Below, in pieces: positions 1 to 64,000 of a DNA stretch of 64,000 nucleotides; position 1 is the first letter of the stretch; each line of letters opens with the position of its first letter. The stretch is from an uncultured Phycicoccus sp. Its GTDB lineage: Bacteria; Actinomycetota; Actinomycetes; Actinomycetales; Dermatophilaceae. The notes under the pieces were generated by a model. That model had not been told where the DNA came from. It worked only from the letters and a program-made list of their open reading frames with translations, and did no database searches. Both the position numbers and the translations under genes were made by a program. The stretch spans positions 124,001-188,000 of the forward strand of contig NZ_CANLZR010000004.1 in the NCBI RefSeq assembly GCF_947495705.1, read 5' to 3'.

Positions 1-1512
1 GACGGCGGCCTCGCGGCGGGGGTCGCCGGCGGCGAGCAGGCGCCCGTCCTCGTGCCGGAACGCGGCTCCGACCCCACCGAAGTACATCGACAGCGGCCCG
101 TGGTCGTGCCCGGGGTACCCGGACGACCGGACCGTCGCCGCGATCCCGTCGTCCGACTCGTGCTCGACGACCGCCGCGCGGTCGGCGTCGAAGCGGATGT
201 GGACGCGGGGCGCCTCGATGGCCGTGCGCAGGTCCGCCCCGTGCAAGCACCCCTGGCCGAGCACCTGCATCAGCGCTGTCGTGATCCGGTCGGCCCCCGG
301 CGAGCCGATGGCCAGGACCCGGCCGTCGTCGGTGCGCCCCGTCGTCGGCGCCATGTTCGACGCGAGCCGGGTGCCCGGGGCCAGCGAGTGCAGCCCGAGC
401 CGGTTCAGCTCGGGCTCCCCGAGGGCGTTGTTGAGGAGCATCCCGGTGCCCGGCACGGTGACCCCCGCGCCGTAGCCCGCCGACATCGTCACCGCGCACG
501 CCAGCCCCTCGGAGTCCACGGCCGACACGTGCGCCGTGGACGCCGACGTCGGCAGCCCCGCCAGCCCCTGCCGGTCGACCGACGCGAGCAGCGCGTGCCC
601 GGCCGCCTCGAGGTCCGTGGCGACGTCGTGCACCTCGAGCCGGTAGCGCAGCACGGCCTCCTGGACCGTGATGACGTCCGCCCAGTCGTAGTAGCCGCGC
701 CGGGCCAGCTCGGCGAGCATCACCGCGAGCATCGGGCCACCTACGGACGGCGGCGGGTTGAACGCGAGGTCCCACGCACCGATGCGCCGGCGCACCGGGT
801 CCCGCACGACGGGAACGTATGCCTCGACGTCGGCCACGGTGACGAGCCCGCCCCGTTCGGCCAGGTCGGCGACCATCGCCCGCCCGACCTCCCCGGTCGT
901 GAGCACCGCCGCCCCCTCGCGCCCGACGAGGTCGAGCAGGTCCGCGAGCGGTCCGTTCGTGGCGGTCTCGCCGGCCCCCAGCGGCGAGCCGTCGGGCCGG
1001 GTGACGACGGCGTGCGCCTCGGGGTCGGTGCCGAAGAGCCGGTCGGCGACGAAGCCGAGGTACCGGGCGGCCGCTCCGCCGACGGGGTACCCGTGGCGGC
1101 ACGCCAGCGCCGCGGGCGCGCACACGTCCGCCCAGGGCGCGACCCCGAACCGCCGCACGGCCTCGGCCCCCGCGAGCGCCGCGCCCGGCGTCGCGACCGA
1201 GCCGGGCCCGGCGAACATCGTCACCCCGCCGCCGTACTCGGTGAAGACCTCGCGGACCCCCCGCCCGAAGGCCTCGCGCGCCAGCCCCCGCCCGGGCATC
1301 TCGACGTTGCCGTCGACGACGACGGGCTCCTGGCCCACCGGCCACACCGACACGTAGGCGCCCCCGCCGAGCGAGACGATGCCCGGCTCGGTCGCCATCG
1401 CCGTCATCGCCGCGGTGATGGCGACGTCGACGGCGTTGCCCCCGGCCAGCGCCATCTCGCGGCCGGCCGCGAGCGACACCGGACCGGTCGCCGACAGCGC
1501 CACCTCACCCAT
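1..1512 (-). CDS. Gamma-glutamyltransferase, 3' end missing
   Basis: Ntn-hydrolase that transfers the gamma-glutamyl group of glutathione-like compounds to water or amino acids. The gene runs off the left edge after 504 residues; the family is usually 520-580 aa, so only a short C-terminus is missing. The start is ATG at 1512 (MGEVALSATG). The autoprocessing and catalytic threonine is T326 in STAHVSAVD, followed by a glycine-rich GYGAGV segment and an LLNN block typical of the small subunit. No signal peptide is visible, so this copy looks cytoplasmic, unlike many exported homologues. It is divergent from the salvage operon that starts at 1586, with 73 bp between the two starts. Confidence 0.9.
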   Translation of the reverse strand, partial: MGEVALSATGPVSLAAGREMALAGGNAVDVAITAAMTAMATEPGIVSLGGGAYVSVWPVGQEPVVVDGNVEMPGRGLAREAFGRGVREVFTEYGGGVTMFAGPGSVATPGAALAGAEAVRRFGVAPWADVCAPAALACRHGYPVGGAAARYLGFVADRLFGTDPEAHAVVTRPDGSPLGAGETATNGPLADLLDLVGREGAAVLTTGEVGRAMVADLAERGGLVTVADVEAYVPVVRDPVRRRIGAWDLAFNPPPSVGGPMLAVMLAELARRGYYDWADVITVQEAVLRYRLEVHDVATDLEAAGHALLASVDRQGLAGLPTSASTAHVSAVDSEGLACAVTMSAGYGAGVTVPGTGMLLNNALGEPELNRLGLHSLAPGTRLASNMAPTTGRTDDGRVLAIGSPGADRITTALMQVLGQGCLHGADLRTAIEAPRVHIRFDADRAAVVEHESDDGIAATVRSSGYPGHDHGPLSMYFGGVGAAFRHEDGRLLAAGDPRREAAV

Positions 1513-1585
1513 AGGACCGATCCTGCCACCGCGACCTCGCGGTCCGCGTCGCCGCTCCACCTCGTGGCCGGTAGCGTTGGCGGGC

Positions 1586-2365
1586 ATGACCCGCCCTCCC
1601 CTCGCCGTCGTGGCCGGTACCGGGTTCTACGACCTCGAGGCGCTGGAGGACCGGGTCGAGGAGACCGTCGACACGGTCTGGGGCCAGGCCCGCGTCACCC
1701 GCGGCACCTGGCACGGCCTGCCCGTCGTCTTCCTCACCCGGCACGGCGCCGGTCACTCCGTCCCGCCGCACCTGGTCAACTACCGCGCGAACGTCCGCGC
1801 GCTCGCCGATCTCGGGTGCGTCGACGTCGTCGCCGTCAACGTCACCGGCAGCATCGACCCCGACCTCGCGCCGGGCGACCTCGTCTGCCTCGACGACTTC
1901 CTCGACCTCACCCGGCAGCGGCCGCTGACGTTCTTCGACGGCTCCGGGCCCGAGGGCGTCGTCCACGTCGACGTGGGAGCGCCGTACACGCCCGAGCTGC
2001 GCACCGAGATCCTCGAGGCGGCCGCGTCGGTGGGGCAGCCGATGCGCGACGGCGGCGTGTACGCGGCGTTCGAAGGCCCCCGCTTCGAGACCGCCGCCGA
2101 GATCCGGCTCGCCCGCCTGGCCGGGGCCACCGTCGCCGGGATGACCGGCGTCCCCGAGGTCACCCTCGCGCGTGAGGCCGGGCTCCGCTACGCCGCCGTC
2201 TCGCTCGTCGTCAACCCCGCCACGGGCGTGGGCGACGCCGACGAGCCGATCACGATGGCCGAGATCGAGGCCGTCCTCGAACGGAGCCGGCACGCCGTGC
2301 TCGCGGTGCTCGACGAGCTCGTCCACACCCGCGCCACCTTCGCCGAGGAAGAGGAGGCCCCATGA
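1586..2365 (+). CDS. MTA/methylthioinosine phosphorylase (PNP family)
   Basis: Trimeric purine-nucleoside-phosphorylase family enzyme of 259 aa (GTGFYDLEAL at 11-20, RHGAGH at 52-57, FEGPRFET at 162-169). It cleaves a methylthio-purine nucleoside with phosphate to give the free base and methylthioribose-1-phosphate. True MTA phosphorylases carry an adenine-binding Asp in a TDYD-like segment. Here the matching segment is VVNPATG with Asn210, as in 6-oxopurine and methylthioinosine phosphorylases. With a deaminase encoded next, methylthioinosine is the likely substrate; this is inference. ATG 1586 is chosen for the MTRPPLAVVAGTG start and a TAGCGT box 8 nt upstream, suggesting a leaderless mRNA. 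The next gene overlaps by 4 bp. Confidence 0.85.
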   Translation: MTRPPLAVVAGTGFYDLEALEDRVEETVDTVWGQARVTRGTWHGLPVVFLTRHGAGHSVPPHLVNYRANVRALADLGCVDVVAVNVTGSIDPDLAPGDLVCLDDFLDLTRQRPLTFFDGSGPEGVVHVDVGAPYTPELRTEILEAAASVGQPMRDGGVYAAFEGPRFETAAEIRLARLAGATVAGMTGVPEVTLAREAGLRYAAVSLVVNPATGVGDADEPITMAEIEAVLERSRHAVLAVLDELVHTRATFAEEEEAP

Positions 2366-3720
2366 GCCGCGTCGTCATCGAGCGCGCCGCCTACGTCGTC
2401 ACCGTCGACGACGCCGACACGGTGCTGCGCGACACGACCGTCGTCGTCGAGGACGGCACCATCACCGAGCTGCGCGACGCCGCGGCCGGGCCGGTCGACG
2501 GCGACGAGGTGCTCGACGCGCGCGGCCGGCTCCTCATGCCGGGCCTGGTCAACCTGCACACCCACCTGCCGATGACCCTGCTGCGCGGGCTCGCCGAGGA
2601 CGTCGACCTCCAGGGCTTCCTCACCCGGGTATGGGCCGCCGAGGGCGCCGTCATGGACCCCGACACCGTCGAGCTCGGCGCCACCCTCGGCGCCTTGGAG
2701 TCCCTGCTCGGCGGGTGCACGACCCAGCTCGACATGTACTTCCACCACGACGCCGCCCACCGCGGCGCGGTGGCGGCCGGGAGCCGGCACATCATCGGCC
2801 CCGTCTTCATGGACGGCCCCGGCCCGGACGGGCTGGAGTGGCAGCAGCGCATCGACCTCCTCCGGCAGTGGCGGGCCGGGCTGGACGACATCGGCGGCCC
2901 CTACGTGCCGGTGCCGGCGATGCCGCACGCGACGTACACGTGCTCCCCCGAGAGCCTCGCCGAGGTCGTCACCGTCCTGCGGGAGGTCACCGACGGGCCC
3001 GGGCCCGGGGCGCGCGGCCCGCTGCTCACGACCCACGTCTCCGAGAACGCCGCCGAGAACACCGACATCCGCGACCGGTACGACGCGACCCCCACCAGGA
3101 TCCTCGCCGGGGCGGGCTGGCTCGACGGGCGCATGCCGTTCGTCGCCGGTCACGGGGTGCACCTGACCGGCGACGACCTCGAGCTGCTCGTCGGGGCCGG
3201 CGGCGCCGTCGCGCACTGCGCCGGCTCCAACCAGAAGCTCGCCAGCGGCGCCCTGCACTGGGACGAGTACCGCTCCGCCGGGGTGCGGCTCGGCATCGGG
3301 ACCGACGGCTGCTCGTCGTCCAACGACCTGGACATGTGGCAGGCGATGCGCCAGGGCGCGCTGCTCGCGCGGCTCACCAGCGGACGCCCCGACGTCGCCA
3401 GCGCCCACGAGGTGCTGCGCGCCGCGACCGTCGACGGGGCACGGGCCCTCGGCCTCGGCGGGCTCATCGGCTCCGTCGAGGCCGGCAAGCGCGCCGACCT
3501 CGTGCTCGTCGACCTCGAGCGGCCCCACCTCACCCCGGTGCACGACGTGGCCGCGCTCCTGGTGTTCGCGGCCGGCCGGGCCGACGTCACCGACGTGCTC
3601 GTCGACGGCGACATCGTCGTCCGCGACGGCCGGAGCACCCGCCTCGACACCCCCGACCTGCTGGCCCGGGCCCGCGCCCGGGGCGCCGTCGCCGCGCGCG
3701 CGGCCGCGGAGGCGGTATGA
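2362..3720 (+). CDS. MTA/S-adenosylhomocysteine deaminase-type amidohydrolase
   Basis: Amidohydrolase of the TRZ/ATZ/MtaD group, 452 aa, expected to deaminate the adenine of methylthioadenosine, SAH or adenosine to the inosine form. Metal ligands are visible: H66 and H68 (NLHTH), H225 (TTHVSE), H264 (AGHGVH) and D315 (GTDGCSSSND). The N-terminal beta-sandwich and the C-terminal strand ending around VDGDIVVRDG complete the family fold. It overlaps the phosphorylase by ATGA, so translation is coupled and the product probably feeds it: MTA to methylthioinosine to hypoxanthine. The exact substrate cannot be told from sequence; a guanine or atrazine-type substrate is less likely in this context. 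Confidence 0.85.
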   Translation: MSRVVIERAAYVVTVDDADTVLRDTTVVVEDGTITELRDAAAGPVDGDEVLDARGRLLMPGLVNLHTHLPMTLLRGLAEDVDLQGFLTRVWAAEGAVMDPDTVELGATLGALESLLGGCTTQLDMYFHHDAAHRGAVAAGSRHIIGPVFMDGPGPDGLEWQQRIDLLRQWRAGLDDIGGPYVPVPAMPHATYTCSPESLAEVVTVLREVTDGPGPGARGPLLTTHVSENAAENTDIRDRYDATPTRILAGAGWLDGRMPFVAGHGVHLTGDDLELLVGAGGAVAHCAGSNQKLASGALHWDEYRSAGVRLGIGTDGCSSSNDLDMWQAMRQGALLARLTSGRPDVASAHEVLRAATVDGARALGLGGLIGSVEAGKRADLVLVDLERPHLTPVHDVAALLVFAAGRADVTDVLVDGDIVVRDGRSTRLDTPDLLARARARGAVAARAAAEAV

Positions 3721-4217
3721 CCCGGCTGCCCGAGATCCCCGAGGTCGCGCCGCCCGACGAGAGCGCGGCCGAGGTCATCGACCGGCTCGGGATGGTCCCG
3801 ATCCCCGAGGAGGGCGCCTGGTACGTCGCCGGCCCGCGCACCCAGGGCCTCAACGCCATCACCGTCCTGCTCACCAACGAGCCCGACGGCTTCTCGGCGA
3901 TGCACCGGCTGACCATCGACGAGGGCTGGCAGTGGCTCGGTGGCGCCCCGGCCGCCCTGCTGCGGCTGCGGCCCGGTGGCTCCGGGGTCCTCAACTACGT
4001 GGGCGAGCAGCACGCCCAGATCCTCGTCCGGAAGAACACCTGGATGGGCGCGACGACGCTCGGGCACTGGACCCTCCTGGCGTGCTGGTGCGCCCCGGCG
4101 TTCCGGCCCGAGCACTTCGAGCTCGGCGACCGGGCCGAGCTCGTGGCGCAGTACCCGACGTTCACGACCGAGATCACGACCCTGACCCGCGACGAGCCCA
4201 TGGGGCGGATGCGGTGA
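3717..4217 (+). CDS. DUF985 (cupin_5) family protein
   Basis: A 166-aa cytoplasmic protein with the DUF985/cupin_5 pattern: AITVLLTNEPDGFSAMHRL, then DEGWQWLGGAPAALLRL, then a central WMGATTLGHWTLLACWCAPAF. These are single-domain RmlC-like beta barrels of unknown function; some relatives are sugar-binding or isomerase-like. The start ATG at 3717 overlaps the deaminase stop (ATGA), and the stop overlaps the next gene's GTG. It is therefore locked into the salvage operon and may act on methylthioribose-phosphate or another operon intermediate. No experimental function is known to me. Confidence 0.85.
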   Translation: MTRLPEIPEVAPPDESAAEVIDRLGMVPIPEEGAWYVAGPRTQGLNAITVLLTNEPDGFSAMHRLTIDEGWQWLGGAPAALLRLRPGGSGVLNYVGEQHAQILVRKNTWMGATTLGHWTLLACWCAPAFRPEHFELGDRAELVAQYPTFTTEITTLTRDEPMGRMR

Positions 4218-4972
4218 CCGCCCTGGTCACCGGGGCCAGCGGCGGGCTCGGCCGGGCGGTCGTGCGCGCCCTCGCCGCGGCCGGCCACGACGTCGGCGTC
4301 CACTACCGCGGCGACCGGGACGGCGCCGCCACCGCGGTCGCCGAGGTCGAGGCCGCCGGCCGGCGCGCGGTCGCCCTGCACGCCGACCTCGACGTGCCAC
4401 TGGACGACCCGGCCACCCTCGACGCCCGGTGCGTCGCGCTGCTCGACGGGTGCGCCGACGTGCTCGGGACCCCGGACGTCGTCGTCCTCAACGCGTTCCC
4501 GCAGCACCACGTCGCGTGGGCGGACCTCGACGCGGCCGCGTGGGACGCCTACCACCGGGGCGGGCTGCGGCCCACGGCGGTGCTGCTCCACGAGGCGGCC
4601 CGGCGGATGGGCCCCGGCGGCGTCGTCGTCGTCGTCGGGTCCATCGAAGGGCTCCGGGCGATGCCGACGCACGCGCCCTACGCCGTGGCCAAGGCCGCCC
4701 TGCACCACCTCGTCTCGGCGGCCGCACACGAGCTGGGAGGCCGGGGCGTCCGGGTCACGGGCGTGGTGCCGGGGCTCGTCGACCGCGCGGGCCTCGAGGA
4801 CGCCTGGCCCGACGGCGTGGCCCGGTACCGGAGCGCCGCCGCGCTCGGCCGGCCGGTCACCCCCGAGGAGGTGGCCGGCGCCATCGCGTTCCTCGCCTCA
4901 GGGGTCGCATCCGGCATCACCGGCACCACCGTCACCGTCGACGCGGGCTGGTCCAGCTCCCCCGGCTGGTGA
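4214..4972 (+). CDS. SDR-family NAD(P)-dependent oxidoreductase
   Basis: Classical short-chain dehydrogenase of 252 aa with the TGASGGLG cofactor motif at residues 6-13 and catalytic S143, Y156 and K160 (YAVAK). The usual N-A-G motif is replaced by LNAFP. The C-terminus (GTTVTVDAGWSSS) is of FabG/glucose-dehydrogenase type. The GTG at 4214 is the only start that fits the N-terminal strand, and it overlaps the DUF985 stop by 4 bp. It is the last gene of the salvage operon. A sugar or aldehyde substrate from methylthioribose-1-phosphate breakdown is possible, but a general SDR role cannot be excluded. Confidence 0.88.
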   Translation: MTALVTGASGGLGRAVVRALAAAGHDVGVHYRGDRDGAATAVAEVEAAGRRAVALHADLDVPLDDPATLDARCVALLDGCADVLGTPDVVVLNAFPQHHVAWADLDAAAWDAYHRGGLRPTAVLLHEAARRMGPGGVVVVVGSIEGLRAMPTHAPYAVAKAALHHLVSAAAHELGGRGVRVTGVVPGLVDRAGLEDAWPDGVARYRSAAALGRPVTPEEVAGAIAFLASGVASGITGTTVTVDAGWSSSPGW

Positions 4973-4985
4973 CCACGGGGGGATC

Positions 4986-5001
4986 GTGTCGGTAACGACA
5001 C
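4986..5001. promoter_or_regulatory. Palindrome upstream of BMP transporter (possible operator)
   Basis: Perfect inverted repeat GTGTCG-GTAA-CGACAC in the 115-bp gap before the BMP lipoprotein gene. A TAGCAT -10-like box lies at 5046-5051 and a ribosome-binding site (GAGGAG) before 5088. The palindrome sits about 45 bp upstream of the box. An operator for a dimeric regulator is the simplest reading; a weak terminator for the salvage operon is the alternative, but no T-run follows it. Confidence 0.4.
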
Positions 5002-5087
5002 CGCAACGAAGCCGAGCCGTGTCCGGCCCGAGGGGTTTTGGGCCTTAGCATCTGCACGTCTGACCCGCCCTCCCGAGGAGATCCTCC

Positions 5088-6179
5088 ATGAAGTCCCCCC
5101 GTTACCTCGTCGCGGTTCCCGCGGCCCTCGCTCTGGCCCTCGCGGGCTGCGGCGGCAGCACCGGCACCACCGGCGGTGGCAGCACCGCGACCGGCTCGAC
5201 TGATGCGGGCGCGCCCACCGACGACTCGAACTGCGGCGACGCCGAGGTGTTCTGCATCGGGCTCGTCACCGACACCGGCAAGGTCGACGACAAGTCGTTC
5301 AACCAGTCCGCCCACGAGGGCGCTCTCGCCGCCCAGGCCGAGACCAACGGCTTCTACAAGTACGTCGAGACCCAGGACCCCAAGGACTACGCGCCCAACA
5401 TGGCGCAGTTCACGAACAAGAAGTACGACGTCGTCGTCACGGTCGGCTTCCTCATGACCGAGGCCACCGCCACCGCGGCCGCGGCCAGCCCGGACACGAA
5501 GTTCATCGGCGTCGACCAGTTCTTCGACCCCGAGGCCGTCACGGCCAAGAACGTCACCGGCATCCTCTTCCCCGAGGACCAGGCCGGCTACGGCGCGGGC
5601 TACCTCGCGGGCCTGATGACCAAGACGAACAAGCTCGGCCAGGTCCTCGGCCAGGAGATCCCGCCGGTGCAGAAGTTCGCCAAGGGCTTCGAGGCGGGCG
5701 CCAAGGCCGCCAACCCCGAAGTGACCGTCTCGACCGTCTACCACCCCGCCGGCGACAACGCCTTCAACGACCCGGTGTGGGGCGCGGGCGAGGCCAAGAA
5801 GATGCTCGCCCAGAAGGCCGACATCATCTTCGGCGCCGGCGGCAACACCGGCAACGGTGCGCTCCAGGAGGTCGCCAAGGCCTCCGGTGCGGGTGAGTCG
5901 CTCTTCTGCATCGGGGTCGACACCGACCAGTGGGACACCGTCCCGGCCGCACAGCCGTGCCTCATCACCTCGGCGATGAAGCTCATCACCGAGGGCGTCA
6001 CCGACACGATCATCACGGCCAAGGACGGCGAGTTCGAGGGCCTGACCACGATGGGCGCGGCCGGCCTGGCGCCGTACCACGACTTCGAGGACAAGATCCC
6101 CGAGGACGTGAAGACCAAGGTCGCCGACATCGTCTCGCAGATGGAGGCCGGCACGCTCGAGACCGGCGTCACCCTCTGA
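5088..6179 (+). CDS. BMP-family nucleoside ABC transporter lipoprotein
   Basis: Substrate-binding lipoprotein of 363 aa, PnrA/BmpA/YufN family, which usually binds purine or other nucleosides. A type II signal peptide ends in LALAGC with the lipidated cysteine at C21, followed by a Gly/Ser/Thr linker. The mature domain opens with GLVTDTGKVDDKSFNQSAHEG, the family signature with the base-stacking Phe, and contains VVTVGFLMTEA and GIDQF-like (GVDQF) blocks. It is the first gene of a four-gene transporter unit. A stable hairpin after the stop probably keeps its transcript more abundant than the permease genes. Nucleoside uptake suits the neighbouring methylthio-purine salvage operon. Confidence 0.9.
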   Translation: MKSPRYLVAVPAALALALAGCGGSTGTTGGGSTATGSTDAGAPTDDSNCGDAEVFCIGLVTDTGKVDDKSFNQSAHEGALAAQAETNGFYKYVETQDPKDYAPNMAQFTNKKYDVVVTVGFLMTEATATAAAASPDTKFIGVDQFFDPEAVTAKNVTGILFPEDQAGYGAGYLAGLMTKTNKLGQVLGQEIPPVQKFAKGFEAGAKAANPEVTVSTVYHPAGDNAFNDPVWGAGEAKKMLAQKADIIFGAGGNTGNGALQEVAKASGAGESLFCIGVDTDQWDTVPAAQPCLITSAMKLITEGVTDTIITAKDGEFEGLTTMGAAGLAPYHDFEDKIPEDVKTKVADIVSQMEAGTLETGVTL

Positions 6180-6217
6180 CGACGACGGTCACCGGTCGCC
6201 GCGCGTGACCAGCCGTC

Positions 6218-6259
6218 CCGAGGGGGCGGGCATCCCGCCCGGGGTGCCCGCCCTCTCGG
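6218..6259 (+). terminator. Attenuator hairpin after the BMP lipoprotein gene
   Basis: A 15-bp stem, CCGAGGGGGCGGGCA (6218-6232) with TGCCCGCCCTCTCGG (6245-6259), with a single G-U-type mismatch and a 12-nt loop, 38 bp after the lipoprotein stop and before the permease genes. There is no T-run, so partial termination or 3'-end protection is likelier than a full stop. This arrangement is common after binding-protein genes. Confidence 0.6.
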
Positions 6260-6373
6260 CACGTCACGGCAGACATTGCCCATAGCGTTCCCCGCGAGCC
6301 AGCACCTGCCCACTTCCGCCCGTATGCGCCGACCCGCCACACTGTGGGCACCCGAGAGAGTCATTGGAGACCC

Positions 6374-7519
6374 ATGTCCGACACGAAGACGGTGGAGCAG
6401 CCGCCGCCGGCCCCGGAGCAGGAGCCCTCGGTACCTCGTGACCGTGGCGGCATGCTCGCCTATCTCATAGGCCACCAGAGCGGCGTCGTCATCGTCGTGG
6501 CCCTCGTCATCTCCCTGCTCGTCGGCGCGGCCCTCATCCGCTACCAGGGCGTCAGCCCGTGGTTCGCGTACGAGACGCTGATCCGCGAGGCGCTCGTGTA
6601 CGACGGGGCCTTCACCCGCACCCTCCAGAAGACCGCCCCGCTCGTCCTCACCGGGCTCGCGGTCGTGCTGCCGCTGCGGGTCGGGCTCTTCAACATCGGC
6701 GGCCAGGGCCAGTTCGCCACCGGCGCCATCTTCGGCGCCTGGGCGGCCTACGTCGCCGGCGGTGCGGGCTTCGCCGGTGCCGTTCTCGGCATGCTCGTCG
6801 GCATCGTCTGCGGCGCGGCCGTCGGGGTCCTCGTCGGCGTCCTCAAGGCCTGGCGCGGGGTGCACGAGGTCATCTCGACCATCATGCTCAACTACATCGT
6901 CGCCGGGATCACGTTCTGGCTCGTCGTCGGCCCGCTGCAGGCGGAGTCCTCCAAGACCAGCGGCATCCCGCAGACCGAGGCCATCCCGGAGGCAGCCCGG
7001 GTCGGGTCCGTCGCCGGCATCCCCATCGGCTTCCTCGTCGCGCTCGCCCTGGCCGTCCTCTGCTGGTGGATGCTGTCGCGCACGACGATGGGCTTCCGGC
7101 TCAACACCGTCGGCGCGAACAAGAGCGCCGCGGGCTACGCCGGCATCTCGATCCGCACGACCATCGTCCTCGTCATGGCGATGGGTGCCGGGCTGGCCGG
7201 CCTGGGCGGCGCGCTCGAGGCCGAGGGCACCCTGCACCGGTTCGAGCCGGCCATCGTCGGCACGCTCGGCTTCGACGGCATCACGATCGCCCTGCTCGCC
7301 CGGGCCAACCCGCTCGCGACGATCCCGGCGGCGTTCCTCGTCGGCATCCTGCGCACCGGCGCGGCGGGCCTGCAGTTCAACACCGGTATCGCCCCCGAGA
7401 TCGTCGACGTCCTGCTCGCGATCATCCTGCTCATGGTGTCGATCCCGGTGCTCGGCAAGTGGCTGTTCCGCAGCCGGGCCGACAAGGTCAGTGTCGCGTC
7501 GACGAGCTGGGGGTCCTGA
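6374..7519 (+). CDS. Nucleoside ABC transporter permease (YufP-like)
   Basis: Integral membrane permease of 381 aa in the branched-chain/BMP permease family. A Pro/Glu-rich cytoplasmic N-terminus (about 30 aa) is followed by TM segments starting with VVIVVALVISLLVGAALI. Family blocks GLFNIGGQGQFATGAIFGAW and EVISTIMLNYIV are present. ATG 6374 is preferred over an upstream ATG at 6344 because GGAGA lies 4-8 nt upstream. With the next gene it forms the heterodimeric channel for the lipoprotein at 5088. The two are 1 bp apart. Confidence 0.9.
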   Translation: MSDTKTVEQPPPAPEQEPSVPRDRGGMLAYLIGHQSGVVIVVALVISLLVGAALIRYQGVSPWFAYETLIREALVYDGAFTRTLQKTAPLVLTGLAVVLPLRVGLFNIGGQGQFATGAIFGAWAAYVAGGAGFAGAVLGMLVGIVCGAAVGVLVGVLKAWRGVHEVISTIMLNYIVAGITFWLVVGPLQAESSKTSGIPQTEAIPEAARVGSVAGIPIGFLVALALAVLCWWMLSRTTMGFRLNTVGANKSAAGYAGISIRTTIVLVMAMGAGLAGLGGALEAEGTLHRFEPAIVGTLGFDGITIALLARANPLATIPAAFLVGILRTGAAGLQFNTGIAPEIVDVLLAIILLMVSIPVLGKWLFRSRADKVSVASTSWGS

Positions 7520-7520
7520 C

Positions 7521-8519
7521 ATGACTGCCTGGGTCGCCAAGAACCGCACCACCCTGGTCGTCGCCGCCGTCGTCATCGTCGCGGCCTACGTCTTCTACTA
7601 CGCCAAGAACGACATCGCGCCGTCGATGTTCGGCGCCGCGTGGGGCTACGCCATCCCGCTGGTGCTCGCGGCGCTCGTCGGTGTCATCGGCGAGCGCTCC
7701 GGTGTCGTCAACATCGGCATCGAGGGGCAGATGCTGCTCGCGGCCTTCGCCGGCTTCTTCGCGGCGGCGTTCAGCGGCTCGATGATCGTCGGCATCCTCG
7801 CCGGTGTCGGCACCGGCCTGCTCGCCGGCGGGTTCCTCGCCTGGACCACCGTCCGCTGGCGGATGGACCAGATCATCGCCGGTGTCGTCCTCAACATCGT
7901 CGCCACGGGCCTCACCTCGTTCTACCTCGTGTCGGGCAAGATCCTGCCGGGGGTCATTCCCAACATCGAGGTGCCCGTCCTCTCCGCCATCCCGCTGATC
8001 GGCGACGTGTTCTTCAGCGGGCGCAGCGCCATCGCCCTCGTCGCGATCATCGCCGCCGTCACGGTCCACCTCGCGCTGTTCCACAGCCGGTGGGGGCTGC
8101 GCACCCGGGCGGTCGGCGAATACCCCTCGGCGGCCGACACCGCGGGGATCAACGTCGAGCGGCTGCGGCTCGTCAACGTCACCATCGCCGGGTCCCTCGC
8201 GGGGCTCGCCGGGGTGTACCTCTCGATGGACGCCTCGAGCTCGTTCGAGCGCGGGATGACCGCGGGCCGGGGCTTCCTCGCCCTCGCGATCATGATCATG
8301 GGGGCGTGGCGGCCACTGCGGGCCTTCGCCATGGCCCTGTTCTTCGGCTTCGTCAACGCCGTCGCCTCCCAGCTCCAGCAGACCGGTGGGGTGTCCATCC
8401 CGCCGCAGCTCACCGGCACCCTCCCCTACGTCGCGACCCTCGTCGTCCTCGCGGTCGCCGCGGGGCGGGTCAGAGCGCCGGGCGCCGTCGGACAGCCGTA
8501 CGTGAAGAAGGACCAGTGA
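7521..8519 (+). CDS. Nucleoside ABC transporter permease (YufQ-like)
   Basis: Second membrane subunit, 332 aa, of the same transporter. It shows the paired family blocks GERSGVVNIGIEGQMLLAAF and QIIAGVVLNIVATGLTSFYL and at least eight hydrophobic segments. It starts 1 bp after the upstream permease stop, and its stop overlaps the ATPase start (TGATG), so subunit stoichiometry is probably set by translational coupling. It ends in a basic tail (VRAPGAVGQPYVKKDQ). Confidence 0.9.
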   Translation: MTAWVAKNRTTLVVAAVVIVAAYVFYYAKNDIAPSMFGAAWGYAIPLVLAALVGVIGERSGVVNIGIEGQMLLAAFAGFFAAAFSGSMIVGILAGVGTGLLAGGFLAWTTVRWRMDQIIAGVVLNIVATGLTSFYLVSGKILPGVIPNIEVPVLSAIPLIGDVFFSGRSAIALVAIIAAVTVHLALFHSRWGLRTRAVGEYPSAADTAGINVERLRLVNVTIAGSLAGLAGVYLSMDASSSFERGMTAGRGFLALAIMIMGAWRPLRAFAMALFFGFVNAVASQLQQTGGVSIPPQLTGTLPYVATLVVLAVAAGRVRAPGAVGQPYVKKDQ

Positions 8520-10156
8520 TGAGCGACGCCACCCCGCACCCCGAGAGCCACTCGGACGCCTCCCGCGAGCACCTGGCGGAGGTCGCCACCACCGACGCCG
8601 CCCTCGAGCTGCCGCCGGAGCAGTCCGGCTTCGGCGAGGGCGTCATCGGCGAGGTCCTCCTCGACATCAACGGCCTGTCCAAGAGCTTCGGCTCGGTCCA
8701 CGCCAACCGCGACATCACGCTCAACGTGCACCGTGGCGAGATCGTCGCGCTGCTCGGTGAGAACGGGGCCGGCAAGTCGACCCTGGTCAACCAGATCTTC
8801 GGGCTCATCACCCCCGACTCCGGCACCGTCTCGATCAAGGGCGACACGACCCCGATCAAGGACCCGCGCGACGCCATCCACCGCGGCATCGGCATGGTGC
8901 ACCAGCACTTCCAGCTGGTGCCCGTCATGACGGTGGCCGAGAACATGATGCTCGGGCACGAGACGACGCGGGCCGGGGTCGTCCTCGACCTCGACAGCGC
9001 GCGGCGGATGGTGCGCGAGCTGTCCAAGAAGCACGGTCTGGTCGTCGACCCCGACATCGAGGTCGACGACCTCCCCGTCGGCACCCAGCAGCGGGTCGAG
9101 ATCCTCAAGGCGCTCTCGCGCCGGGTCGACCTCCTCATCCTCGACGAGCCGACCGCCGTGCTCACGCCCCAGGAGACCGACGAGCTGCTCGGGGTCATGC
9201 GCGAGCTCGCGAACTCCGGGACCTCGATCGTCTTCATCACCCACAAGCTGCGCGAGGTCCTCGCGGTCTCGGACCGGGTGTACGTGCTGCGGCAGGGCGC
9301 GGTCGTCGGCGAGGTCGCCACCAAGGACACCGACGCCACCGGGCTCGCGACGATGATGGTCGGCCGCGAGGTCGTCCTGTCCATCGACAAGACCGAGGCC
9401 ACCCCCGGCGAGACGGTGCTCGAGATCGAGGACCTGCACGTCAAGGACGACCGCGGTCTGGGCGCCGTCAACGGGTTCACCCTGTCGGTGCGGGCCGGCG
9501 AGATCGTCGGCGTCGCCGGCGTCGAGGGCAACGGCCAGCGCGAGCTCGTCGAGTCCCTCGCCGGGATGCGCAAGATCGTCTCCGGCCGGATGGAGCTCGG
9601 CGACGTCGACCTCACCAAGGCCAACCCGCACCGCACCCACCACGCGGGCGTCGGGCACATCCCCGAGGACCGCGAGAAGCACGGGCTCGTCAGCTCCTAC
9701 TCGATCGCCGACAACCTCGTCCTCAACGAGTTCGACCAGCCCCCGTACGCGAAGTCCGGGGTGCGCCAGTTCGAGGCCATCCGGGCCAACGCCGAGAAGC
9801 TGCGCGAGGAGTTCGACATCCGGTCCTCGGGCGTCCTGCAGTCGGCCGGGTCACTCTCGGGCGGCAACAAGCAGAAGGTCGTCGTCGCCCGCGAGATGTC
9901 CTTCACCCCGAAGCTGCTCATGGCCGCCCAGCCGACCCGCGGGGTCGACGTCGGGTCCATCGAGTTCATCCACCGCCGCATCGTCGAGGCCCGCGACGCG
10001 GGGGCCGGGGTGCTCCTGGTCTCGGCCGAGCTCGACGAGATCCTGTCCCTCTCGGACCGGATCGCCGTCGTCCACGGCGGTGCGGTCGTTGCCGAGATGG
10101 ACGCCAAGGACGCCGACCGGACCGAGATCGGCCGCCTCATGGCCGGCGACCACTGA
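8519..10156 (+). CDS. Nucleoside ABC transporter ATPase, tandem NBDs (YufO-like)
   Basis: A 545-aa ATPase with two fused nucleotide-binding domains, as in the BMP and ribose families. NBD1 has Walker A GENGAGKST at 80-88, the family's unusual signature LPVGTQQRVEI and Walker B LLILDEPTAVL. NBD2 has a degenerate Walker A (GVEGNGQREL) but an intact signature LSGGNKQKV and an AAQPTRGVD block, which is normal for the family. An acidic N-terminal extension of about 45 residues precedes NBD1. ATG 8519 overlaps the permease stop. The usual order in other bacteria is lipoprotein-ATPase-permeases; here the ATPase comes last. Confidence 0.92.
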   Translation: MSDATPHPESHSDASREHLAEVATTDAALELPPEQSGFGEGVIGEVLLDINGLSKSFGSVHANRDITLNVHRGEIVALLGENGAGKSTLVNQIFGLITPDSGTVSIKGDTTPIKDPRDAIHRGIGMVHQHFQLVPVMTVAENMMLGHETTRAGVVLDLDSARRMVRELSKKHGLVVDPDIEVDDLPVGTQQRVEILKALSRRVDLLILDEPTAVLTPQETDELLGVMRELANSGTSIVFITHKLREVLAVSDRVYVLRQGAVVGEVATKDTDATGLATMMVGREVVLSIDKTEATPGETVLEIEDLHVKDDRGLGAVNGFTLSVRAGEIVGVAGVEGNGQRELVESLAGMRKIVSGRMELGDVDLTKANPHRTHHAGVGHIPEDREKHGLVSSYSIADNLVLNEFDQPPYAKSGVRQFEAIRANAEKLREEFDIRSSGVLQSAGSLSGGNKQKVVVAREMSFTPKLLMAAQPTRGVDVGSIEFIHRRIVEARDAGAGVLLVSAELDEILSLSDRIAVVHGGAVVAEMDAKDADRTEIGRLMAGDH

Positions 10157-10176
10157 CCTCCCTCCCCCCGTCTTTC

Positions 10177-10254
10177 CCCGACTTTTCAGGCTCCGGCCCG
10201 CGCGACACGCCGCTCCGACGGCGTTCCGCGCGGACGCCAGCCTGAAAAGTCGGG
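10177..10254. repeat. Hairpin repeat, copy A (78 bp)
   Basis: Ends are a perfect 15-bp inverted repeat, CCCGACTTTTCAGGC (10177-10191) and GCCTGAAAAGTCGGG (10240-10254). Inner arms CCGCGCGACACGCCG and CGGCGTTCCGCGCGG also pair, so the whole unit folds into one long stem. It starts 20 bp after the ATPase stop. Related copies are at 19059, 44274 and 45425. The terminal arm differs from the others at one matched pair of positions (CAGGC instead of CATGC, with the partner arm changed to match), so pairing is kept. Confidence 0.9.
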
Positions 10255-10301
10255 AGACCACGGGGTGGCTGATGGCTTCCTGAGAAGACAACCTACGGTG
10301 T

Positions 10302-10327
10302 CGTAACTTACGCGAACGTAGGTTACG
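10302..10327. promoter_or_regulatory. Operator-like palindrome at the desaturase operon promoter
   Basis: Arms CGTAACTTACG (10302-10312) and CGTAGGTTACG (10317-10327) flank CGAA and match as an inverted repeat with one mismatch. The right arm overlaps a TACGCT box (10324-10329) that lies 7 nt before the ATG at 10337, so the mRNA is probably leaderless and a bound protein would cover the -10 region. A TetR-family repressor is a typical owner of such a site, but none is encoded nearby. Confidence 0.6.
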
Positions 10328-10336
10328 CTGGCGTAC

Positions 10337-11494
10337 ATGTCAGCACCGAGCATCGACCGAGCGACCCCCACGGGTGCCACCCGGCCGCGCCTCGGGGCGC
10401 ACGCCCCCGGCCCGTTGGGCGGCATCGTCCGCAGCGCGCGCAAGGTGGCCGAGGCCCTGGCCACCCCACTCGTGCCCGCCGACTACCTCGACCTTCTCGA
10501 CCCGATGCGCACCGGCGCCGACCTGCGCGGCCGCATCGTCGAGGTCCGCCCCGAGACCGCCGACGCGGCCACGGTGGTCATCCGTCCGGGCCGCGGCTGG
10601 GCCGGCCACATCCCCGGCCAGTACATCCGGATCGGCGTCGACATCGACGGCGTCCGGCACTGGCGCGCCTACAGCCTCACCCACCGCGCCGACGGCTCGC
10701 CCGCAGCCGGCATCCCCGCCGGCTGCATCGCCATCACGACCAAGGCGATCCCCGACGGCACGGTCAGCACCCACCTCGTGCGCTCCGCCGCCCCCGGCAC
10801 CCTGGTCATGCTCGACCAGGCCACCGGCGACTTCACCCTGACCAGCCCCGCCCCCGCCAAGGTCCTCTTCCTCACCGCGGGCAGCGGCATCACCCCGGTC
10901 ATCGGCATGCTGCGAAACCACCTCGCCGAGCTGGACGACGTCGCCCACGTGCACTGCGCCCCGAGCAAGCAGGACGTCATCTTCGCCGGCGAGCTCGCCG
11001 AGCACCACGCGGCCGGCCGGCTCGCCCTGAGCCTCAACCTCGACGACGTCCACGGCGTCCTCGACCTGGCCCGGCTCGACACCCTCGTCCCGGACTGGCA
11101 GGCGCGCGAGACGTGGCTGTGCGGGCCCACCGCCCTGCTCGACGCCGCCGAGAAGCACTGGGCGAACGCCGGGATCCCCGAGCGTCTGCACGTCGAGCGC
11201 TTCCGGCCCAGCGTCGTCGAGCCCGGCGAGGGCGGCACGGTCACGTTCCGCAGCACCGGCCGCGTCGTCGAGGCCGACGGCGCCACCGCCATCCTCGACG
11301 CCGGCGAGGACGCCGGCGTGATCATGCCCAGCGGCTGCCGGATGGGCATCTGCTTCGGCTGCGTCGTGCCGATGCGCGCCGGCGCCATCCGCGACCTGCG
11401 CACCGGCGAGGTCACCGTTCACGAGTCCGACGAGCCCCTCCCCGTCCAGACCTGCGTCAACGCCGTCGCGGGCTCCTGCGAGATCGACCTCTGA
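10337..11494 (+). CDS. Ferredoxin reductase with C-terminal 2Fe-2S domain
   Basis: Electron-transfer partner of the desaturase encoded next, 385 aa, like mycobacterial Rv3230c. Order: an N-terminal leader of about 70 aa, an FAD domain (WRAYSLTH, the flavin-binding R-x-Y-S/T motif), an NAD(P) domain (FLTAGSGITPVIGMLRNH), and a plant-type 2Fe-2S domain with C334, C339, C342 and C373 (C-x4-C-x2-C...C). Electrons flow NAD(P)H to FAD to the 2Fe-2S cluster to the desaturase di-iron centre. It starts at ATG 10337, without a ribosome-binding site. The desaturase follows after 61 bp. Confidence 0.9.
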   Translation: MSAPSIDRATPTGATRPRLGAHAPGPLGGIVRSARKVAEALATPLVPADYLDLLDPMRTGADLRGRIVEVRPETADAATVVIRPGRGWAGHIPGQYIRIGVDIDGVRHWRAYSLTHRADGSPAAGIPAGCIAITTKAIPDGTVSTHLVRSAAPGTLVMLDQATGDFTLTSPAPAKVLFLTAGSGITPVIGMLRNHLAELDDVAHVHCAPSKQDVIFAGELAEHHAAGRLALSLNLDDVHGVLDLARLDTLVPDWQARETWLCGPTALLDAAEKHWANAGIPERLHVERFRPSVVEPGEGGTVTFRSTGRVVEADGATAILDAGEDAGVIMPSGCRMGICFGCVVPMRAGAIRDLRTGEVTVHESDEPLPVQTCVNAVAGSCEIDL

Positions 11495-11555
11495 CCCGCA
11501 CCCGCTGCCCCACCCGACCCCTGACCGCCGACTGCGCGAGAACGGAAGGACCCTC

Positions 11556-12848
11556 ATGACCCTCGCCCCCGAGCGCCACGCCTCCACCAAGCCCCAGGGC
11601 ATCAACCCCCGACTGCGCGTCGCCAGCGACGCGCCCCGCCCGCAGCGCCCCGCGCTGAAGAAGTCCGGCCGCCCCAACCCGGCCGCGCACCTCTCGCCGG
11701 ACCAGATCGAGACGATCGGCCACGAGCTGGACGCGCTGCGCAAGGAGGTCATGGACTCCCGCGGTGCGCGCGACGCCGCGTACATCCGCAAGGTGATCGC
11801 GGTCCAGCGCTACCTCGAGATGGGCAGCCGCGCCGTCCTCCTCTTCAGCAACGTCAAGGTGCGCGGCGTCCGCCCGGCCTGGTGGATCGGCACCGCCGGT
11901 CTCTCGGTGGCCAAGATCCTCGAGAACATGGAGATCGGCCACAACGTCATGCACGGCCAGTGGGACTGGATGCGTGACCCGAAGATCCACTCGACGGCCT
12001 GGGAGTGGGACAACGCCTCCCCCGCGAGCCAGTGGAAGCACAGCCACAACGAGATCCACCACACCTTCACGAACGTGCTGGGTCGCGACAACGACCTCGG
12101 CTACGGGATCCTGCGCGTCGACGAGGACCAGCGCTGGAGCCTGTTCTCGCTCTTCCAGCCGATCTGGCACGTGGGCAACGCGCTGCTCTTCGAGTACTCG
12201 ATCGCGGCGTACGACCTCGAGCTCGGCGGGTACCTCGCGAAGAAGGACCGGATGAGCGAGGAGCAGAAGGCCGAGTTCCGCAAGAACCGGGACGAGGTCC
12301 TCGCCAAGATCAAGCGGCAGGCGACCAAGGACTACGTCGTGCATCCGGCGATGTCGGCGGTCACCGGCTCGGCCCGCACGACGCTCACCGCGAACATCGT
12401 GGCCAACCTCGTGCGCAACGTCTGGACGAACACGGTCATCATCTGCGGGCACTTCCCGCCCGGGATCGCCACCTTCGAGAAGACCTCGATCGAGGGCGAG
12501 ACCCGTGGCGAGTGGTACCTGCGCCAGATGCTCGGCTCGGGCAACATCAGCGGGTCCAAGGCCATGCACACGATGACCGGCAACCTCAGCCACCAGATCG
12601 AGCACCACCTGTTCCCGGACATGCCGAGCAACCGGTACGCCGAGATCGCGCCGCGGATCCAGGACCTCATGGAGCGCAACGACCTCCCCTACGTCACCGG
12701 GTCGCTGTGGAAGCAGGCCGGGTCGGTGTACTGGAAGGTCGTCCAGCTCTCGCTGCCGAACAAGGTCGAGGGCCGGCGACGCCGCGACATCGTGCGTCTC
12801 GAGCTGACCAAGGCCTGGCGCAAGAAGAAGCGCGCCCTGCGCGGCTGA
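11556..12848 (+). CDS. Acyl-CoA/fatty-acid desaturase (DesA3-like)
   Basis: Membrane di-iron desaturase of 430 aa that puts a double bond into a saturated acyl chain; mycobacterial DesA3 is a stearoyl Delta-9 enzyme. The three histidine boxes are present: H129-N-V-M-H133, H162-S-H-N-E-I-H-H169 and H346-Q-I-E-H-H351. A hydrophobic stretch around WWIGTAGLSVAKIL fits a membrane segment. A GGAAGGA ribosome-binding site precedes ATG 11556. It is co-transcribed with the reductase at 10337, and a strong terminator follows. The regiospecificity is inferred from family only. Confidence 0.92.
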   Translation: MTLAPERHASTKPQGINPRLRVASDAPRPQRPALKKSGRPNPAAHLSPDQIETIGHELDALRKEVMDSRGARDAAYIRKVIAVQRYLEMGSRAVLLFSNVKVRGVRPAWWIGTAGLSVAKILENMEIGHNVMHGQWDWMRDPKIHSTAWEWDNASPASQWKHSHNEIHHTFTNVLGRDNDLGYGILRVDEDQRWSLFSLFQPIWHVGNALLFEYSIAAYDLELGGYLAKKDRMSEEQKAEFRKNRDEVLAKIKRQATKDYVVHPAMSAVTGSARTTLTANIVANLVRNVWTNTVIICGHFPPGIATFEKTSIEGETRGEWYLRQMLGSGNISGSKAMHTMTGNLSHQIEHHLFPDMPSNRYAEIAPRIQDLMERNDLPYVTGSLWKQAGSVYWKVVQLSLPNKVEGRRRRDIVRLELTKAWRKKKRALRG

Positions 12849-12864
12849 GCGACGAGCACGCCTC

Positions 12865-12900
12865 ACCGACCCCGACCGGCCACCGCCGGTCGGGGTCGGT
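12865..12900 (+). terminator. Terminator after the desaturase gene
   Basis: Perfect 16-bp stem ACCGACCCCGACCGGC (12865-12880) with GCCGGTCGGGGTCGGT (12885-12900) and a 4-nt loop, 17 bp after the desaturase stop. It is followed by CGTTCGG rather than a T-run, as is usual in high-GC actinobacteria. Confidence 0.8.
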
Positions 12901-13041
12901 CGTTCGGCCACCGCACGGCGCTCCGGTCGCGGCCGTCGGCAGCGTCGTGTCATCCTCATCGGGACGCGAGCCCCGGCGCGTCGCCCCTGCCCTCCCCGTG
13001 ACCGTCCCCTGCCCGGCCACGGCCCAGCCCGAGGTGGTCCC

Positions 13042-13527
13042 ATGCCGCTCCCCGTCCGCACCCTGCTCGCGCGTGCCGCCCTGACCGCCATGGTCGCCGC
13101 ACCCCTCGGCCTCAGCGCTGCCACGTCGGCCAACGCCGCGCACTCCGGGATGGCGGCCGAGGTGATCACCCGGGTCAACGCCGAGCGCAAGAAGGTCGGC
13201 TGCTCCCCGCTGCGGGCCAGCGAGGCGCTGCGCAAGGCCGCCCAGTTCCACAGCTACGACATGCGGACGAAGAACTACTTCAGCCACACCTCCAAGGACG
13301 GCCGGACCCCGTTCGACCGGATGCGGGCCCAGGGCTACCGCTACGGGTCGGCCGAGAACATCGCGGCCGGGCAGCGCACCGCCCAGGCCGTCGTCAGCGC
13401 CTGGATGAAGAGCACCGGCCACCGCAAGAACATCCTCAACTGCGCGAACAAGGCGATCGGCGTCGGGGTCTCCTCGGGCAGCGGGACGTACTCCATCTAC
13501 TGGACCCAGGACTTCGGCCGGGTCTGA
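13042..13527 (+). CDS. Secreted CAP-domain (SCP/PR-1-like) protein
   Basis: A 161-aa exported protein with a Sec signal peptide (basic start, hydrophobic AALTAMVAAPLGLSA, likely cleavage after SANA) and one CAP domain. CAP marks: HSYDM, YFSHTSKDG, SAENIAAG and WMKSTGHRKNIL, giving the usual two-His and two-Glu cavity. The function of bacterial CAP proteins is not well settled; sterol, lipid or peptide binding is proposed. Two cysteines (CSPL and LNC) may form a disulphide. It stands alone between the desaturase terminator and the TauE gene. Confidence 0.88.
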   Translation: MPLPVRTLLARAALTAMVAAPLGLSAATSANAAHSGMAAEVITRVNAERKKVGCSPLRASEALRKAAQFHSYDMRTKNYFSHTSKDGRTPFDRMRAQGYRYGSAENIAAGQRTAQAVVSAWMKSTGHRKNILNCANKAIGVGVSSGSGTYSIYWTQDFGRV

Positions 13528-13570
13528 GCAGCCCCGACGCGCAGCGCCGCGCAGGCCGTAGCCTTCGCGG

Positions 13571-14326
13571 GTGCTCGACCTCTTCGGCGGGACCGTCGCC
13601 GGCCTGGCCCTCATGGGCGCGGCTGCGATGGTCATCGGCTACTCCAAGACTGCGCTCGGTGGCCTGGCGGTCGTCTCGGTCGCGATCTTCGCCACCGTGC
13701 TCCCGGCGAAGCAGTCCACGGCGGCCATCCTCGCGGTGCTCATCGTCGGTGACCTCGTCGCCGTCTGGCACTACCGGCACGACGCCGACTGGGCCCTGAT
13801 CCGGCGGCTGTTGCCCGCGGTCGTGCCCGGCCTGGCCGTCGGGTCCCTCTTCCTCGGCCTCGTCGGTGACGAGACGCTCCGCCGCTCGATCGGCGGCGTC
13901 CTGCTCGTCCTCCTCCTGCTCCAGCTGTGGGTGCGGTGGCGGGCGGCCGGCGTGGCGAACGACAACCACCAGCATCCCGCCGCCGCGTGGGGCGCCGGGA
14001 CCGCCGCCGGCTTCGCGACGATGACCGCCAACGCCGCCGGCCCCGTCATGACGCTGTACCTGTCGGCCTCGGGCATCGACAAGCGCCGGTTCGTCGGCAC
14101 CAACGCCTGGTTCTTCCTCGTCGTCAACCTCGTCAAGGTGCCGTTCTCGGTCGGGCTCGGGCTGCTCCACCTCGACGACGCCGCCCGGGCCGGCCTGCTC
14201 GCGCCGCTCGTGCTGCTCGGCGGCCTCCTCGGCTACGCGACGGTGCGGCGGATCAGCCAGCGCGGGTTCGACGTCGCCGTGCTCGCCGCCTCGGCCGTCG
14301 CCGCCGCCGCGCTGCTCCTCGGATAG
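13571..14326 (+). CDS. TauE/SafE-family membrane permease
   Basis: A 251-aa integral membrane protein with about eight TM segments in two repeated halves, the TauE/SafE fold. These export sulfite, sulfoacetate or other small organic anions. The GTG start at 13571 has TAGCCT 6 nt upstream and no ribosome-binding site, suggesting a leaderless transcript. The first TM holds GYSKTALGGLAVVS, and the second half has a matching GFATMTANAAGPVMTLYL. The FAD reductase starts 10 bp after the stop. No sulfonate pathway genes are nearby, so the substrate is open. Confidence 0.85.
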   Translation: MLDLFGGTVAGLALMGAAAMVIGYSKTALGGLAVVSVAIFATVLPAKQSTAAILAVLIVGDLVAVWHYRHDADWALIRRLLPAVVPGLAVGSLFLGLVGDETLRRSIGGVLLVLLLLQLWVRWRAAGVANDNHQHPAAAWGAGTAAGFATMTANAAGPVMTLYLSASGIDKRRFVGTNAWFFLVVNLVKVPFSVGLGLLHLDDAARAGLLAPLVLLGGLLGYATVRRISQRGFDVAVLAASAVAAAALLLG

Positions 14327-14336
14327 GTTCGACCCG

Positions 14337-15581
14337 ATGGAGTCACCGCGGTACGTAGTCGTCGGGGGAGGCCCGGCGGCCGCCTCCGCGGCTCGGCGCT
14401 TCGCCGAGGCGGGGCAGTCCGTCGCGGTCCTCACCGCCGAGCCGCTGCCGCCCTACGACCGCACGGTGCTGAGCGAGGGGGCCCTCGCCGACCCGCCGGC
14501 CCCGATCCCCACGCTCTGGCCCGACGACGCGCCCTGGCGGGACCACGTGTTCGTGCGCACCCGGACCCGCGTCGAGTCCCTCGACCCCGACGGCCGCACC
14601 CTGACCACCGACGACGGGACGACGTGGGCCTTCGAGGCGGTCGTCCTCGCCACCGGGGCGGAGCCACGTCGTCTCGTCGTGCCCGGAGCCGACGGGCCGG
14701 GGGTGCACCATCTGCGGGACGCCGAGGACGCCACCGCGCTGTCGGCGGCGCTCGCGTCGACGCAGCGCCTCGTGGTCGTCGGCGGCGGGGTCATCGGGCT
14801 CGAGGTCGCCGCCGCCGCCGTGCAGCGGGGCGTCGCGGTCGACGTCGTCGAGGCCGGCCCGCGCGTGCTCGGGCGGGGCGTGCCGGCCCCGGTCGCCGCC
14901 TGGCTCGCCCGAGTGCACGCCGAGCACGGCGTCCGGATCCACGCCGGGCGGACACCCCAGGAGGTGCTGCGCGAAGACGGGCTCGTCACCGGGATGCACC
15001 TGTCCGACGGCACCGTGCTGCCCGCCGACACCGTCGTCGTCGGCATCGGCATCACCCCGCGCACGGCGCTGGCGGAGGCCGCCGGGCTCTCCGTGGACGA
15101 CGGCATCGTCGTCGACCCGTCGATGCGCACGAGCCACCCGGCGGTCCTGGCCGCGGGTGACGCCGTCCGGATGGTCGGCGGGCACGGGGAGCGCGGGGTC
15201 CGGCTCGAGTCCTACACCGCGGCCGGGCGGCAGGGCGAGGTCGCGGCCGCGGTCGCGATGGGCGGCACGGAGTCGTTCGACGACGTGCCCTGGAGCTGGT
15301 CGGACCAGTACGACGCGACGATGCAGGCCATGGGGGTCCCGCCGCCCGAGGCCCGCGAGGTCGTCGTCGGCGGGCCGGACTCCCCTGTCGTCCTGTCCTT
15401 CGACGGGGACCGGCTCGTCGGCGTGTGCGGGGTGGCCCACGGCCCGGGCGTGGCCCGGCCCGTGCGTGCCGCCGCGGGCGCGATCGCCGCGGCCGCTGCC
15501 GTCGACGTCGAGGCCGCGCTGGCGGCGGGGGCCGACCTCGGCGCGCTCGCGAGGGTCCTGCGCGACGCCGGCCGCCGCTGA
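14337..15581 (+). CDS. FAD-dependent ferredoxin reductase-like oxidoreductase
   Basis: A 414-aa FAD/NAD(P)H oxidoreductase of the rubredoxin/ferredoxin reductase type. FAD motif VVVGGGPAAASAARR is at residues 6-20, the NAD motif VVVGGGVIGLEVA is in the middle, LAAGDAV binds the flavin, and a C-terminal reductase_C domain follows (from about 320). Such enzymes feed monooxygenases or P450s through a small ferredoxin; no ferredoxin or oxygenase lies next to it. Its start is 7 nt after a TAGGTT box that includes the TauE stop, so it may have its own promoter. It converges with a minus-strand gene, with 1 bp between the stops. Confidence 0.88.
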   Translation: MESPRYVVVGGGPAAASAARRFAEAGQSVAVLTAEPLPPYDRTVLSEGALADPPAPIPTLWPDDAPWRDHVFVRTRTRVESLDPDGRTLTTDDGTTWAFEAVVLATGAEPRRLVVPGADGPGVHHLRDAEDATALSAALASTQRLVVVGGGVIGLEVAAAAVQRGVAVDVVEAGPRVLGRGVPAPVAAWLARVHAEHGVRIHAGRTPQEVLREDGLVTGMHLSDGTVLPADTVVVGIGITPRTALAEAAGLSVDDGIVVDPSMRTSHPAVLAAGDAVRMVGGHGERGVRLESYTAAGRQGEVAAAVAMGGTESFDDVPWSWSDQYDATMQAMGVPPPEAREVVVGGPDSPVVLSFDGDRLVGVCGVAHGPGVARPVRAAAGAIAAAAAVDVEAALAAGADLGALARVLRDAGRR

Positions 15582-15582
15582 G

Positions 15583-16626
15583 TCAGCGGTCGCGCTCGGC
15601 CCTGGCCTCGTCGAAGTCCAGCCCGGTGGCGGCCCGGATCCGGTCCATGACCTCGAGGGTGGCGACGGTGTCGGCCCAGGGCCGCAGCGGCGAGCCGGTG
15701 TGGCCGTCGGCGATACGGCGGGCCGTCTCGGCCGCCTCGAAATGCAGCGCCTCGTGCTCGACCATCGGCTCGGTCCAGGACAGCGTCGGGCCCGAGCGCT
15801 GGTGCAGCGACATCGGGCCCGGGAGGTAGTACCGGGTACCGAGGTCGAGCCGGCCCTCGGTGCCGATGATGCTCCCGGTCGTCGCGCTGTCCGCGAGGAT
15901 CGAGGTGTGCAGCGACCCGATCGCTCCCGCGGCGGTGCGCAGGGCGACGGCCAGCTGCCCGTTGACCCCAGACGGCGCCGGCGTCGCCACCGCGGTCACC
16001 TCGTCGGGCTCCCCGAGCACCCAGGTCGCGAAGGTCGCCGCGTAGGTGCCGAGGTCGAGGAGGGGCCCGCCCGCGAGGTCGGCACGGGTGATCCGGTGCG
16101 GGGGGTCGAAGCGCTCCCCCATGTCGGCCTGGGCGATGACGACGTCGCCGAGCACGCCGTCGGCGAGCACCTGCCGGACGACGTCGAACTTCGGCAGGAA
16201 GAGCGTCCACATCGCCTCCATGCAGAAGACGCCGGCCCGGGCGGCGGCGTCACCGATGGCCCGGGCCTCGTCGGCGTCGAGCCCGACCGGCTTCTCGACG
16301 AGGACGTGCTTGCCCGCCTCGATGGCGAGCAGGGCGTGCGGCAGGTGGTGGTTGTGCGGGGTCGTGACGTAGACGACGTCGACGTCCGGGTCGGCCACGA
16401 GGGCCTCGTACGAGCCGTGCGCGACGGGCGCCTCCCAGGCCTCGGCGGCCCGGCGGGCGCTGTCCGTCGTCCGGGAGCCCACGGCGTGGACCACCTGGCG
16501 GGTGTTGGCCCGCAGGGACCGGACGAAGGTGTCGGCGATCCACCCGGTGCCGAGCACGCCCCACCGCAGCGCGGGTGCCTCCGCGGAGTCGGGGGTGCGC
16601 GGCGTGGGGAGCGACGTCATCGGCAT
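15583..16626 (-). CDS. Gfo/Idh/MocA-family oxidoreductase
   Basis: A 347-aa sugar/polyol dehydrogenase with an N-terminal Rossmann motif GVLGTGWIADTF, the catalytic-lysine motif EKPVG, and a C-terminal alpha/beta domain with a GGPLLDLGTY block. This is closer to the trans-dihydrodiol/xylose-dehydrogenase branch than to inositol dehydrogenases. ATG 16626 is chosen over 16620 because TAGCGT lies exactly 7 nt upstream, the pattern seen at other leaderless starts here. It follows the LacI gene on the same strand after a 20-bp gap and probably acts in the same sugar route. Confidence 0.85.
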   Translation of the reverse strand: MPMTSLPTPRTPDSAEAPALRWGVLGTGWIADTFVRSLRANTRQVVHAVGSRTTDSARRAAEAWEAPVAHGSYEALVADPDVDVVYVTTPHNHHLPHALLAIEAGKHVLVEKPVGLDADEARAIGDAAARAGVFCMEAMWTLFLPKFDVVRQVLADGVLGDVVIAQADMGERFDPPHRITRADLAGGPLLDLGTYAATFATWVLGEPDEVTAVATPAPSGVNGQLAVALRTAAGAIGSLHTSILADSATTGSIIGTEGRLDLGTRYYLPGPMSLHQRSGPTLSWTEPMVEHEALHFEAAETARRIADGHTGSPLRPWADTVATLEVMDRIRAATGLDFDEARAERDR

Positions 16627-16646
16627 GGCAGCCACGCTAGGGCATC

Positions 16647-17714
16647 TCAGGACGTCCGCACCGGGGCGTCTCGCTCGCCCCGCAGCCGGGGCGGGATGTT
16701 CCACGGCGTGACCACCTGGGGCGCCGACGGCGCGTCGGTGGGGGCGCCGGGCAGCAGGCGGTGCGCCCGCAGCAGCTGGGTGAGGGCCGCTCGCAGGTCG
16801 GCCCGCAGGTCGTGGTGGAGCACCGCGGTGAGGGTGCCGTCACGTAGCAGGGCGAGGTTGTCGGCATCGAGGTCGTGCCCGACGAACGGCACCGGGTCCC
16901 GGCCAGCGGCGGCCAGGGCCCGGGCGATGCCCGCGTTGCCGCCGCCCATCGAGTAGACGCCGCACACCTCGACGCCCCGGCCGACCAGCTGCGCGACGAG
17001 CGCCTCGTTGGCGGCGTCGTCACCGTGGACGTCGGCGATCTCCTCGACCGCACGACCCGGGTCTTCGACGGCCAGCCGCTCCCGGAAGCCGGCCCAGCGC
17101 TCCTGCTCGCCGAGGAAGGCCCGGTGGCTCAGCCCCGCGAGGACGACGCCGGGTCGTCCCCGTGCGAGCCGGGCCAGGAGGTAGGCGGCGGTCGCCCCGG
17201 CGGCCGCGTTGTCGAGGCCCACGTACGCCACCCGCCCCGACCCGCTGACGTCGGTGACGAGGGTGACCGCCGGGATGCCGCGCTGGTGGGCCCGCTGCAC
17301 CGCCGCGGCGACGACGGGGTCGTCGGGGGCCTTGAGGACGAGCCCGTGGCTCACCCGCCCCGCGGCACCGAGCCCGTCGACGACGCGGGCGAGCTCGGCG
17401 GGGGTCGCCCCCTCGCCGAGGCGGAAACGGGCTCGCGCCGTGGCCGGTCGTGCCGAGGCCAGCGCCTCCTCCGTCGCCTCCGTCACCGCGTCGCGGAAGC
17501 GCCGGGGCGCATCGACGACGACGTCGACGAGGAGCGTGCGCCGCGACAGCCGCACCTGGGTCTGCTGCCGTTCGAGCTCGAGCACGGCGGCCTCGACGGC
17601 CCGCACGGCCCGAGCGCTCACCCCGGGGCGGCCGTGCAGGACCCGGTCGACCGTGGCGGGCGAGACCCCGGCCTGCTCGGCGACGTCGACGACGCGGTGG
17701 CTGCGGCGGACCAT
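16647..17714 (-). CDS. LacI-family transcriptional regulator
   Basis: A 355-aa repressor-type protein. Its N-terminal helix-turn-helix and hinge helix cover VVDVAEQAGVSPATVDRVLH, and a periplasmic-binding-like sugar domain follows (ALASARP... GYHDLD-like VGHDLDADN near the end). It resembles the branch of substrate-binding regulators with LxxR-type effector domains. ATG 17714 is chosen because the HTH follows after 8 residues. It is transcribed away from the PhyH gene at 17859 and with the Gfo/Idh gene at 15583, so it probably controls this divergent unit in response to a sugar. The 144-bp gap holds an 11-bp tandem repeat. Confidence 0.88.
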   Translation of the reverse strand: MVRRSHRVVDVAEQAGVSPATVDRVLHGRPGVSARAVRAVEAAVLELERQQTQVRLSRRTLLVDVVVDAPRRFRDAVTEATEEALASARPATARARFRLGEGATPAELARVVDGLGAAGRVSHGLVLKAPDDPVVAAAVQRAHQRGIPAVTLVTDVSGSGRVAYVGLDNAAAGATAAYLLARLARGRPGVVLAGLSHRAFLGEQERWAGFRERLAVEDPGRAVEEIADVHGDDAANEALVAQLVGRGVEVCGVYSMGGGNAGIARALAAAGRDPVPFVGHDLDADNLALLRDGTLTAVLHHDLRADLRAALTQLLRAHRLLPGAPTDAPSAPQVVTPWNIPPRLRGERDAPVRTS

Positions 17715-17756
17715 CCGCCCATCCTCGGCCACGACCGGGCGCCGACACCATGACTG

Positions 17757-17778
17757 CTGAGGTGTTTCTGAGGTGTTT
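17757..17778. promoter_or_regulatory. Tandem 11-bp repeat in the LacI/PhyH promoter region
   Basis: Two head-to-tail perfect copies of CTGAGGTGTTT (17757-17767 and 17768-17778) in the 144-bp gap between divergent genes. The 11-bp period is one helical turn, so both copies face the same side of the DNA. It may be a binding site for the adjacent LacI protein or another activator, although LacI sites are normally palindromes. Confidence 0.45.
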
Positions 17779-17858
17779 GCCGGCTTCCGCCGGACCCGCG
17801 GGGGGCGCAGGCTGGAGAGCAAACGGCAACGACGCCACCGCCAGCACAGGAGCACCCG

Positions 17859-19043
17859 ATGACCGCGACGAGCACGCCCACCACCGCCCCCGGCTTCCGG
17901 CGCCGCGAGGACTGCCGCCTCGAGGACCTCGTCCGGGTGCTGCAGGACCGGACCGACCCGGCCCGCCACCCCCACGCGGCCGGCATCGACCAGGGCGTCC
18001 CGCGGTACGAGGCGGCCACGCTGCGCCCCGCCCTCGAGGACCCGGCTCTCGCCGACGTGATCCGTGCCGAGCTCGCCGACGCCCTCGCCGAGGGCCCCGG
18101 CATCGTCGTCCTCGCGGGAGCCTTCGACCCCGACGTCGTGGCCCGGGCGACGGCGGCCTTCGAGGACGTCATCGCCCGGGAGAAGGCCTCCGGGCAGATG
18201 GCCGGCGACCACTTCGCCAGCCCCGGCGCCAACGACCGGGTGTGGAACGCCCTCGAGAAGCTCGCCGTCGCCGACCCCCAGGCGTTCGTCGCCTACTACG
18301 CCAACGACATGCTGGCGCTCGCCGCCGAGGCCTGGCTCGGCCCCGCCTACCAGGTCACCTCCCAGGTCAACGTCGTCAACCCGGGCGGCAAGGGCCAGAC
18401 CGTGCACCGCGACTACCACCTGGGCTTCCAGTCGCCGGAGGTCACCGGGCGCTACCCCGGGCGCGTGCACGACGTGTCCCCCCTGCTCACCCTCCAGGGC
18501 GCCGTCGCGCACTGCGACATGCCCGTGGAGTCCGGCCCGACGTTGTACCTGCCGCACAGCCAGAAGTACTCCCACGGCTATCTCGCCTACTGGCTGCCCG
18601 AGTTCCAGGACTACTTCGTCGACCACCACGTGCAGCTGCCGCTGCGCACCGGCGACGCGGTGTTCTTCAACCCCGCCCTGTTCCACGCCGCCGGGTCCAA
18701 CCACACCGCCGACGTGCGCCGGATGGCCAACCTGCTCCAGATCTCCTCGGCGTTCGGGCGGGCGATGGAGACCGTCGACCGCGACCGCATCGTGCGGCTC
18801 GTCTACCCCGCGCTGCTCGCCGCCCGGGCGGCCGGGATGCCGGAGGCGGACCAGCACCGCGTGGTCGCCGCGGCGGCAGAGGGCTACGCCTTCCCGACCA
18901 ACCTCGACCGCGACACCCCCGTCGACGGGATGACCCCGGCGAGCCAGGCGGACGTCGTCCGCGTCGCCCTCGCCCAGGGCCGCACGCCGGAGTCGCTCGC
19001 GACGCACCTCGACGCCGTCGCGCACGCGAAGCTCAGCCACTGA
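17859..19043 (+). CDS. Phytanoyl-CoA dioxygenase (PhyH) family protein
   Basis: An Fe(II)/2-oxoglutarate oxygenase of 394 aa. The iron triad is H183-x-D185 (HRDYH) and H276 (NPALFHAAG), with R287 or R288 a few residues later as a candidate 2-oxoglutarate anchor. Such enzymes hydroxylate or demethylate small molecules; many bacterial members act on secondary metabolites or on phosphonate- and sugar-like compounds, not phytanoyl-CoA. It is divergent from the LacI and Gfo/Idh genes, which suggests an oxidative sugar or polyol route. Hairpin repeat copy B begins 15 bp after its stop. The substrate is unknown. Confidence 0.85.
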   Translation: MTATSTPTTAPGFRRREDCRLEDLVRVLQDRTDPARHPHAAGIDQGVPRYEAATLRPALEDPALADVIRAELADALAEGPGIVVLAGAFDPDVVARATAAFEDVIAREKASGQMAGDHFASPGANDRVWNALEKLAVADPQAFVAYYANDMLALAAEAWLGPAYQVTSQVNVVNPGGKGQTVHRDYHLGFQSPEVTGRYPGRVHDVSPLLTLQGAVAHCDMPVESGPTLYLPHSQKYSHGYLAYWLPEFQDYFVDHHVQLPLRTGDAVFFNPALFHAAGSNHTADVRRMANLLQISSAFGRAMETVDRDRIVRLVYPALLAARAAGMPEADQHRVVAAAAEGYAFPTNLDRDTPVDGMTPASQADVVRVALAQGRTPESLATHLDAVAHAKLSH

Positions 19044-19058
19044 CCCCCGCTGCTGTTT

Positions 19059-19135
19059 CCCGACTTTTCATGCTCCGGTCCGCAGACACGCCGCGACACG
19101 CGGGTCGGGCGCGGACGCCAGCATGAAAAGTCGGG
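19059..19135. repeat. Hairpin repeat, copy B (77 bp)
   Basis: Perfect 15-bp terminal arms CCCGACTTTTCATGC (19059-19073) and GCATGAAAAGTCGGG (19121-19135). The inner part (GTCCGCAGACACGCCG... CGCGGACGCC) is shorter by 1 bp than in the other copies. It lies 15 bp after the PhyH stop and 7 bp before the GntR-type motif of the next gene, at the left border of the inositol island. Confidence 0.9.
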
Positions 19136-19142
19136 GAGTGTT

Positions 19143-19152
19143 TGTCAGGACA
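19143..19152 (+). promoter_or_regulatory. Putative GntR operator, site 1 (TGTCAGGACA)
   Basis: TGTCAGGACA in the leader of the Gfo/Idh gene at 19203, followed by TTAG as at site 2. It is one of five near-identical 10-mers found at promoters in the 19-45 kb island. A dyad TGT-N4-ACA is visible. Confidence 0.6.
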
Positions 19153-19202
19153 TTAGGCTGATAGTCTCTGCTCGACCACGGACCAGAAGGGTGTCACCTC
19201 GG

Positions 19203-20216
19203 ATGCGCATCGGACTCATCGGACTCGGCCGGATCGGCGCCTTCCACGCCGACACGCTCGCGGCGCTGGACCGCGTCGACCAGCTCGTCGTCACCGACCC
19301 GGTCGCCGCCGCGCTCGACGGCGTGACGAGCAGGATCGCCAAGGCCACCGCCGTCGACTCCCCGCAGGCCCTGCTCGACTCCGGGATCGACGGCGTCGTC
19401 ATCGCCGCCGCCACGAGTGCGCACGCCGAGCTGCTGCTCGCGGCGGTGGAGCGCGGCATCCCGACGTTCTGCGAGAAGCCGATCGCCGGCTCGGCGGACG
19501 AGGCGGTCGCCATCCGGGACCGGCTCCGCGACTCCGACGTCCCCGTCCAGATCGGCTACCCGCGGCGTTTCGACCCCGCCTTCGTCGCCGCCCGCGACGC
19601 CGTCCGGTCCGGAGCACTCGGGCGGGTGCACACGGTGCGCTCGACCACCCTCGACCCGGCCCCGCCGCCGGCCGCCTACCTCGCCGTCTCGGGTGGCATG
19701 TTCCGCGACTGCGCCGTCCACGACTTCGACGCCGTCCGCTGGGTGACCGGCCAGGAGGCCGTCGAGGTCTACGCCGTCGGCGCCGTCGACCCGGACGCCC
19801 CCGCCGAGCTCTATGCCGACAACGGCGACTGGTCGAGCGCGTCGACGCTCATCACCCTCAGCGACGGCACGATCGGGGTCGTGAGCAACACCCGGACCAA
19901 CGCCCGCGGGTACGACGTGCGCCTCGAGGTCCACGGCGTCGACGACTCCGTCGCCGCGGGTCTCGACGACGGCCTGCCGCTGCGCTCCACGGAGCCCGGT
20001 GCCACCTGGCCGGCCGGCCCGCCGCACACCTTCTTCATGGACCGCCTCACCGAGGCGTTCCGCCGGGAGCTCACGACGTTCTGTGCGGTCGCGGCCCACG
20101 AGGTCGCGTCACCCTGCACCGTCGAGGACGCGATGGGCACCACCTGGATCGCGGAGGCCGCCACCCGGTCGGCCACCGAGGGGCGCCCCGTCCGGATCGA
20201 CGAGGTCGCCCGCTGA
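19203..20216 (+). CDS. Gfo/Idh/MocA oxidoreductase, inositol 2-dehydrogenase-like
   Basis: A 337-aa dehydrogenase with GLIGLGRIGAFHADTL at the N-terminus, the EKPIAG lysine motif, GYPRRFDPAF, and the block GGMFRDCAVHDFDAVRW with the substrate-binding D and H of inositol dehydrogenases. It is clearly related to the gene at 42323 (same GRIGAFHA start, same RDCxVHDFD block) but diverged. ATG 19203 is preferred over an in-frame GTG at 19191, because the motif GRIG then sits at the usual distance. It converges with the LacI gene, 25 bp apart. Likely an NAD-dependent inositol or polyol dehydrogenase under GntR control. Confidence 0.87.
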   Translation: MRIGLIGLGRIGAFHADTLAALDRVDQLVVTDPVAAALDGVTSRIAKATAVDSPQALLDSGIDGVVIAAATSAHAELLLAAVERGIPTFCEKPIAGSADEAVAIRDRLRDSDVPVQIGYPRRFDPAFVAARDAVRSGALGRVHTVRSTTLDPAPPPAAYLAVSGGMFRDCAVHDFDAVRWVTGQEAVEVYAVGAVDPDAPAELYADNGDWSSASTLITLSDGTIGVVSNTRTNARGYDVRLEVHGVDDSVAAGLDDGLPLRSTEPGATWPAGPPHTFFMDRLTEAFRRELTTFCAVAAHEVASPCTVEDAMGTTWIAEAATRSATEGRPVRIDEVAR

Positions 20217-20241
20217 CCCGAACCCGGTCGGTGGGCGGGGC

Positions 20242-21288
20242 TCAGGCCCCGACCGGGGGTGCGGTGGTGCGGCGCTCGACGAGGGCGGGCCGCAGCAGGG
20301 CATGGGCCTCGGCCGGTGCCTCGCCGTCGAGCAGACCGCACAGGTGCGCCGCTGCCCGCATGCCCAGCTCCGCCAGGGGCTGGCCCACCGTCGTGAGCCC
20401 GATGGGCCGCATGCCCGCGAGCGCGGTGCCGTCGTAGCCGACGACCGAGACGTCCCCGGGCACGGCGAGCCCGGCATCGGCCACGGCCGCGAGCGCGCCC
20501 ATCGCGGCGAGGTCGTTGACCACGAACAGCGCCGTCGGCGGGACGTCGGCGCCCAACGCGGCACGGGCGCCGCGGTAGCCGCCCTCGTCACTGAAGGACC
20601 CGGGCACGACGGCGGCGAGGTCGCCGAGGCCGTGACGGCGCATGGCCTCCAGGTACCCGCGGCGCCGGTCGTCGGCGACGGCGCTGGCCCCGCCGTCGAT
20701 GTGGACGATGCGCCGGTGCCCGAGACCGACGAGGTGGTCGACGGCGAGCCCGGCCCCGAGGACGTCGTCGTTGCTGATCGACCCCAGGTGCGGGACCCCT
20801 CGGGGGGCGCTGCCGAGCACGACGGCCGGGCAGTCCGCCGAGACCGCCTCCTCCGCGCCGTGCGGCAGCCGGTGGCCGACGGCGAGTATGCCCTCGACGC
20901 GGAACTCGAGCAGCTTCTCGAGCTCGGCCCGCTCGGCCGCGGCGTCCTCGCCGCCGACGACGACGATGGTGCGGTAGTCGCGGCGGCGCGCCTCCGCCTG
21001 CACGGCGTCGAGCACGTCCGCGGTCATCGGGTTGTGCAGGTCGAGCACGAAGACCCCGATGGTGCGGGTCCGCCGGGCCACCAGGGCGTGCGCGGCGGCG
21101 TTGCGCCGGTACCCGATCTCCTCGGCGGCCGCGAGGATGAGCTCGCGGGTCTCGGGCGCGACCCGGGGCGCGTTCTGCAGGGCGAGCGACACCAGCGACT
21201 TCGAGACCCCGGCCCGGGCCGCGACGTCGCGGATCGTCGGCCGGCTCGGGCGCTCGAGGCCGGTGTCACCCCCGGCCTGCGACATCAC
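20242..21288 (-). CDS. LacI-family regulator of iol cassette 1
   Basis: A 348-aa LacI/GalR regulator. Helix-turn-helix plus hinge: TIRDVAARAGVSKSLVSLAL at about 18-37, then a sugar-binding domain (IGVFVLDLHNPM, LFVVNDLAAMGAL, VPGDVSVVGYDG). It starts at GTG 21288 or ATG 21285, overlapping the iolD stop by a few bases. It is the last gene of the cassette-1 operon and so probably autoregulated. The LacI-style palindrome at 28019-28036 in the operon promoter is its natural candidate site. Confidence 0.9.
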   Translation of the reverse strand: MMSQAGGDTGLERPSRPTIRDVAARAGVSKSLVSLALQNAPRVAPETRELILAAAEEIGYRRNAAAHALVARRTRTIGVFVLDLHNPMTADVLDAVQAEARRRDYRTIVVVGGEDAAAERAELEKLLEFRVEGILAVGHRLPHGAEEAVSADCPAVVLGSAPRGVPHLGSISNDDVLGAGLAVDHLVGLGHRRIVHIDGGASAVADDRRRGYLEAMRRHGLGDLAAVVPGSFSDEGGYRGARAALGADVPPTALFVVNDLAAMGALAAVADAGLAVPGDVSVVGYDGTALAGMRPIGLTTVGQPLAELGMRAAAHLCGLLDGEAPAEAHALLRPALVERRTTAPPVGA

Positions 21289-23129
21289 GTGCCTCGGCGC
21301 TGGGTGGCGACGCCCGCCTCGTGGGCGGCCCGGGCCTCGCGGACGCCCGCGAGCTCGCTCACCTCGGGCACGCCGACCTGCCAGAACAGCCCACCCTCGG
21401 TCCAGTCGGACTCCCGGACGTCGACGACGACGACGCTCGTGCGGTCGTGGCCACGGGCCTGCTCGATCGCGGCTTCGAGCTCGGGGATGGAGGACGCCCG
21501 CGTCGCGTAGGCACCCAGCGATGCCGCGTGGGCGACGAAGTCGACCCGGACGTCGCTGTTCGGGCCGCGCGCGTCACGGAGCATGTTGTTGTACGAGTTG
21601 CCGCCCTGGTTGCGCTGGAGCCGCTCGATGACGGCGAAGCCCGCGTTGTCGCAGACGATGAGGATGAACTTCTTGCCCGACAGCACCGAGGAGTAGATCT
21701 CGCTGTTGAGCATGAGGTAGGACCCGTCGCCGACGAGGCACAGCACCTCGCCCTCGGTCCGCGCGAACGCGGCACCCCAGGCGCCGGCCGTCTCGTAGCC
21801 CATGCACGAGAAGCCGTACTCGCAGTCGAAGCTCGCGACGGACTTGCTGAGCCAGTTGACGTTGAGCTCGCCCGGCAGCCCGCCCGCGGCGGTCATCACG
21901 TAGTCCTCGGGGGCGGCCGTGCGGTGCAGGGCCCCGATGATCTGCGCGTAGCTGAGCGGCAGCGCGCCGTCGTCGGCGATGCGGCCGGCGACGAACTCCT
22001 CCAGCCGGGTGCGCAGCTCGCTGCCGCGGTCGGTCCAGGCCTGCGGGGCGGCCCAGTCGCCGAGCAGCGACGACAGCTCGCCGAGGCTCTCGCGCGCGTC
22101 CCCGACGACGGGCGTCGAGAGGTGCTTCGTCGCGTCGAAGCGCGCCGTGTTGAGGGCCACGATGCGGGCGTCGTCGTCGAACAGGGTCCAGGACCCGGTG
22201 ACGAAGTCGTTGAGCCGGGTGCCGACGGCGAGGACGACGTCGGCCGCCGCGCAGGCCTCGTTGGGCTCGGCCGCACCGGTGACCCCGACCGGCCCGGCGT
22301 ACCTCGGGTGGTCCGCGACGAGCGAGGACTTGCCGGCGACGGTCTCGACGACGGGGATGCCGTGCCGCAGCGCGAAGTCGGCCAGCTCGGCCTCGGCGAG
22401 GGAGTAGTGGACCCCGCCCCCGGCGACGATCACCGGCCGCTCGGCCGCGCGCAGTGCGGCAGCCGCCCGCTCGAGCTCCTCGCGGTCGGCCCGCGGCCGC
22501 GGCACGCGGTGGACGACCGGCTCGAAGAAGCTCTCCGGGTAGTCGAACGCGGTGGCCGCGATGTCCTGGGGCAGCCCGAGGAACGCGGGCCCGCAGTCGG
22601 CGGGGTCGAGCAGGGTGCGGGTCACCTGCGGCAGCGAGCTGAGCAGCTGCGCGGGGTGGGTGATCCGGTCCCAGTAGCGCACGACGGGGCGGAAGCTGTC
22701 GTTGACGGTGGTGCTGGGGTCCCCGAAGTGCTCGACCTGCTGGAGCACGGGGTCGGGCAGCCGCGAGGTGAACGCGTCGCCGGAGATGAAGAGGGCCGGG
22801 ATGCGGTTCGACATGGCGACGCCGGCCGCGGTGACCATGTTCGTCGCGCCGGGCCCGATCGAGCTGGTCGCGACCATGACCTGGCGGCGCCGGGTGGCCT
22901 TGCCGAAGGCGACGGCAGCGAGCCCCATGCCCTCCTCGGTCTGGCCGCGCCAGACCGGGAGCTCGTCGCGGTGCTGCTCGAGCGCGTGGCCGAGGCTCGT
23001 GACGTTGCCGTGCCCGAAGATCGCGAAGACGCCGGGGTACAGCGGGACCTCGTGGCCGTCGACCTCGGTGCGCTGGGCGACGAGGTAGCGCACGAGGGCC
23101 TCGGCGGTGGTGATGCGGACGGTGCTCAT
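21285..23129 (-). CDS. iolD: IolD: trihydroxycyclohexane-1,2-dione hydrolase, cassette 1
   Basis: A ThDP-dependent ring-opening hydrolase of 614 aa that converts 3D-trihydroxycyclohexane-1,2-dione to 5-deoxy-glucuronate. The N-terminal domain has the IolD mark FAIFGHGNVTSLG, the middle domain GGGVHYSL, and the C-terminal ThDP/Mg site LVGDGSYLM near residue 467, with CDNAGFAVI completing the GDG...N motif. ATG 23129 (MSTVRITTAEALVRYL) fits the family start. It overlaps the neighbouring genes by 4 bp on both sides. It differs visibly from the second IolD at 37548 and is not a recent duplicate. Confidence 0.92.
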   Translation of the reverse strand: MSTVRITTAEALVRYLVAQRTEVDGHEVPLYPGVFAIFGHGNVTSLGHALEQHRDELPVWRGQTEEGMGLAAVAFGKATRRRQVMVATSSIGPGATNMVTAAGVAMSNRIPALFISGDAFTSRLPDPVLQQVEHFGDPSTTVNDSFRPVVRYWDRITHPAQLLSSLPQVTRTLLDPADCGPAFLGLPQDIAATAFDYPESFFEPVVHRVPRPRADREELERAAAALRAAERPVIVAGGGVHYSLAEAELADFALRHGIPVVETVAGKSSLVADHPRYAGPVGVTGAAEPNEACAAADVVLAVGTRLNDFVTGSWTLFDDDARIVALNTARFDATKHLSTPVVGDARESLGELSSLLGDWAAPQAWTDRGSELRTRLEEFVAGRIADDGALPLSYAQIIGALHRTAAPEDYVMTAAGGLPGELNVNWLSKSVASFDCEYGFSCMGYETAGAWGAAFARTEGEVLCLVGDGSYLMLNSEIYSSVLSGKKFILIVCDNAGFAVIERLQRNQGGNSYNNMLRDARGPNSDVRVDFVAHAASLGAYATRASSIPELEAAIEQARGHDRTSVVVVDVRESDWTEGGLFWQVGVPEVSELAGVREARAAHEAGVATQRRGT

Positions 23130-24304
23130 CGGCTCGTCTCCTTCAGGTCCTGCACGGTCTGCCAGCCCCGCGACTCCCACGAGTCGATGAGGGCCTGCTG
23201 CACGCTGACGACGTCGACGGCCTCGGCGAACCCCGGGTTGAACGTCGCGCCGGTGGCGAGCGCCTCGAGGAAGGCGAAGTCCTGGATGGTGATGAGGTCC
23301 TCGAACCCGATGCTGTTGGCCTTGCCGGGGACGAAGGCGCCGTGGAACGGGAAGCGCTCACCGCCGAAGACCGTCGTGTAGCCGGAGTTCGGGGAGTCGG
23401 TGACCGCGTAGTACTGCAGCTCGTTGATCCGCTCGTGGTTCCAGATGAGCGAGCCCTTGGTCCCGTAGATCTCGAAGGCGTTCTGGCTCTCGGGGCCGAC
23501 GACGGTGCGGCTGGCCTCGAAGGTGCCGGTGGCCCCGGCCTCGAAGCGGCAGAGCATCGAGGCGAAGTCCTCGTTCTCGACCTCCCCGGTCGGGTCCTGA
23601 GGGCTGCCGACGCCGTAGTGGCTGGCCGCGCCGGTGGGCAGGGGGCGGCGCGGGATCGTCGTGTTCTTCATGCCGACGACCTCGGTGATCGGCCCGACGA
23701 GGAACTGGGCCATCGCCACCGAGTGGCTGAGGATGTCGGAGGTCACGCCGTAGCCGGCCTGGTCGAGGAAGAACCGCCAGGTGAGCAGGCCCATGGGGTC
23801 GCTGCCGTACATCGACAGGAAGCGCCCGCGGTAGTGGGTGATCTCGCCGAGCGCGCCGTTGGCGATGAGCTCGCGGGCGTGCAGGACGAGCGGGGACCAG
23901 ATGTAGCAGTAGCCGACCCCGGTGGCGACGCCGGCCGCCTGCGCGTGCCCGAGGGCGGCGACGGCGTGCTCGGGCTTGCCGCCGATCGGCTTCTCGCTGA
24001 ACACCGCCTTCCCGGCGGCCGTCGCGGCCTCGATCATCGGCAGGTGCAGCATGTTGGGCGCGGTGATCCAGACGGCGTCCACGTCCGGCGCGGTGACGGC
24101 CTCGCGCCAGTCCTCCACCGCCCGCTCGAAGCCGAAGTCCGAGGTCGCCTGGCGACGGCGGTCGGCGACGGGGTCGGCGCACACGACGAGGTGCGGGTCG
24201 AAGGAGCGCTCGGGGAAGTGGCTCGGGATGCGCCGGGCCGAGCGGGAGTGGGCCTGGCCCATCCAGCCGAGCCCGAGCACGGCGATGCCGATGCGCGGCT
24301 TCAT
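23126..24304 (-). CDS. Gfo/Idh/MocA oxidoreductase inside iol cassette 1
   Basis: A 392-aa dehydrogenase, longer than the other four Gfo/Idh proteins here. It has AVLGLGWMGQAHSR at the N-terminus, SEKPIGG, and a long C-terminal domain with FLDQAGYGVTSDILSHSVAM. Family members with this GYGVTSDILSH block are found in inositol and other polyol clusters. It lies between iolB and iolD with 4-bp ATGA overlaps. It probably oxidises the inositol isomer (or epimerises through a keto form) that cassette 1 degrades. The exact substrate is not readable from sequence. Confidence 0.85.
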   Translation of the reverse strand: MKPRIGIAVLGLGWMGQAHSRSARRIPSHFPERSFDPHLVVCADPVADRRRQATSDFGFERAVEDWREAVTAPDVDAVWITAPNMLHLPMIEAATAAGKAVFSEKPIGGKPEHAVAALGHAQAAGVATGVGYCYIWSPLVLHARELIANGALGEITHYRGRFLSMYGSDPMGLLTWRFFLDQAGYGVTSDILSHSVAMAQFLVGPITEVVGMKNTTIPRRPLPTGAASHYGVGSPQDPTGEVENEDFASMLCRFEAGATGTFEASRTVVGPESQNAFEIYGTKGSLIWNHERINELQYYAVTDSPNSGYTTVFGGERFPFHGAFVPGKANSIGFEDLITIQDFAFLEALATGATFNPGFAEAVDVVSVQQALIDSWESRGWQTVQDLKETSR

Positions 24305-25188
24305 CGGGCCACCCGCCCTGCGGCGGAGGTCATCGGGAGACGGGGGTCCAGGCCCTGCTCGGCCCAGGCCTCGCGGATCCAGTGGTGGTCCGGGTCGTCG
24401 CAGAACGCCATGGTGCGGTCCTCGGCGGGGCCGGCGAGCACGTTGAGGAAGTACATCGGGTACTCCGGCTGGGCGGTCGAGGGTCCGTGGTAGCCCTCGG
24501 GGACGAGGTAGACGTCGCCGTCGAGGACGGTGACCGTCTCGTCGGAGGACCCGTCGACGGTGTAGACGCGGAACAGGCCCTGCCCGTGCGGGTGGCCGTG
24601 CGGCTCGTCGAGGCGTCCCATCCGGAAGTAGTAGATCTCCTCGTTCGTGGGCGCGCAGTCGCCGATGCCGTCGTGCCGGTGCGGGGGCCACGACGAGACG
24701 TTGCCGCCGGGGGTCAGCACCTCGCAGACGTTGATCTTGTGTGCGCCGGTGAACGAGTCGGGCGTCGCGATGTTCGTGACCTGGCGCGAGGCCCGGCCAC
24801 CGCCGCGGACCTCCACCGGCACGTCCTCGGCCGCGGTCACGTGCACCGGGAAGCGCTCGGTCGCCCGGGCCGTGCACAGCGCGACCTCGCCGGAGGCGGC
24901 CGTGATCTCGACGGTGGACCCCACCGGCAGGTAGATCCAGTCCGAGACGGCCGCGAAGACGCCGGTGCGCCCGCGCAGGGTGTGGGTCTCGCCGTCGACG
25001 GTGACCCGCACGTCGGTGGCCGACAGCGGCACGAGAACGCCCTCGACGCCGTCGAGCACGCGGCCGGCGGCGCCGGCGGCGAGGTCGAACACCTCGAGCC
25101 CGCTGTAGGCCCAGCCGGCCTGTTCGGGGGTGACGGTGACGAGGGTGTCGGCGGCGGCCAGGGCGCCGGCGCGGTGGTGGTTGCTCAC
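24301..25188 (-). CDS. iolB: IolB: 5-deoxy-glucuronate isomerase, cassette 1
   Basis: A cupin-fold isomerase of 295 aa that turns 5-deoxy-D-glucuronate into 5-dehydro-2-deoxy-gluconate. Family blocks: SWPPHRHDG with metal histidines, EEIYYFRM, and LVPEGYHGPS. The C-terminal block YFLNVLAGP and a DPDHHWIRE tail are also typical. ATG 25188 overlaps the Cgl0159-type gene stop. It acts after IolD and before IolC in the same operon. Confidence 0.93.
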   Translation of the reverse strand: MSNHHRAGALAAADTLVTVTPEQAGWAYSGLEVFDLAAGAAGRVLDGVEGVLVPLSATDVRVTVDGETHTLRGRTGVFAAVSDWIYLPVGSTVEITAASGEVALCTARATERFPVHVTAAEDVPVEVRGGGRASRQVTNIATPDSFTGAHKINVCEVLTPGGNVSSWPPHRHDGIGDCAPTNEEIYYFRMGRLDEPHGHPHGQGLFRVYTVDGSSDETVTVLDGDVYLVPEGYHGPSTAQPEYPMYFLNVLAGPAEDRTMAFCDDPDHHWIREAWAEQGLDPRLPMTSAAGRVAR

Positions 25189-26129
25189 GGGAGGGGCTCC
25201 TCGAGGGACGGGGTGGTCTGGTGGGCTGCGGGGTGGACGAGCGCGCCGGCACGGTCGACGGCGTCGCGCACGGTGAGCACCTCGGGGTAGAGCAGGGCGC
25301 GTCCGGGGACGAGGCCGCGGATGTTCGGGACCCGTAGGGCCAGCTCCCAGCCGGAGAAGACCTGCTCGTGGTCGCGGCCGGCGTCGCCGCCGAGCAGCAG
25401 GATGGGGCAGGTCGTGGCGGCCGCGACCCTCGCGGGGTCCACGGTGGCGGGGATCTTGAGCCAGGTGTAGGCGGACGAGGAGCCGAGGCCGCTGGCGATG
25501 GCGACCATCCGGACGAGGGCGTCCTCCGACGGGTCGAGCTCGACCCCGCCGTCGGCGCGGGCGCGGTACGGCAGCGGTTCGACCAGGGCCATGACCCCGG
25601 CGTCGGCCAGGGCCGTCGTGATGCGGGCGACGGTCTCGAGCGTGCGCGGCACGCCGGGGTCGGTCGGCGCGATGCGCAGCAGGGTCTTGCCGCCGTCGAG
25701 GCCGAGGGACACGACGTGCTCGACGTCGTAGGCGGTGACCCGGTCGTCGAGCTCCCAGTGGGCCCCGGCGATGCCGCCCCGGTTCATCGTGCCGACGGCG
25801 AGCCGGCCGTCGAGGGCGCCGAGGAGGGCGAGCTCCTCGAGGACGTCGGCACTGCCGAGCACCCCGTCGACCCGGGGGTCGGCCAGCCCGGTGACGAGCC
25901 GGTCCAGCAGCGAGTGACGGTCGGCGGCGGCCATCGGGTCGGAGCCGATGGCGAGCTTGCCGCGGGAGGTGTGGTCGGCGGCGAGCAGCAGCATCCGGCC
26001 GTCCTCGCCCACGAGCGGCCGGCGCCGCCGGTCCGCGAGCGCCCGTGCGAGCCGCCCGGGCTCGCGCACCCGCGCGTCGACGAGGGCCCGGTAGTCGGCG
26101 GCGCTGACGGCGTGGTCGTGCTCAGCCAT
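25185..26129 (-). CDS. Cgl0159-type (beta/alpha)8 protein, probable class I aldolase, cassette 1
   Basis: A 314-aa DeoC/FbaB-like TIM barrel, homologous to the protein encoded beside iolC in Corynebacterium glutamicum. Conserved in both copies of this window: AADH near the N-terminus, LDGGK (148), and TWLKIP with K225, a good candidate for a Schiff-base lysine. No class II IolJ aldolase is found, so this protein probably cleaves 2-deoxy-5-keto-gluconate-6-phosphate to malonate semialdehyde and DHAP. This is inference. It overlaps iolB by 4 bp and iolC by 8 bp. Confidence 0.8.
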   Translation of the reverse strand: MAEHDHAVSAADYRALVDARVREPGRLARALADRRRRPLVGEDGRMLLLAADHTSRGKLAIGSDPMAAADRHSLLDRLVTGLADPRVDGVLGSADVLEELALLGALDGRLAVGTMNRGGIAGAHWELDDRVTAYDVEHVVSLGLDGGKTLLRIAPTDPGVPRTLETVARITTALADAGVMALVEPLPYRARADGGVELDPSEDALVRMVAIASGLGSSSAYTWLKIPATVDPARVAAATTCPILLLGGDAGRDHEQVFSGWELALRVPNIRGLVPGRALLYPEVLTVRDAVDRAGALVHPAAHQTTPSLEEPLP

Positions 26130-27102
26130 CGGTGGCCACCTCCGCCGGCGCCTGCTCGGCGCCTGCCACGAAGGCCTCCAGCTCGGGCAGCGTCGGCATC
26201 GCGTCGGCGCACGTGAGCCGGGAGGTGACCAGGGCGCCGGCGCCGCTGGCGAGCCGCCCGGTCCGGGCCAGCGACCAGCCGCCGACCAGCCCAGCGGCGA
26301 GTGCCCCGCCGAAGGCGTCGCCCGCGCCGGACCCGCAGCGCGGGGTGATCGGGACGGGGTCGATGACGACCCGCTCGTCGGCGGTGGCGAGCAGGACGCC
26401 GTCGGCGCCCATCTTCACGACGGCGAGGCTCACCCCGCGCGCGAGCAGCGCGTCGGCGGCCGCGTGTGGCTCGGAGGACCCGACGGCCATCGCGCACTCG
26501 CTGCGGTTCCCGACGACGACGCTCGAGAGCTCGATGGCCCGGGCGGCGGCCGCCGTGGCTTCCGCGGGGTCGGACCAGAGGCTCGGGCGCAGGTCGAGGT
26601 CGAGCACGGTGTGCGGGCGGCGACCGCGCTGCTCGAGCCAGGACATCGCGGTCCGGGCCGTCGCCCCCGCCGCCAGGGTGGCGCCGCTGGTCCACAGGAC
26701 CCGCGCGGACGCGATGGTGTCGGCGTCCACCGCGTCGGCCTCGATCCTGGTGTCGGGTGCGTCCGCCGCGCGCAGGAAGGTGATCGTCGGCTCGGCGGGG
26801 TCCTCGAGCGCGACGAGCACGACCGGGGTGCGGCCGTCCGGGCGGACGGTGACGTAGCGGGTGTCGACGCCGAGCGCCGCCAGCTTGGCGAGGGTGTACT
26901 CGCCGAGCGGGTCGGCGCCGACGGCGGTCACGACCGCCGAGCGCAGGCCGAGCCGGGCGGCCGCGACGGCGACGTTGCTCGGGCTGCCGCCGATCGACTT
27001 CACGAAGGTCTGCGGCTCCAGGAAGGAGGCGCCCGGCTCCTGCGCGTAGAGGTCGACGCTGATCCGGCCGAGCGCGAGCAGGTCGAGGGCGCCGGCCGTC
27101 AT
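26122..27102 (-). CDS. iolC: IolC: 5-dehydro-2-deoxygluconokinase, cassette 1
   Basis: A PfkB-family sugar kinase of 326 aa. N-terminal GGSPSNVAVAAARLG is the substrate-binding GG motif, and C-terminal GSGAGDAFGGAL holds the catalytic Asp. The start MTAGALDLLALGRISVDLY is the usual IolC start. It phosphorylates 5-dehydro-2-deoxygluconate before aldol cleavage. It is coupled to its neighbours (4-bp and 8-bp overlaps). Compared with the cassette-2 kinase at 41355 it is clearly diverged. Confidence 0.9.
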   Translation of the reverse strand: MTAGALDLLALGRISVDLYAQEPGASFLEPQTFVKSIGGSPSNVAVAAARLGLRSAVVTAVGADPLGEYTLAKLAALGVDTRYVTVRPDGRTPVVLVALEDPAEPTITFLRAADAPDTRIEADAVDADTIASARVLWTSGATLAAGATARTAMSWLEQRGRRPHTVLDLDLRPSLWSDPAEATAAAARAIELSSVVVGNRSECAMAVGSSEPHAAADALLARGVSLAVVKMGADGVLLATADERVVIDPVPITPRCGSGAGDAFGGALAAGLVGGWSLARTGRLASGAGALVTSRLTCADAMPTLPELEAFVAGAEQAPAEVATDG

Positions 27103-28001
27103 GCGTCCTGCTCGAGCAGGGGGGCGACGACCTCGCGGAGGTAGCGCATCGACTCGCGGACCCCGGTGACCGGGCCGTCGCCCTCACCGGGCAGGGTGCC
27201 GGTGATGGCGGTGTCCTGCTCGATGACGTACCAGCCCTGGTAGCCGGCTCCCTCGAGCGTGCGGACGACGTCGGCGAGGGCGAGGTCGCCCTGCCCGAGC
27301 GCCGGGAACAGGCCGGCCTGCACGCCCTCCATGATCGAGGTCGAGCGGTCGAGCAGGGCCGGGACGAGGTCCATCCGCACGTCCTTGAGGTGGACGTGGC
27401 CCACCCGGTCGGCGGCCTGGCGGGCGAACTCCACGGGGTCGGTGCCGCCGATGGCGAGGTGACCGGTGTCGAGGCACCAGTTGACGTCGCAGTCCTGGAG
27501 GACCCGCTCGACGTCGCCCGAGGTCTCGACCACGGTCTGCACGTGCGGGTGGAGGACCTGTTGGAGGCCGGCGTCGGCGCAGATGGCGTCCACCTCGCCG
27601 AGCATCCGGACGAGGTGGGCATGCTCGTCGCGGTCCAGCGGCCGCGGGACGGACCAGCCGTCGTCCATGACCGGGCAGGAGACGAACGTCGTGGCGCCGG
27701 CCTTGCTGAACAGGTCGGCGACGGCGCGGGTGTGGGCCAGTGCGTCTTCCCGGCGGGCGGGGTCGTGCAGCACCAGCGGGGTGAAGCCACCGAGCAGGGA
27801 CATGCCGTGGCCGTCGAGCACGCCGCGGATGTCCTCGGGGGCGGTGGGAAGGAACCCGGGCGCGCCGTACTCCGTGGCGGTGATGCCCAGGTCCGTCATC
27901 TCGGTGAGGACCCGGTCGGTGGGGAGCATGTGGCCCCAGCCCGGGACCTCACAGATACCCCAGGAGATGGGGGCGGACGCGATGCGGTCGAGAAAGGCCA
28001 C
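27099..28001 (-). CDS. IolE-like inosose dehydratase, cassette 1
   Basis: A 300-aa TIM barrel (AP-endonuclease-2 family) starting AFLDRIASAPISWGICEVPGWG, the inosose-dehydratase-type opening. Metal ligands are suggested by HPHVQT, CLDTGH and HVHLKDVR. It would dehydrate 2-keto-inositol to the trihydroxy-dione that IolD opens. GTG 28001 is preferred over an in-frame ATG at 28046, because the promoter and LacI-type palindrome lie at 28019-28066 and a GGAG precedes the GTG. It is the first gene of the seven-gene cassette 1 operon. A general sugar-phosphate isomerase role is the alternative. Confidence 0.82.
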   Translation of the reverse strand: MAFLDRIASAPISWGICEVPGWGHMLPTDRVLTEMTDLGITATEYGAPGFLPTAPEDIRGVLDGHGMSLLGGFTPLVLHDPARREDALAHTRAVADLFSKAGATTFVSCPVMDDGWSVPRPLDRDEHAHLVRMLGEVDAICADAGLQQVLHPHVQTVVETSGDVERVLQDCDVNWCLDTGHLAIGGTDPVEFARQAADRVGHVHLKDVRMDLVPALLDRSTSIMEGVQAGLFPALGQGDLALADVVRTLEGAGYQGWYVIEQDTAITGTLPGEGDGPVTGVRESMRYLREVVAPLLEQDA

Positions 28002-28018
28002 GGGAGGACTCCGATGTC

Positions 28019-28036
28019 TGCTGGAACGGTCCAGCA
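28019..28036. promoter_or_regulatory. LacI-type operator of iol cassette 1
   Basis: Perfect inverted repeat TGCTGGA-ACGG-TCCAGCA, 18 bp, directly upstream of the first cassette-1 gene and about at the transcription start predicted from the -10 box at 28037-28042. Size and position match LacI-family operators. The operon encodes a LacI protein as its last gene (20242). Confidence 0.65.
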
Positions 28037-28066
28037 ATGTTCGCACATGCTCGCCCGCTTGTGCAA
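28037..28066 (-). promoter_or_regulatory. Promoter of iol cassette 1
   Basis: On the minus strand, TTGCAC (28066-28061), an 18-bp spacer, then GAACAT (28042-28037), a moderate sigma-70-type match. Predicted start near 28030 lies inside the palindrome at 28019-28036, giving simple repression and a leader of about 30 nt before GTG 28001. Confidence 0.45.
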
Positions 28067-28084
28067 GACCCGTGCGGCAGGCCC

Positions 28085-28900
28085 TCAGCCGTCGACGGTG
28101 AAGGCCTCCCGGAAGGCGCGGACCGCTGCGGTCGGGTCGCCACTGGCGAAGGCCTCCATCCCGATCGTGCCGGTGTAGCCCATGGCGGCGAGCGCACGCG
28201 CGATCGCGGGGTAGGCGATCTCGCCGGACCCGGGCTCACACCGCCCCGGCACGTCGGCCACCTGGATCTCGCCGAGGTACGGCAGCGCCCGCCGGCACAG
28301 CTCGATGAGGTTCCCCTCCCCGATCTGCGCGTGGTAGAGGTCGAGCATCATCCGCAGGTGCGGGCTGTCGACGGCCGCGACGAGCGCCAGGCAGTCCTCG
28401 GCCCGCGCGAACGGCACCCCGGGGTGGTCGACCGCGAGGTTGAGGTTCTCGAGGACGAACTGCACCCCGTGCCGCTCCCCCAGCTCGGCGACGCGGGCCA
28501 GCGTGTCGCGGGCAGCGAGCCACATCGCGCCGGTGACCTCCTGGACCGGGACGACCGGGAGCCCCTCGCCGTCGAGCCCGGTGCCGTGCAGGTTGAGCCG
28601 GGGGATCCCGAGGCGCTGCGCGACGGGGATCGACTCCTCGGCGGTGGCGAGCAGGTCGGCGACGGCGACCGGGTCGACGAGCCCGCCGCGGACGTAGCCG
28701 GTCATGGACGAGAACACGGCGCCCTCGTCGCGCAGGGCCACGAGGGCCTCGATGTCGTGCCGGGTCCAGTCCCAGATCTCGACCTGCACGTCGAGAGCGG
28801 TGAGCCGGCGGATCCGCTCGGTGATCGGCAGGTCGGTGAAGACCATCTCGGAGCAGACGGCCAGGGTGAACGGGCCCTGGGACCCGCGGTGCTGCGGCAC
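28085..28900 (-). CDS. Hydroxypyruvate isomerase-like TIM-barrel protein
   Basis: A 271-aa protein of the Hyi/AP-endonuclease-2 superfamily. It has a barrel with LNLHGTGL, VLENLNLAVDHPG, MMLDLYHAQIGEG and GMEAF, matching the Glu/Asp/His metal sites of hydroxypyruvate isomerases. The GTG at 28900 is chosen over an in-frame ATG at 28948 because a strong AAGGAGG lies 5 nt upstream of it. It is divergent from the transaldolase gene, with GntR-type site 2 between them, so both are probably co-regulated. It could isomerise a keto- or aldo-acid in the polyol route. It ends only 84 bp from cassette 1. Confidence 0.82.
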   Translation of the reverse strand: MPQHRGSQGPFTLAVCSEMVFTDLPITERIRRLTALDVQVEIWDWTRHDIEALVALRDEGAVFSSMTGYVRGGLVDPVAVADLLATAEESIPVAQRLGIPRLNLHGTGLDGEGLPVVPVQEVTGAMWLAARDTLARVAELGERHGVQFVLENLNLAVDHPGVPFARAEDCLALVAAVDSPHLRMMLDLYHAQIGEGNLIELCRRALPYLGEIQVADVPGRCEPGSGEIAYPAIARALAAMGYTGTIGMEAFASGDPTAAVRAFREAFTVDG

Positions 28901-28965
28901 GGCAGCCTCCTTCTCGCTCGAGGGACCGGACCGTTCCCCCTCCTGCATTTGTCGGCTAGTCTATA

Positions 28966-28975
28966 TGTAAGGACA
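28966..28975 (+). promoter_or_regulatory. Putative GntR operator, site 2 (TGTAAGGACA)
   Basis: TGTAAGGACA followed by TTAG, in the 99-bp gap between the divergent isomerase (28900) and transaldolase (29000) genes. It is identical in core to site 4 beside the GntR gene. A second weaker TTTGTCGGCT half lies at 28948-28957. Confidence 0.65.
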
Positions 28976-28999
28976 TTAGATCAGGCTAGGAGATGACCC

Positions 29000-30091
29000 A
29001 TGGTGGACACCACCGAGGCGAGGACCCACGTCGGTTCGCCGCTGCACACGATGACGCAGACGACGCCGACGGCCCTGTGGAACGACAGCGCCGACCCGGC
29101 CGAGCTGCGCACCGCCATCGCGTGGGGGGCGGTCGGTGCCACGTGCAACCCCGTCATCGCCCTGGCCGCCATCCGTGCCGACCAGCGGCGCTGGGAGACC
29201 CGCATCGCCGAGATCGCCGCCGAGCGCCCGACGGCCGGCGAGTCCGAGATCGGGTGGCGCGTCGTCGAGGAGGTCTCCCTGGAGGCCGCGCGGCTCCTCG
29301 AGCCGGCCTTCGCCGAGCACCGTGGACGCAACGGGCGGCTCTCGATGCAGACCGACCCCCGGCTGCGGCGCTCCGCGTCGGCGCTGGCCGACCAGGCCGA
29401 GTACTTCGCCTCGCTCGCCCCGAACATCATCGTCAAGATCCCTGCCACGGCGGTCGGAGTGGAGGCCATCGAGGAGGCCACGTACCGCGGCGTCAACATC
29501 AACGTGACCGTCTCGTTCTCGGTGCCCCAGGCGATGGCCGCCGGCCACGCGATCGAGCGCGGGCTGCGACGCCGTGAGGACGACGGCCTCGATGTCTCGG
29601 GCATCGGCCCTGTCGTCACGATCATGGTCGGCCGGCTCGACGACTGGCTCAAGGAGGTCGTGGCCCGCGACGGCCTCGACATCGACCCCGGGCACCTGGA
29701 GTGGGCCGGCGTCGCCGCCGTCAAGCGCGCCTACCGGCTGTTCCAGGAGCACGGGCTGCGCGCGCGGGTCCTGGCCGCCGCGTACCGCAACCAGCTCCAG
29801 TGGACCGAGCTCGTCGGGGGCGACCTCGTCCTGTCCCCGCCGTTCGGGTGGCAGCAGAAGTTCCAGGCGTCGGGGATCGAGCCGACCTCGCGCATCGACG
29901 TCCCGGTCGACACGGAGATCATCTCCTCGCTCGAGCGGATCACCGACTTCCGCCGGGCCTACGAGCCCGACGGCATGACCCCGAGCGAGTTCGACGACTT
30001 CGGCGCCACCCGCAAGACGCTGCGGCAGTTCCTCGCCGCGGACGAGGAGCTCGACCAGCTCGTCCGCGACGTCATCACCCCGGCGCCGTGA
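29000..30091 (+). CDS. Transaldolase-family protein
   Basis: A 363-aa class I aldolase of the transaldolase family. The start (TALWNDSADPAELRTAI) gives the Asp-containing N-terminal strand, GATCNPVI matches the TSNP motif of the family, and the Schiff-base lysine is K146 in IIVKIPAT. NVTVSFSVPQAMA is the second family block. It transfers or releases a three-carbon unit from a ketose phosphate or ketose. A TAGGAG ribosome-binding site precedes ATG 29000. Its place in an inositol island under the GntR-type motif is unusual, since the standard iol route does not need a transaldolase. Substrate unknown. Confidence 0.85.
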   Translation: MVDTTEARTHVGSPLHTMTQTTPTALWNDSADPAELRTAIAWGAVGATCNPVIALAAIRADQRRWETRIAEIAAERPTAGESEIGWRVVEEVSLEAARLLEPAFAEHRGRNGRLSMQTDPRLRRSASALADQAEYFASLAPNIIVKIPATAVGVEAIEEATYRGVNINVTVSFSVPQAMAAGHAIERGLRRREDDGLDVSGIGPVVTIMVGRLDDWLKEVVARDGLDIDPGHLEWAGVAAVKRAYRLFQEHGLRARVLAAAYRNQLQWTELVGGDLVLSPPFGWQQKFQASGIEPTSRIDVPVDTEIISSLERITDFRRAYEPDGMTPSEFDDFGATRKTLRQFLAADEELDQLVRDVITPAP

Positions 30092-30110
30092 CCGCCACCG
30101 GGAGCTGACC

Positions 30111-30995
30111 GTGCCGGACCACCCGACGCCGGCGACGGCACCGGGGGACGAGCTGCTCGCCACCTGCTGGAGCTCGGCGGGCGACGCCGCCTCGGACCGG
30201 GTGGACCTGCGCAGCCCGATCCCCCTGCGCGAGCGGGTCGAGGCCGCGGCAGCGGCGGGGTTCACCGGGTTCGGCCTGCTGTCCGCCGACCTGCCGGCTG
30301 CTGTGGCCCGCTACGGGCTCCCCGGCATCCGCACCCTCCTCGCCGACCACGGCATCGTGCACCTCGAGCTCGAGGGGATCCCGGACTGGTGGGACGACGG
30401 CCCCCGGCGCGCGGCGTCCGACCGGGTCCGCACCCTGATGCTCGAGGCCGCCGAGGCCCTGGGCGCCCGGCACCTCAAGGTGACCCCCGACGGCGAGGAC
30501 CGCCCGTGGGACCGTGGGCTCTGGGCCGCCCGGTTCGCCGAGCTCGCCGCCCAGGCCGAGGGAGTGGGAGCCCGGCTGGGGATCGAGTTCTTCCCCTGGT
30601 CGAACATCGGCTCGCTCGCCGAGGCTCTGCGGCTCGTCGAGGACGCGGGCCACGCGGCCGGGGGCGTCGTCATCGACGCCTGGCACGTCGCCCGCGCCGG
30701 CACCCCGGTGTCGGACCTCGCGTCCGTGCCGCTGCACCGCATCGTCGGGGTCGAGCTCGACGACGCCGACGAGCACGTGGTCGGGACGCTCTTCGAGGAC
30801 ACCGTGCATCGCCGCCGGTACTGCGGCGAGGGCTCGTTCGACCTTCCCGGCATGGTCGCGGCCCTCCGGGCCACCGGCTGGGACGGCCCCTGGGGCGTCG
30901 AGATCCTGTCCGACGAGCACCGCGCGCTGCCGGTGCGCAGTGCGCTGGACCGGGCGGCCCGCACTGCCCGCGCGGTCATCGCCCCCGCTCGCTGA
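30111..30995 (+). CDS. Sugar phosphate isomerase/epimerase-like TIM barrel
   Basis: A 294-aa AP-endonuclease-2 family protein, GTG start, 19 bp after the transaldolase and so probably in the same operon. Visible marks: GARHLKVTPDG, LGIEFFPWSNIG with a metal-binding Glu, VIDAWHVARAG with Asp and His, and YCGEGSFDLPGMVAAL. Related proteins are xylose isomerase-like, inosose isomerase (IolI-like) or 3-dehydroshikimate dehydratase-like. The context suggests isomerisation of a keto-inositol or of a transaldolase substrate. Convergent with mmsA, with a short GC-rich hairpin between them. Confidence 0.8.
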   Translation: MPDHPTPATAPGDELLATCWSSAGDAASDRVDLRSPIPLRERVEAAAAAGFTGFGLLSADLPAAVARYGLPGIRTLLADHGIVHLELEGIPDWWDDGPRRAASDRVRTLMLEAAEALGARHLKVTPDGEDRPWDRGLWAARFAELAAQAEGVGARLGIEFFPWSNIGSLAEALRLVEDAGHAAGGVVIDAWHVARAGTPVSDLASVPLHRIVGVELDDADEHVVGTLFEDTVHRRRYCGEGSFDLPGMVAALRATGWDGPWGVEILSDEHRALPVRSALDRAARTARAVIAPAR

Positions 30996-31059
30996 GAGAC
31001 TCCCGGACCGAGGTCGGGCCGAGTCAAGCAGCACCCCCGACCCGGTACCGGGCGGGACC

Positions 31060-32562
31060 TCAGGCGTTCTGCGGGAACCCGAGCTCGATGCCGCCGTGGC
31101 TCGGGTCGAGCCAGCGCGAGGTGACGACCTTGCCGCGGGTGAAGAAGTGCACACCCTCCATGCCGTGCGCGTGGGTGTCGCCGAAGAGGCTGTTCTTCCA
31201 CCCGCCGAACGAGTAGTACGCCATCGGGACCGGGATCGGCACGTTGATGCCGACCATGCCGACCTCGACCTCGTTCTGGAACCGCCGGGCGGCGCCGCCG
31301 TCGTTGGTGAAGATCGCGGTGCCGTTGCCGTACGGGTTGGCGTTGATGAGGGCGAGCGCCTCGTCGTAGGTCTTGGCCCGCACGACCGACAGCACGGGAC
31401 CGAAGATCTCGTCGCGGTACACCGACATGTCCTCGGTGACGTTGTCGAAGAGCGTCGGCCGCAGGAAGTACCCCTCGCCGTCGGCGTCGACGTCACCCTC
31501 ACGGCCGTCGACGACGAGCGTCGCGCCGTCCTCGACCCCGGAGTCCAGGTACGAGGCCACCTTGTCGCGGTGCTGCTTCGTGACGAGCGGGCCCATGTCG
31601 CAACCGCGGGTGCCGTCGCCGGTGACGAGCTTGCCCATCCGGTCCTTGATCTTCTCGACGAGCTCGTCGGCGATCGGCTCGACCGCGACGAGGGCCGAGA
31701 TCGCCATGCACCGTTCGCCGGCCGAGCCGAAGCCGGCGTTGACGGCCGCGTCGGCGGCGAGGTCGAGGTCGGCGTCGGGCAGGACGATCATGTGGTTCTT
31801 CGCGCCACCGAGCGCCTGCACGCGCTTGCCGTGCGCGGTCCCGGTCTCGTAGACGTACTTCGCGATCGGGGTGGACCCGACGAACGACACCGACTTGACG
31901 TCGGGGTGGGTGAGCAGCGCGTCGACGGCCTCCTTGTCGCCGTTGACGACGTTCATGACGCCGTCCGGCAGCCCGGCCTCGGTCCACAGCTTCGCGATGG
32001 CGATGGCCGCCGAGGGGTCCTTCTCGGACGGCTTGAGGACCACCGCGTTGCCGGTGGCGATGGCGACCGGCACGAACCACAGCGGCACCATGGCCGGGAA
32101 GTTGAACGGGCTGATGACGGCGACGACGCCGAGGCTCTGGCGGATCGAGTACACGTCGACCTTGGTCGAGGCGTTCTCGGTGAAGCCGCCCTTGAGCAGG
32201 TGCGGGATGCCGCACGCGAACTCGGCGACCTCGAGGCCGCGGGTCACCTCGCCGACGGCGTCCGAGAGGACCTTGCCGTGCTCCGCCGTGATGAGCGCCG
32301 CGATCTCCTCCTTGCGCTCGTCGAGCAGCTGGCGGAACTTGAAGAGGACCTGGGTGCGCTTGGTCAGCGAGACGTTGCCCCACTCCTGCGCCCACGCCGC
32401 CTTCGCGGTGGCCACGACCTCGCCGACGAGGTCGGCCGAGGCGAGGTCGAGCTCGCCGGTCTGCGCGCCCGTGGCCGGGTTGTAGACGGGGCTCGTACGC
32501 TCGGCGGTGCCCTCCCAGGCCTTGCCGGCGACGAGGTGGGTGATACGGCTGGGGCTGCTCAT
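31060..32562 (-). CDS. mmsA: CoA-acylating methylmalonate-semialdehyde dehydrogenase
   Basis: Aldehyde dehydrogenase of the MmsA/IolA type, 500 aa. It oxidises malonate semialdehyde (or methylmalonate semialdehyde) with CoA to acetyl-CoA (or propionyl-CoA). Marks: the nucleotide-binding block FVGSTPIAKYVYE, QALGGAKNHMIVLPDAD and the catalytic cysteine in GSAGERCMAIS. This ends the inositol pathway. Only one copy exists for two iol cassettes. It has its own promoter with GntR-type site 3 and a strong GGAGGAG 5 nt before ATG 32562. Confidence 0.93.
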   Translation of the reverse strand: MSSPSRITHLVAGKAWEGTAERTSPVYNPATGAQTGELDLASADLVGEVVATAKAAWAQEWGNVSLTKRTQVLFKFRQLLDERKEEIAALITAEHGKVLSDAVGEVTRGLEVAEFACGIPHLLKGGFTENASTKVDVYSIRQSLGVVAVISPFNFPAMVPLWFVPVAIATGNAVVLKPSEKDPSAAIAIAKLWTEAGLPDGVMNVVNGDKEAVDALLTHPDVKSVSFVGSTPIAKYVYETGTAHGKRVQALGGAKNHMIVLPDADLDLAADAAVNAGFGSAGERCMAISALVAVEPIADELVEKIKDRMGKLVTGDGTRGCDMGPLVTKQHRDKVASYLDSGVEDGATLVVDGREGDVDADGEGYFLRPTLFDNVTEDMSVYRDEIFGPVLSVVRAKTYDEALALINANPYGNGTAIFTNDGGAARRFQNEVEVGMVGINVPIPVPMAYYSFGGWKNSLFGDTHAHGMEGVHFFTRGKVVTSRWLDPSHGGIELGFPQNA

Positions 32563-32583
32563 CGTACTCCTCCAGGAACTATA

Positions 32584-32593
32584 TGTTCTGACA
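32584..32593 (-). promoter_or_regulatory. Putative GntR operator, site 3 (TGTCAGAACA on minus)
   Basis: The minus strand reads TGTCAGAACA, then ATATAG, 22 bp upstream of the mmsA ATG. One base differs from the consensus TGTMAGGACA. The position is close to the start of transcription, as expected for a repressor. Confidence 0.6.
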
Positions 32594-32620
32594 TACTAAC
32601 ATGTGAGTCCGGGCGGCGCC

Positions 32621-33508
32621 TCAGCGCGGGGACTCCAGCGTCGGTGACGTGGCCCACGTCGACAGGTACTCGTCGATGGTGGCACGCATGAAGCGGCTCG
32701 ACTCGTGCGCGCGGTCCTCCCACGCGAAGACGCACGACGTGAGGATCCCGTCGAAGCCGTTGCGCTCGAGTGCGGCGAAGAACGCCCCGAAGTCGACCTC
32801 GCCCTGGCCGATGTCGAGGTGCTGGTGCACGGTCACCTGCGACCCCGGGGGGTTGACGATGTAGCGCAGCCCCGAGGAGGCCGTGTGGTCGAAGCAGTCG
32901 GCGAGGTGGCACATCGTCGTCAGCGCCCCGGCCTTGTCGAGGATCCCGTCGACGTCGTTGCCCTGGTGGAAGGTGTGCGGCGTGCAGTAGAGGAACGAGA
33001 CGTTCGCGGAGTTGATCGCGCGGACGAGGTCGACCGCCCGCTTGCCGTCCTCCTCGAAGTCGTCGGGGTGCGGTTCGAGGACGAGCCGGATCCCCTCCTT
33101 CTCGAACTCGGGCAGCAGCTCCTCCAGCGAGCGCCAGAACTGGGCCTCGCAGACGTCCCGCTCGCGCGGGTTGCCGTTGAACTCGGTGTTCATCGTGTCG
33201 ACCCCGAGCAGCGAGGCGATCCGGATGGCCCGCTTCCAGTAGCGGACCGCGGCCTGCCGGGCATCCTCGTCAGGGCCCGACCACCGGTAGAGCGGCAGGA
33301 TGGACGCGACGCCGACGCCGGCACCGTCGAGCGCGCTGCGGAAGGCCCGCACCCCGGCGTCGTCGACCCGCGGGTGGGTGAAGAACGGGGCGAAGTCCTC
33401 GCGCGGCGACAGCTCGATCCACTCGTAGCCCAGGTCGGCGACGACCCCGGGCAGGGTCGTCAGGGTCGTGACCTCGCGGAGCATGTAGGGGTCCAGGGCG
33501 ATCTTCAT
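32621..33508 (-). CDS. Sugar phosphate isomerase/epimerase-like TIM barrel, cassette 2
   Basis: A 295-aa AP-endonuclease-2 family protein starting [16 protein letters not shown]. Metal-site residues are suggested by MNTEFNG, LVLEPHPDDFEEDG, FLYCTPHTFHQG and HQHLDIGQGEVDF. It is the last gene of the cassette-2 operon, overlapping the Gfo/Idh gene by ATGA. It may isomerise or dehydrate a keto-polyol made by that dehydrogenase. It is distinct from the iolE-like proteins at 27099 and 44393. Confidence 0.83.
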   Translation of the reverse strand: MKIALDPYMLREVTTLTTLPGVVADLGYEWIELSPREDFAPFFTHPRVDDAGVRAFRSALDGAGVGVASILPLYRWSGPDEDARQAAVRYWKRAIRIASLLGVDTMNTEFNGNPRERDVCEAQFWRSLEELLPEFEKEGIRLVLEPHPDDFEEDGKRAVDLVRAINSANVSFLYCTPHTFHQGNDVDGILDKAGALTTMCHLADCFDHTASSGLRYIVNPPGSQVTVHQHLDIGQGEVDFGAFFAALERNGFDGILTSCVFAWEDRAHESSRFMRATIDEYLSTWATSPTLESPR

Positions 33509-34533
33509 CCCGCCCCCTCCCGGTCCGCGAGCCGCACGGCCACCGGTTCCCCGGACACCAGCGACTCCATCCCGGCCTCGCAGACGACCGTGGCGGCGTA
33601 CCCGTCCCAGGTCGTGGGGCCGACGACCACGCCGCGGCGCGAGGCGTCGGCCCAGGCCTGGAGCTCGCGGTCGTAGGCGAGCGCGAACCGGTCCCGGAAG
33701 TCGGCCGGGATGCTGCCGCCCCAGGCGCCGTCGTCGCCGCCGGCGGCGGTCGTGTAGAGATCGGCCCACGGCCGGCCCGCCATCGCGGAGCCGCGCTCGC
33801 ACACCGCCTCGCACCGGACCTCGTAGCCGACCTGGTTCTTGACGAACACCTCGTTCGTCACGACGGCTCCGCCGGCCATGCGGAAGACCGACACCTGGGG
33901 GTCCACGACCCCCTCGGCCGCGGCCGAGGTGGGGGTCGGGGAGTAGACGGTGATCTCGGTGATCTCCTCGCCGAAGACGAACCGCGCGACGTCGACCTCG
34001 TGGACGAGGCTGTCCCGCACGATCATCTCGGAGCGGAACGAGGCGGGGACGTCCTTGTTCCGGTGCGTGTTGTGCAGCACGAGGAGACGGCCGAGCCGGC
34101 CCGAGTCGACGAGCGTCTTCAGCCGTACGTACTCGGGGTCGAAGCGCCGCATGAACCCGAGCTGGACGAGCGGGCGACCGCCCGACTGCTCGGCCCGGAC
34201 CAGGCGCAGCGAGGACTCGCCGTCCATCGTCAGCGGCTTCTCGCAGAGGGTCGGCTTGCCGTGCTCGAGGCAGGCGAGGACCTGCTCCTCGTGGACGAAA
34301 CCGGGCGAGGCGATGACGACCGCGTCGACGTCGCCGTCCGCGACGAGCGCGAGCGGGTCGGCGACGGCGCGCACCCCCTCGTACCGCTCGGCGAGGGCCC
34401 CGGCCCGGGCGGTGTCCGGGTCGGACACCGCCACGAGCCGGGCGCCGGAGGTGCGGTGGGCGATCCGCTCGGCGTGGTCCGCACCCATCATGCCGACGCC
34501 GATGACGCCGACGCGCAGGTCACTGTCGGTCAC
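33505..34533 (-). CDS. Gfo/Idh/MocA oxidoreductase, inositol dehydrogenase-like, cassette 2
   Basis: A 342-aa NAD(P) dehydrogenase: [24 protein letters not shown] with the catalytic Lys, [16 protein letters not shown], and the block [16 protein letters not shown] with the substrate-binding D and H of inositol dehydrogenases. It is probably a myo- or scyllo-inositol 2-dehydrogenase. It lies behind the ABC transporter genes with ATGA overlaps on both sides, so import and first oxidation are made together. Confidence 0.87.
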
Positions 34534-35420
34534 TGCCGCTCCTCGTGGTCCGGCGCAGCCGCCGGCTCGCGGTCGAAGACGGCCCCACGCTCGACCTCGT
34601 GCCCCTCGACGACCTTGCCGGGGTCGGCCCCGGCCAGCTCGTGGCTCAGCTCGTCGAGCTCCTGGCCGCCGGCCATCTCACCGGTCAGCTGCTCGAGGGT
34701 GAGCTCGTCGCGGTGCGCGTCGAGGGCGACCCGGCCGAGCTTGAGGATGATGAAGTGGTTCCCGACCAGGTAGGCGTGGTGCGGGTTGTGGGTGATGAAG
34801 ATGACCCCGAGCCCGGCATCGCGGGCCTTGACGATGTACTTGAGCACGACGCCGGACTGCTTGACGCCCAGGGCGGCCGTCGGCTCGTCGAGGATGATGA
34901 CCTTGGCACCGAAGTAGATGGCCCGGGCGATGGCGATGACCTGCCGCTGGCCACCCGAGAGGCTGCCGACCGGCCGGTCGAGGTCGGGGATCTCGATCCC
35001 CATCTTCGTCAGCTCCTCGCCGGCGACGCGCTTCATCGTCGGGATGTCGAGGAAGGGGCCCTTGCGGACCTCGTTGCCGAGGAAGAAGTTGCGCCAGACC
35101 GCCATGAGCGGAGCCAGTGCCAGATCCTGGTAGACAGTGGCGATGCCCATGGCCTGGGCCACGCGCGGCGAGTTGAACTGCCGGACCACGCCGTTGACCT
35201 TCATCGAGCCCTCGGTGTACTCGTGCAGCCCCGAGATGATCTTGATGAGGGTCGACTTGCCGGCGCCGTTGTCGCCGAGGACGCACGTGACCTCGCCCTG
35301 GCGGACGTTGATGTTGACCCCGCGCAGCGCGTGGACGTTGCCGTAGCTCTTCCCGCAGTTCTCCAGCTCGAGGACCGGGCGGTCGCCCGTGGGGGCGACG
35401 GTCTCTTCGACGGTGCTCAT
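34530..35420 (-). CDS. Sugar ABC transporter ATPase (single NBD)
   Basis: A 296-aa ATPase of the carbohydrate (CUT2) type but with a single nucleotide-binding domain, like FrcA, instead of the two fused domains of RbsA. Walker [11 protein letters not shown]-loop VYQDLAL, signature LSGGQRQ and Walker [11 protein letters not shown] are intact. A Glu/His-rich tail of about 50 aa follows. It overlaps its neighbours by 4 bp. Probably imports inositol or a related polyol together with the permease and lipoprotein encoded upstream. Confidence 0.9.
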
Positions 35421-36454
35421 CGGCCCTCCGCCTTCCGCTTGACGTACATGTTGACGAGCACCGAGGAGATGAGCATGACCCCGAGGAAGGTCTTGAACCA
35501 GTCGGGGTTCCAGCCGGCGTAGGTGATGCCGAGCTGGGTCATGCCGAAGATCAGTGCTCCGACCGCCGCACCGACGATCGAGCCGTAGCCGCCGGTGAGG
35601 AGGCAGCCGCCGATGACGGCCGCGATGATGTAGATGAACTCGTTGCCGACGCCCTGCCCGGACTGGAGGTTGTTGTACTCGAAGAGCAGGTGCATCCCGA
35701 GCAGCCAGGCCCCGAAGCCCACGCCCATGAAGAGGGCGATCTTCGTGACGACGACGGGGACACCGACGGCGCGTGCGGCCGCCGAGTCACCGCCGACGGC
35801 GAAGATCCAGTTCCCGTACCTCGAGCGCAGCAGGAGCACCGCGGCGACGACGGTGAGCAGGAACCAGTAGATGACGGGGATCTTCACCTCGACCGGCCCG
35901 AGGGTCAGCGACGAGGCGAAGACCGCCTTGGCGCTGTCGAAGCCGTCGAGGTCGTTGAGCGAGTTCGACGAGACCCCGCCCGCGATGACCCGGGTCATCG
36001 CGAGGTTCACGCCTTGGAGCACGAAGAACGTGCCGAGGGTGACGAGGAAGCTCGGGAGGCCTGTCTTGTGGAGCAGCCAGCCGTTGAAGGCGCCGATCGC
36101 CAGGGACATCAGCAGGGCGACGCCGACGCCCGCCCACACGTTGAGCCCGAAGTACCAGGCCGTGTGGGCGGCGGTCAGGCCGGAGGTCGTCACGGCCACA
36201 CCCGCCGACAGGTCGAACTCCCCGCCGATCATGAGCAGCGCGACGACGACGGCCATGATGCCGATGGTCGAGGAGCCGTAGAGGATCGTGCCGACGTTCC
36301 CGACACTGCGGAACGCGGGGGCCACCGCGAAGAAGAGCGCCGCGACGGCGATAGCCCCGATGAGGGCTCCCACCTCGGGACGCGCGAGGACGGTGGAGGC
36401 CGCCGAGCGAGTTCCGACGCGGTCGTCGGCGGGTGTGGTCGTGACAGTGGACAT
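35417..36454 (-). CDS. Sugar ABC transporter permease (RbsC/FrcC-like)
   Basis: A 345-aa membrane permease of the ribose/fructose/inositol family, with about ten TM segments. Family blocks: [39 protein letters not shown] and [17 protein letters not shown]. It begins 6 bp after the binding-protein gene and overlaps the ATPase start by ATGA. Confidence 0.92.
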
Positions 36455-36460
36455 CTCAGG

Positions 36461-37456
36461 TCACCGCGTTCCGTTGGCCGCGAACTCGCTGACGGCGTCG
36501 ATGTTGGAGGCGTCGATGAAGGACGGGCCGGTCGCGACGTTGCTGCCGCCGCCGAGGGTGTTGCCGTTGGTCTTGTAGAGCCACAGCGAGTCGACGGCGA
36601 GGTAGCCCTGCAGGTACGGCTGCTGGTCGATCGCGAAGTCCACGTCCCCGTCCTTGATGGCCGCGACGAGCTCCTTGTTCGTGTCGAACGTCCCGATCTT
36701 GGCCGAGCTGCCGGCGCCACTGACGGACTTCACGGCGTCGAGGGCGAACTGGGCGCCGAGGGTGAGCACGTAGTCGATGCTCTTGTCCTCGGTGAGCTTG
36801 GCCTGGATGGAGGTCGTGACGGCCGAGTCGTCGCGCCCGTTGACGTAGAGCCGCTGGACGTTGGCCCCCTCGGCGCCCTCGGTGACACCGTCGCAGCGGT
36901 CCTCGAGCTGCTGCTGGCCCTGCTCCTGGATGACGCAGACGATGTTCTTGCCGCCCTCGTCGACGATCTTCTTGCCCGCGCCGATGCCGGCCTCCTTCTC
37001 GCCCTGGCCGAAGTAGCCGAGCGCACCGAGCTCGATGGCGTCGTTGCCGCCCGCGTTGAACATCGTCACGGGGATGCCGGCGGCCACGGCGGCCTTGATG
37101 GCACCGCCCAGGGCGCCGGTGTTCGGGTCGGTCACGGCGATGCCGTCGACCTTCTTGTCGATCGCGGCCTGGATGAGCTGGGCCTGCTTCGTCGCGTCCG
37201 GGTCGTTGGAGTACTCGAGCTTGACGTTGTCCTTGGCCGCGGCGGCCTCGGCGCCCTTGCGGATGATGTCCCAGAAGGTGTCTCCGGGAGCCTGGTGGGT
37301 GATCATCGCGACGGTCATCTCGGGGGTGTCGGCCTTACCACCGGCGGCACCACCGTCACCGGAGGTGTCGCGGCCTCCGGAGGAGGAGCACGCCGCGAGC
37401 GACAGGGCCGCGGCGAGGGAGACGGCGACGATCACCGTGGGCTTCTTGCGGATCAT
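36461..37456 (-). CDS. Sugar-binding ABC transporter lipoprotein (RbsB-like)
   Basis: A 331-aa lipoprotein: signal peptide ending LAAC with C23 as the lipidated residue, a Gly/Ser linker, then a periplasmic-binding fold (TVAMITHQAPGDTFWDII, GIAVTDPNTGALGGAIKAA, GIPVTMFNAGG). It resembles ribose/inositol (IbpA-like) binders. A short hairpin and an AAAGG ribosome-binding site lie just upstream, 91 bp after iolD. Its place in the middle of cassette 2 makes an inositol stereoisomer the probable ligand. Confidence 0.9.
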   Translation of the reverse strand: MIRKKPTVIVAVSLAAALSLAACSSSGGRDTSGDGGAAGGKADTPEMTVAMITHQAPGDTFWDIIRKGAEAAAAKDNVKLEYSNDPDATKQAQLIQAAIDKKVDGIAVTDPNTGALGGAIKAAVAAGIPVTMFNAGGNDAIELGALGYFGQGEKEAGIGAGKKIVDEGGKNIVCVIQEQGQQQLEDRCDGVTEGAEGANVQRLYVNGRDDSAVTTSIQAKLTEDKSIDYVLTLGAQFALDAVKSVSGAGSSAKIGTFDTNKELVAAIKDGDVDFAIDQQPYLQGYLAVDSLWLYKTNGNTLGGGSNVATGPSFIDASNIDAVSEFAANGTR

Positions 37457-37478
37457 GTGGGTTCTGCCTTTCGAACAT

Positions 37479-37499
37479 CACCGCTTCGGTGAAGCGGTG
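37479..37499 (-). promoter_or_regulatory. Intergenic hairpin between iolD (cassette 2) and binding-protein gene
   Basis: Perfect 9-bp arms CACCGCTTC and GAAGCGGTG with a 3-nt loop, in the 91-bp gap. It may stabilise the transporter part of the mRNA or lower read-through from iolD. No T-run follows. Confidence 0.45.
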
Positions 37500-37547
37500 T
37501 CCTGTGGAGGGGTGGAGGGGGTGGTGGCGAGCTGGACGCCGGTCGGG

Positions 37548-39533
37548 TCAGGGACGGAGCCTCCTCCTCCCCCGCCGGCCGGCGACCGGGACGGATGTGG
37601 GTGCTGTGAGTGGTCGTTGGGTCGCCTTGTGGCGGGTGTAGGCCTTGTGGGCCCGGGTGGTCGAGGCCAGGTCGCTGACCTCGCTGACGGGGACGTCCCA
37701 CCAGCTGTCGCTGTCGGGGGCGTGGACGAGGGGGTCGGTTTCGACGTGGATGACGACGGGGCCGCCGTCCTGGGGCCAGGCCCGGGCCTCGGCGATCGCG
37801 GCGTCGAGCTCGCTGCGGGAGTGGACCTCGATGACGTGGCAGCCGAGGCTGCGGGCGTTGGCGGCGAGGTCGACGGGCAGCAGACCGCCGTCGAGGCGGT
37901 GGCTCCCGGTGCCCCGCATCCGGTACGACGTGCCGAAGCGCTGCGAGCCGAGGCTCTCGGAGAGCGATCCGATCGAGTGGAAGCCGTGGTTCTGGACGAG
38001 GACGACGACGACCTTGACCCGCTCCTGGACGGCGGTGACGAGCTCGGTCGGCATCATGAGGTAGCCGCCGTCCCCGACCATCGCGAACACCTCGCGGCTC
38101 GGGTCGGCCAGCTTGATGCCGATCGACGCGGGGACCTCGTAGCCCATGCAGGAGTAGCCGTACTCGACGTGGTACGCCTTGCGGTCGCGGACCCGCCACA
38201 GCTTGTGGAGGTCGCCGGGCATCGAGCCCGCGGCGCAGAGCACGACGTCGCGGGGGTCGGTCTGCTCGTTGACCGCACCGAGGACCTGGCCCTGGGTGAG
38301 CAGGCCCGGTGCGAGGCGCTTGGTGACCGACCGCGGCGGGTCGTAGGTGGCCTCGACGAGACCGTCCCACTCCTTCCACAGGGTGGCCTGCCGGCGGCGG
38401 TAGCCCGACGTCACGGACCAGCCGTTCAGGGCCGTGGTGAGGGCGGTCAGCGCCTCGCGGGCGTCGGCGACGACGGACAGCCCGCTGTGCTTGCCGGCGT
38501 CGAACGCGGCGATGTTGAGGTTGACGAAGCGGACCCCGTCGGCCTGGAACGCGGTGCGGGACGCGGTCGTGAAGTCGCTGAAGCGGGTCCCGATGCCGAG
38601 AACGACGTCGGCCTCGCGGGCGATGGTGTTCGCCGCGGTGGTGCCCGTGGAGCCGACGGCACCCAGCTGCTGCGGGTGGCCGTGGGGCAGCGAGCCCTTC
38701 CCGGCCTGCGCCTCGCCGACGGGGATGCCGGTGGCCTCGCAGAAGGCCCGCAGCGCCTCCTCGGCGCCGGAGTAGTGCACGCCACCCCCAGCCACGATCA
38801 TCGGGCGCTTCGCCGAGCGGATGACGGCGGCGGCGGCCTCGATGCGCCCGGACTCCGGCACCGGGCGGGCGACGTGCCAGGTGCGCTCGGCGAACAGCTC
38901 CAGCGGCCAGTCGAACGCCTCGGCCTGGACGTCCTGCGGCAGTGACACGGTCACCGCACCGGTCTCGGCCGGGTCGGTGAGGACGCGCATCGCGCCGAGC
39001 AGGGCCGACGGCAGCTGCTCGGGCCGGGTCACCTCGTCGAAGAACTTCGACAGCGGGCGGAAGGCGTCGTTGACCGTGACGTCGCCGGCCCACGGCAGCT
39101 CCAGCTCCTGGAGCACCGGGGCGGAGACGCGGGTCGCGAAGGTGCCGCTGGGCAGGAGCAGGACCGGCAGGCGGTTGATCGTGGCGAGTGCGGCGCCGGT
39201 GAGCATGTTCGTCGAGCCGGGGCCCACCGAGGCGGTGCACGCCCAGGTCTGGAGTCGGTCCTTCTGCCGCGCGTACGCCACCGAGGTGTGCACCATCGCC
39301 TGCTCGTTGCGGGCCAGGACGTACGGCAGGCCGGGCGCCTCGCCGGCGTCGGTGGCGCGGACCTCCTCCTGGAGCAGCGCCTGGCCGATCCCGGCGACGT
39401 TGCCGTGGCCGAAGATGCCGAAGCATCCCGCGAAGAGGCGCCGGCGCTCGCCGTCGCGCTCGGTCCACTGCTGCGCGAGGAAGCGCACGGTGGCCTGGGC
39501 GACGGTCAGCCGCACGGTGCCGGACGGGCTCAT
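37548..39533 (-). CDS. iolD: IolD: trihydroxycyclohexane-1,2-dione hydrolase, cassette 2
   Basis: A second ThDP-dependent IolD, 661 aa, longer than the cassette-1 protein by 47 residues. It has FGIFGHGNVAGIG near the N-terminus, GGGVHYSG in the middle, the ThDP/Mg site VGDGGYLMM near residue 486 with QNHGFHSIG, and a basic Arg-rich tail. ATG 39533 (MSPSGTVRLTVAQATVRFL) overlaps the iolB stop. It is only partly similar to the protein at 21285, so the two cassettes are old paralogues or were acquired separately. Confidence 0.92.
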   Translation of the reverse strand: MSPSGTVRLTVAQATVRFLAQQWTERDGERRRLFAGCFGIFGHGNVAGIGQALLQEEVRATDAGEAPGLPYVLARNEQAMVHTSVAYARQKDRLQTWACTASVGPGSTNMLTGAALATINRLPVLLLPSGTFATRVSAPVLQELELPWAGDVTVNDAFRPLSKFFDEVTRPEQLPSALLGAMRVLTDPAETGAVTVSLPQDVQAEAFDWPLELFAERTWHVARPVPESGRIEAAAAVIRSAKRPMIVAGGGVHYSGAEEALRAFCEATGIPVGEAQAGKGSLPHGHPQQLGAVGSTGTTAANTIAREADVVLGIGTRFSDFTTASRTAFQADGVRFVNLNIAAFDAGKHSGLSVVADAREALTALTTALNGWSVTSGYRRRQATLWKEWDGLVEATYDPPRSVTKRLAPGLLTQGQVLGAVNEQTDPRDVVLCAAGSMPGDLHKLWRVRDRKAYHVEYGYSCMGYEVPASIGIKLADPSREVFAMVGDGGYLMMPTELVTAVQERVKVVVVLVQNHGFHSIGSLSESLGSQRFGTSYRMRGTGSHRLDGGLLPVDLAANARSLGCHVIEVHSRSELDAAIAEARAWPQDGGPVVIHVETDPLVHAPDSDSWWDVPVSEVSDLASTTRAHKAYTRHKATQRPLTAPTSVPVAGRRGRRRLRP

Positions 39534-40471
39534 CGGGCGTCTCCTACGGGGAGTCGGGGGTCGACGGGCTGGTCGGCCCAGCGCTCGCGGACCCAGGCGT
39601 GGGCCGGGTCGTCGCAGATCCGCCAGGCCCGCTCGGGACCGGGACCGGCCATGACGTTGAGGTAGTAGAGGTCGGCGTCGGGCGCGGCGGTCGCCGGGCC
39701 GTGCCAGCCGTGCGGGACGAGGACGACGTCGCCGGTCCGGACCTCGGCGAGCACGTCGAGCGGTCGCTCGGCGGAGGACCCGTAGACGCGCTGGTAGCCG
39801 ACGGGGTCGGTCCCCCGCTCGTCGATGGAGCGCGCCTCGAAGTAGTAGATCTCCTCCAGCTCGGTCTCGGCTCCGTCGCGGTGCTCGTCGTGCTTGTGCG
39901 GCGGCCACGAGCTCCAGTTGCCGGCCGGGGTGATGACCTCGCAGACCAGGACGGAGTCCGCGTCCAGGACGTCCGGCAGGCCGAACGAGCGGACCTCGCG
40001 CGAGGCCGTCCCGGCGCCGCGCAGCTCGACCGGGACCTCCCGGGCCGCGATGTGCCGGAACGGCTTGGGCTCGTCCGCCTTCCGGGCCGTCGAGCCCGCG
40101 AGCGCCACCCGGGCGTGGCCGTCGGCCTCGCCAGTGACGGTGACCTCGCTTCCACGACCGGCGTAGGCGACGTCGGTGGCGCCGGCGAACACCGAGTCAC
40201 GACCGGCGAGACGGACCTCGTGGCGCGTGCCGTCGGCCTCGACGACGGCGACCCGCACCGCACCGGCGAGCGGGACGACGAGGACCTCGTGGTCGCCGAG
40301 CGCGACGGTGCGCGAGTCGGTGCCGGCGAGCGTGGCCACGTGGAGGCGGGTGTGCTCCCAGCCGGGGTGCGTGGCGTCGACGGCGACGTCCCAGCCGTCA
40401 CCGCCGGCGCTGCCGAGGGGCAGGACCCAGTGCGCGTTGTCACGCCCGGTCCCGGACGTGCGGGCGGTCAT
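39530..40471 (-). CDS. iolB: IolB: 5-deoxy-glucuronate isomerase, cassette 2
   Basis: A 313-aa cupin-type isomerase. Blocks NWSSWPPHKHDEH, ETELEEIYYFEARS and VPHGWHGPATAAP hold the metal ligands, and YYLNVMAGPGPERAW and DPAHAWVRERW match the end of the cassette-1 copy. ATG 40471 overlaps the aldolase gene stop by ATGA. It performs the same step as the gene at 24301, possibly with a different expression signal. Confidence 0.93.
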   Translation of the reverse strand: MTARTSGTGRDNAHWVLPLGSAGGDGWDVAVDATHPGWEHTRLHVATLAGTDSRTVALGDHEVLVVPLAGAVRVAVVEADGTRHEVRLAGRDSVFAGATDVAYAGRGSEVTVTGEADGHARVALAGSTARKADEPKPFRHIAAREVPVELRGAGTASREVRSFGLPDVLDADSVLVCEVITPAGNWSSWPPHKHDEHRDGAETELEEIYYFEARSIDERGTDPVGYQRVYGSSAERPLDVLAEVRTGDVVLVPHGWHGPATAAPDADLYYLNVMAGPGPERAWRICDDPAHAWVRERWADQPVDPRLPVGDAR

Positions 40472-41358
40472 CGCGACCCTCCGTGGACGAGCTCGGCGGC
40501 GATGTCGACCGCGGCCGCGACGTCGCCGCCGGGCGGGTAGAGCAGGGCGCGGCCGACGACGAGCCCGCGCACGGCGGGGATGTCGAGGGCCCGGCCCCAC
40601 GCGGCGTATGTGTCGTGCGGGTCACCCTGGGGGTCCCCACCGAGGAGCAGCGTGGGCAGCGTCGTCGCGTCCATCACCCGGGGGAGGTCGTCGACGACGG
40701 GCAGCTTGAGCCAGGTGTGGGCGCTGGAGGCCCCGAGGCCTGCCGCGACGTGGATCGAGCGGATCGTCGAGTCGGGGTCGAGGAGGTTGCGGACCCGGCC
40801 GTCCTCGACGACCGACCAGAACGGCTCGACCATCGCCATGAGCCCGCGGGCGGCGAGCTCGGTGACGGCGCGGGCACTGGCCTCGAGCGTGGCGGCGGTC
40901 CCCGGGTCCGCGAGAGCCACCCGGGTGAGCATCTTGCCGCCGTCGAGCCCACGGGCGGCGATCTCGGCGGCGGTGTACCCGGTGAAGCGGTCGTCGAGCT
41001 CGAACGTCGCGCCCTGGAGGCCGCCCCGGTTCATCGAGCCGATGACGACCTTGTCCTCGAGGGCGCCCATGAGGAGCAGGTCGTCGAGCACGTCGGCGGT
41101 GCCGAGGACCCCGTCGACGCCCGGGCGGGACACAGCGGCGGCCAGCCGGTCGAGGAGGTCCGAGCGGCTCGCCATCGCCATCGCGTCGTCGCGGACCCCG
41201 AGGGCACCGCGGGCCGGGTGGTCGGCGGCCACCACGAGGAGGCGTCCGTCCTCGCGCAGGATCGGGCGGCGCGAGCGGGCCGCCCAGCCCTGCTCGACGG
41301 CGTGCGGGGTCCGGGCGCGGACCTCGGTCAGCTGCGCGGGGCGCACGGCGGTCGTCAC
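40468..41358 (-). CDS. Cgl0159-type (beta/alpha)8 protein, probable class I aldolase, cassette 2
   Basis: A 296-aa paralogue of the protein at 25185. The conserved AADH (45-48), LDGGK (142) and TWLKLP with K218 line up with the cassette-1 copy, as do GTADVLDDLLLMGAL and GSMNRGG. The GTG start at 41358 overlaps the iolC stop. Its fixed position between iolC and iolB in both cassettes, with no IolJ, argues that it is the aldolase for 2-deoxy-5-keto-gluconate-6-phosphate. This is inference from context and the conserved lysine. Confidence 0.8.
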   Translation of the reverse strand: MTTAVRPAQLTEVRARTPHAVEQGWAARSRRPILREDGRLLVVAADHPARGALGVRDDAMAMASRSDLLDRLAAAVSRPGVDGVLGTADVLDDLLLMGALEDKVVIGSMNRGGLQGATFELDDRFTGYTAAEIAARGLDGGKMLTRVALADPGTAATLEASARAVTELAARGLMAMVEPFWSVVEDGRVRNLLDPDSTIRSIHVAAGLGASSAHTWLKLPVVDDLPRVMDATTLPTLLLGGDPQGDPHDTYAAWGRALDIPAVRGLVVGRALLYPPGGDVAAAVDIAAELVHGGSR

Positions 41359-42320
41359 GCCATCCCCCGCTCGGCCAGGGCCGCCTCGACCTCGTAGGTC
41401 GTCGGCATGGCCGTGGAGCACTCGAGGCGCGAGGCGACGATCGCCCCCGCGACGTTCGCGAACTCGATGGCGCGGCGCAGGTCCCAGCCGGCGAGGAGGC
41501 CGTGCACGAGGGCCCCGCCGAACGCGTCGCCCGCGCCGAGGCCGTTGACGACGGTGACGGGGAACGGCTCCACCTCGACCCGCTCGTCGGGGGTCACGGC
41601 GAGGACGCCCTTGGGTCCCTGCTTGACGACAGCGAGGTCGAGGCCGCGCTCGAGGAGGGCGTCGGCGGCGCGGTGCGGGTCGGTCTCGCCGACCGCCACC
41701 TCGCACTCCTCCCGGTTGCCCACGGCGACGGTCACGTGCTCGAGGGCCTTGCCGACCTGCTCGCTCGCCTCGGCGGGGTCGGCCCAGAACATCGGCCGGT
41801 AGTCGAGGTCGAGGACGGTGTGCGCACGCCGGGCGCGGGCCTCCCAGGCCGCGAAGTGCGTGCCGCGCGAGGGCTCCTGCGACAGGCCGGTGACCGTGGC
41901 CCAGAAGACCCGGGCGTCGCGGACGGCGTCGAGCGGGACGTCGCCGGGGGTGAGGAGCAGGTCCGGCGCGGAGGGGTATCGGTAGAAGTACAGCGGGAAG
42001 TCGTCGGGCGGGAAGACCTCGCAGAAGGTGACCGGCGTGGGCGGTCCGTCGCCCTCGAGGACCGAGATGTAGCGCGGGTCGACGCCGAGACGGGCCGCCT
42101 CACGTCGCACGTAGCGGCCGAACGGGTCGTCCCCGACCTTCGTGACGAGGGCGACGTTGCGTCCGTGCCGGGCGGCGGCGACGGCGACGTTGGTCGCGCT
42201 GCCCCCGAGGAACTTCCGGAAGGTGTGCACGTCGGCCAGCCCCACCCCGTGCTCGAGGGGGTAGACGTCGACCCCGGTGCGGCCGATGGCGACGACGTCG
42301 TGGGCGGGGGTGGGCGTCAT
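41355..42320 (-). CDS. iolC: IolC: 5-dehydro-2-deoxygluconokinase, cassette 2
   Basis: A PfkB kinase of 321 aa: GRTGVDVYPLEHGVGLADV, substrate motif GGSATNVAVAAARHG, and catalytic GLGAGDAFGGAL. The YFYRYPSAPDLLLTP region, a C-terminal part of the lid, is IolC-typical. It starts 2 bp after the iolG-like gene stop, and its stop overlaps the aldolase GTG. Confidence 0.91.
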   Translation of the reverse strand: MTPTPAHDVVAIGRTGVDVYPLEHGVGLADVHTFRKFLGGSATNVAVAAARHGRNVALVTKVGDDPFGRYVRREAARLGVDPRYISVLEGDGPPTPVTFCEVFPPDDFPLYFYRYPSAPDLLLTPGDVPLDAVRDARVFWATVTGLSQEPSRGTHFAAWEARARRAHTVLDLDYRPMFWADPAEASEQVGKALEHVTVAVGNREECEVAVGETDPHRAADALLERGLDLAVVKQGPKGVLAVTPDERVEVEPFPVTVVNGLGAGDAFGGALVHGLLAGWDLRRAIEFANVAGAIVASRLECSTAMPTTYEVEAALAERGMA

Positions 42321-42322
42321 CG

Positions 42323-43357
42323 TCACGCGTCCTGGGTCACGGGCACGGAGGCCGGCACGGTGGGGATCTCGGACATCGCGACGGGCCGGCGCTCGGCCCG
42401 GGAGAGCTCGCAGGCCTCGGCGATGCGGAACGCCTCGAGGGCGTCGCGGGCGGTGCACGGGCTGGGGACGCGGCCGGCGGCGACGTCGAAGAACGCGGTG
42501 AGCTCGGCGACGTAGGCGGGGCGGAACCGCTCCATGAACGACCAGTGCTGCGGGCCGCGGGGGAAGTCGACGCCCGGCTCGGCCGACCGGAGCGCCAGCG
42601 AGTCGTCGAGGCCGACGGCGATCGCGCCGTCCTCGCCCATGACCTCCATCCGCACGTCGTGTCCGCCGCCGGAGTAGCGGGTGGCCGTCGCGGTGACGAG
42701 GGTGCCGTCGTCGAGAGTGAGGATCGCGGCGGCGGTGTCGACGTCCCCGGCCGCGCCGAAGAACGAGGCGCCGGTGTTCTCACCGGTGGCATACACGGTG
42801 GCGACCTCGCGCCCGGTCACGAACCGGATGATGTCGAAGTCGTGGACGGAGCAGTCGCGGAACAGGCCGCCGCTCGTGGGGATGTAGCCCGGGTGGGGCG
42901 GGGCCTGGTCGTGGGTCAGGGCCCGGATGGCGTGGATCTTCCCGAGCTCGCCCGAGGCCACGGCCGCCCGCGCCCGGCGGTACCCCTCGTCGAAGCGCCG
43001 CTGGAAGCCGATGTGGACCGGGGCCTCGCTCGCCTCGGCGAGGCGGGTCAGCTCGAGGGTCTCCTCGAGGGTGGCGGCCAGCGGCTTCTCGCAGAAGGTC
43101 GGCACGCCGGCGGCGAGGCCCGCCCGCAGCAGTGGGGCGTGGCCCGGCGTGGCGGTTGTGATGACGAACCCGTCGAGGTCGGCGGCGAGCAGGGTGTCGA
43201 CGTCCGGCGCCACCTCGAGCCCGAGCTCGGCGGCCACTGACCGGGCGAGCGCGGGGTCGGCGTCGGTGACGACGACGGCCTCCACCGCGTCGAGCCCGAT
43301 GAGGGTCTCGGCGTGGAAGGCGCCGATCCGCCCCACTCCAGCCAGGCCGATCCGCAT
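42323..43357 (-). CDS. iolG: Inositol 2-dehydrogenase-like Gfo/Idh protein, first gene of cassette 2
   Basis: A 344-aa NAD-dependent dehydrogenase: GLAGVGRIGAFHAETL, EKPLAAT with the catalytic Lys, GFQRRFDEGYRRA, and GGLFRDCSVHDFDIIRFVTG with the D and H that contact inositol. It catalyses the first step, myo-inositol to 2-keto-inositol. ATG 43357 has AAGGAG 6 nt upstream. It heads the long cassette-2 operon and is divergent from the GntR gene, with site 4 between. A paralogue is at 19203. Confidence 0.88.
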   Translation of the reverse strand: MRIGLAGVGRIGAFHAETLIGLDAVEAVVVTDADPALARSVAAELGLEVAPDVDTLLAADLDGFVITTATPGHAPLLRAGLAAGVPTFCEKPLAATLEETLELTRLAEASEAPVHIGFQRRFDEGYRRARAAVASGELGKIHAIRALTHDQAPPHPGYIPTSGGLFRDCSVHDFDIIRFVTGREVATVYATGENTGASFFGAAGDVDTAAAILTLDDGTLVTATATRYSGGGHDVRMEVMGEDGAIAVGLDDSLALRSAEPGVDFPRGPQHWSFMERFRPAYVAELTAFFDVAAGRVPSPCTARDALEAFRIAEACELSRAERRPVAMSEIPTVPASVPVTQDA

Positions 43358-43446
43358 CCGCACTCCTTCGTGTCGGGCACTCGCCGTGCGAGCGCCACTG
43401 GTGGCGGACCCACTCTCGCCCGAGGGAAGACACCATGTCAAGAGTT

Positions 43447-43456
43447 TGTCCTTACA
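43447..43456 (-). promoter_or_regulatory. Putative GntR operator, site 4 (TGTAAGGACA on minus)
   Basis: The minus strand reads TGTAAGGACA in the gap between the divergent iolG-like and GntR genes. On the minus strand a TTGACA (43441-43436) follows it. Its position allows both self-control of the regulator and control of the cassette. Confidence 0.65.
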
Positions 43457-43517
43457 TTCTGATATGAGGACCTCAGGAACGTCGGATTTCCTCACCCTCT
43501 GCTCTACAGTTCTGCTC

Positions 43518-44258
43518 GTGGACCCGCAACTGGTGAGTGTCGAGATCGACCGGGACTCCCCGGTGCCGCTGTACCACCAGCTGTCGGAGCAGCTGAGCGC
43601 CGCGATCTCGGACGGTCGGCTCCAGCCGGGTGACGCCTTCGAGAACGAGGTGGCCCTGGCCCAGCGTCTCGGCCTGTCCCGTCCGACGGTGCGGCGCGCC
43701 ATCCAGGAGATGGTCGACCAGGGGCTGCTCGTGCGCCGCCGCGGCCTCGGCACCCACGTCGCGAACCGCAAGGTGCACCGGCGGGCCGAGCTGACGAGCC
43801 TCTGGGACGACCTGCGGCGGGCAGGCCGGCACCCGAGCACCACGATCGTGCGGTTCGAGACCGTCGTCGACGAGCGGGCCGCCTCGGCCCTCGACCTCGA
43901 CCCCGACACGCCCCTGCTGCTCGTCGTGCGGGTGCGCACGGCCGATGACGACCCCGTCGCCTACATGCACAACTGGCTGCCGCCGCAGTACTCCGACATC
44001 AGCGAGGCCGAGCTCGAGGAGACCGGCCTCTACGCGGCGCTGCGCGCCCGCGGGGTGCGCCCCGTCGTCGCCCGGCAGACCTTCGGGGCCCGGATGCCGA
44101 CGAGCGCGGAGCGCAAGCACCTCGGCATCCGCGGCCAGCACCCGGTGCTGACGATGACCCGGATGGCGTTCGACGCCGCCGGCCGCGCCGTCGAGTTCGG
44201 CGACCACTGCTACCGGGCAGAGGACTACTCCATCGACATCATGGTCGACGAGCGCTGA
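43518..44258 (+). CDS. GntR-family (HutC-like) transcriptional regulator
   Basis: A 246-aa regulator: N-terminal winged helix (SPVPLYHQLSEQLSAAISDG, then NEVALAQRLGLSRPTVRRAI) and a C-terminal UTRA effector domain (LLVVRVRTADDDPVAYMHNW, EETGLYAALR, VLTMTRMAFD). GTG 43518 (DPQLVSVEIDRDSP) is chosen over an in-frame ATG at 43464 because it has the normal family length and a TACAGT box 7 nt upstream, so the mRNA is probably leaderless. It probably binds TGTMAGGACA at the five sites in the island and responds to an inositol intermediate. It plays the role of IolR in corynebacteria. Confidence 0.87.
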   Translation: MDPQLVSVEIDRDSPVPLYHQLSEQLSAAISDGRLQPGDAFENEVALAQRLGLSRPTVRRAIQEMVDQGLLVRRRGLGTHVANRKVHRRAELTSLWDDLRRAGRHPSTTIVRFETVVDERAASALDLDPDTPLLLVVRVRTADDDPVAYMHNWLPPQYSDISEAELEETGLYAALRARGVRPVVARQTFGARMPTSAERKHLGIRGQHPVLTMTRMAFDAAGRAVEFGDHCYRAEDYSIDIMVDER

Positions 44259-44273
44259 CCCCTCCCCCTGCTT

Positions 44274-44351
44274 CCCGACTTTTCATGCCAGCGTCCGCGG
44301 GACACGCCGCCTGAGCGGCGTGCCGCGCGGACCGCGGCATGAAAAGTCGGG
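44274..44351. repeat. Hairpin repeat, copy C (78 bp)
   Basis: Perfect 15-bp terminal arms CCCGACTTTTCATGC (44274-44288) and GCATGAAAAGTCGGG (44337-44351). Inner arms pair as GTCCGCGGGACACGCCGC with GCGGCGTGCCGCGCGGAC. It lies 15 bp after the GntR stop, between convergent genes, so it may serve both as a bidirectional terminator. Confidence 0.9.
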
Positions 44352-44360
44352 GTAGGGCGG

Positions 44361-44405
44361 GGTCAGGAGAGTCGGGGTCAGGAGAGTCGGGGTCAGGGGA
44401 GGCCG
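44361..44405. repeat. 15-bp tandem repeat at the end of the iolE-like gene
   Basis: Two perfect copies of GGTCAGGAGAGTCGG (44361-44375, 44376-44390) and a third partial copy (44391-44405) that carries the stop codon of the minus-strand gene. Its AGTCGG resembles the tip of the neighbouring hairpin repeat. Confidence 0.8.
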
Positions 44406-45328
44406 AGGCCTAGCGAGGCGAGGTACTCGCGGGTCCGGACGGCGATGGGCAGCGGCTGGTCCTTCGGGCAGCCGTACATGTCCTGCTCGCAGACGACGTA
44501 CAGCTCCTTGTCGAGGTCGGCGAGCGCCTCGATGAGGTCGCGCATGTCCGGCAGGCCCGCCGGGGGCGCGACGGAGACACCGGCGTGGACCGCCTTGACG
44601 AACGGCCAGTCCTCGTCGTGCGCCTGCTGGACCAGCGCCTGGTCCATGGCCTTGATGTGCACGTACGAGATGCGCTCGGGGTACTTGCGGCACAGCTCCA
44701 TCGGGTCGCCGGCGCCGTAGACGATGTGCCCGGTGTCGAGGCAGAAGCCCACGTACTCGGGGTCGGTGGCCTCGAAGATCCGGTCGATGTCCGCCGGGGT
44801 CTCGATGTGGCTATCACCGTGCGGGTGCAGCACCATCTTCAGGCCGTAGTCCTCCTTCATGATCCGGCCCAGGCGGTCGGCGTTGCGGACGTAGAGGTTC
44901 CAGGCGTCCGTCGTGAGGACCTTGTCGTCGATGTACGCGCCGGTCTTCTCGTCGCGGAACATCGGGGGCAGGTGGACGACGTACTCGGCGCCGACGGCGG
45001 CGTGCGTCTCACCGATCGCACGGAAGAGCGTCTCGGTATCGGCCCAGGCCTCCTCCTTGTGCAGGATGCCCCAGCCGGTGCCGGCGACGACCCGGAAGCC
45101 CCGGGCGTCCATCTCGGCCTTGAGCCGGGCCGGGTCGGTCGGGAAGTAGCCGAAGGGGCCGGTCTCCATGACCGAGAAGCCGGCCTCCGCCATCTCGTCG
45201 AGGGCGACGCCCCAGTCGATCTGCTTCTCGTCCTGCGGGAACCAGACCCCCCACTGGTCGGGGCACACCCCGAGCGTGAGCTTCGAGTAGCGCGGGTCGG
45301 TGGTGTTGCGGGCCTTGGACTCGGGCAC
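44393..45328 (-). CDS. IolE-like TIM-barrel protein (second inosose dehydratase candidate)
   Basis: A 311-aa AP-endonuclease-2 family protein: LGVCPDQWGVWF and FSVMETGPFGYFPTDPARL at the start, MVLHPHGDSHIETP, GFCLDTGHIVYG and YVHIKAMDQ as metal-site segments. It matches inosose dehydratase/2-keto-inositol dehydratase type proteins. GTG 45328 has AAAGGA 7 nt upstream. It is transcribed alone, with GntR-type site 5 just upstream, and probably supplies the dehydratase step missing from cassette 2. Hairpin repeats C and D flank the gene. Confidence 0.84.
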   Translation of the reverse strand: MPESKARNTTDPRYSKLTLGVCPDQWGVWFPQDEKQIDWGVALDEMAEAGFSVMETGPFGYFPTDPARLKAEMDARGFRVVAGTGWGILHKEEAWADTETLFRAIGETHAAVGAEYVVHLPPMFRDEKTGAYIDDKVLTTDAWNLYVRNADRLGRIMKEDYGLKMVLHPHGDSHIETPADIDRIFEATDPEYVGFCLDTGHIVYGAGDPMELCRKYPERISYVHIKAMDQALVQQAHDEDWPFVKAVHAGVSVAPPAGLPDMRDLIEALADLDKELYVVCEQDMYGCPKDQPLPIAVRTREYLASLGLGLP

Positions 45329-45361
45329 GGCGGGGTCCTTTCACGGACGTGCGACAGCAAA

Positions 45362-45371
45362 TGTCAGGTCA
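45362..45371. promoter_or_regulatory. Putative GntR operator, site 5 (TGTCAGGTCA)
   Basis: TGTCAGGTCA in the leader of the minus-strand iolE-like gene at 45328, 34 bp from its start, followed by TACTGTCAT. One base differs from the consensus TGTMAGGACA. Confidence 0.5.
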
Positions 45372-45424
45372 TACTGTCATAGCCGGGACGCAGATCCCAG
45401 GGTCAGGACGAGCCGACCCGGTTT

Positions 45425-45502
45425 CCCCACTTTTCATGCCCGCGTCCGCGGGACACCCCGCCGGAACGGCGGGTCGCGCGGACGCCAGCATGAGAAGTCG
45501 GG
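45425..45502. repeat. Hairpin repeat, copy D (78 bp)
   Basis: Arms CCCCACTTTTCATGC (45425-45439) and GCATGAGAAGTCGGG (45488-45502), with two mismatches between them, and inner arms GTCCGCGGGACACCCCGCCG and CGGCGGGTCGCGCGGAC. This is the most degenerate copy. It sits between two divergent genes, not after a stop codon, upstream of lysS. Confidence 0.88.
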
Positions 45503-45553
45503 GAGGGGTGGACGGTGACGCCGGGCCCTCGGCACCTCGTAGGCTTGACCCTC

Positions 45554-47056
45554 GTGACCGATGCACCCGCCCCGCCCGTCGCCGAGGCCGACGTCCCCGA
45601 GCAGATGCGCGTGCGCCGTGAGAAGCGCGACCGCATCCTCGCCGGTGGCGCGCAGGCGTACCCGGTGTCGGTCCCCCGCACCCACTCCCTCGCCGAGGTC
45701 CGCGACGGCTGGGGGCACCTCGAGCAGGGCGAGGAGACCCAGGACGTCGTCGGGGTCGCCGGCCGCGTGGTCTTCATCCGCAACACCGGCAAGCTGGCGT
45801 TCGCGACGCTCCAGGAGGGGGTCGGCACCCGGCTCCAGGTGATGCTCAGCCTCGCCGAGGTCGGCGAGGACCGGCTCGCCGCCTGGAAGAGCGATGTCGA
45901 CCTCGGCGACCACGTCGCCGTCGAGGGCCGGGTCATCAGCTCGCGCCGCGGTGAGCTGTCGGTCATGGCGACCGGATGGGGCATGGCGAGCAAGGCCCTG
46001 CGCCCCCTGCCGGTGCTGCACAAGGAGCTGTCGGAGGAGTCCCGGGTCCGGCAGCGCTACGCCGACCTCGTCGTGCGCCAGGAGGCGCGCGACATGGTCC
46101 GCACCAAGGCGACGGCGCTGCGCGCCATCCGCGGGGTCCTCGAGGGCCAGGACTACGTCGAGGTCGAGACCCCGGTGATCCAGACCGTCCACGGCGGGGC
46201 CGCCGCCCGGCCGTTCCGCACCCACATGAACGCCTTCGACCACCCGATGGTCCTGCGCATCGCCCTCGAGCTCAATCTCAAGAAGGCCGTCGTCGGCGGG
46301 GTCGACCGGGTGTACGAGATGGGCCGGATCTTCCGTAACGAGGGTGTCGACGCGACGCACTCCCCTGAGTTCACGATGCTCGAGGCCTATCAGGCCTGGG
46401 GCGACCAGCGCACGATCGGCGCCCTGATGCGCGACCTCTACCTCGGGGTCGCCGACGCTCTCGGCTCCCGCCAGGTCGAGACCCCGGCGGGCACGGTGGA
46501 CCTCGACGGCGAGTGGCGGTGGCTGCCCGTGTACGACGCCGTCAGCGAGGTCGTCGGCGAGACCGTGACGCTGGAGACGCCGAAGGAGACGCTGCTCGGG
46601 TACGCCGAGCGGCACGGCGTCGAGGTCGACCCGGCACTGGAGAAGGACAAGATCTTCCTCGAGCTGCTCGGCGAGCTCGTCGAGCCTCGCCTTCTGCAGC
46701 CGACCTTCCTGTGCGACTACCCCGCCATCGCCCAGCCGCTGGCCCGCCCGCACCGCGACACCCCGGGCCTCATCGAGGCCTGGGACCTCATCATCGGCGG
46801 AGTCGAGCGGGGCACCGGCTTCTCCGAGCTCGTCGACCCCGTCATCCAGCGGAAGGTCCTCACCGACCAGTCCCTGCGCGCCGCCGGCGGCGACCCCGAG
46901 GCGATGCAGCTGGACGAGGACTTCCTGCGCGCCCTGGAGTACGGCGCCCCGCCGATGGGCGGGCTGGGGCTCGGCGTCGACCGGCTCGTCATGTTCTTCA
47001 CCGGGGCGAACATCCGCGAGACCATCCTGTTCCCGCACCTGAAGCCGGAGGCCTGA
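45554..47056 (+). CDS. lysS: Lysyl-tRNA synthetase, class II
   Basis: Charges tRNA-Lys with lysine; 500 aa, the normal length. The anticodon-binding OB domain runs to about residue 150 (VVFIRNTGKLAFATLQEG), and the catalytic domain has motif 2 (YEMGRIFRNEGVDATHSPEF) and motif 3 (GLGLGVDRLVMFFTG). GTG 45554 is chosen from family length and a TAGGCT box 8 nt upstream, without a ribosome-binding site. It is followed after 2 bp by a small membrane protein gene. Confidence 0.95.
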   Translation: MTDAPAPPVAEADVPEQMRVRREKRDRILAGGAQAYPVSVPRTHSLAEVRDGWGHLEQGEETQDVVGVAGRVVFIRNTGKLAFATLQEGVGTRLQVMLSLAEVGEDRLAAWKSDVDLGDHVAVEGRVISSRRGELSVMATGWGMASKALRPLPVLHKELSEESRVRQRYADLVVRQEARDMVRTKATALRAIRGVLEGQDYVEVETPVIQTVHGGAAARPFRTHMNAFDHPMVLRIALELNLKKAVVGGVDRVYEMGRIFRNEGVDATHSPEFTMLEAYQAWGDQRTIGALMRDLYLGVADALGSRQVETPAGTVDLDGEWRWLPVYDAVSEVVGETVTLETPKETLLGYAERHGVEVDPALEKDKIFLELLGELVEPRLLQPTFLCDYPAIAQPLARPHRDTPGLIEAWDLIIGGVERGTGFSELVDPVIQRKVLTDQSLRAAGGDPEAMQLDEDFLRALEYGAPPMGGLGLGVDRLVMFFTGANIRETILFPHLKPEA

Positions 47057-47058
47057 GC

Positions 47059-47253
47059 ATGGACGCCCTCCTCCCCTATGTGGCCGCCCTCGTCCCGACG
47101 ATCGTCGTCGCCGCGTTCTTCTACGCGATCATCAAGCGGATGATCGAGGGCGACCGGCGTGAGCGGCTGGCGCAGCGGCGCTTCGAGAAGGGTGCGGACG
47201 GGCACGAGAATGCCGGCGACAATGGGCCCGAGACGCCCACTGCCGACGACTGA
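47059..47253 (+). CDS. Small single-pass membrane protein downstream of lysS
   Basis: A 64-aa protein with one TM segment (YVAALVPTIVVAAFFYAII) and a hydrophilic, acidic tail (RRERLAQRRFEKGADG...). Small proteins of this kind follow lysS in many actinobacteria; the function is unknown to me. It starts 2 bp after the lysS stop, so it is co-translated. Confidence 0.75.
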   Translation: MDALLPYVAALVPTIVVAAFFYAIIKRMIEGDRRERLAQRRFEKGADGHENAGDNGPETPTADD

Positions 47254-47262
47254 CGTCGCATC

Positions 47263-47278
47263 TGCGGAGGATTCCGCA
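47263..47278. promoter_or_regulatory. Palindrome upstream of lsr2
   Basis: TGCGGA-GGAT-TCCGCA, followed by another TTCCGCA at 47284-47290, in the 140-bp gap before lsr2. It may be an operator. A weak end signal for the lysS unit is the alternative. Confidence 0.35.
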
Positions 47279-47299
47279 CGAGATTCCGCAATCCTGCTC

Positions 47300-47327
47300 T
47301 TTACTCCGCCTTTACCTTGCCTATACG
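47300..47327 (+). promoter_or_regulatory. Probable lsr2 promoter
   Basis: TTTACT (47300-47305), a 16-bp spacer and TATACG (47322-47327) in an AT-richer gap. The leader of about 60 nt carries GAAGGA before ATG 47394. Confidence 0.4.
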
Positions 47328-47393
47328 CTCTTCATACCCCGATGGTGCATCCTCGATGTGCTCCCACGAAAACCCACCCCGAAGGACACCCAG

Positions 47394-47720
47394 ATGGCCA
47401 AGAAGGTGCAGGTCCTGCTCGTCGACGACGTCGACAAGGAGTCGGCCGCCGATGAGACCGTGACGTTCGCCCTCGACGGCGTGAGCTACGAGATCGACCT
47501 CACGGCGGAGAACGCCGCCAAGCTGCGCGACTCCCTCGCGCTGTGGATCGGGCACGCCGAGCGCACCGGCGGCCGGCGCACCTCCAGGGCCTCCGGGCGT
47601 GGCGGCCGTCGTGACGTCGGCGCCATCCGCGAGTGGGCCCGCGCCAACGGGTACGACATCAGCGATCGCGGCCGCATCTCCACCGAGGTCCAGGAGGCCT
47701 ACGAGAAGGCCAACTCCTGA
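47394..47720 (+). CDS. lsr2: Lsr2 nucleoid-associated protein
   Basis: The H-NS-like DNA-bridging and gene-silencing protein of actinobacteria, 108 aa. The N-terminal dimerisation domain (KKVQVLLVDDVDKESAADETVTF) and C-terminal AT-hook-like domain with RGR-type minor-groove motifs (SGRGGRRD, then IREWARANGYDISDRGRI) are complete. ATG 47394 is chosen because GAAGGA is 8 nt upstream and the family starts MAKKVQV. Confidence 0.95.
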   Translation: MAKKVQVLLVDDVDKESAADETVTFALDGVSYEIDLTAENAAKLRDSLALWIGHAERTGGRRTSRASGRGGRRDVGAIREWARANGYDISDRGRISTEVQEAYEKANS

Positions 47721-47779
47721 CCCCCGGACACCCGTCCGACGCGGCGGCGGCTCCCGACCCCGGGGCCGCCGCCGCGCGC

Positions 47780-48385
47780 ATGTCCGCGCAGCAGGCCTGG
47801 CTGCACTTCAGCGCCGGCGGCCCACCGCTGCCGCACCGCCTGGACACCGAACCCGAAGCCTGGCAACGGGGCCTGTCCCGGCTCCACGCCCGCTGGTACG
47901 ACGGGACAGCGCCCCCCGGCGTCGCCGCCGTCTTCGTCCTCCAGTGGCTGCTCCAGCTGCCGGCTCACACCGCGGCGCATGCAGCCGCCGCAGGGCCGTG
48001 GCGGGCTGCGGACCTCGCCGACCTCACCTTCACCGTCGGCTCCACCCTCGTCCCCACCGCCGTCCGGCTCGCCCGGATCGTGCCGGACCCCCGCGACGTG
48101 GACAGCCGGCTCGACGAGGCGGAACGCGACTACCGCGCCGTGGCGGCACCCCTTGCCGACCGGTACCCGGCGCTCGTCCCGCTCGGGCCGCGGACCCGGC
48201 ACGCCCTCGTCGACGACATGTGGGCTGCGGCCCGCCAGGAGGCCGAGACCGTCCTCGGACGCGCCCGGGCCGGCGTCCTCGAGCGGGCCTCGTGCTGCCT
48301 CATCTACGCCCTCCCCGGCTGCGTCGAATGCGCCGGCTGCCCACGGAACCGTAGCGAATCCGGACCGGGCCGAAAGGCACGCTGA
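47780..48385 (+). CDS. FhuF-like (2Fe-2S) protein, possible ferric reductase
   Basis: A 201-aa protein whose C-terminus has the FhuF pattern C-C-x10-C-x2-C: C172, C173, C184 and C187, with an extra C181. FhuF-type proteins hold a 2Fe-2S cluster and reduce ferric siderophores. The N-terminal two thirds are Ala-rich and helical (LQWLLQLPAHTAAHAAA). The start at ATG 47780 is 60 bp after lsr2. Iron reduction is inferred from the cysteine pattern only. Confidence 0.7.
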   Translation: MSAQQAWLHFSAGGPPLPHRLDTEPEAWQRGLSRLHARWYDGTAPPGVAAVFVLQWLLQLPAHTAAHAAAAGPWRAADLADLTFTVGSTLVPTAVRLARIVPDPRDVDSRLDEAERDYRAVAAPLADRYPALVPLGPRTRHALVDDMWAAARQEAETVLGRARAGVLERASCCLIYALPGCVECAGCPRNRSESGPGRKAR

Positions 48386-48516
48386 CCACCGCGAGGATCG
48401 TCCAGACGGTCCCGGGAAATGCCGTGGGAATGGTCGCGGCGCACGATTCCGAAGGCGTCGGACCCGCCGGTGCCGGTGCCGGCGATATGCGGGGTGCGTT
48501 CTCGGCGGGCCACCAC

Positions 48517-48783
48517 TCAGCCGGTGTCGTCGCGGACCCACCGGCCGTCATCCCACCGGTGGACGACCGCCCGGACCCCCGTCGACGTCGAGGCCGGGAG
48601 GGCCGTCGGGGAGCGGGCGGTGACGACCGGGCGGGGGCGGTCGTCGACGATCCCCGCGGCGGCCGCGGTGGCCGCGGGCAGCGCGACGGTCCCGACGAGC
48701 GCGACGGCGGCGGCGGACGTCACCGCCCCGGCGACGCGCCGAACGGTGAGGCGGGCGGATCGGGTGCGGCTGGTCCTGGTCAT
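48517..48783 (-). CDS. Small secreted protein, hypothetical
   Basis: An 88-aa reading frame with a convincing signal peptide: basic start (MTRTSRTRSARLTVRR), hydrophobic GAVTSAAAVALVGTVALPA, and an ATAAAAG cleavage site. The mature part is about 45 residues (DDRPRPVV... VVHRWDDGRWVRDDTG). No ribosome-binding site is clear, and I recognise no family. It is kept because the signal peptide is unlikely by chance, but it could be a spurious frame. Confidence 0.45.
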   Translation of the reverse strand: MTRTSRTRSARLTVRRVAGAVTSAAAVALVGTVALPAATAAAAGIVDDRPRPVVTARSPTALPASTSTGVRAVVHRWDDGRWVRDDTG

Positions 48784-48870
48784 GGATCCAGCGTCGCGCG
48801 CGGACGGATGACCGGCCTGTGCGGCCGCTGTGCGGTGGGTGTGCCGCCCCTGCCCGGGCAGCTATGGCAG

Positions 48871-49749
48871 CTACGGCAGGTCGGCGATCAGGTCCCCGTG
48901 CTCCGCGAGGCGGTCGAGGACGTCGTCGAACATCAGCTGGGTCAGGGCGGCCGGGTCCTGCGCGCCGGCCTCCACCTCGGCCCACGTCCGGGGGGCGGCG
49001 ACGTGGGGCAGCTCGCGACCGCGCAGCGAGTAGGGACTGATCGTCGTCTTCGCCGCGACGTTCTGGCTCCAGTCGAGGAACACCTTGCCCGGACGCAGGC
49101 TCTTCGTCATCTTCCAGAGGATCAGGCCCGGGTGCTTCTTCGTCAGCTCCTGGGCGAGCTGCTGCGCGAGGTCGCGGACCTCCTCGGACGTGAGGTCACC
49201 TCCGAGCCCCGCGTACAGCTGCATGCCCTTGCTGCCGGAGGTGACGGGGTAGAGGTCCAGCCCGAGCCGGTCGAGCCGGTCGCGGACGATGAGGGCGACC
49301 TGGGCGCACTCGTGGAGTCCCGCGGGCTTTCCCGGGTCGAGGTCGATGACGAGCCGGTTCGGGTTCTCGGGGTCGCCCTCCTCGTCCACCGTCCACTGGG
49401 GCACGTGCAGCTCGAGGGAGTTGAGGTTGACGAGGTAGGTCAGCTCGGCGACCCCGGTGACGAGCGGGTAGGTGACGTCGTCGACGGGCACCCTCGGCAG
49501 CCAGGACGGCGCCCCCGACGGCAGGTTCTTCTCGAAGAACTGCTGGTCCTCGACCCCGTGGGGCCAGCGGACCCGGGTGACCGGCCGCCCGGCGAGATGC
49601 GGCAGCAGGACGTCCGCCACGCGGGCGTAGTAGTCGAGCACCTCACCCTTGGTGGTCTCGGTGGCGGGGTACATCACCTTGTCGAGGCTCGTCAGCCGGA
49701 GCCGGCGCCCCGCCACCTCGACCCTCGTGACCTGGGGGTCAGCCGCCAT
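48871..49749 (-). CDS. LigD-type polymerase (PolDom) for NHEJ
   Basis: A 292-aa archaeo-eukaryotic primase-type polymerase that fills or extends DNA ends with ribo- or deoxynucleotides in Ku-dependent end joining. The catalytic Asp pair is D136 and D138 (VIDLDPGK), with TSLDKVMYP, VEDQQFFEKNLP and SGSKGMQLY as other family blocks. It is encoded separately from the ligase, whose 3' end it overlaps by 11 bp. There is no phosphoesterase domain. Confidence 0.92.
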   Translation of the reverse strand: MAADPQVTRVEVAGRRLRLTSLDKVMYPATETTKGEVLDYYARVADVLLPHLAGRPVTRVRWPHGVEDQQFFEKNLPSGAPSWLPRVPVDDVTYPLVTGVAELTYLVNLNSLELHVPQWTVDEEGDPENPNRLVIDLDPGKPAGLHECAQVALIVRDRLDRLGLDLYPVTSGSKGMQLYAGLGGDLTSEEVRDLAQQLAQELTKKHPGLILWKMTKSLRPGKVFLDWSQNVAAKTTISPYSLRGRELPHVAAPRTWAEVEAGAQDPAALTQLMFDDVLDRLAEHGDLIADLP

Positions 49750-50695
49750 CGCCGACCTCCTGCAGATCCTCGGGCGTGAGGTCGTGGCGGACCCCCAGGT
49801 AGCTCGGCTGGCGCAGCCGGTGGGCGGCCGTCAGCTGCAGGGTGCGCACCTCCACGACGACGCGCGGCTCGACCCACGTCGTCCCGGAGGCGTCGACTCG
49901 CGGCACCTCGTCGGAGAACGGGGACCCCTGCCGCCCGGCACCACGCAACCGGCGGAGCAGCGCCACACCGGCCGAGCCGGCGAGCCCGGACCCGACCCGC
50001 CCTGCGTACCGCCACCCTCCGTCGCCGTCGGGAAGCCCAACGAGGACGGCCCCGAGCCGGTCACCCGACGACGCCCCGGACCCCGCCTCGGGTCGCCATC
50101 CCCCGACCACGACCGAGTACGTCCGGCGATGCGCCACCTTGCGCCAGTCCGCCGACCGCCGACCCGGGGTGTACGCCGCGCTGCGGCGCTTGCTCACGAC
50201 GCCTTCGAGTCCCTGCTCGCCGGTGACCCGCAGCAGCACGTCCCCGTCGTCGTGGACCTCCGGCACCTGCCACGACCGACCGTCGAGCTCGAGCTTCTCG
50301 AGGAGCGCCCGGCGCGCGCTCCACGGCTGCCCGGTGAGGTCCTGACCGAAGAGCCGCAGGAGGTCGAACACCATGAGCGTCACGGGCCGGCTGCGCGCGA
50401 GCCGCTCGGCCCGGCGCCGTTCCCCCACGTGCATCCGCTCGGTCAGGGCGTGGAAGCTCGGCAGGCCGTCGTCGAGCGCGACGACCTCGCCGTCGAGCAG
50501 CAGGTCGTCGTAGGTGTCGGCGAGCGCGTCGAGCTCGGGGAAGGCGGCCGTGACGTCCCGCTCGGTCCGCGAGGTGACGGTGACCCGGCCACCCCGGACG
50601 TCGACGAGCACGCGCATGCCGTCCCACTTGACCTCGTGCACCCACTGCGGGCCGTGCGGCGGGGCGTCCGCGGCGGTCGCGAGCATCGGGCGCAT
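49739..50695 (-). CDS. ATP-dependent DNA ligase, LigD-type ligase domain
   Basis: A 318-aa ligase with an adenylation domain and OB domain. The AMP-binding lysine is K23 in VKWDGMR; DGEVV (motif III), EGVVSKR (motif IV) and ADWRKV (motif V) follow. A linked OB domain is seen near RTYSVVVGGW to DEVPRVDAS. It seals ends in NHEJ. The polymerase gene follows on the same strand with an 11-bp overlap. The TOPRIM gene is divergent, 61 bp away. Confidence 0.92.
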   Translation of the reverse strand: MRPMLATAADAPPHGPQWVHEVKWDGMRVLVDVRGGRVTVTSRTERDVTAAFPELDALADTYDDLLLDGEVVALDDGLPSFHALTERMHVGERRRAERLARSRPVTLMVFDLLRLFGQDLTGQPWSARRALLEKLELDGRSWQVPEVHDDGDVLLRVTGEQGLEGVVSKRRSAAYTPGRRSADWRKVAHRRTYSVVVGGWRPEAGSGASSGDRLGAVLVGLPDGDGGWRYAGRVGSGLAGSAGVALLRRLRGAGRQGSPFSDEVPRVDASGTTWVEPRVVVEVRTLQLTAAHRLRQPSYLGVRHDLTPEDLQEVGDGG

Positions 50696-50756
50696 GGCTC
50701 CATCCTGCCGCCTCGAGCGGCTGACGCGTCGGCGATCGCTCGGCTAGCGTCACGGC

Positions 50757-51329
50757 ATGACTGCCGCGGAGCCGGCACCTCGGCCGGGGCCCCCTGTGGT
50801 GCTCGTCGAGGGCGAGAGCGACGCCGTCGTCGTCCGGGTCGTGCTCGCTGCACGCGGGACCGAGGCCGAGGTACGGGCGATGGGCGGGGTCACGAACCTC
50901 GCCCGCCACCTCGAGGACCTCGGCGGGCCCGGCCCCGACGTGCTCGTCCTCGTCGACGCGGGTGAGGTGCGGTTCGCGGCCGGCGCCCTGCGCCGGCACG
51001 GCGTCCGCGCCGAGACCACCGAGGAGCTCACGTGGCACGGGGTCTTCGCGTGCGAGCGTGACCTGGAGGACGTGCTCATCGGGGCGGTCGGACCCACGGT
51101 CGTCGTCGACGTGCTCGCGGGGATGGCCGAGCTGGCGGGGTTCCGGACGTTCGCGCAGATGCCGCAGTGGCGGGACCAGCCGGTCGCCGACCAGCTGCAC
51201 CGGTTCGCGGGAGCCGGCTCCGGCCGCAAGGCGCGGCTCGCCGCCCGTCTCGCGGAGCGACTCGACCCGTGGGACCTGCCCCCGCCCCTGGACGCCCTCG
51301 TGCAGGCGGTCGAGGGCGCGGCCCGCTGA
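50757..51329 (+). CDS. Small TOPRIM-domain protein beside NHEJ genes
   Basis: A 190-aa protein with the TOPRIM start VVLVEGESDAVVVRV (E18) and the strand DVLVLVDAGEV with D67; the usual DxD is reduced to D-A-G-E. It is rather like the TOPRIM part of OLD-family nucleases. The C-terminal third is helical (LAARLAERLDPWDLPPPLDALV). ATG 50757 follows a TAGCGT box by 6 nt. It lies between the ligase and Ku genes, so a role in DNA-end processing is possible but unproven. Confidence 0.7.
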   Translation: MTAAEPAPRPGPPVVLVEGESDAVVVRVVLAARGTEAEVRAMGGVTNLARHLEDLGGPGPDVLVLVDAGEVRFAAGALRRHGVRAETTEELTWHGVFACERDLEDVLIGAVGPTVVVDVLAGMAELAGFRTFAQMPQWRDQPVADQLHRFAGAGSGRKARLAARLAERLDPWDLPPPLDALVQAVEGAAR

Positions 51330-51455
51330 CAGCCCGGACCGTCTCCGGCGGTCCGGGCGTGAGGCGCACCGGGACTCCCGCCGGACCGGGCATGGCGCCT
51401 ACGCTGGGATGACGCCGCGCCGACCCGGCGCGCCGACGCAAAGGACGTGACCACG

Positions 51456-52352
51456 ATGCGTGCGATCTGGAAGGGCGCGGTCTCCTTCGGCCTCGTCAAC
51501 GTGCCCGTGCGGCTGTACTCCGCCACCGAGAACCACGACGTCCAGTTCCGCCAGGTCCACCGCGAGGACGGCGGCCGCATCAAGTACAAGCGCACCTGCT
51601 CCATCGACGGCGAGGAGGTCAGCTACGACGACATCGCCAAGGGGTACGAGACCGAGGACGGCGACATGGTCGTCCTCACCGACGAGGACTTCGCCGACCT
51701 GCCGAGCAAGACGTCCAAGGAGATCGGCGTCACGAAGTTCGTGCCCGCCGACCAGATCGACCCGATGTGGCTCGACAAGTCGTACTACCTCGAGCCCGAC
51801 AAGTCGGCGACCAAGCCGTACGTCCTGCTCCGCGACGCGCTCGAGAAGGAGAAGCGGATGGCCATCGTCACGGTGTCCATCCGGACCCGGATGACGATGG
51901 CGGTCCTGCGGGTACGCGACGGCGTCATCGTCATGCAGACGATGCTGTGGCCCGACGAGGTCCGAGCCGCCGACTTCGCCCACGTCGACGAGGAGCAGCA
52001 GGCCACGAAGCAGGAGATGGACATGGCGAAGATGCTCATCGACCAGCTCGCCGGCGACTACGACCCCAGCGAGTACGAGGACGACTACGCGATCGCGGTC
52101 AAGGAGCTCGTCCGCGCCAAGGTCGAGGGCGGCGAGGTGCAGGTGGCCGCCGCCGAGGAGGAGGAGTCCGGCGAGGTGGTCGACCTGCTCGCGGCCCTGT
52201 CGCGCTCGGTCGAGAAGGCCAAGGCGAGCCGGGGCGAGGCGCCCTCGTCCGGCTCGGAGCGGGGCACCGCGAAGAAGACGGCCAAGAAGGCGACGGCCAA
52301 GAAGAGCGCGAGCAAGAAGGCGGAGAAGAAGACGGAGAAGAAGGCGAGCTGA
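51456..52352 (+). CDS. ku: Ku DNA-end-binding protein (bacterial NHEJ)
   Basis: A 298-aa homodimeric ring protein that binds double-strand ends and recruits LigD. The core begins MRAIWKGAVSFGLVNVPVRLYSAT and ends near YAIAVKELVRAK. A Lys/Ala tail of about 35 residues (AKKTAKKATAKKSASKKAEK) follows, as in some actinobacterial Ku proteins with extended DNA binding. ATG 51456 is chosen over GTG 51447 because AAGGA lies 10 nt upstream of it but only 1 nt before the GTG. Confidence 0.94.
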   Translation: MRAIWKGAVSFGLVNVPVRLYSATENHDVQFRQVHREDGGRIKYKRTCSIDGEEVSYDDIAKGYETEDGDMVVLTDEDFADLPSKTSKEIGVTKFVPADQIDPMWLDKSYYLEPDKSATKPYVLLRDALEKEKRMAIVTVSIRTRMTMAVLRVRDGVIVMQTMLWPDEVRAADFAHVDEEQQATKQEMDMAKMLIDQLAGDYDPSEYEDDYAIAVKELVRAKVEGGEVQVAAAEEEESGEVVDLLAALSRSVEKAKASRGEAPSSGSERGTAKKTAKKATAKKSASKKAEKKTEKKAS

Positions 52353-52519
52353 GCAGGGGTCGTCCGGGCGGGAGTTGCTGCGCCCGACCGCGACCCGCTC
52401 CGCGCGTCGCGCGCACTCGCCCGTCCGGGCGGGGAGTTCGGGTTACGCTCCGCCGTGCCAGTGCTTAGCATCGAGTCACGACCAGGACCGGTGGGCCGGG
52501 CGAGGCACACGGAGGAACC

Positions 52520-54637
52520 ATGACCACGAGGCTGCGCCGGGTGCTGGGCCTGGCCCTCGCGGCCGGGGTCGCCGCGGCCTCCGCCGTCGGTGGCGCCGCC
52601 TCGGCGGTGGCCTCCGAGGAGGGTCTCACCGTTCAGGCGAGCAGCCGGTACGTCGTCGGGGCGAAGTCCGAGGTCGTCCGCGCGACGATGACCCTCGACC
52701 TGCGCAACGTCAGCCCCGACCGTGAGGGCGACGGTGGCGTGTACACGTACTACTTCGACGCCTACGCCGTCCCGATCCCCACCAGCTCGGAGCGCGTCGT
52801 GGCCAGGAGCGAAGGGTCGACCCTGCCGGTCTCGGTGCGGGCCACCGACGACCCCAGCACCTCCCTGGCCCGCATCTCCTTCCCCAACCTCACCTACGGC
52901 GACCGCCGTCGCATCGAGCTCACCTTCGACATCGTCGGCGAGGCGGCCCGCTCGGCGGACCAGACCCGGGTGGGCCCGGGCTACGCCACGTTCGTCGCCT
53001 ACGGGCCCGGCGACGAGGGGCGCAACACCGTGCAGGTGGTCGCGCCGGCCGATATGACGTTCACGAGCACCGTCGACCTGTACGACAGCGGCGGCTCCGG
53101 GGACACCTCCACCTACACCGCCACCGAGAACACCTTCGAGGGCGGACTGTGGTCGGTCGTGTCGCTGCGCGACCCGAGCCAGACCAGCGAGCGCGTCGTC
53201 GACGTCGGTGACCTCTCGTTCGTTCTCGAGAGCTTCCCCGACGACGACCAGTGGGCCGCGTTCGTCGCGGACACCGTCACCGACGGCCTCCCCACGCTCG
53301 TGGACCTCGTCGACAACCCGTGGCCCGGCGGGCTGCAGCGCATCCGCGAGGACGCCGCGCCGTCGCTGCGGGGTTTCGACGGCTGGTTCGACCCGACGGG
53401 GGACGAGATCGTCGTCGGCGAGCAGCTCGACGACGACCTCATCTTCCACGAGCTGTCCCACGCATGGGTCTCCGGCGACCGATTCGACGAACGGTGGCTG
53501 TTCGAGGGTCTCGCCCAGGCCATCGCCGAGCGGGCGGTGAAGGCCACCGGGGGCACGCCCGCGCAGCGTGCCTCGGTGGCGCGCTCGGCCGACGGCGCCG
53601 TCGCGCTCAACGCGTGGGAGGGTGACGCCGGCGACCGCTCGGGCGATGTCGACTCCTACGCCTACCCCGCCTCCTACCAGGTGATGACGACCCTGCTGGG
53701 TGGCCTGGACGACGACGAGTTCGCCGGGGTGGTGGGAGCCGGCATCCGGGGTGAGCGCGCCTACGACCCGGCGGGCACCGTCACCCCGAGCGCGGGGCGC
53801 ACGTCGTGGTCGGACTGGCTGGACCTGGTCCAGACCCGGGGCGGAGTCGAGGACGCGCCGGACGTGTTCGTGGAGTGGGTGCTCACCCCCGAGCAGGAGG
53901 ACCAGCTGGCGGCCAGGGAGCGGGAGCGCGCCGGGTACGAGCAGGTCGACACCGCCGACGGGGCCTGGCTGCCACCCGAGGGTCTGCGCGACGCGCTGTC
54001 CTCGTGGGACTTCGAGCGCGCCGGCTCGGTCAGGGCGGCCGTGGCCGATCTCGGCGACGATGCCCGTGCCGTCCAGCAGGCCGCCGAGCGCACCGGCCTC
54101 GACGTCCCCGACCGGGTGCGGCTGTCGTACGAGCGGGCCAGCCTCGAGGACGACTACGCCGCGCTCACGACGTCGCTGCCCGCGGCCGCCGACGCCATCA
54201 CGGCGGTCGGTGCGGCCCGCCGTGCCGCCGACGCCGCCGACGACCCCTTCACCGACCTCGGGGCCACCGTCCTCGGGGTCGAGGACCGGGCCGACCGGGC
54301 CGAGGTGCTGCTCGACGGCGGTGAGGTCGCGGAGGCACGAGCCGCCGCTCAGGACGCCACCGACCGGGCCGGCTGGGCCCTGGCCCTCGGGCTCGGCCTG
54401 CCGCTGGCCGGCCTGCTCCTTCTCGTCGGCGGTGGCTGGTTCGGTGTGCTCGCGGTCCGCCGTCGGGCGGCGCCCGCACCGCGGCGGTCGCGGCACTCCA
54501 GTGGCCCGGGGGTGGCACCGGGCGAGGCGGCCGGCTCCGAGCAGCCACACGCCGAGGAGGACGAGCCCGAGGACGAGACCGAGGACCAGACCGAGGACGA
54601 GGCGTCGCGCGAGGCGACCGCCCGGCGACCGTCCTGA
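52520..54637 (+). CDS. Secreted zinc metallopeptidase-like protein with C-terminal anchor
   Basis: A 705-aa exported protein. A signal peptide of about 32 aa is followed by a beta-rich N-terminal region, then a gluzincin-type site HELSH (H310, E311, H314) with E329 in WLFEGLAQ, 14 residues later, the PF13485-like layout. A helical region and one TM segment (AGWALALGLGLPLAGLLLLV) follow, then a short acidic cytoplasmic tail. It would act outside the cell, bound to the membrane. Substrate is unknown. A TAGCAT box lies upstream, as before the BMP gene. Confidence 0.8.
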   Translation: MTTRLRRVLGLALAAGVAAASAVGGAASAVASEEGLTVQASSRYVVGAKSEVVRATMTLDLRNVSPDREGDGGVYTYYFDAYAVPIPTSSERVVARSEGSTLPVSVRATDDPSTSLARISFPNLTYGDRRRIELTFDIVGEAARSADQTRVGPGYATFVAYGPGDEGRNTVQVVAPADMTFTSTVDLYDSGGSGDTSTYTATENTFEGGLWSVVSLRDPSQTSERVVDVGDLSFVLESFPDDDQWAAFVADTVTDGLPTLVDLVDNPWPGGLQRIREDAAPSLRGFDGWFDPTGDEIVVGEQLDDDLIFHELSHAWVSGDRFDERWLFEGLAQAIAERAVKATGGTPAQRASVARSADGAVALNAWEGDAGDRSGDVDSYAYPASYQVMTTLLGGLDDDEFAGVVGAGIRGERAYDPAGTVTPSAGRTSWSDWLDLVQTRGGVEDAPDVFVEWVLTPEQEDQLAARERERAGYEQVDTADGAWLPPEGLRDALSSWDFERAGSVRAAVADLGDDARAVQQAAERTGLDVPDRVRLSYERASLEDDYAALTTSLPAAADAITAVGAARRAADAADDPFTDLGATVLGVEDRADRAEVLLDGGEVAEARAAAQDATDRAGWALALGLGLPLAGLLLLVGGGWFGVLAVRRRAAPAPRRSRHSSGPGVAPGEAAGSEQPHAEEDEPEDETEDQTEDEASREATARRPS

Positions 54638-54656
54638 GGCCGGGGGTCGGCCCGGC

Positions 54657-55178
54657 TCAGAGCACCCGGAGCATCCTGGTGTTGCCGAGCGTGTTCGGCT
54701 TGACCCGCTCGAGGTCGAGGAACTCCGCCACGCCCTCGTCGTAGGACCGCAGCAGCTCGGCGTACACCTGGGGGTCGACCGCCTGGCCCTCGATGGGCTC
54801 GAAACCGTGCCGCTCGAAGAACCGGGTCTCGAAGGTCAGACAGAACAGCCGCGACAGCCCCAGCTCCCGGGCCCGGTCGACGAGACGCTGGAGGATCGCC
54901 GCCCCGACGCCCCGGCCGAGCACCGACCGGTCGACCGCCAGGGTCCGCACCTCCCCGAGGTCCTCCCACAGCACGTGCATCGCCCCGCAGCCGACGATCC
55001 GACCGTCCAGCTCGGCGACGACGAAGTCCGCGACCGACTCGTAGTAGGCGACGGCCTCCTTCTGCAGGAGGACGCGGGCCTCGGCGAGCGGGGCGACGAG
55101 GCCTCGGATGGCCCGGACGTCCGCGGGGCGGGCGGGCCGGACGACGGGGGTCAGCGGGCGGGGATCGGGCGTCGACAC
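54657..55178 (-). CDS. GNAT acetyltransferase, ArgA-like amino-acid N-acetyltransferase
   Basis: A 173-aa acetyltransferase: RPARPADVRAIRGLVAPLAE, VDRSVLGRGVGAAILQRLV (acetyl-CoA-binding R/Q-x-x-G-x-A region) and RFFERHGFEPIEG. This is the type of mycobacterial ArgA, which makes N-acetylglutamate for arginine synthesis. The GTG start at 55178 has TACGCT 6 nt upstream, so the mRNA is likely leaderless. A general GNAT role is the alternative. Confidence 0.82.
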   Translation of the reverse strand: MSTPDPRPLTPVVRPARPADVRAIRGLVAPLAEARVLLQKEAVAYYESVADFVVAELDGRIVGCGAMHVLWEDLGEVRTLAVDRSVLGRGVGAAILQRLVDRARELGLSRLFCLTFETRFFERHGFEPIEGQAVDPQVYAELLRSYDEGVAEFLDLERVKPNTLGNTRMLRVL

Positions 55179-55233
55179 GTCGGCAGCGTAGTGGGGTCCG
55201 CCGCAGCGGCGACACCGAGGACCGGGCATGGGT

Positions 55234-55267
55234 GCGGCCCGCCACCGCAGGGGTGGTGGCGGGCCGC
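55234..55267 (-). terminator. GC-rich hairpin upstream of the argA-like gene
   Basis: Perfect 13-bp arms GCGGCCCGCCACC and GGTGGCGGGCCGC with an 8-nt loop. It may be a second clpC terminator or part of an AT-GC boundary structure. Confidence 0.4.
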
Positions 55268-55448
55268 TGCAAGAGGCCCCGGAGGCCCTTGCACAAACAA
55301 GTGTGCGTGATGTCGGCGTTTGATGGGGTAAAGGAAACGTCAAGTTTTGTTCAGGGACTCCGGTCCGCACGAGATTGATGATCCACGCTCGATGAATTCG
55401 GGCTGAAACAAAAGCGTCAGCTTTCAACGACCTTTGTCGCCGACAAAC

Positions 55449-55486
55449 GTCGACGGCCCCCGACCATGCGGTCGGGGGCCGTCGAC
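55449..55486 (-). terminator. clpC terminator
   Basis: A 17-bp stem, GTCGACGGCCCCCGACC and GGTCGGGGGCCGTCGAC, with a 4-nt loop, 14 bp downstream of the clpC stop on the minus strand. Confidence 0.75.
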
Positions 55487-55499
55487 GAGTGGAGAAACG

Positions 55500-58019
<2,520 letters not shown>

Positions 58020-58190
58020 GGTGCTACTCCTGACGTCGAGTCCCCTCGATGCTAGTCGCGCCACCTGGGGGCGGTGCCGCCACCGCTCAAGAAGCGGCAC
58101 GCGGGCGCGTCGACGTACTGGTCAACGCCTACCCAGGTCTGCGGTGTTCCGCCCACCCGGCGCGTTCGCCGAGGGCGGACAGGGACGCGC

Positions 58191-58231
58191 GCGACGCCCC
58201 CGGTCCGGGTGCACCGGGCCAGGGGCGTCGC
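58191..58231 (-). terminator. Terminator after the surface-protein gene
   Basis: Stem GCGACGCCCCCGGTCC with GGGCCAGGGGCGTCGC (two non-Watson-Crick pairs), starting 8 bp after the stop on the minus strand. Confidence 0.6.
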
Positions 58232-58238
58232 GTGTGGG

Positions 58239-60497
58239 TCAGGCCGAGAGCCGCTCGAGGCGCCCGCGCACGAGGACCAGCCCGACACCGAGACCGATCG
58301 CGAGGAGGGCGAGGGTGGCGAGCGCCTGCAGCGCGCCGCTCACCCCGGTGGCCGCGAGGGCGACCGGCACGACGGGCAGGGCGGTCACGGCTCGCTCGTC
58401 CCCGAGAAGGACGAAGGTGCCGTCCCGGCCGAGGCCGAAGCGCAGGACACCCTGGACGGCCCCGCCGTCGAAGGCGTTCCCGTCGGCGATGAGCCGGTGC
58501 TCTCCGCTCTCGAGGGTGCGCGGCAGGACCGCGTCGATCCGGGCCGTGCCGTCAGCGGCGACCTCGACGGTCCCGAGGATCTGCGGGGTCGAGCGGACCG
58601 TCAGGGTGAGGGTGCTCCCCGGCTGGAGACCGGAGCCGACCGCCGAGACCGGCGCACCGGCGACCCGGTCGCCGATGGACGCGTCGATCCCGGCCGCGAC
58701 GTCGGTGTCGACGTCGGCGATCTCGACCGTGCGGCTCGCCGAGCCCGGGTTGGTCAGCCGGTCGCCGTCGGCGTCCGCCGTGACGACGCACGGTCCCGCA
58801 GCGAGGGCCACGAGCTCGTCACCGTCGAACGCGCAGGCGCCGGAGGCCGCGAGGGTGACCGGGAGGTCGAACTCGGAGGAACCCGTGACGCCGGTGGTCG
58901 GCGCCCCGAGGGTCGGGGCGTCGAAGGCGTCGATCGAGACGACCTGGTCACGCAGCGCGACCTCCTCGGTGCCCACGACCGACTCGGCGGCCGCGGTGTG
59001 GTCGTCTCCGGGCTGGGCGGCGGTCACCGTGCAGCCCCCGACATCGGTGACGGTGAGCAGCCCGTTCTCGACGGTGCAGGCTCCGTCACCCGTGAGGGCG
59101 ACCGGCAGCCCGACCGAGGACGCTGCGGTGAGCTGGACGGGGTCCTGACCGTAGACCAGGGGCGGCAGCGGTGCGAGGACGAGCGACTGCGAGCGCTTGC
59201 CCACCTCCGCGGTGGCGACACCCTCCCCGGCCAGGGTCTCCTCGTCACCGGCGGACCGGCCGGTGACGGTGCACGTGCCGACGTCGACGAGGTGGAGCAT
59301 CGTCCCGTCCCGGACCACGCACGCGCCGTCGGCGGCGAAGGTGACCGGTAGCCCGGCGCTCGAGGTGGCTGACAGCTCGACCGGCGTCCCGGCGTACACG
59401 AGGTCCTCGGGCAGTGCCCCGACGGTGACCGTCTGGGCGCGCTTGGCGACGACGACGTCGCCGGAGGCCGCGGACGGGGCGGTCCCGCGCGTGCCGGCGT
59501 ACTCCGCGGCGTAGGCGTAGGAGCCGACGCCGCGCACGATGTCGGTGAGGACGTCGGTGCCGTCGTCGCCGAGCCGCAGGGTGTGCGCCACGCCGTCGAA
59601 GGTGAGGTGGACGGTGCCACCGGTCACGCCGGAGACGGCGACCCGGAGCGCGAACGGCTCGCCGCTGGTCGGCTCGGCGGGCTCGATCGTGACCGTCGTC
59701 GAGGTGACCGCCAGCGGAGTGGCCGTCACGGCGTCGGATGCGGGTGAGGAACCGAGGATGTTCTCGGCGGTGACGACGAACTCGTACTCCGTCCCGTTCC
59801 TCAGCCCCACGACGTCCATCGACGTCACGGGCGGGGTCCCCCGGACGCTGCCGCAGTCGGACCGGGCGTCTCCGACGGGACCGCAGGAGACGGTGTACGA
59901 CGTGACGCCACCCGCGGTGTCACTCGGGGCGGTCCACGACAGGGCGGCCGCGCCGTCCTGCGCCTGCGCGGCGACGGCGCGCGGAGCCGACGGCACCCGG
60001 GTCGAGAAGGTGAGGTTCACGGTGCCGCGGGAGTACGTCGAGAAGCCGCCCAGACCGATCTCGTACCGCACGCCGGCCTGCAGCGTGACCCTGAGCGCGG
60101 CGTCGAGCCCGTACGAGTCGTCGTTCTGGGTGACGAGGCTGCCGCTGCGCCACACCTCGAGGGTGTTGTCCCACCCGCCGGGGCTCAGTGACGTCGCCCG
60201 CATGTAGACGGACACGGTCTCAGCCGGCACCCACGAGTACCACGCGACGTTGTTCCAGGACTGCCCGTCGGTGCCCCGGGGCGTCGTCATGTGCGCGTTG
60301 CTCGCGACGAACGAGGAGTCCAGGTCGGCGACGGGCAGCGGCACCGCGGTGGTGCGGGTCGCCCCGCCGGGGGTGTTGGCGTGGGCTGCGGTCGCGGGGA
60401 TCACGAGACCCAGCGCGACAAGGAGGACGGCGAGCACCGGACGCAGGGCCCGGGTGAGACGGACCCGCGCAGCGCGCGCGGGCAGGGGGAAGGGCAT
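58239..60497 (-). CDS. Secreted FN3/Ig-like surface protein with LAATG anchor
   Basis: A 752-aa exported protein. Signal peptide of about 40 aa (VLAVLLVALGLVIPATAAHA), an N-terminal beta domain, an FN3 domain at about 169-261, repeated Ig-like segments with paired cysteines (ACVV/CTVT, ACTV/CTVT, ACAF/CVVT), and a C-terminal LAATG (714-718) plus TM segment and basic tail RGRLERLSA. The layout fits a class E sortase substrate (LAXTG). It probably covers the cell surface; binding partner unknown. RBS AGGAG precedes ATG 60497. Confidence 0.83.
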   Translation of the reverse strand: MPFPLPARAARVRLTRALRPVLAVLLVALGLVIPATAAHANTPGGATRTTAVPLPVADLDSSFVASNAHMTTPRGTDGQSWNNVAWYSWVPAETVSVYMRATSLSPGGWDNTLEVWRSGSLVTQNDDSYGLDAALRVTLQAGVRYEIGLGGFSTYSRGTVNLTFSTRVPSAPRAVAAQAQDGAAALSWTAPSDTAGGVTSYTVSCGPVGDARSDCGSVRGTPPVTSMDVVGLRNGTEYEFVVTAENILGSSPASDAVTATPLAVTSTTVTIEPAEPTSGEPFALRVAVSGVTGGTVHLTFDGVAHTLRLGDDGTDVLTDIVRGVGSYAYAAEYAGTRGTAPSAASGDVVVAKRAQTVTVGALPEDLVYAGTPVELSATSSAGLPVTFAADGACVVRDGTMLHLVDVGTCTVTGRSAGDEETLAGEGVATAEVGKRSQSLVLAPLPPLVYGQDPVQLTAASSVGLPVALTGDGACTVENGLLTVTDVGGCTVTAAQPGDDHTAAAESVVGTEEVALRDQVVSIDAFDAPTLGAPTTGVTGSSEFDLPVTLAASGACAFDGDELVALAAGPCVVTADADGDRLTNPGSASRTVEIADVDTDVAAGIDASIGDRVAGAPVSAVGSGLQPGSTLTLTVRSTPQILGTVEVAADGTARIDAVLPRTLESGEHRLIADGNAFDGGAVQGVLRFGLGRDGTFVLLGDERAVTALPVVPVALAATGVSGALQALATLALLAIGLGVGLVLVRGRLERLSA

Positions 60498-60780
60498 CGA
60501 GGCTCCTGGGTCGGGTTCACGAGAGTCGTCGTGACCGAGGAGCAGCCGGGGGCGCGGTGCACTCGGCTCGCCGATCCCCCCGTTGCGGCCCGCTCCCGGT
60601 CCGACATCGCAGGACACTAGGGCCGACCACCCCGGACGGGCTCCTGCTCAGGCGGATTGGCCGCCGTGTCGCAGAGAACTCGGCCGAACGGACGAGTCGC
60701 GACCGACGGGTGGTCGGGGTCAGCGGGTGAAACCACCCGGAAGTGCGGGTCTACCCCCGGGCCGCGGGCACACTGGGCCG

Positions 60781-61653
60781 ATGACCACGCTCGGCACGAT
60801 CTTCCACCCCGGGCTCGAGCCCGAAGCCCTCCTGCCCTTCGCGCGCTCCGCCGAGGACGCCGGGCTCGACCAGCTGTGGGTCTGGGAGGACTGCTTCCGT
60901 GAGGGCGGCATCGCGTCCGCCGCGTCCGCCCTCGGCGCCACGGCGCGCATCCGGGTCGGCATCGGCGTCCTCCCGGTGCCGTTGCGGAACGTCGCACTCA
61001 CCGCGATGGAGCTCGCGACCCTCGAGCGCATCCACCCCGGGCGGCTCGTAGCGGGCATCGGGCACGGGGTCCAGGGCTGGATGGACCAGGTCGGTGCGCG
61101 CCCGCGGTCCCCGCTCACCCTGCTGCGCGAGTACACCGAGGCGTTGCAGCGGCTCCTCGCCGGGGAGACCGTGACGACGGCGGGCGAGTACGTCCGGCTC
61201 GACGACGTCCGGCTGTCCTGGCCGCCGCACTCCCCGCTCGCCCTGCACCTCGCGGGTGAGGGGCCCCGCACCCTCGACCTCGTCGGCGCCCTCGGGGACG
61301 GGCTCGTCGTCCCCGGTGGCTACACCCCCGAGCGGCTGCGGTCCGTCGTGCAGCGGGTGGCGGACGCCGCGGCGACGGCCGGAAGACCCCGGCCGGAGGT
61401 CACGACGTTCCTGCCCTGCGCGTTCGGCGCGGACGGCGAGCAGCGGATCGCCGAGCACCGGCTCCGGCTCGACGTCCCGGCGGACGCGCCGGCCACCGAG
61501 GTGTGGGGCGACCCGCAGCGGGTCGCCGAGGGGGTCCTCGCCTACGCCGCCGCCGGGGCCGACGCCGTCGCGCTGCTGCCTGTCGGGGACGCGGACCTGC
61601 CGGCGTTCACGGCCGCGGCCGGAGCGGTCAGGGTGGCGCTGGACGCGCACTGA
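60781..61653 (+). CDS. LLM-class F420/FMN-dependent oxidoreductase
   Basis: A 290-aa luciferase-like TIM barrel: LEPEALLPFARSAEDAGLDQLWVWED at the start, then RIRVGIGVLPVPLRNVALTA and RLVAGIGHGVQGWM. F420-binding members are common in actinobacteria. ATG 60781 follows CACACT by 6 nt and has no ribosome-binding site. It converges with the hypothetical gene at 61671. Substrate not readable. Confidence 0.85.
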   Translation: MTTLGTIFHPGLEPEALLPFARSAEDAGLDQLWVWEDCFREGGIASAASALGATARIRVGIGVLPVPLRNVALTAMELATLERIHPGRLVAGIGHGVQGWMDQVGARPRSPLTLLREYTEALQRLLAGETVTTAGEYVRLDDVRLSWPPHSPLALHLAGEGPRTLDLVGALGDGLVVPGGYTPERLRSVVQRVADAAATAGRPRPEVTTFLPCAFGADGEQRIAEHRLRLDVPADAPATEVWGDPQRVAEGVLAYAAAGADAVALLPVGDADLPAFTAAAGAVRVALDAH

Positions 61654-61670
61654 CCCGACGTGCAGGCGGC

Positions 61671-62165
61671 TCAGCCCGGGTGGACCTCGTCGGACACGAC
61701 GGTGACCCGCAGGACGACCTCGGAGCCGCGCCGGGACTCCAGGAGCACCGGCATCCCGGGGCGGGTGCGGTCGAACCAGTAGGTGTCGACCGCGTCGCCG
61801 TCGCTGACGGTGTACCGGAAGCAGTCGAGGTCGCCGAGGGGATGGTCGAGGCGGGCTCGTTGCACCGTCGACCGCTCCCGGGGGAACGAGGCGTGCGCCT
61901 GGAGCGAGCGCCACGTCGACCGGTCGCGGCCCGTCTCCGGGCCGGGCCTCCCGTCGGCCCCGAGCGGGGCCCGGACCTGGGTCGTCCCCCTCGCATCCCC
62001 GCCGACGAAGGTGACGGTGCGCGTCTGCGGAGGCTGCCCGGCCGGCTCGACCCGGAGAACGATGGTCCGCCCGTCGGGGCAGCCCCGGCGGATCTCCTCG
62101 GCGGTGAACGGGGTCGGCAGGTGCCCCGGCTCGACGAGGTGCGCGTCGGCGCCGCGGATCGTCAC
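61671..62165 (-). CDS. Hypothetical protein
   Basis: A 164-aa soluble protein starting GTG (MTIRGADAHLVEPGHLP). It is beta-rich: RTIVLRVEPAGQPPQTRTVTFVGG, a middle part with HPLGDLDCFRYTVSDGDAVDTYWFDRTRPGMPVLL, and VVLRVTVVSDEV at the end. The YTVSDGD..TYWFD segment is like short lipoprotein-like or DUF3108-type beta sheets, but I do not recognise a family. It lies next to nei on the same strand, 48 bp apart. Confidence 0.6.
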   Translation of the reverse strand: MTIRGADAHLVEPGHLPTPFTAEEIRRGCPDGRTIVLRVEPAGQPPQTRTVTFVGGDARGTTQVRAPLGADGRPGPETGRDRSTWRSLQAHASFPRERSTVQRARLDHPLGDLDCFRYTVSDGDAVDTYWFDRTRPGMPVLLESRRGSEVVLRVTVVSDEVHPG

Positions 62166-62212
62166 GGGTCCCTGCCTACCAGTCGCCGGGTACCGGTGTC
62201 ACGGAGTTGGGG

Positions 62213-63040
62213 TCAACGACGCCGCTGGCAGTTCCCGCACCAGAACAGGTTGCGCCCCGCGACGACCCGGGTCCGGATCCTCGACCCGCACCGCTCGCAC
62301 GGCTGCCCGTCCCTCCGGTAGACGTACGACGTCCGCTCCTGAAGACGCGGGACCTCGCCACGGCCCAGCGCCGCCTCGACGGCGAGGACCTGCTCCTCGA
62401 CGGTGACGATGCGCCCGGTCGCCACCCCCAGCGGCATCAGCCGGACCAGGTCGTCCCACACGAGCCGCCACGACGCCGGGCGGAGCCGACGGCCCTCGGT
62501 CATCGGCGAGAGCCGGTGCCGGAAGAGCACCTCGGACCGGTAGACGTTGCCGACGCCGGCGAGCACCGCCTGGTCCATGAGCAGCTCGCCGACGGTCCGT
62601 GCCGACCGCGAGATCCGCCGCCAGGCGAGGTCGGGGTCGGCGTCCGGGCGCAGGGGGTCGGGACCGAGCCGGGCGAGGACCGCGGCGACCTCGTCCGGGG
62701 TGACGACGGCGCACAGGTTGGGGCCGCGCAGGTCCGCGACGTGCTCGGGGGTCGCGAGGCGCATCCGCACCTGGCCGACGACGGGCACCTCGGCCGTCCA
62801 GGGCCGCTCGTCGATGGTGAAGGTGCCGATGAGCCCGAGGTGGACGTGGACCCACAGCTCGCCGTCCACCTCGAGGAACAGGTGCTTGCCGCGGGAGGTC
62901 GCGCCGAGGAACGGGCGGCCGCTGACGCGGGCCGCGCCCTCGGCGAAGCGCCCCTGCGGGCTCGTCACCTCGGGGGCGGTGCCGGCGAAGGCGGCGTGCA
63001 GGTCGCGCGCGAGCGCGTAGAGCGTGTGTCCCTCGGGCAT
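62213..63040 (-). CDS. Fpg/Nei-family DNA glycosylase (Nei-type)
   Basis: A 275-aa base-excision repair enzyme. It starts MPEGHTLYALARD; P2 and E3 are the catalytic residues, so ATG 63040 is preferred over an ATG 9 bp upstream. The helix-two-turn-helix is around DQAVLAGVGNVYRSEVLF. The C-terminal zinc finger is CERCGSRIRTRVVAGRNLFWCGNC (two CxxC pairs). MPEGHT identifies the endonuclease VIII (Nei) branch rather than MutM. Confidence 0.93.
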   Translation of the reverse strand: MPEGHTLYALARDLHAAFAGTAPEVTSPQGRFAEGAARVSGRPFLGATSRGKHLFLEVDGELWVHVHLGLIGTFTIDERPWTAEVPVVGQVRMRLATPEHVADLRGPNLCAVVTPDEVAAVLARLGPDPLRPDADPDLAWRRISRSARTVGELLMDQAVLAGVGNVYRSEVLFRHRLSPMTEGRRLRPASWRLVWDDLVRLMPLGVATGRIVTVEEQVLAVEAALGRGEVPRLQERTSYVYRRDGQPCERCGSRIRTRVVAGRNLFWCGNCQRRR

Positions 63041-63110
63041 GCCTCGCATTCTGCGACATGCCGCGGTCGCGGCAGCGGTGCGGGCTCCCGGCTGCGTGGT
63101 GGGGGCGCGC

Positions 63111-63803
63111 TCAGGTGAGGCGTTCGAGCATGTCGTTCATCTGCCCGATCTGCTTGGACTGGGTGGCGGTGATCTCGGCGGCGAGCTCCTCGACCCGCTC
63201 GTCCGCAGCCCCCTTGGCGTGCTCGTCGACCATCGTCAGCGCCCCCTCGTGGTGGGCGATCATGAGCGCGAGGAAGAGCCGGTCGACGTCAGACCCGCGG
63301 GCCTGGGCCAGGTGCGCGAGCTGGGTCTCGGAGGCCATCCCCGGCATCCCCGCGTGGGCACCGTGGTCGGCGAGGCGCGGGTTGGCCGCCTCGGGGGGCA
63401 CGTCCTGGCCGCGCGCCTCGAGCCACCCCGCCATCGCCGCGATCTCCGGGCCCTGCTCGTCGCGGATCCGCGAAGCCAGGCTGGCGACCTGAGTGTCCGA
63501 GAACCGATTCCCGGCGGTGTCGACCATCACGATGGCCTGCGCGTGGTGGGCGATCATGTCCTGGAGGAAACGGGTGTCCTCCGGGGAGGCGCTGGCGCTG
63601 ACGACGGGCGTGGCCGCGGGGCCCGTGAGCGTCGTGTTGGGCTCGCCCGGGCTGCCCGGCTGCAGGACGGGGACGCTGCCGGCGCTGGCCGTGACCGCCG
63701 GCGCCGCGTCGCCGCCGCTGCACCCGGTGAGGAGGGCGGCGACCCCGGCCACGAGCGCGGCGCCCGCACGGCGGCGTCGGGTCGAGGGTCGGTGGATCGG
63801 CAC
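63111..63803 (-). CDS. DUF305-family lipoprotein
   Basis: A 230-aa lipoprotein with lipobox LLTGC (C28) and a DUF305 domain. Two HxxxM-like repeats: FLQDMIAHHAQAIVM and FLALMIAHHEGALTM. These four-helix proteins are often in copper or stress loci; exact role unknown. GTG 63803 has TACAGT 6 nt upstream. Confidence 0.88.
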   Translation of the reverse strand: MPIHRPSTRRRRAGAALVAGVAALLTGCSGGDAAPAVTASAGSVPVLQPGSPGEPNTTLTGPAATPVVSASASPEDTRFLQDMIAHHAQAIVMVDTAGNRFSDTQVASLASRIRDEQGPEIAAMAGWLEARGQDVPPEAANPRLADHGAHAGMPGMASETQLAHLAQARGSDVDRLFLALMIAHHEGALTMVDEHAKGAADERVEELAAEITATQSKQIGQMNDMLERLT

Positions 63804-63986
63804 GGCGCCACTGTATGACGCGGAACCGGAGCCCTCGACACCACGTGGCAGGCGCGATCGTTCCTTGCCATTTCTTTACTCACGCCGGGGTCCATCGAGC
63901 GCGTCGGCACGGCATTGTGAGCCGGACCCTCCCGAGGACGCTGGACCGCATGGGGCTCCGGCGCCTCCCCAGAGGAAGGGGTGGGT

Positions 63987-64000
63987 ATGTCACGTTTCCG
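63987..64000 (+). CDS. Start of a gene cut by the right edge
   Basis: ATGTCACGTTTCCG begins here, preceded by AGAGGAAGG at about 12 nt, so a coding region (MSRF...) probably starts at 63987. Only 14 bases are seen, so no product can be given. The gap from 63804 holds no other frame that I can support. Confidence 0.45.

Follow-up and report, generated by a model that had tools for sequence, protein, structure and literature searches.

The question raised by this large inositol locus of a Phycicoccus-like bacterium is whether a 10-bp sequence found at five promoters marks the operators of one regulator and, if so, which protein binds it. The preliminary description had proposed one GntR regulon tying together dispersed genes that would otherwise not be seen as one system. 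In the window, by which we mean the whole stretch of 64,000 nt analysed here, the regulated genes are neighbours in a single contiguous locus of about 30 kb, and "dispersed" was thus an overstatement, because these genes form one contiguous inositol locus.

Genes of the locus and its predicted operators

The genes concerned are as follows.

16647-17732 and 20242-21288: two LacI-family proteins of the locus
19203-20216, plus strand: iolG1, inositol 2-dehydrogenase-like (TIGR04380, 289 bits, below the cut-off of 355)
20242-28900, minus strand: cassette 1, consisting of an isomerase-like gene, iolE1 (154 bits, under the TIGR04379 cut-off of 290), iolC1, a Cgl0159-like gene, iolB1, a Gfo/Idh gene, iolD1 and a LacI regulator
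29000-30995, plus strand: transaldolase-like gene (PF00923), then a TIM-barrel isomerase-like gene
31060-32562, minus strand: mmsA/iolA, methylmalonate-semialdehyde dehydrogenase (TIGR01722, 692 bits)
32621-37456, minus strand: sugar ABC transporter (rhizopine-type SBP with a match below the NCBIfam cut-off, permease, ATPase), a Gfo/Idh gene and a TIM-barrel isomerase-like gene
37548-42326, minus strand: iolC2, Cgl0159-like gene, iolB2 and iolD2 of cassette 2 (TIGR04382, PF22649, TIGR04378 and TIGR04377, above cut-offs)
42323-43357, minus strand: iolG2, inositol 2-dehydrogenase-like, which opens cassette 2 (TIGR04380, 271 bits, below the cut-off of 355)
43518-44258, plus strand: GntR-family regulator of the HutC subfamily, proposed IolR (PF00392 HTH and PF07702 UTRA)
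44393-45328, minus strand: iolE2, inosose dehydratase-like (TIGR04379, 153 bits, below the cut-off of 290)

The GntR protein encoded at 43518, which adjoins the inositol catabolic genes, has an N-terminal GntR winged HTH (PF00392, 52.6 bits against a cut-off of 27) and a C-terminal UTRA domain (PF07702, 116.6 bits against 23.8), and no other UTRA protein was found in the source genome. Its closest solved structure is 2ra5 (phmmer E 9.7e-68); the match to 2p19, presumably a protein from C. glutamicum, spans the UTRA domain (E 5e-26). Predicted operators lie at the iol promoters and also at the promoter of the GntR gene itself; PWM scores in bits are given in brackets.

19143-19152, plus strand: predicted operator TGTCAGGACA in the PhyH-iolG1 gap, 50 bp before iolG1 at 19203 (25.5)
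28038-28047, plus strand: a weaker, sixth candidate, TGTTCGCACA, located 36 bp upstream of iolE1 (minus strand, start at 28001 as picked by script) (11.8)
28966-28975, plus strand: predicted operator TGTAAGGACA, lying where the isomerase-led cassette-1 operon (leftward from 28900) and the transaldolase gene (rightward from 29000) diverge (23.2)
32584-32593, minus strand: predicted operator TGTCAGAACA, located 21 bp upstream of mmsA (start at 32562), within the long gene string of cassette 2, ABC transporter and mmsA (24.9)
43447-43456, minus strand: predicted operator TGTAAGGACA in the gap of the divergent iolG2 and GntR genes, suggesting autoregulation (23.7)
45362-45371, plus strand: predicted operator TGTCAGGTCA, located 33 bp upstream of iolE2 (minus strand, start at 45328) (21.4)

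The preliminary description had given the five strong sites with exact coordinates and strands, as the pattern match in the window confirmed, and had missed the weaker sixth. It had also placed the site at 28966 before an isomerase/transaldolase pair; a site is indeed there, but its gap is divergent, and the isomerase/cassette-1 operon is a possible target alongside the transaldolase gene.

Rarity of the sites and a motif learned from GntR relatives

The window holds five matches to the pattern TGTMAGRWCA, the expectation being 0.24, and in 100 shuffles a count of five was never reached. When the whole 3.54-Mb source genome was searched, by pattern and not by PWM, seven matches were found against none for the reversed control pattern, and five of the seven fall inside 26 kb of the inositol locus. 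The remaining two have PWM scores of 4.5 and <6.7; one overlaps a stop codon and the other abuts a Shine-Dalgarno sequence. Abundance at unrelated promoters, which had been named beforehand as the observation that would speak against a regulon, was not what the genome pattern search gave, and this scarcity speaks against a general promoter element. The relaxed pattern TGTNANRWCA gives 19 matches against 8 reversed controls, and the loose form alone is therefore noisy.

Because TGTMAGRWCA was fitted post hoc to the five sites, we carried out an independent test with a motif from GntR relatives, the PWM being trained solely on upstream regions of GntR relatives from other organisms, with the window left out. 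The top 10-mer enriched upstream of 80 relatives was TGTCAGGACA, present in 32 of them and in 1 of 762 background windows, and the five best PWM scores in the window (25.5, 24.9, 23.7, 23.2 and 21.4 bits) belong to the five sites noted before. After 21.4 there is a drop to 11.8 at 28038, and the top score across 100 Markov windows was 17.4; a second PWM, built from 52 more distant loci, left the ranking unchanged. The sixth site is by itself not significant in the window, where 0.27 such scores are expected, and WTGTNNNNACAW occurs at six places in the genome, 28038 among them.

Sites lie upstream of GntR in relatives also, as at 43447: the loose motif occurs within 250 bp upstream of GntR in 63 of the 80 named relatives (strict form in 36) and is absent there in 17, counts which, as elsewhere across genomes in this study, are not independent events because the genomes are related. 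A TGTNANNNCA-type match was found within 150 bp in 29 of 30 order-search loci, a set that includes the source genome and partly overlaps the 80 relatives; the exception is L011. Away from GntR, 50 further sites >20 bits were detected in 37 of the 80 loci, with 0.40 expected for the whole set, and 38 of them are upstream of a cluster gene at a distance of at most 350 bp; none lies inside one. In the stretches covered, iol-type genes accompany 59 of the 80 GntR relatives (iolB, C or D in 54), and no other cluster gene stands beside GntR in 10.

Conservation in congeners and co-occurrence in the family

In four congeners (G437, G235, G431 and G433) the sites are kept before most of the same genes, and the base changes still fit the motif. 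The PhyH-iolG1 gap carries a site in all four, the gap being longer in G433; the tal/hpi gap carries one in G437, G235 and G431, and in G433 the site lies before tal. A site precedes mmsA in the first three, and none was found directly before mmsA in G433, where this gene follows iolG2. The TCA end recurs before iolE2 in G437 (18.6) and G433 (19.9), and the weak iolE1 site recurs in two congeners, with the same core in G431 (19.0) and as a variant in G235 (13.5); in G431, cassette 1 with its 19-bit site is on a separate contig. Pattern matches in nine congeners, 29 of which were scored, fall into two groups: 16 with scores >20, all of them beside homologues of the window's iol-locus genes, and 13 with scores <11, none beside such genes.

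At the level of the family, iolD is present in 108 of 115 GntR-positive genomes and in 10 of 71 GntR-negative genomes. In the 20 kb covered around iolD, strong sites are absent from five iol-positive genomes that lack a GntR match, which further backs the link to GntR. When six iolD-bearing GntR-negatives were examined over 20 kb, four had no site >12 bits, G441 peaked at 15.4, and G369 had a 23.2-bit site together with an overlooked 47%-identical GntR 6.4 kb away. Two genomes tell against the link: an 18.5-bit site precedes tal in G428, which is GntR-negative and 88% complete, and G311 has a GntR but no scoring site just upstream. The pattern TGTHAGRACA occurs genome-wide 544 times against 469 reversed controls in GntR-positive genomes and 217 times against 235 in negatives; this excess in GntR-positive genomes is significant but weak and small.

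The sequences themselves show that the sites are present, are rare in the genome, are conserved and go together with GntR relatives, and the sites are very probably docking sites of the locus-encoded GntR-type regulator. The proposal of one GntR regulon over the five promoters thus gains support from the relative-trained motif, the conservation in congeners, the co-occurrence with iolD and the finding of a sole UTRA protein, and an autoregulated IolR-type regulon is a well-supported prediction. We consider it highly likely that the GntR/HutC-type protein of 43518-44258 is the local inositol regulator (IolR), acting as a dimeric repressor that an inositol-derived ligand releases. As its target the dimer would have the near-palindrome WWTGTC-NN-GACAWW; five strong operators, and probably the weaker sixth, would be occupied, and these front the GntR gene/iolG2, iolG1, the isomerase-cassette-1/transaldolase divergon, iolE1, mmsA and iolE2. 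When inositol is absent, GntR would bar access to the promoters; once the UTRA domain held an inositol-derived ligand it would be released, and mmsA, the two iol cassettes and the ABC transporter that follows cassette 2 would then be switched on together. Binding, repression rather than activation, the operon extents and the ligand are what we infer in this scheme.

It is rather improbable that GntR binds the sites as an activator or dual regulator and not as a plain repressor. Such a role would suit iolG2, whose operator lies 5 bp upstream of TTGACA (43436-43441, the probable -35) with its centre, judged by eye, near -46, close to the class II activator position; a position near -46 upstream of the -35 is also usual for activators. 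The other promoters point the opposite way. The tal operator follows a conserved -10-like hexamer by 3 bp (TAGTCT or TAGTGT in the window and in the 4 congener promoters shown), the mmsA operator ends 21 bp before the ATG, and the iolG1 operator lies 9 bp before a -10-like hexamer (TAGTCT/TAGCAT, shared by the window, L135 and L140 but missing from L130); these predicted positions favour repression. Furthermore, the GntR-type IolR of C. glutamicum is described as a repressor in passages of PMC9603128 and PMC8634428.

Very improbable is the view that a LacI-family protein of the locus (16647-17732 or 20242-21288), and not GntR, binds the sites, even though both genes sit in the locus, sugar genes are often under LacI regulators, and G429 and G359 have a site between LacI1 and Gfo0 (24.1 and 20.2). 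Against it, tblastn found a LacI relative in 9 of the 80 GntR-relative loci, as compared with the loose motif in 63 of 80, and the motif tracks GntR relatives even in loci without a tblastn-visible relative of either LacI. The sequence TGNNANCGNTNNCA, which we take to be the LacI-type palindrome, has no match in the window (its relaxed half pattern gives 7 matches against 16.9 expected), a search for inverted repeats in eight stretches that cover the gaps gave no common long palindrome among the pairs listed, and the stretch of cassette 1 and LacI1 has no site in G369 (maximum 5.6) and G311 (maximum 5.1). That chance or a general promoter element of a high-GC genome accounts for the five matches is hardly credible, since, despite the two strict matches at unrelated genomic places, the window and genome counts, the independent PWM ranking, the Markov control and the congener conservation all contradict it.

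With GntR as the preferred regulator, the two relatives G369 and G311, in which cassette 1 stands without GntR operators, allow a further, tentative idea, which we regard as possible rather than probable: cassette 1 (iolE1-C1-Cgl0159-B1-Gfo1-D1-LacI1) would be a separable module that came under the cassette-2 GntR in this genus. Gains of operators upstream of iolE1 and between the isomerase and transaldolase genes would have brought this about, also where cassette 1 is on another contig (G431); the direction may be gain here rather than loss elsewhere. If this is true, LacI1 and GntR both gate the same copy of the pathway.

Comparison with known systems

Inositol clusters are frequent in the phylum Actinomycetota, according to the abstract of PMC9430895. 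The operator definition WWTGTCAGGACAWW, together with a named regulator, offers a testable proposal for inositol loci across several Actinomycetota groups, and a single operator set over two non-identical iol cassettes makes a good case for the study of regulon growth.

Klaffl et al. are said to have described in 2013 the C. glutamicum IolR as GntR-type. Its site is presumably KGWCHTRACA, which reversed is TGTYADGWCM and in this form fits the PWM consensus TGTCAGGACA of this analysis. The closeness to KGWCHTRACA pointed out previously holds exactly at 19143 and 45362 but not at the other three of the five sites, and an exact match lies also at the unrelated place 7512 in the window. A literature search did not find this consensus, the passages covered on IolR and regulons printed no binding sequence for a GntR-type IolR, and for six exact 10-mers the papers among the matches listed looked unrelated by title.

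The IolR of Bacillus is of the DeoR type, and that of Sinorhizobium is RpiR-like according to a title; both share with the present regulator the control of iol operons but belong to other protein families. For the HutC subfamily, a passage of PMC4494728 gives operators with GT and AC 4 nt apart and a usual core of MTAK. The present regulator has the same HTH plus UTRA architecture, and four sites of the five (19143, 28966, 32584 and 43447) show this 4-nt spacing of the boxes, whereas 45362 departs from the rule with TC in place of AC, and the core between the boxes is MAGR-like, not MTAK. In S. coelicolor, SCO6974 is described, in a title and in a passage of PMC6295645, as a repressor of the GntR type that acts on myo-inositol catabolism, and SCO6256 is, by title, a conditional regulator of the same genes; the likeness of our protein to SCO6974, as a GntR-type regulator of inositol catabolism, is one by description. 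In C. glutamicum, the GntR-type IolR represses inositol genes without myo-inositol, and an operator is described in the iolT1 promoter (passages of PMC9603128 and PMC8634428, and of PMC5948850, respectively); uptake there is by the secondary transporters IolT1/IolT2 in such passages. The type of regulator and its predicted target genes are the same here, but an ABC transporter and two iol cassettes are in one locus. This kind of control is thus already known from C. glutamicum IolR and S. coelicolor SCO6974, and what is new here is a member covering two iol cassettes.

Candidate operators in the inositol locus

Inositol- or sugar-type genes fill 15.6 to 45.3 kb of the window, which is part of contig C4 in a genome of 3.54 Mb.

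Features of the locus
20242-28900: iol cassette, first of two in the window
37548-43357: iol cassette, second of two in the window
Within 15.6-45.3 kb: ABC transporter with rhizopine-type binding protein
Within 15.6-45.3 kb: mmsA
Within 15.6-45.3 kb: transaldolase-like gene (tal)
Within 15.6-45.3 kb: several Gfo/Idh and TIM-barrel genes
Within 15.6-45.3 kb: PhyH gene
Within 15.6-45.3 kb: two LacI genes and one GntR
Next after this stretch: lysS

The iolD, iolB and iolC copies passed curated cut-offs; the iolG and iolE copies fell below them and were named from the best match. Among the matches listed, the closest named relative of the GntR (43518-44258) was that of Phycicoccus flavus (Intrasporangiaceae, 85%). 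Between the LacI0 and PhyH genes lies a direct repeat, GAGGTGTTT-CT-GAGGTGTTT (17759-17778), that could be the operator of the neighbouring LacI0 itself.

The preliminary description placed one motif at 19143 (iolG1), 28966 (tal), 32584 (mmsA), 43447 (iolG2/GntR) and 45362 (iolE2), and an exact match was found at each. The strict pattern fitted to these sites, TGTMAGRWCA, had seven matches in the whole genome, and the reversed control pattern had none. WTGTNNNNACAW occurs at six places genome-wide, five of them in this window; 45362 is absent from these because its end is TCA. One of the five, 28038 before iolE1, was missing from the original list.

A motif learned from GntR relatives

Independently of the window, we collected 200-bp upstream regions for 80 named relatives of the GntR (best 80 of 573), none knowingly from this genome. 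The most enriched 10-mer was TGTCAGGACA (32/80 regions vs 1/762 background windows), and a position weight matrix (PWM) refined from this seed took in the best site from each of 76/80 regions, so that the weakest sites, taken singly, are no evidence. The resulting consensus reads WWTGTCAGGACAWW; for 64 of the 76 sites the distance to the match start is 40-99 bp. When the window was scanned, the top five were the five described sites (25.5 to 21.4 bits), followed by 28038 at 11.8 and a coding match, 43157, at 10.7. The maximum in 100 Markov windows was 17.4, and scores above 11.8 are expected 0.27 times per window in this control; 28038 is therefore not significant by itself, and its support as a candidate operator comes from position and recurrence rather than score alone. 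A second PWM (49 sites from 52 more distant loci) again placed the same five on top and 28038 sixth.

By plain pattern, a loose site was present within 250 bp upstream of GntR in 63/80 relatives and a strict site in 36/80, with neither in 17/80. In an order-level search (297 genomes, 134 with a GntR match), a TGTNANNNCA-type match lay within 150 bp of GntR in 29 of 30 loci examined, one being this genome; the two sets share members (e.g. L020 with L043, G431 with L038). Away from GntR, the 80 loci held 50 sites above 20 bits in 37 loci, vs 0.40 expected. None fell inside a cluster gene, and 38 were within 350 bp upstream of one, though a gene for a sugar-binding protein, a broad family, was involved in 17 of these calls. 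The loci carried iol-type genes in 59/80 cases (iolB, C or D in 54) and GntR without other cluster genes in 10. Across the family, 115/186 genomes had a GntR relative (E up to 1e-60) and 118/186 had iolD, the latter in 108/115 GntR-positive vs 10/71 GntR-negative genomes. This GntR type also accompanies iol genes in a record (L107) that bears the name of a gammaproteobacterium, Stenotrophobium rhamnosiphilum. Two predicted operators lie 18 bp apart there, at 2227 and 2245 bp ahead of the GntR gene; gene and site may have been transferred together.

Conservation in congeners and exceptions

Scores (bits) of counterpart sites in four congeners
mmsA: G437 23.3; G235 17.1; G431 24.5; G433 no site (mmsA there comes after iolG2)
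tal: G437 27.4; G235 23.9; G431 26.0; G433 21.2
iolG1: G437 26.2; G235 26.8; G431 26.3; G433 26.6, after PhyH and distant from iolG1
GntR: G437 22.8; G235 26.0; G431 27.2; G433 26.5
iolE2: G437 18.6; G433 19.9 (both share the unusual TCA end of 45362); G235 and G431, iolE2 not seen within the stretches examined
Gfo0: G235 14.2; G433 20.8
iolE1 (28038 counterpart): G235 13.5; G431 19.0, with the same core

The window counterpart of the Gfo0 site (16645-16654, CTCAGGACG core, 4.9 bits), just before Gfo0 (15583-16626), seems to have decayed, which may have cost this strain one member of the regulon. TGTHAGRWCA gave 51 listed matches in nine congeners, of which 30 were examined as loci and 29 scored (the remaining locus was truncated by a contig end): all 16 above 20 bits lay beside iol-locus genes, as did none of the 13 below 11 bits. 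A second cluster in G433 (L160, contig C12; sites of 20.8-27.1 bits), on another contig than its GntR, is possibly a split regulon.

Among the ten GntR-negative, iolD-positive genomes, 20-kb iol stretches were scored in six. Four had no strong site (maxima 4.9 in G423, 5.1 in G320, 7.8 in G361 and 11.4 in G323), G441 reached 15.4 and 14.9, and G369 had one 23.2-bit site, 6.4 kb from a 47%-identical GntR missed by the cut-off. Three of the other four, covered over 3-5 kb, had no site above 3 bits; in the fourth, G428, a site of 18.5 bits precedes tal and speaks against a simple rule linking GntR and site unless its GntR falls in a gap. GntR-positive G311 had no site above 11 bits directly before GntR, its best (19.5) being before iolG2.

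Two further arrangements were observed. In the stretches examined, cassette 1 with its LacI occurs without GntR operators in G369 (L178, maximum 5.6) and G311 (L181, maximum 5.1), and therefore looks like a module of its own. G330, G331, G335 and G334 (L183-L186) carry a third type of iolD-like gene (44% to iolD2) together with LacI relatives and an mmsA-like gene, and no site there exceeded 9 bits.

Promoter geometry and known inositol regulators

Solved relatives of the GntR are 2ra5 (whole length; presumably S. coelicolor SCO6256), YvoA, DasR and 2p19 (UTRA domain; a protein that we take to be from C. glutamicum). The IolR site of C. glutamicum reportedly has the consensus KGWCHTRACA, and GntR/HutC proteins act as dimers on near-palindromes. 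In the part of the HutC literature consulted, the GT and AC boxes of the operator are 4 nt apart (PMC4494728).

With -10 and -35 elements assigned by eye, TAGTCT or TAGTGT lies 3 bp upstream of the tal site both in the window and at the four promoters shown for congeners, which would place the site over the start point. The mmsA site ends 21 bp ahead of ATG, and a TAGTCT/TAGCAT hexamer follows the iolG1 site by 9 bp in 3/4 promoters shown; these three places suit blocking. The iolG2 site, 5 bp upstream of TTGACA, suits repression or activation alike. Inositol or an intermediate would be the natural guess for the ligand, by analogy with C. glutamicum as far as the portions consulted describe it (PMC9603128, PMC8634428).

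That this GntR and its predicted operators at the inositol locus are real is well supported. GntR-type inositol regulators have precedents, in the source portions consulted, in IolR of C. glutamicum and SCO6974 of S. coelicolor, and the finding is therefore of a known kind.
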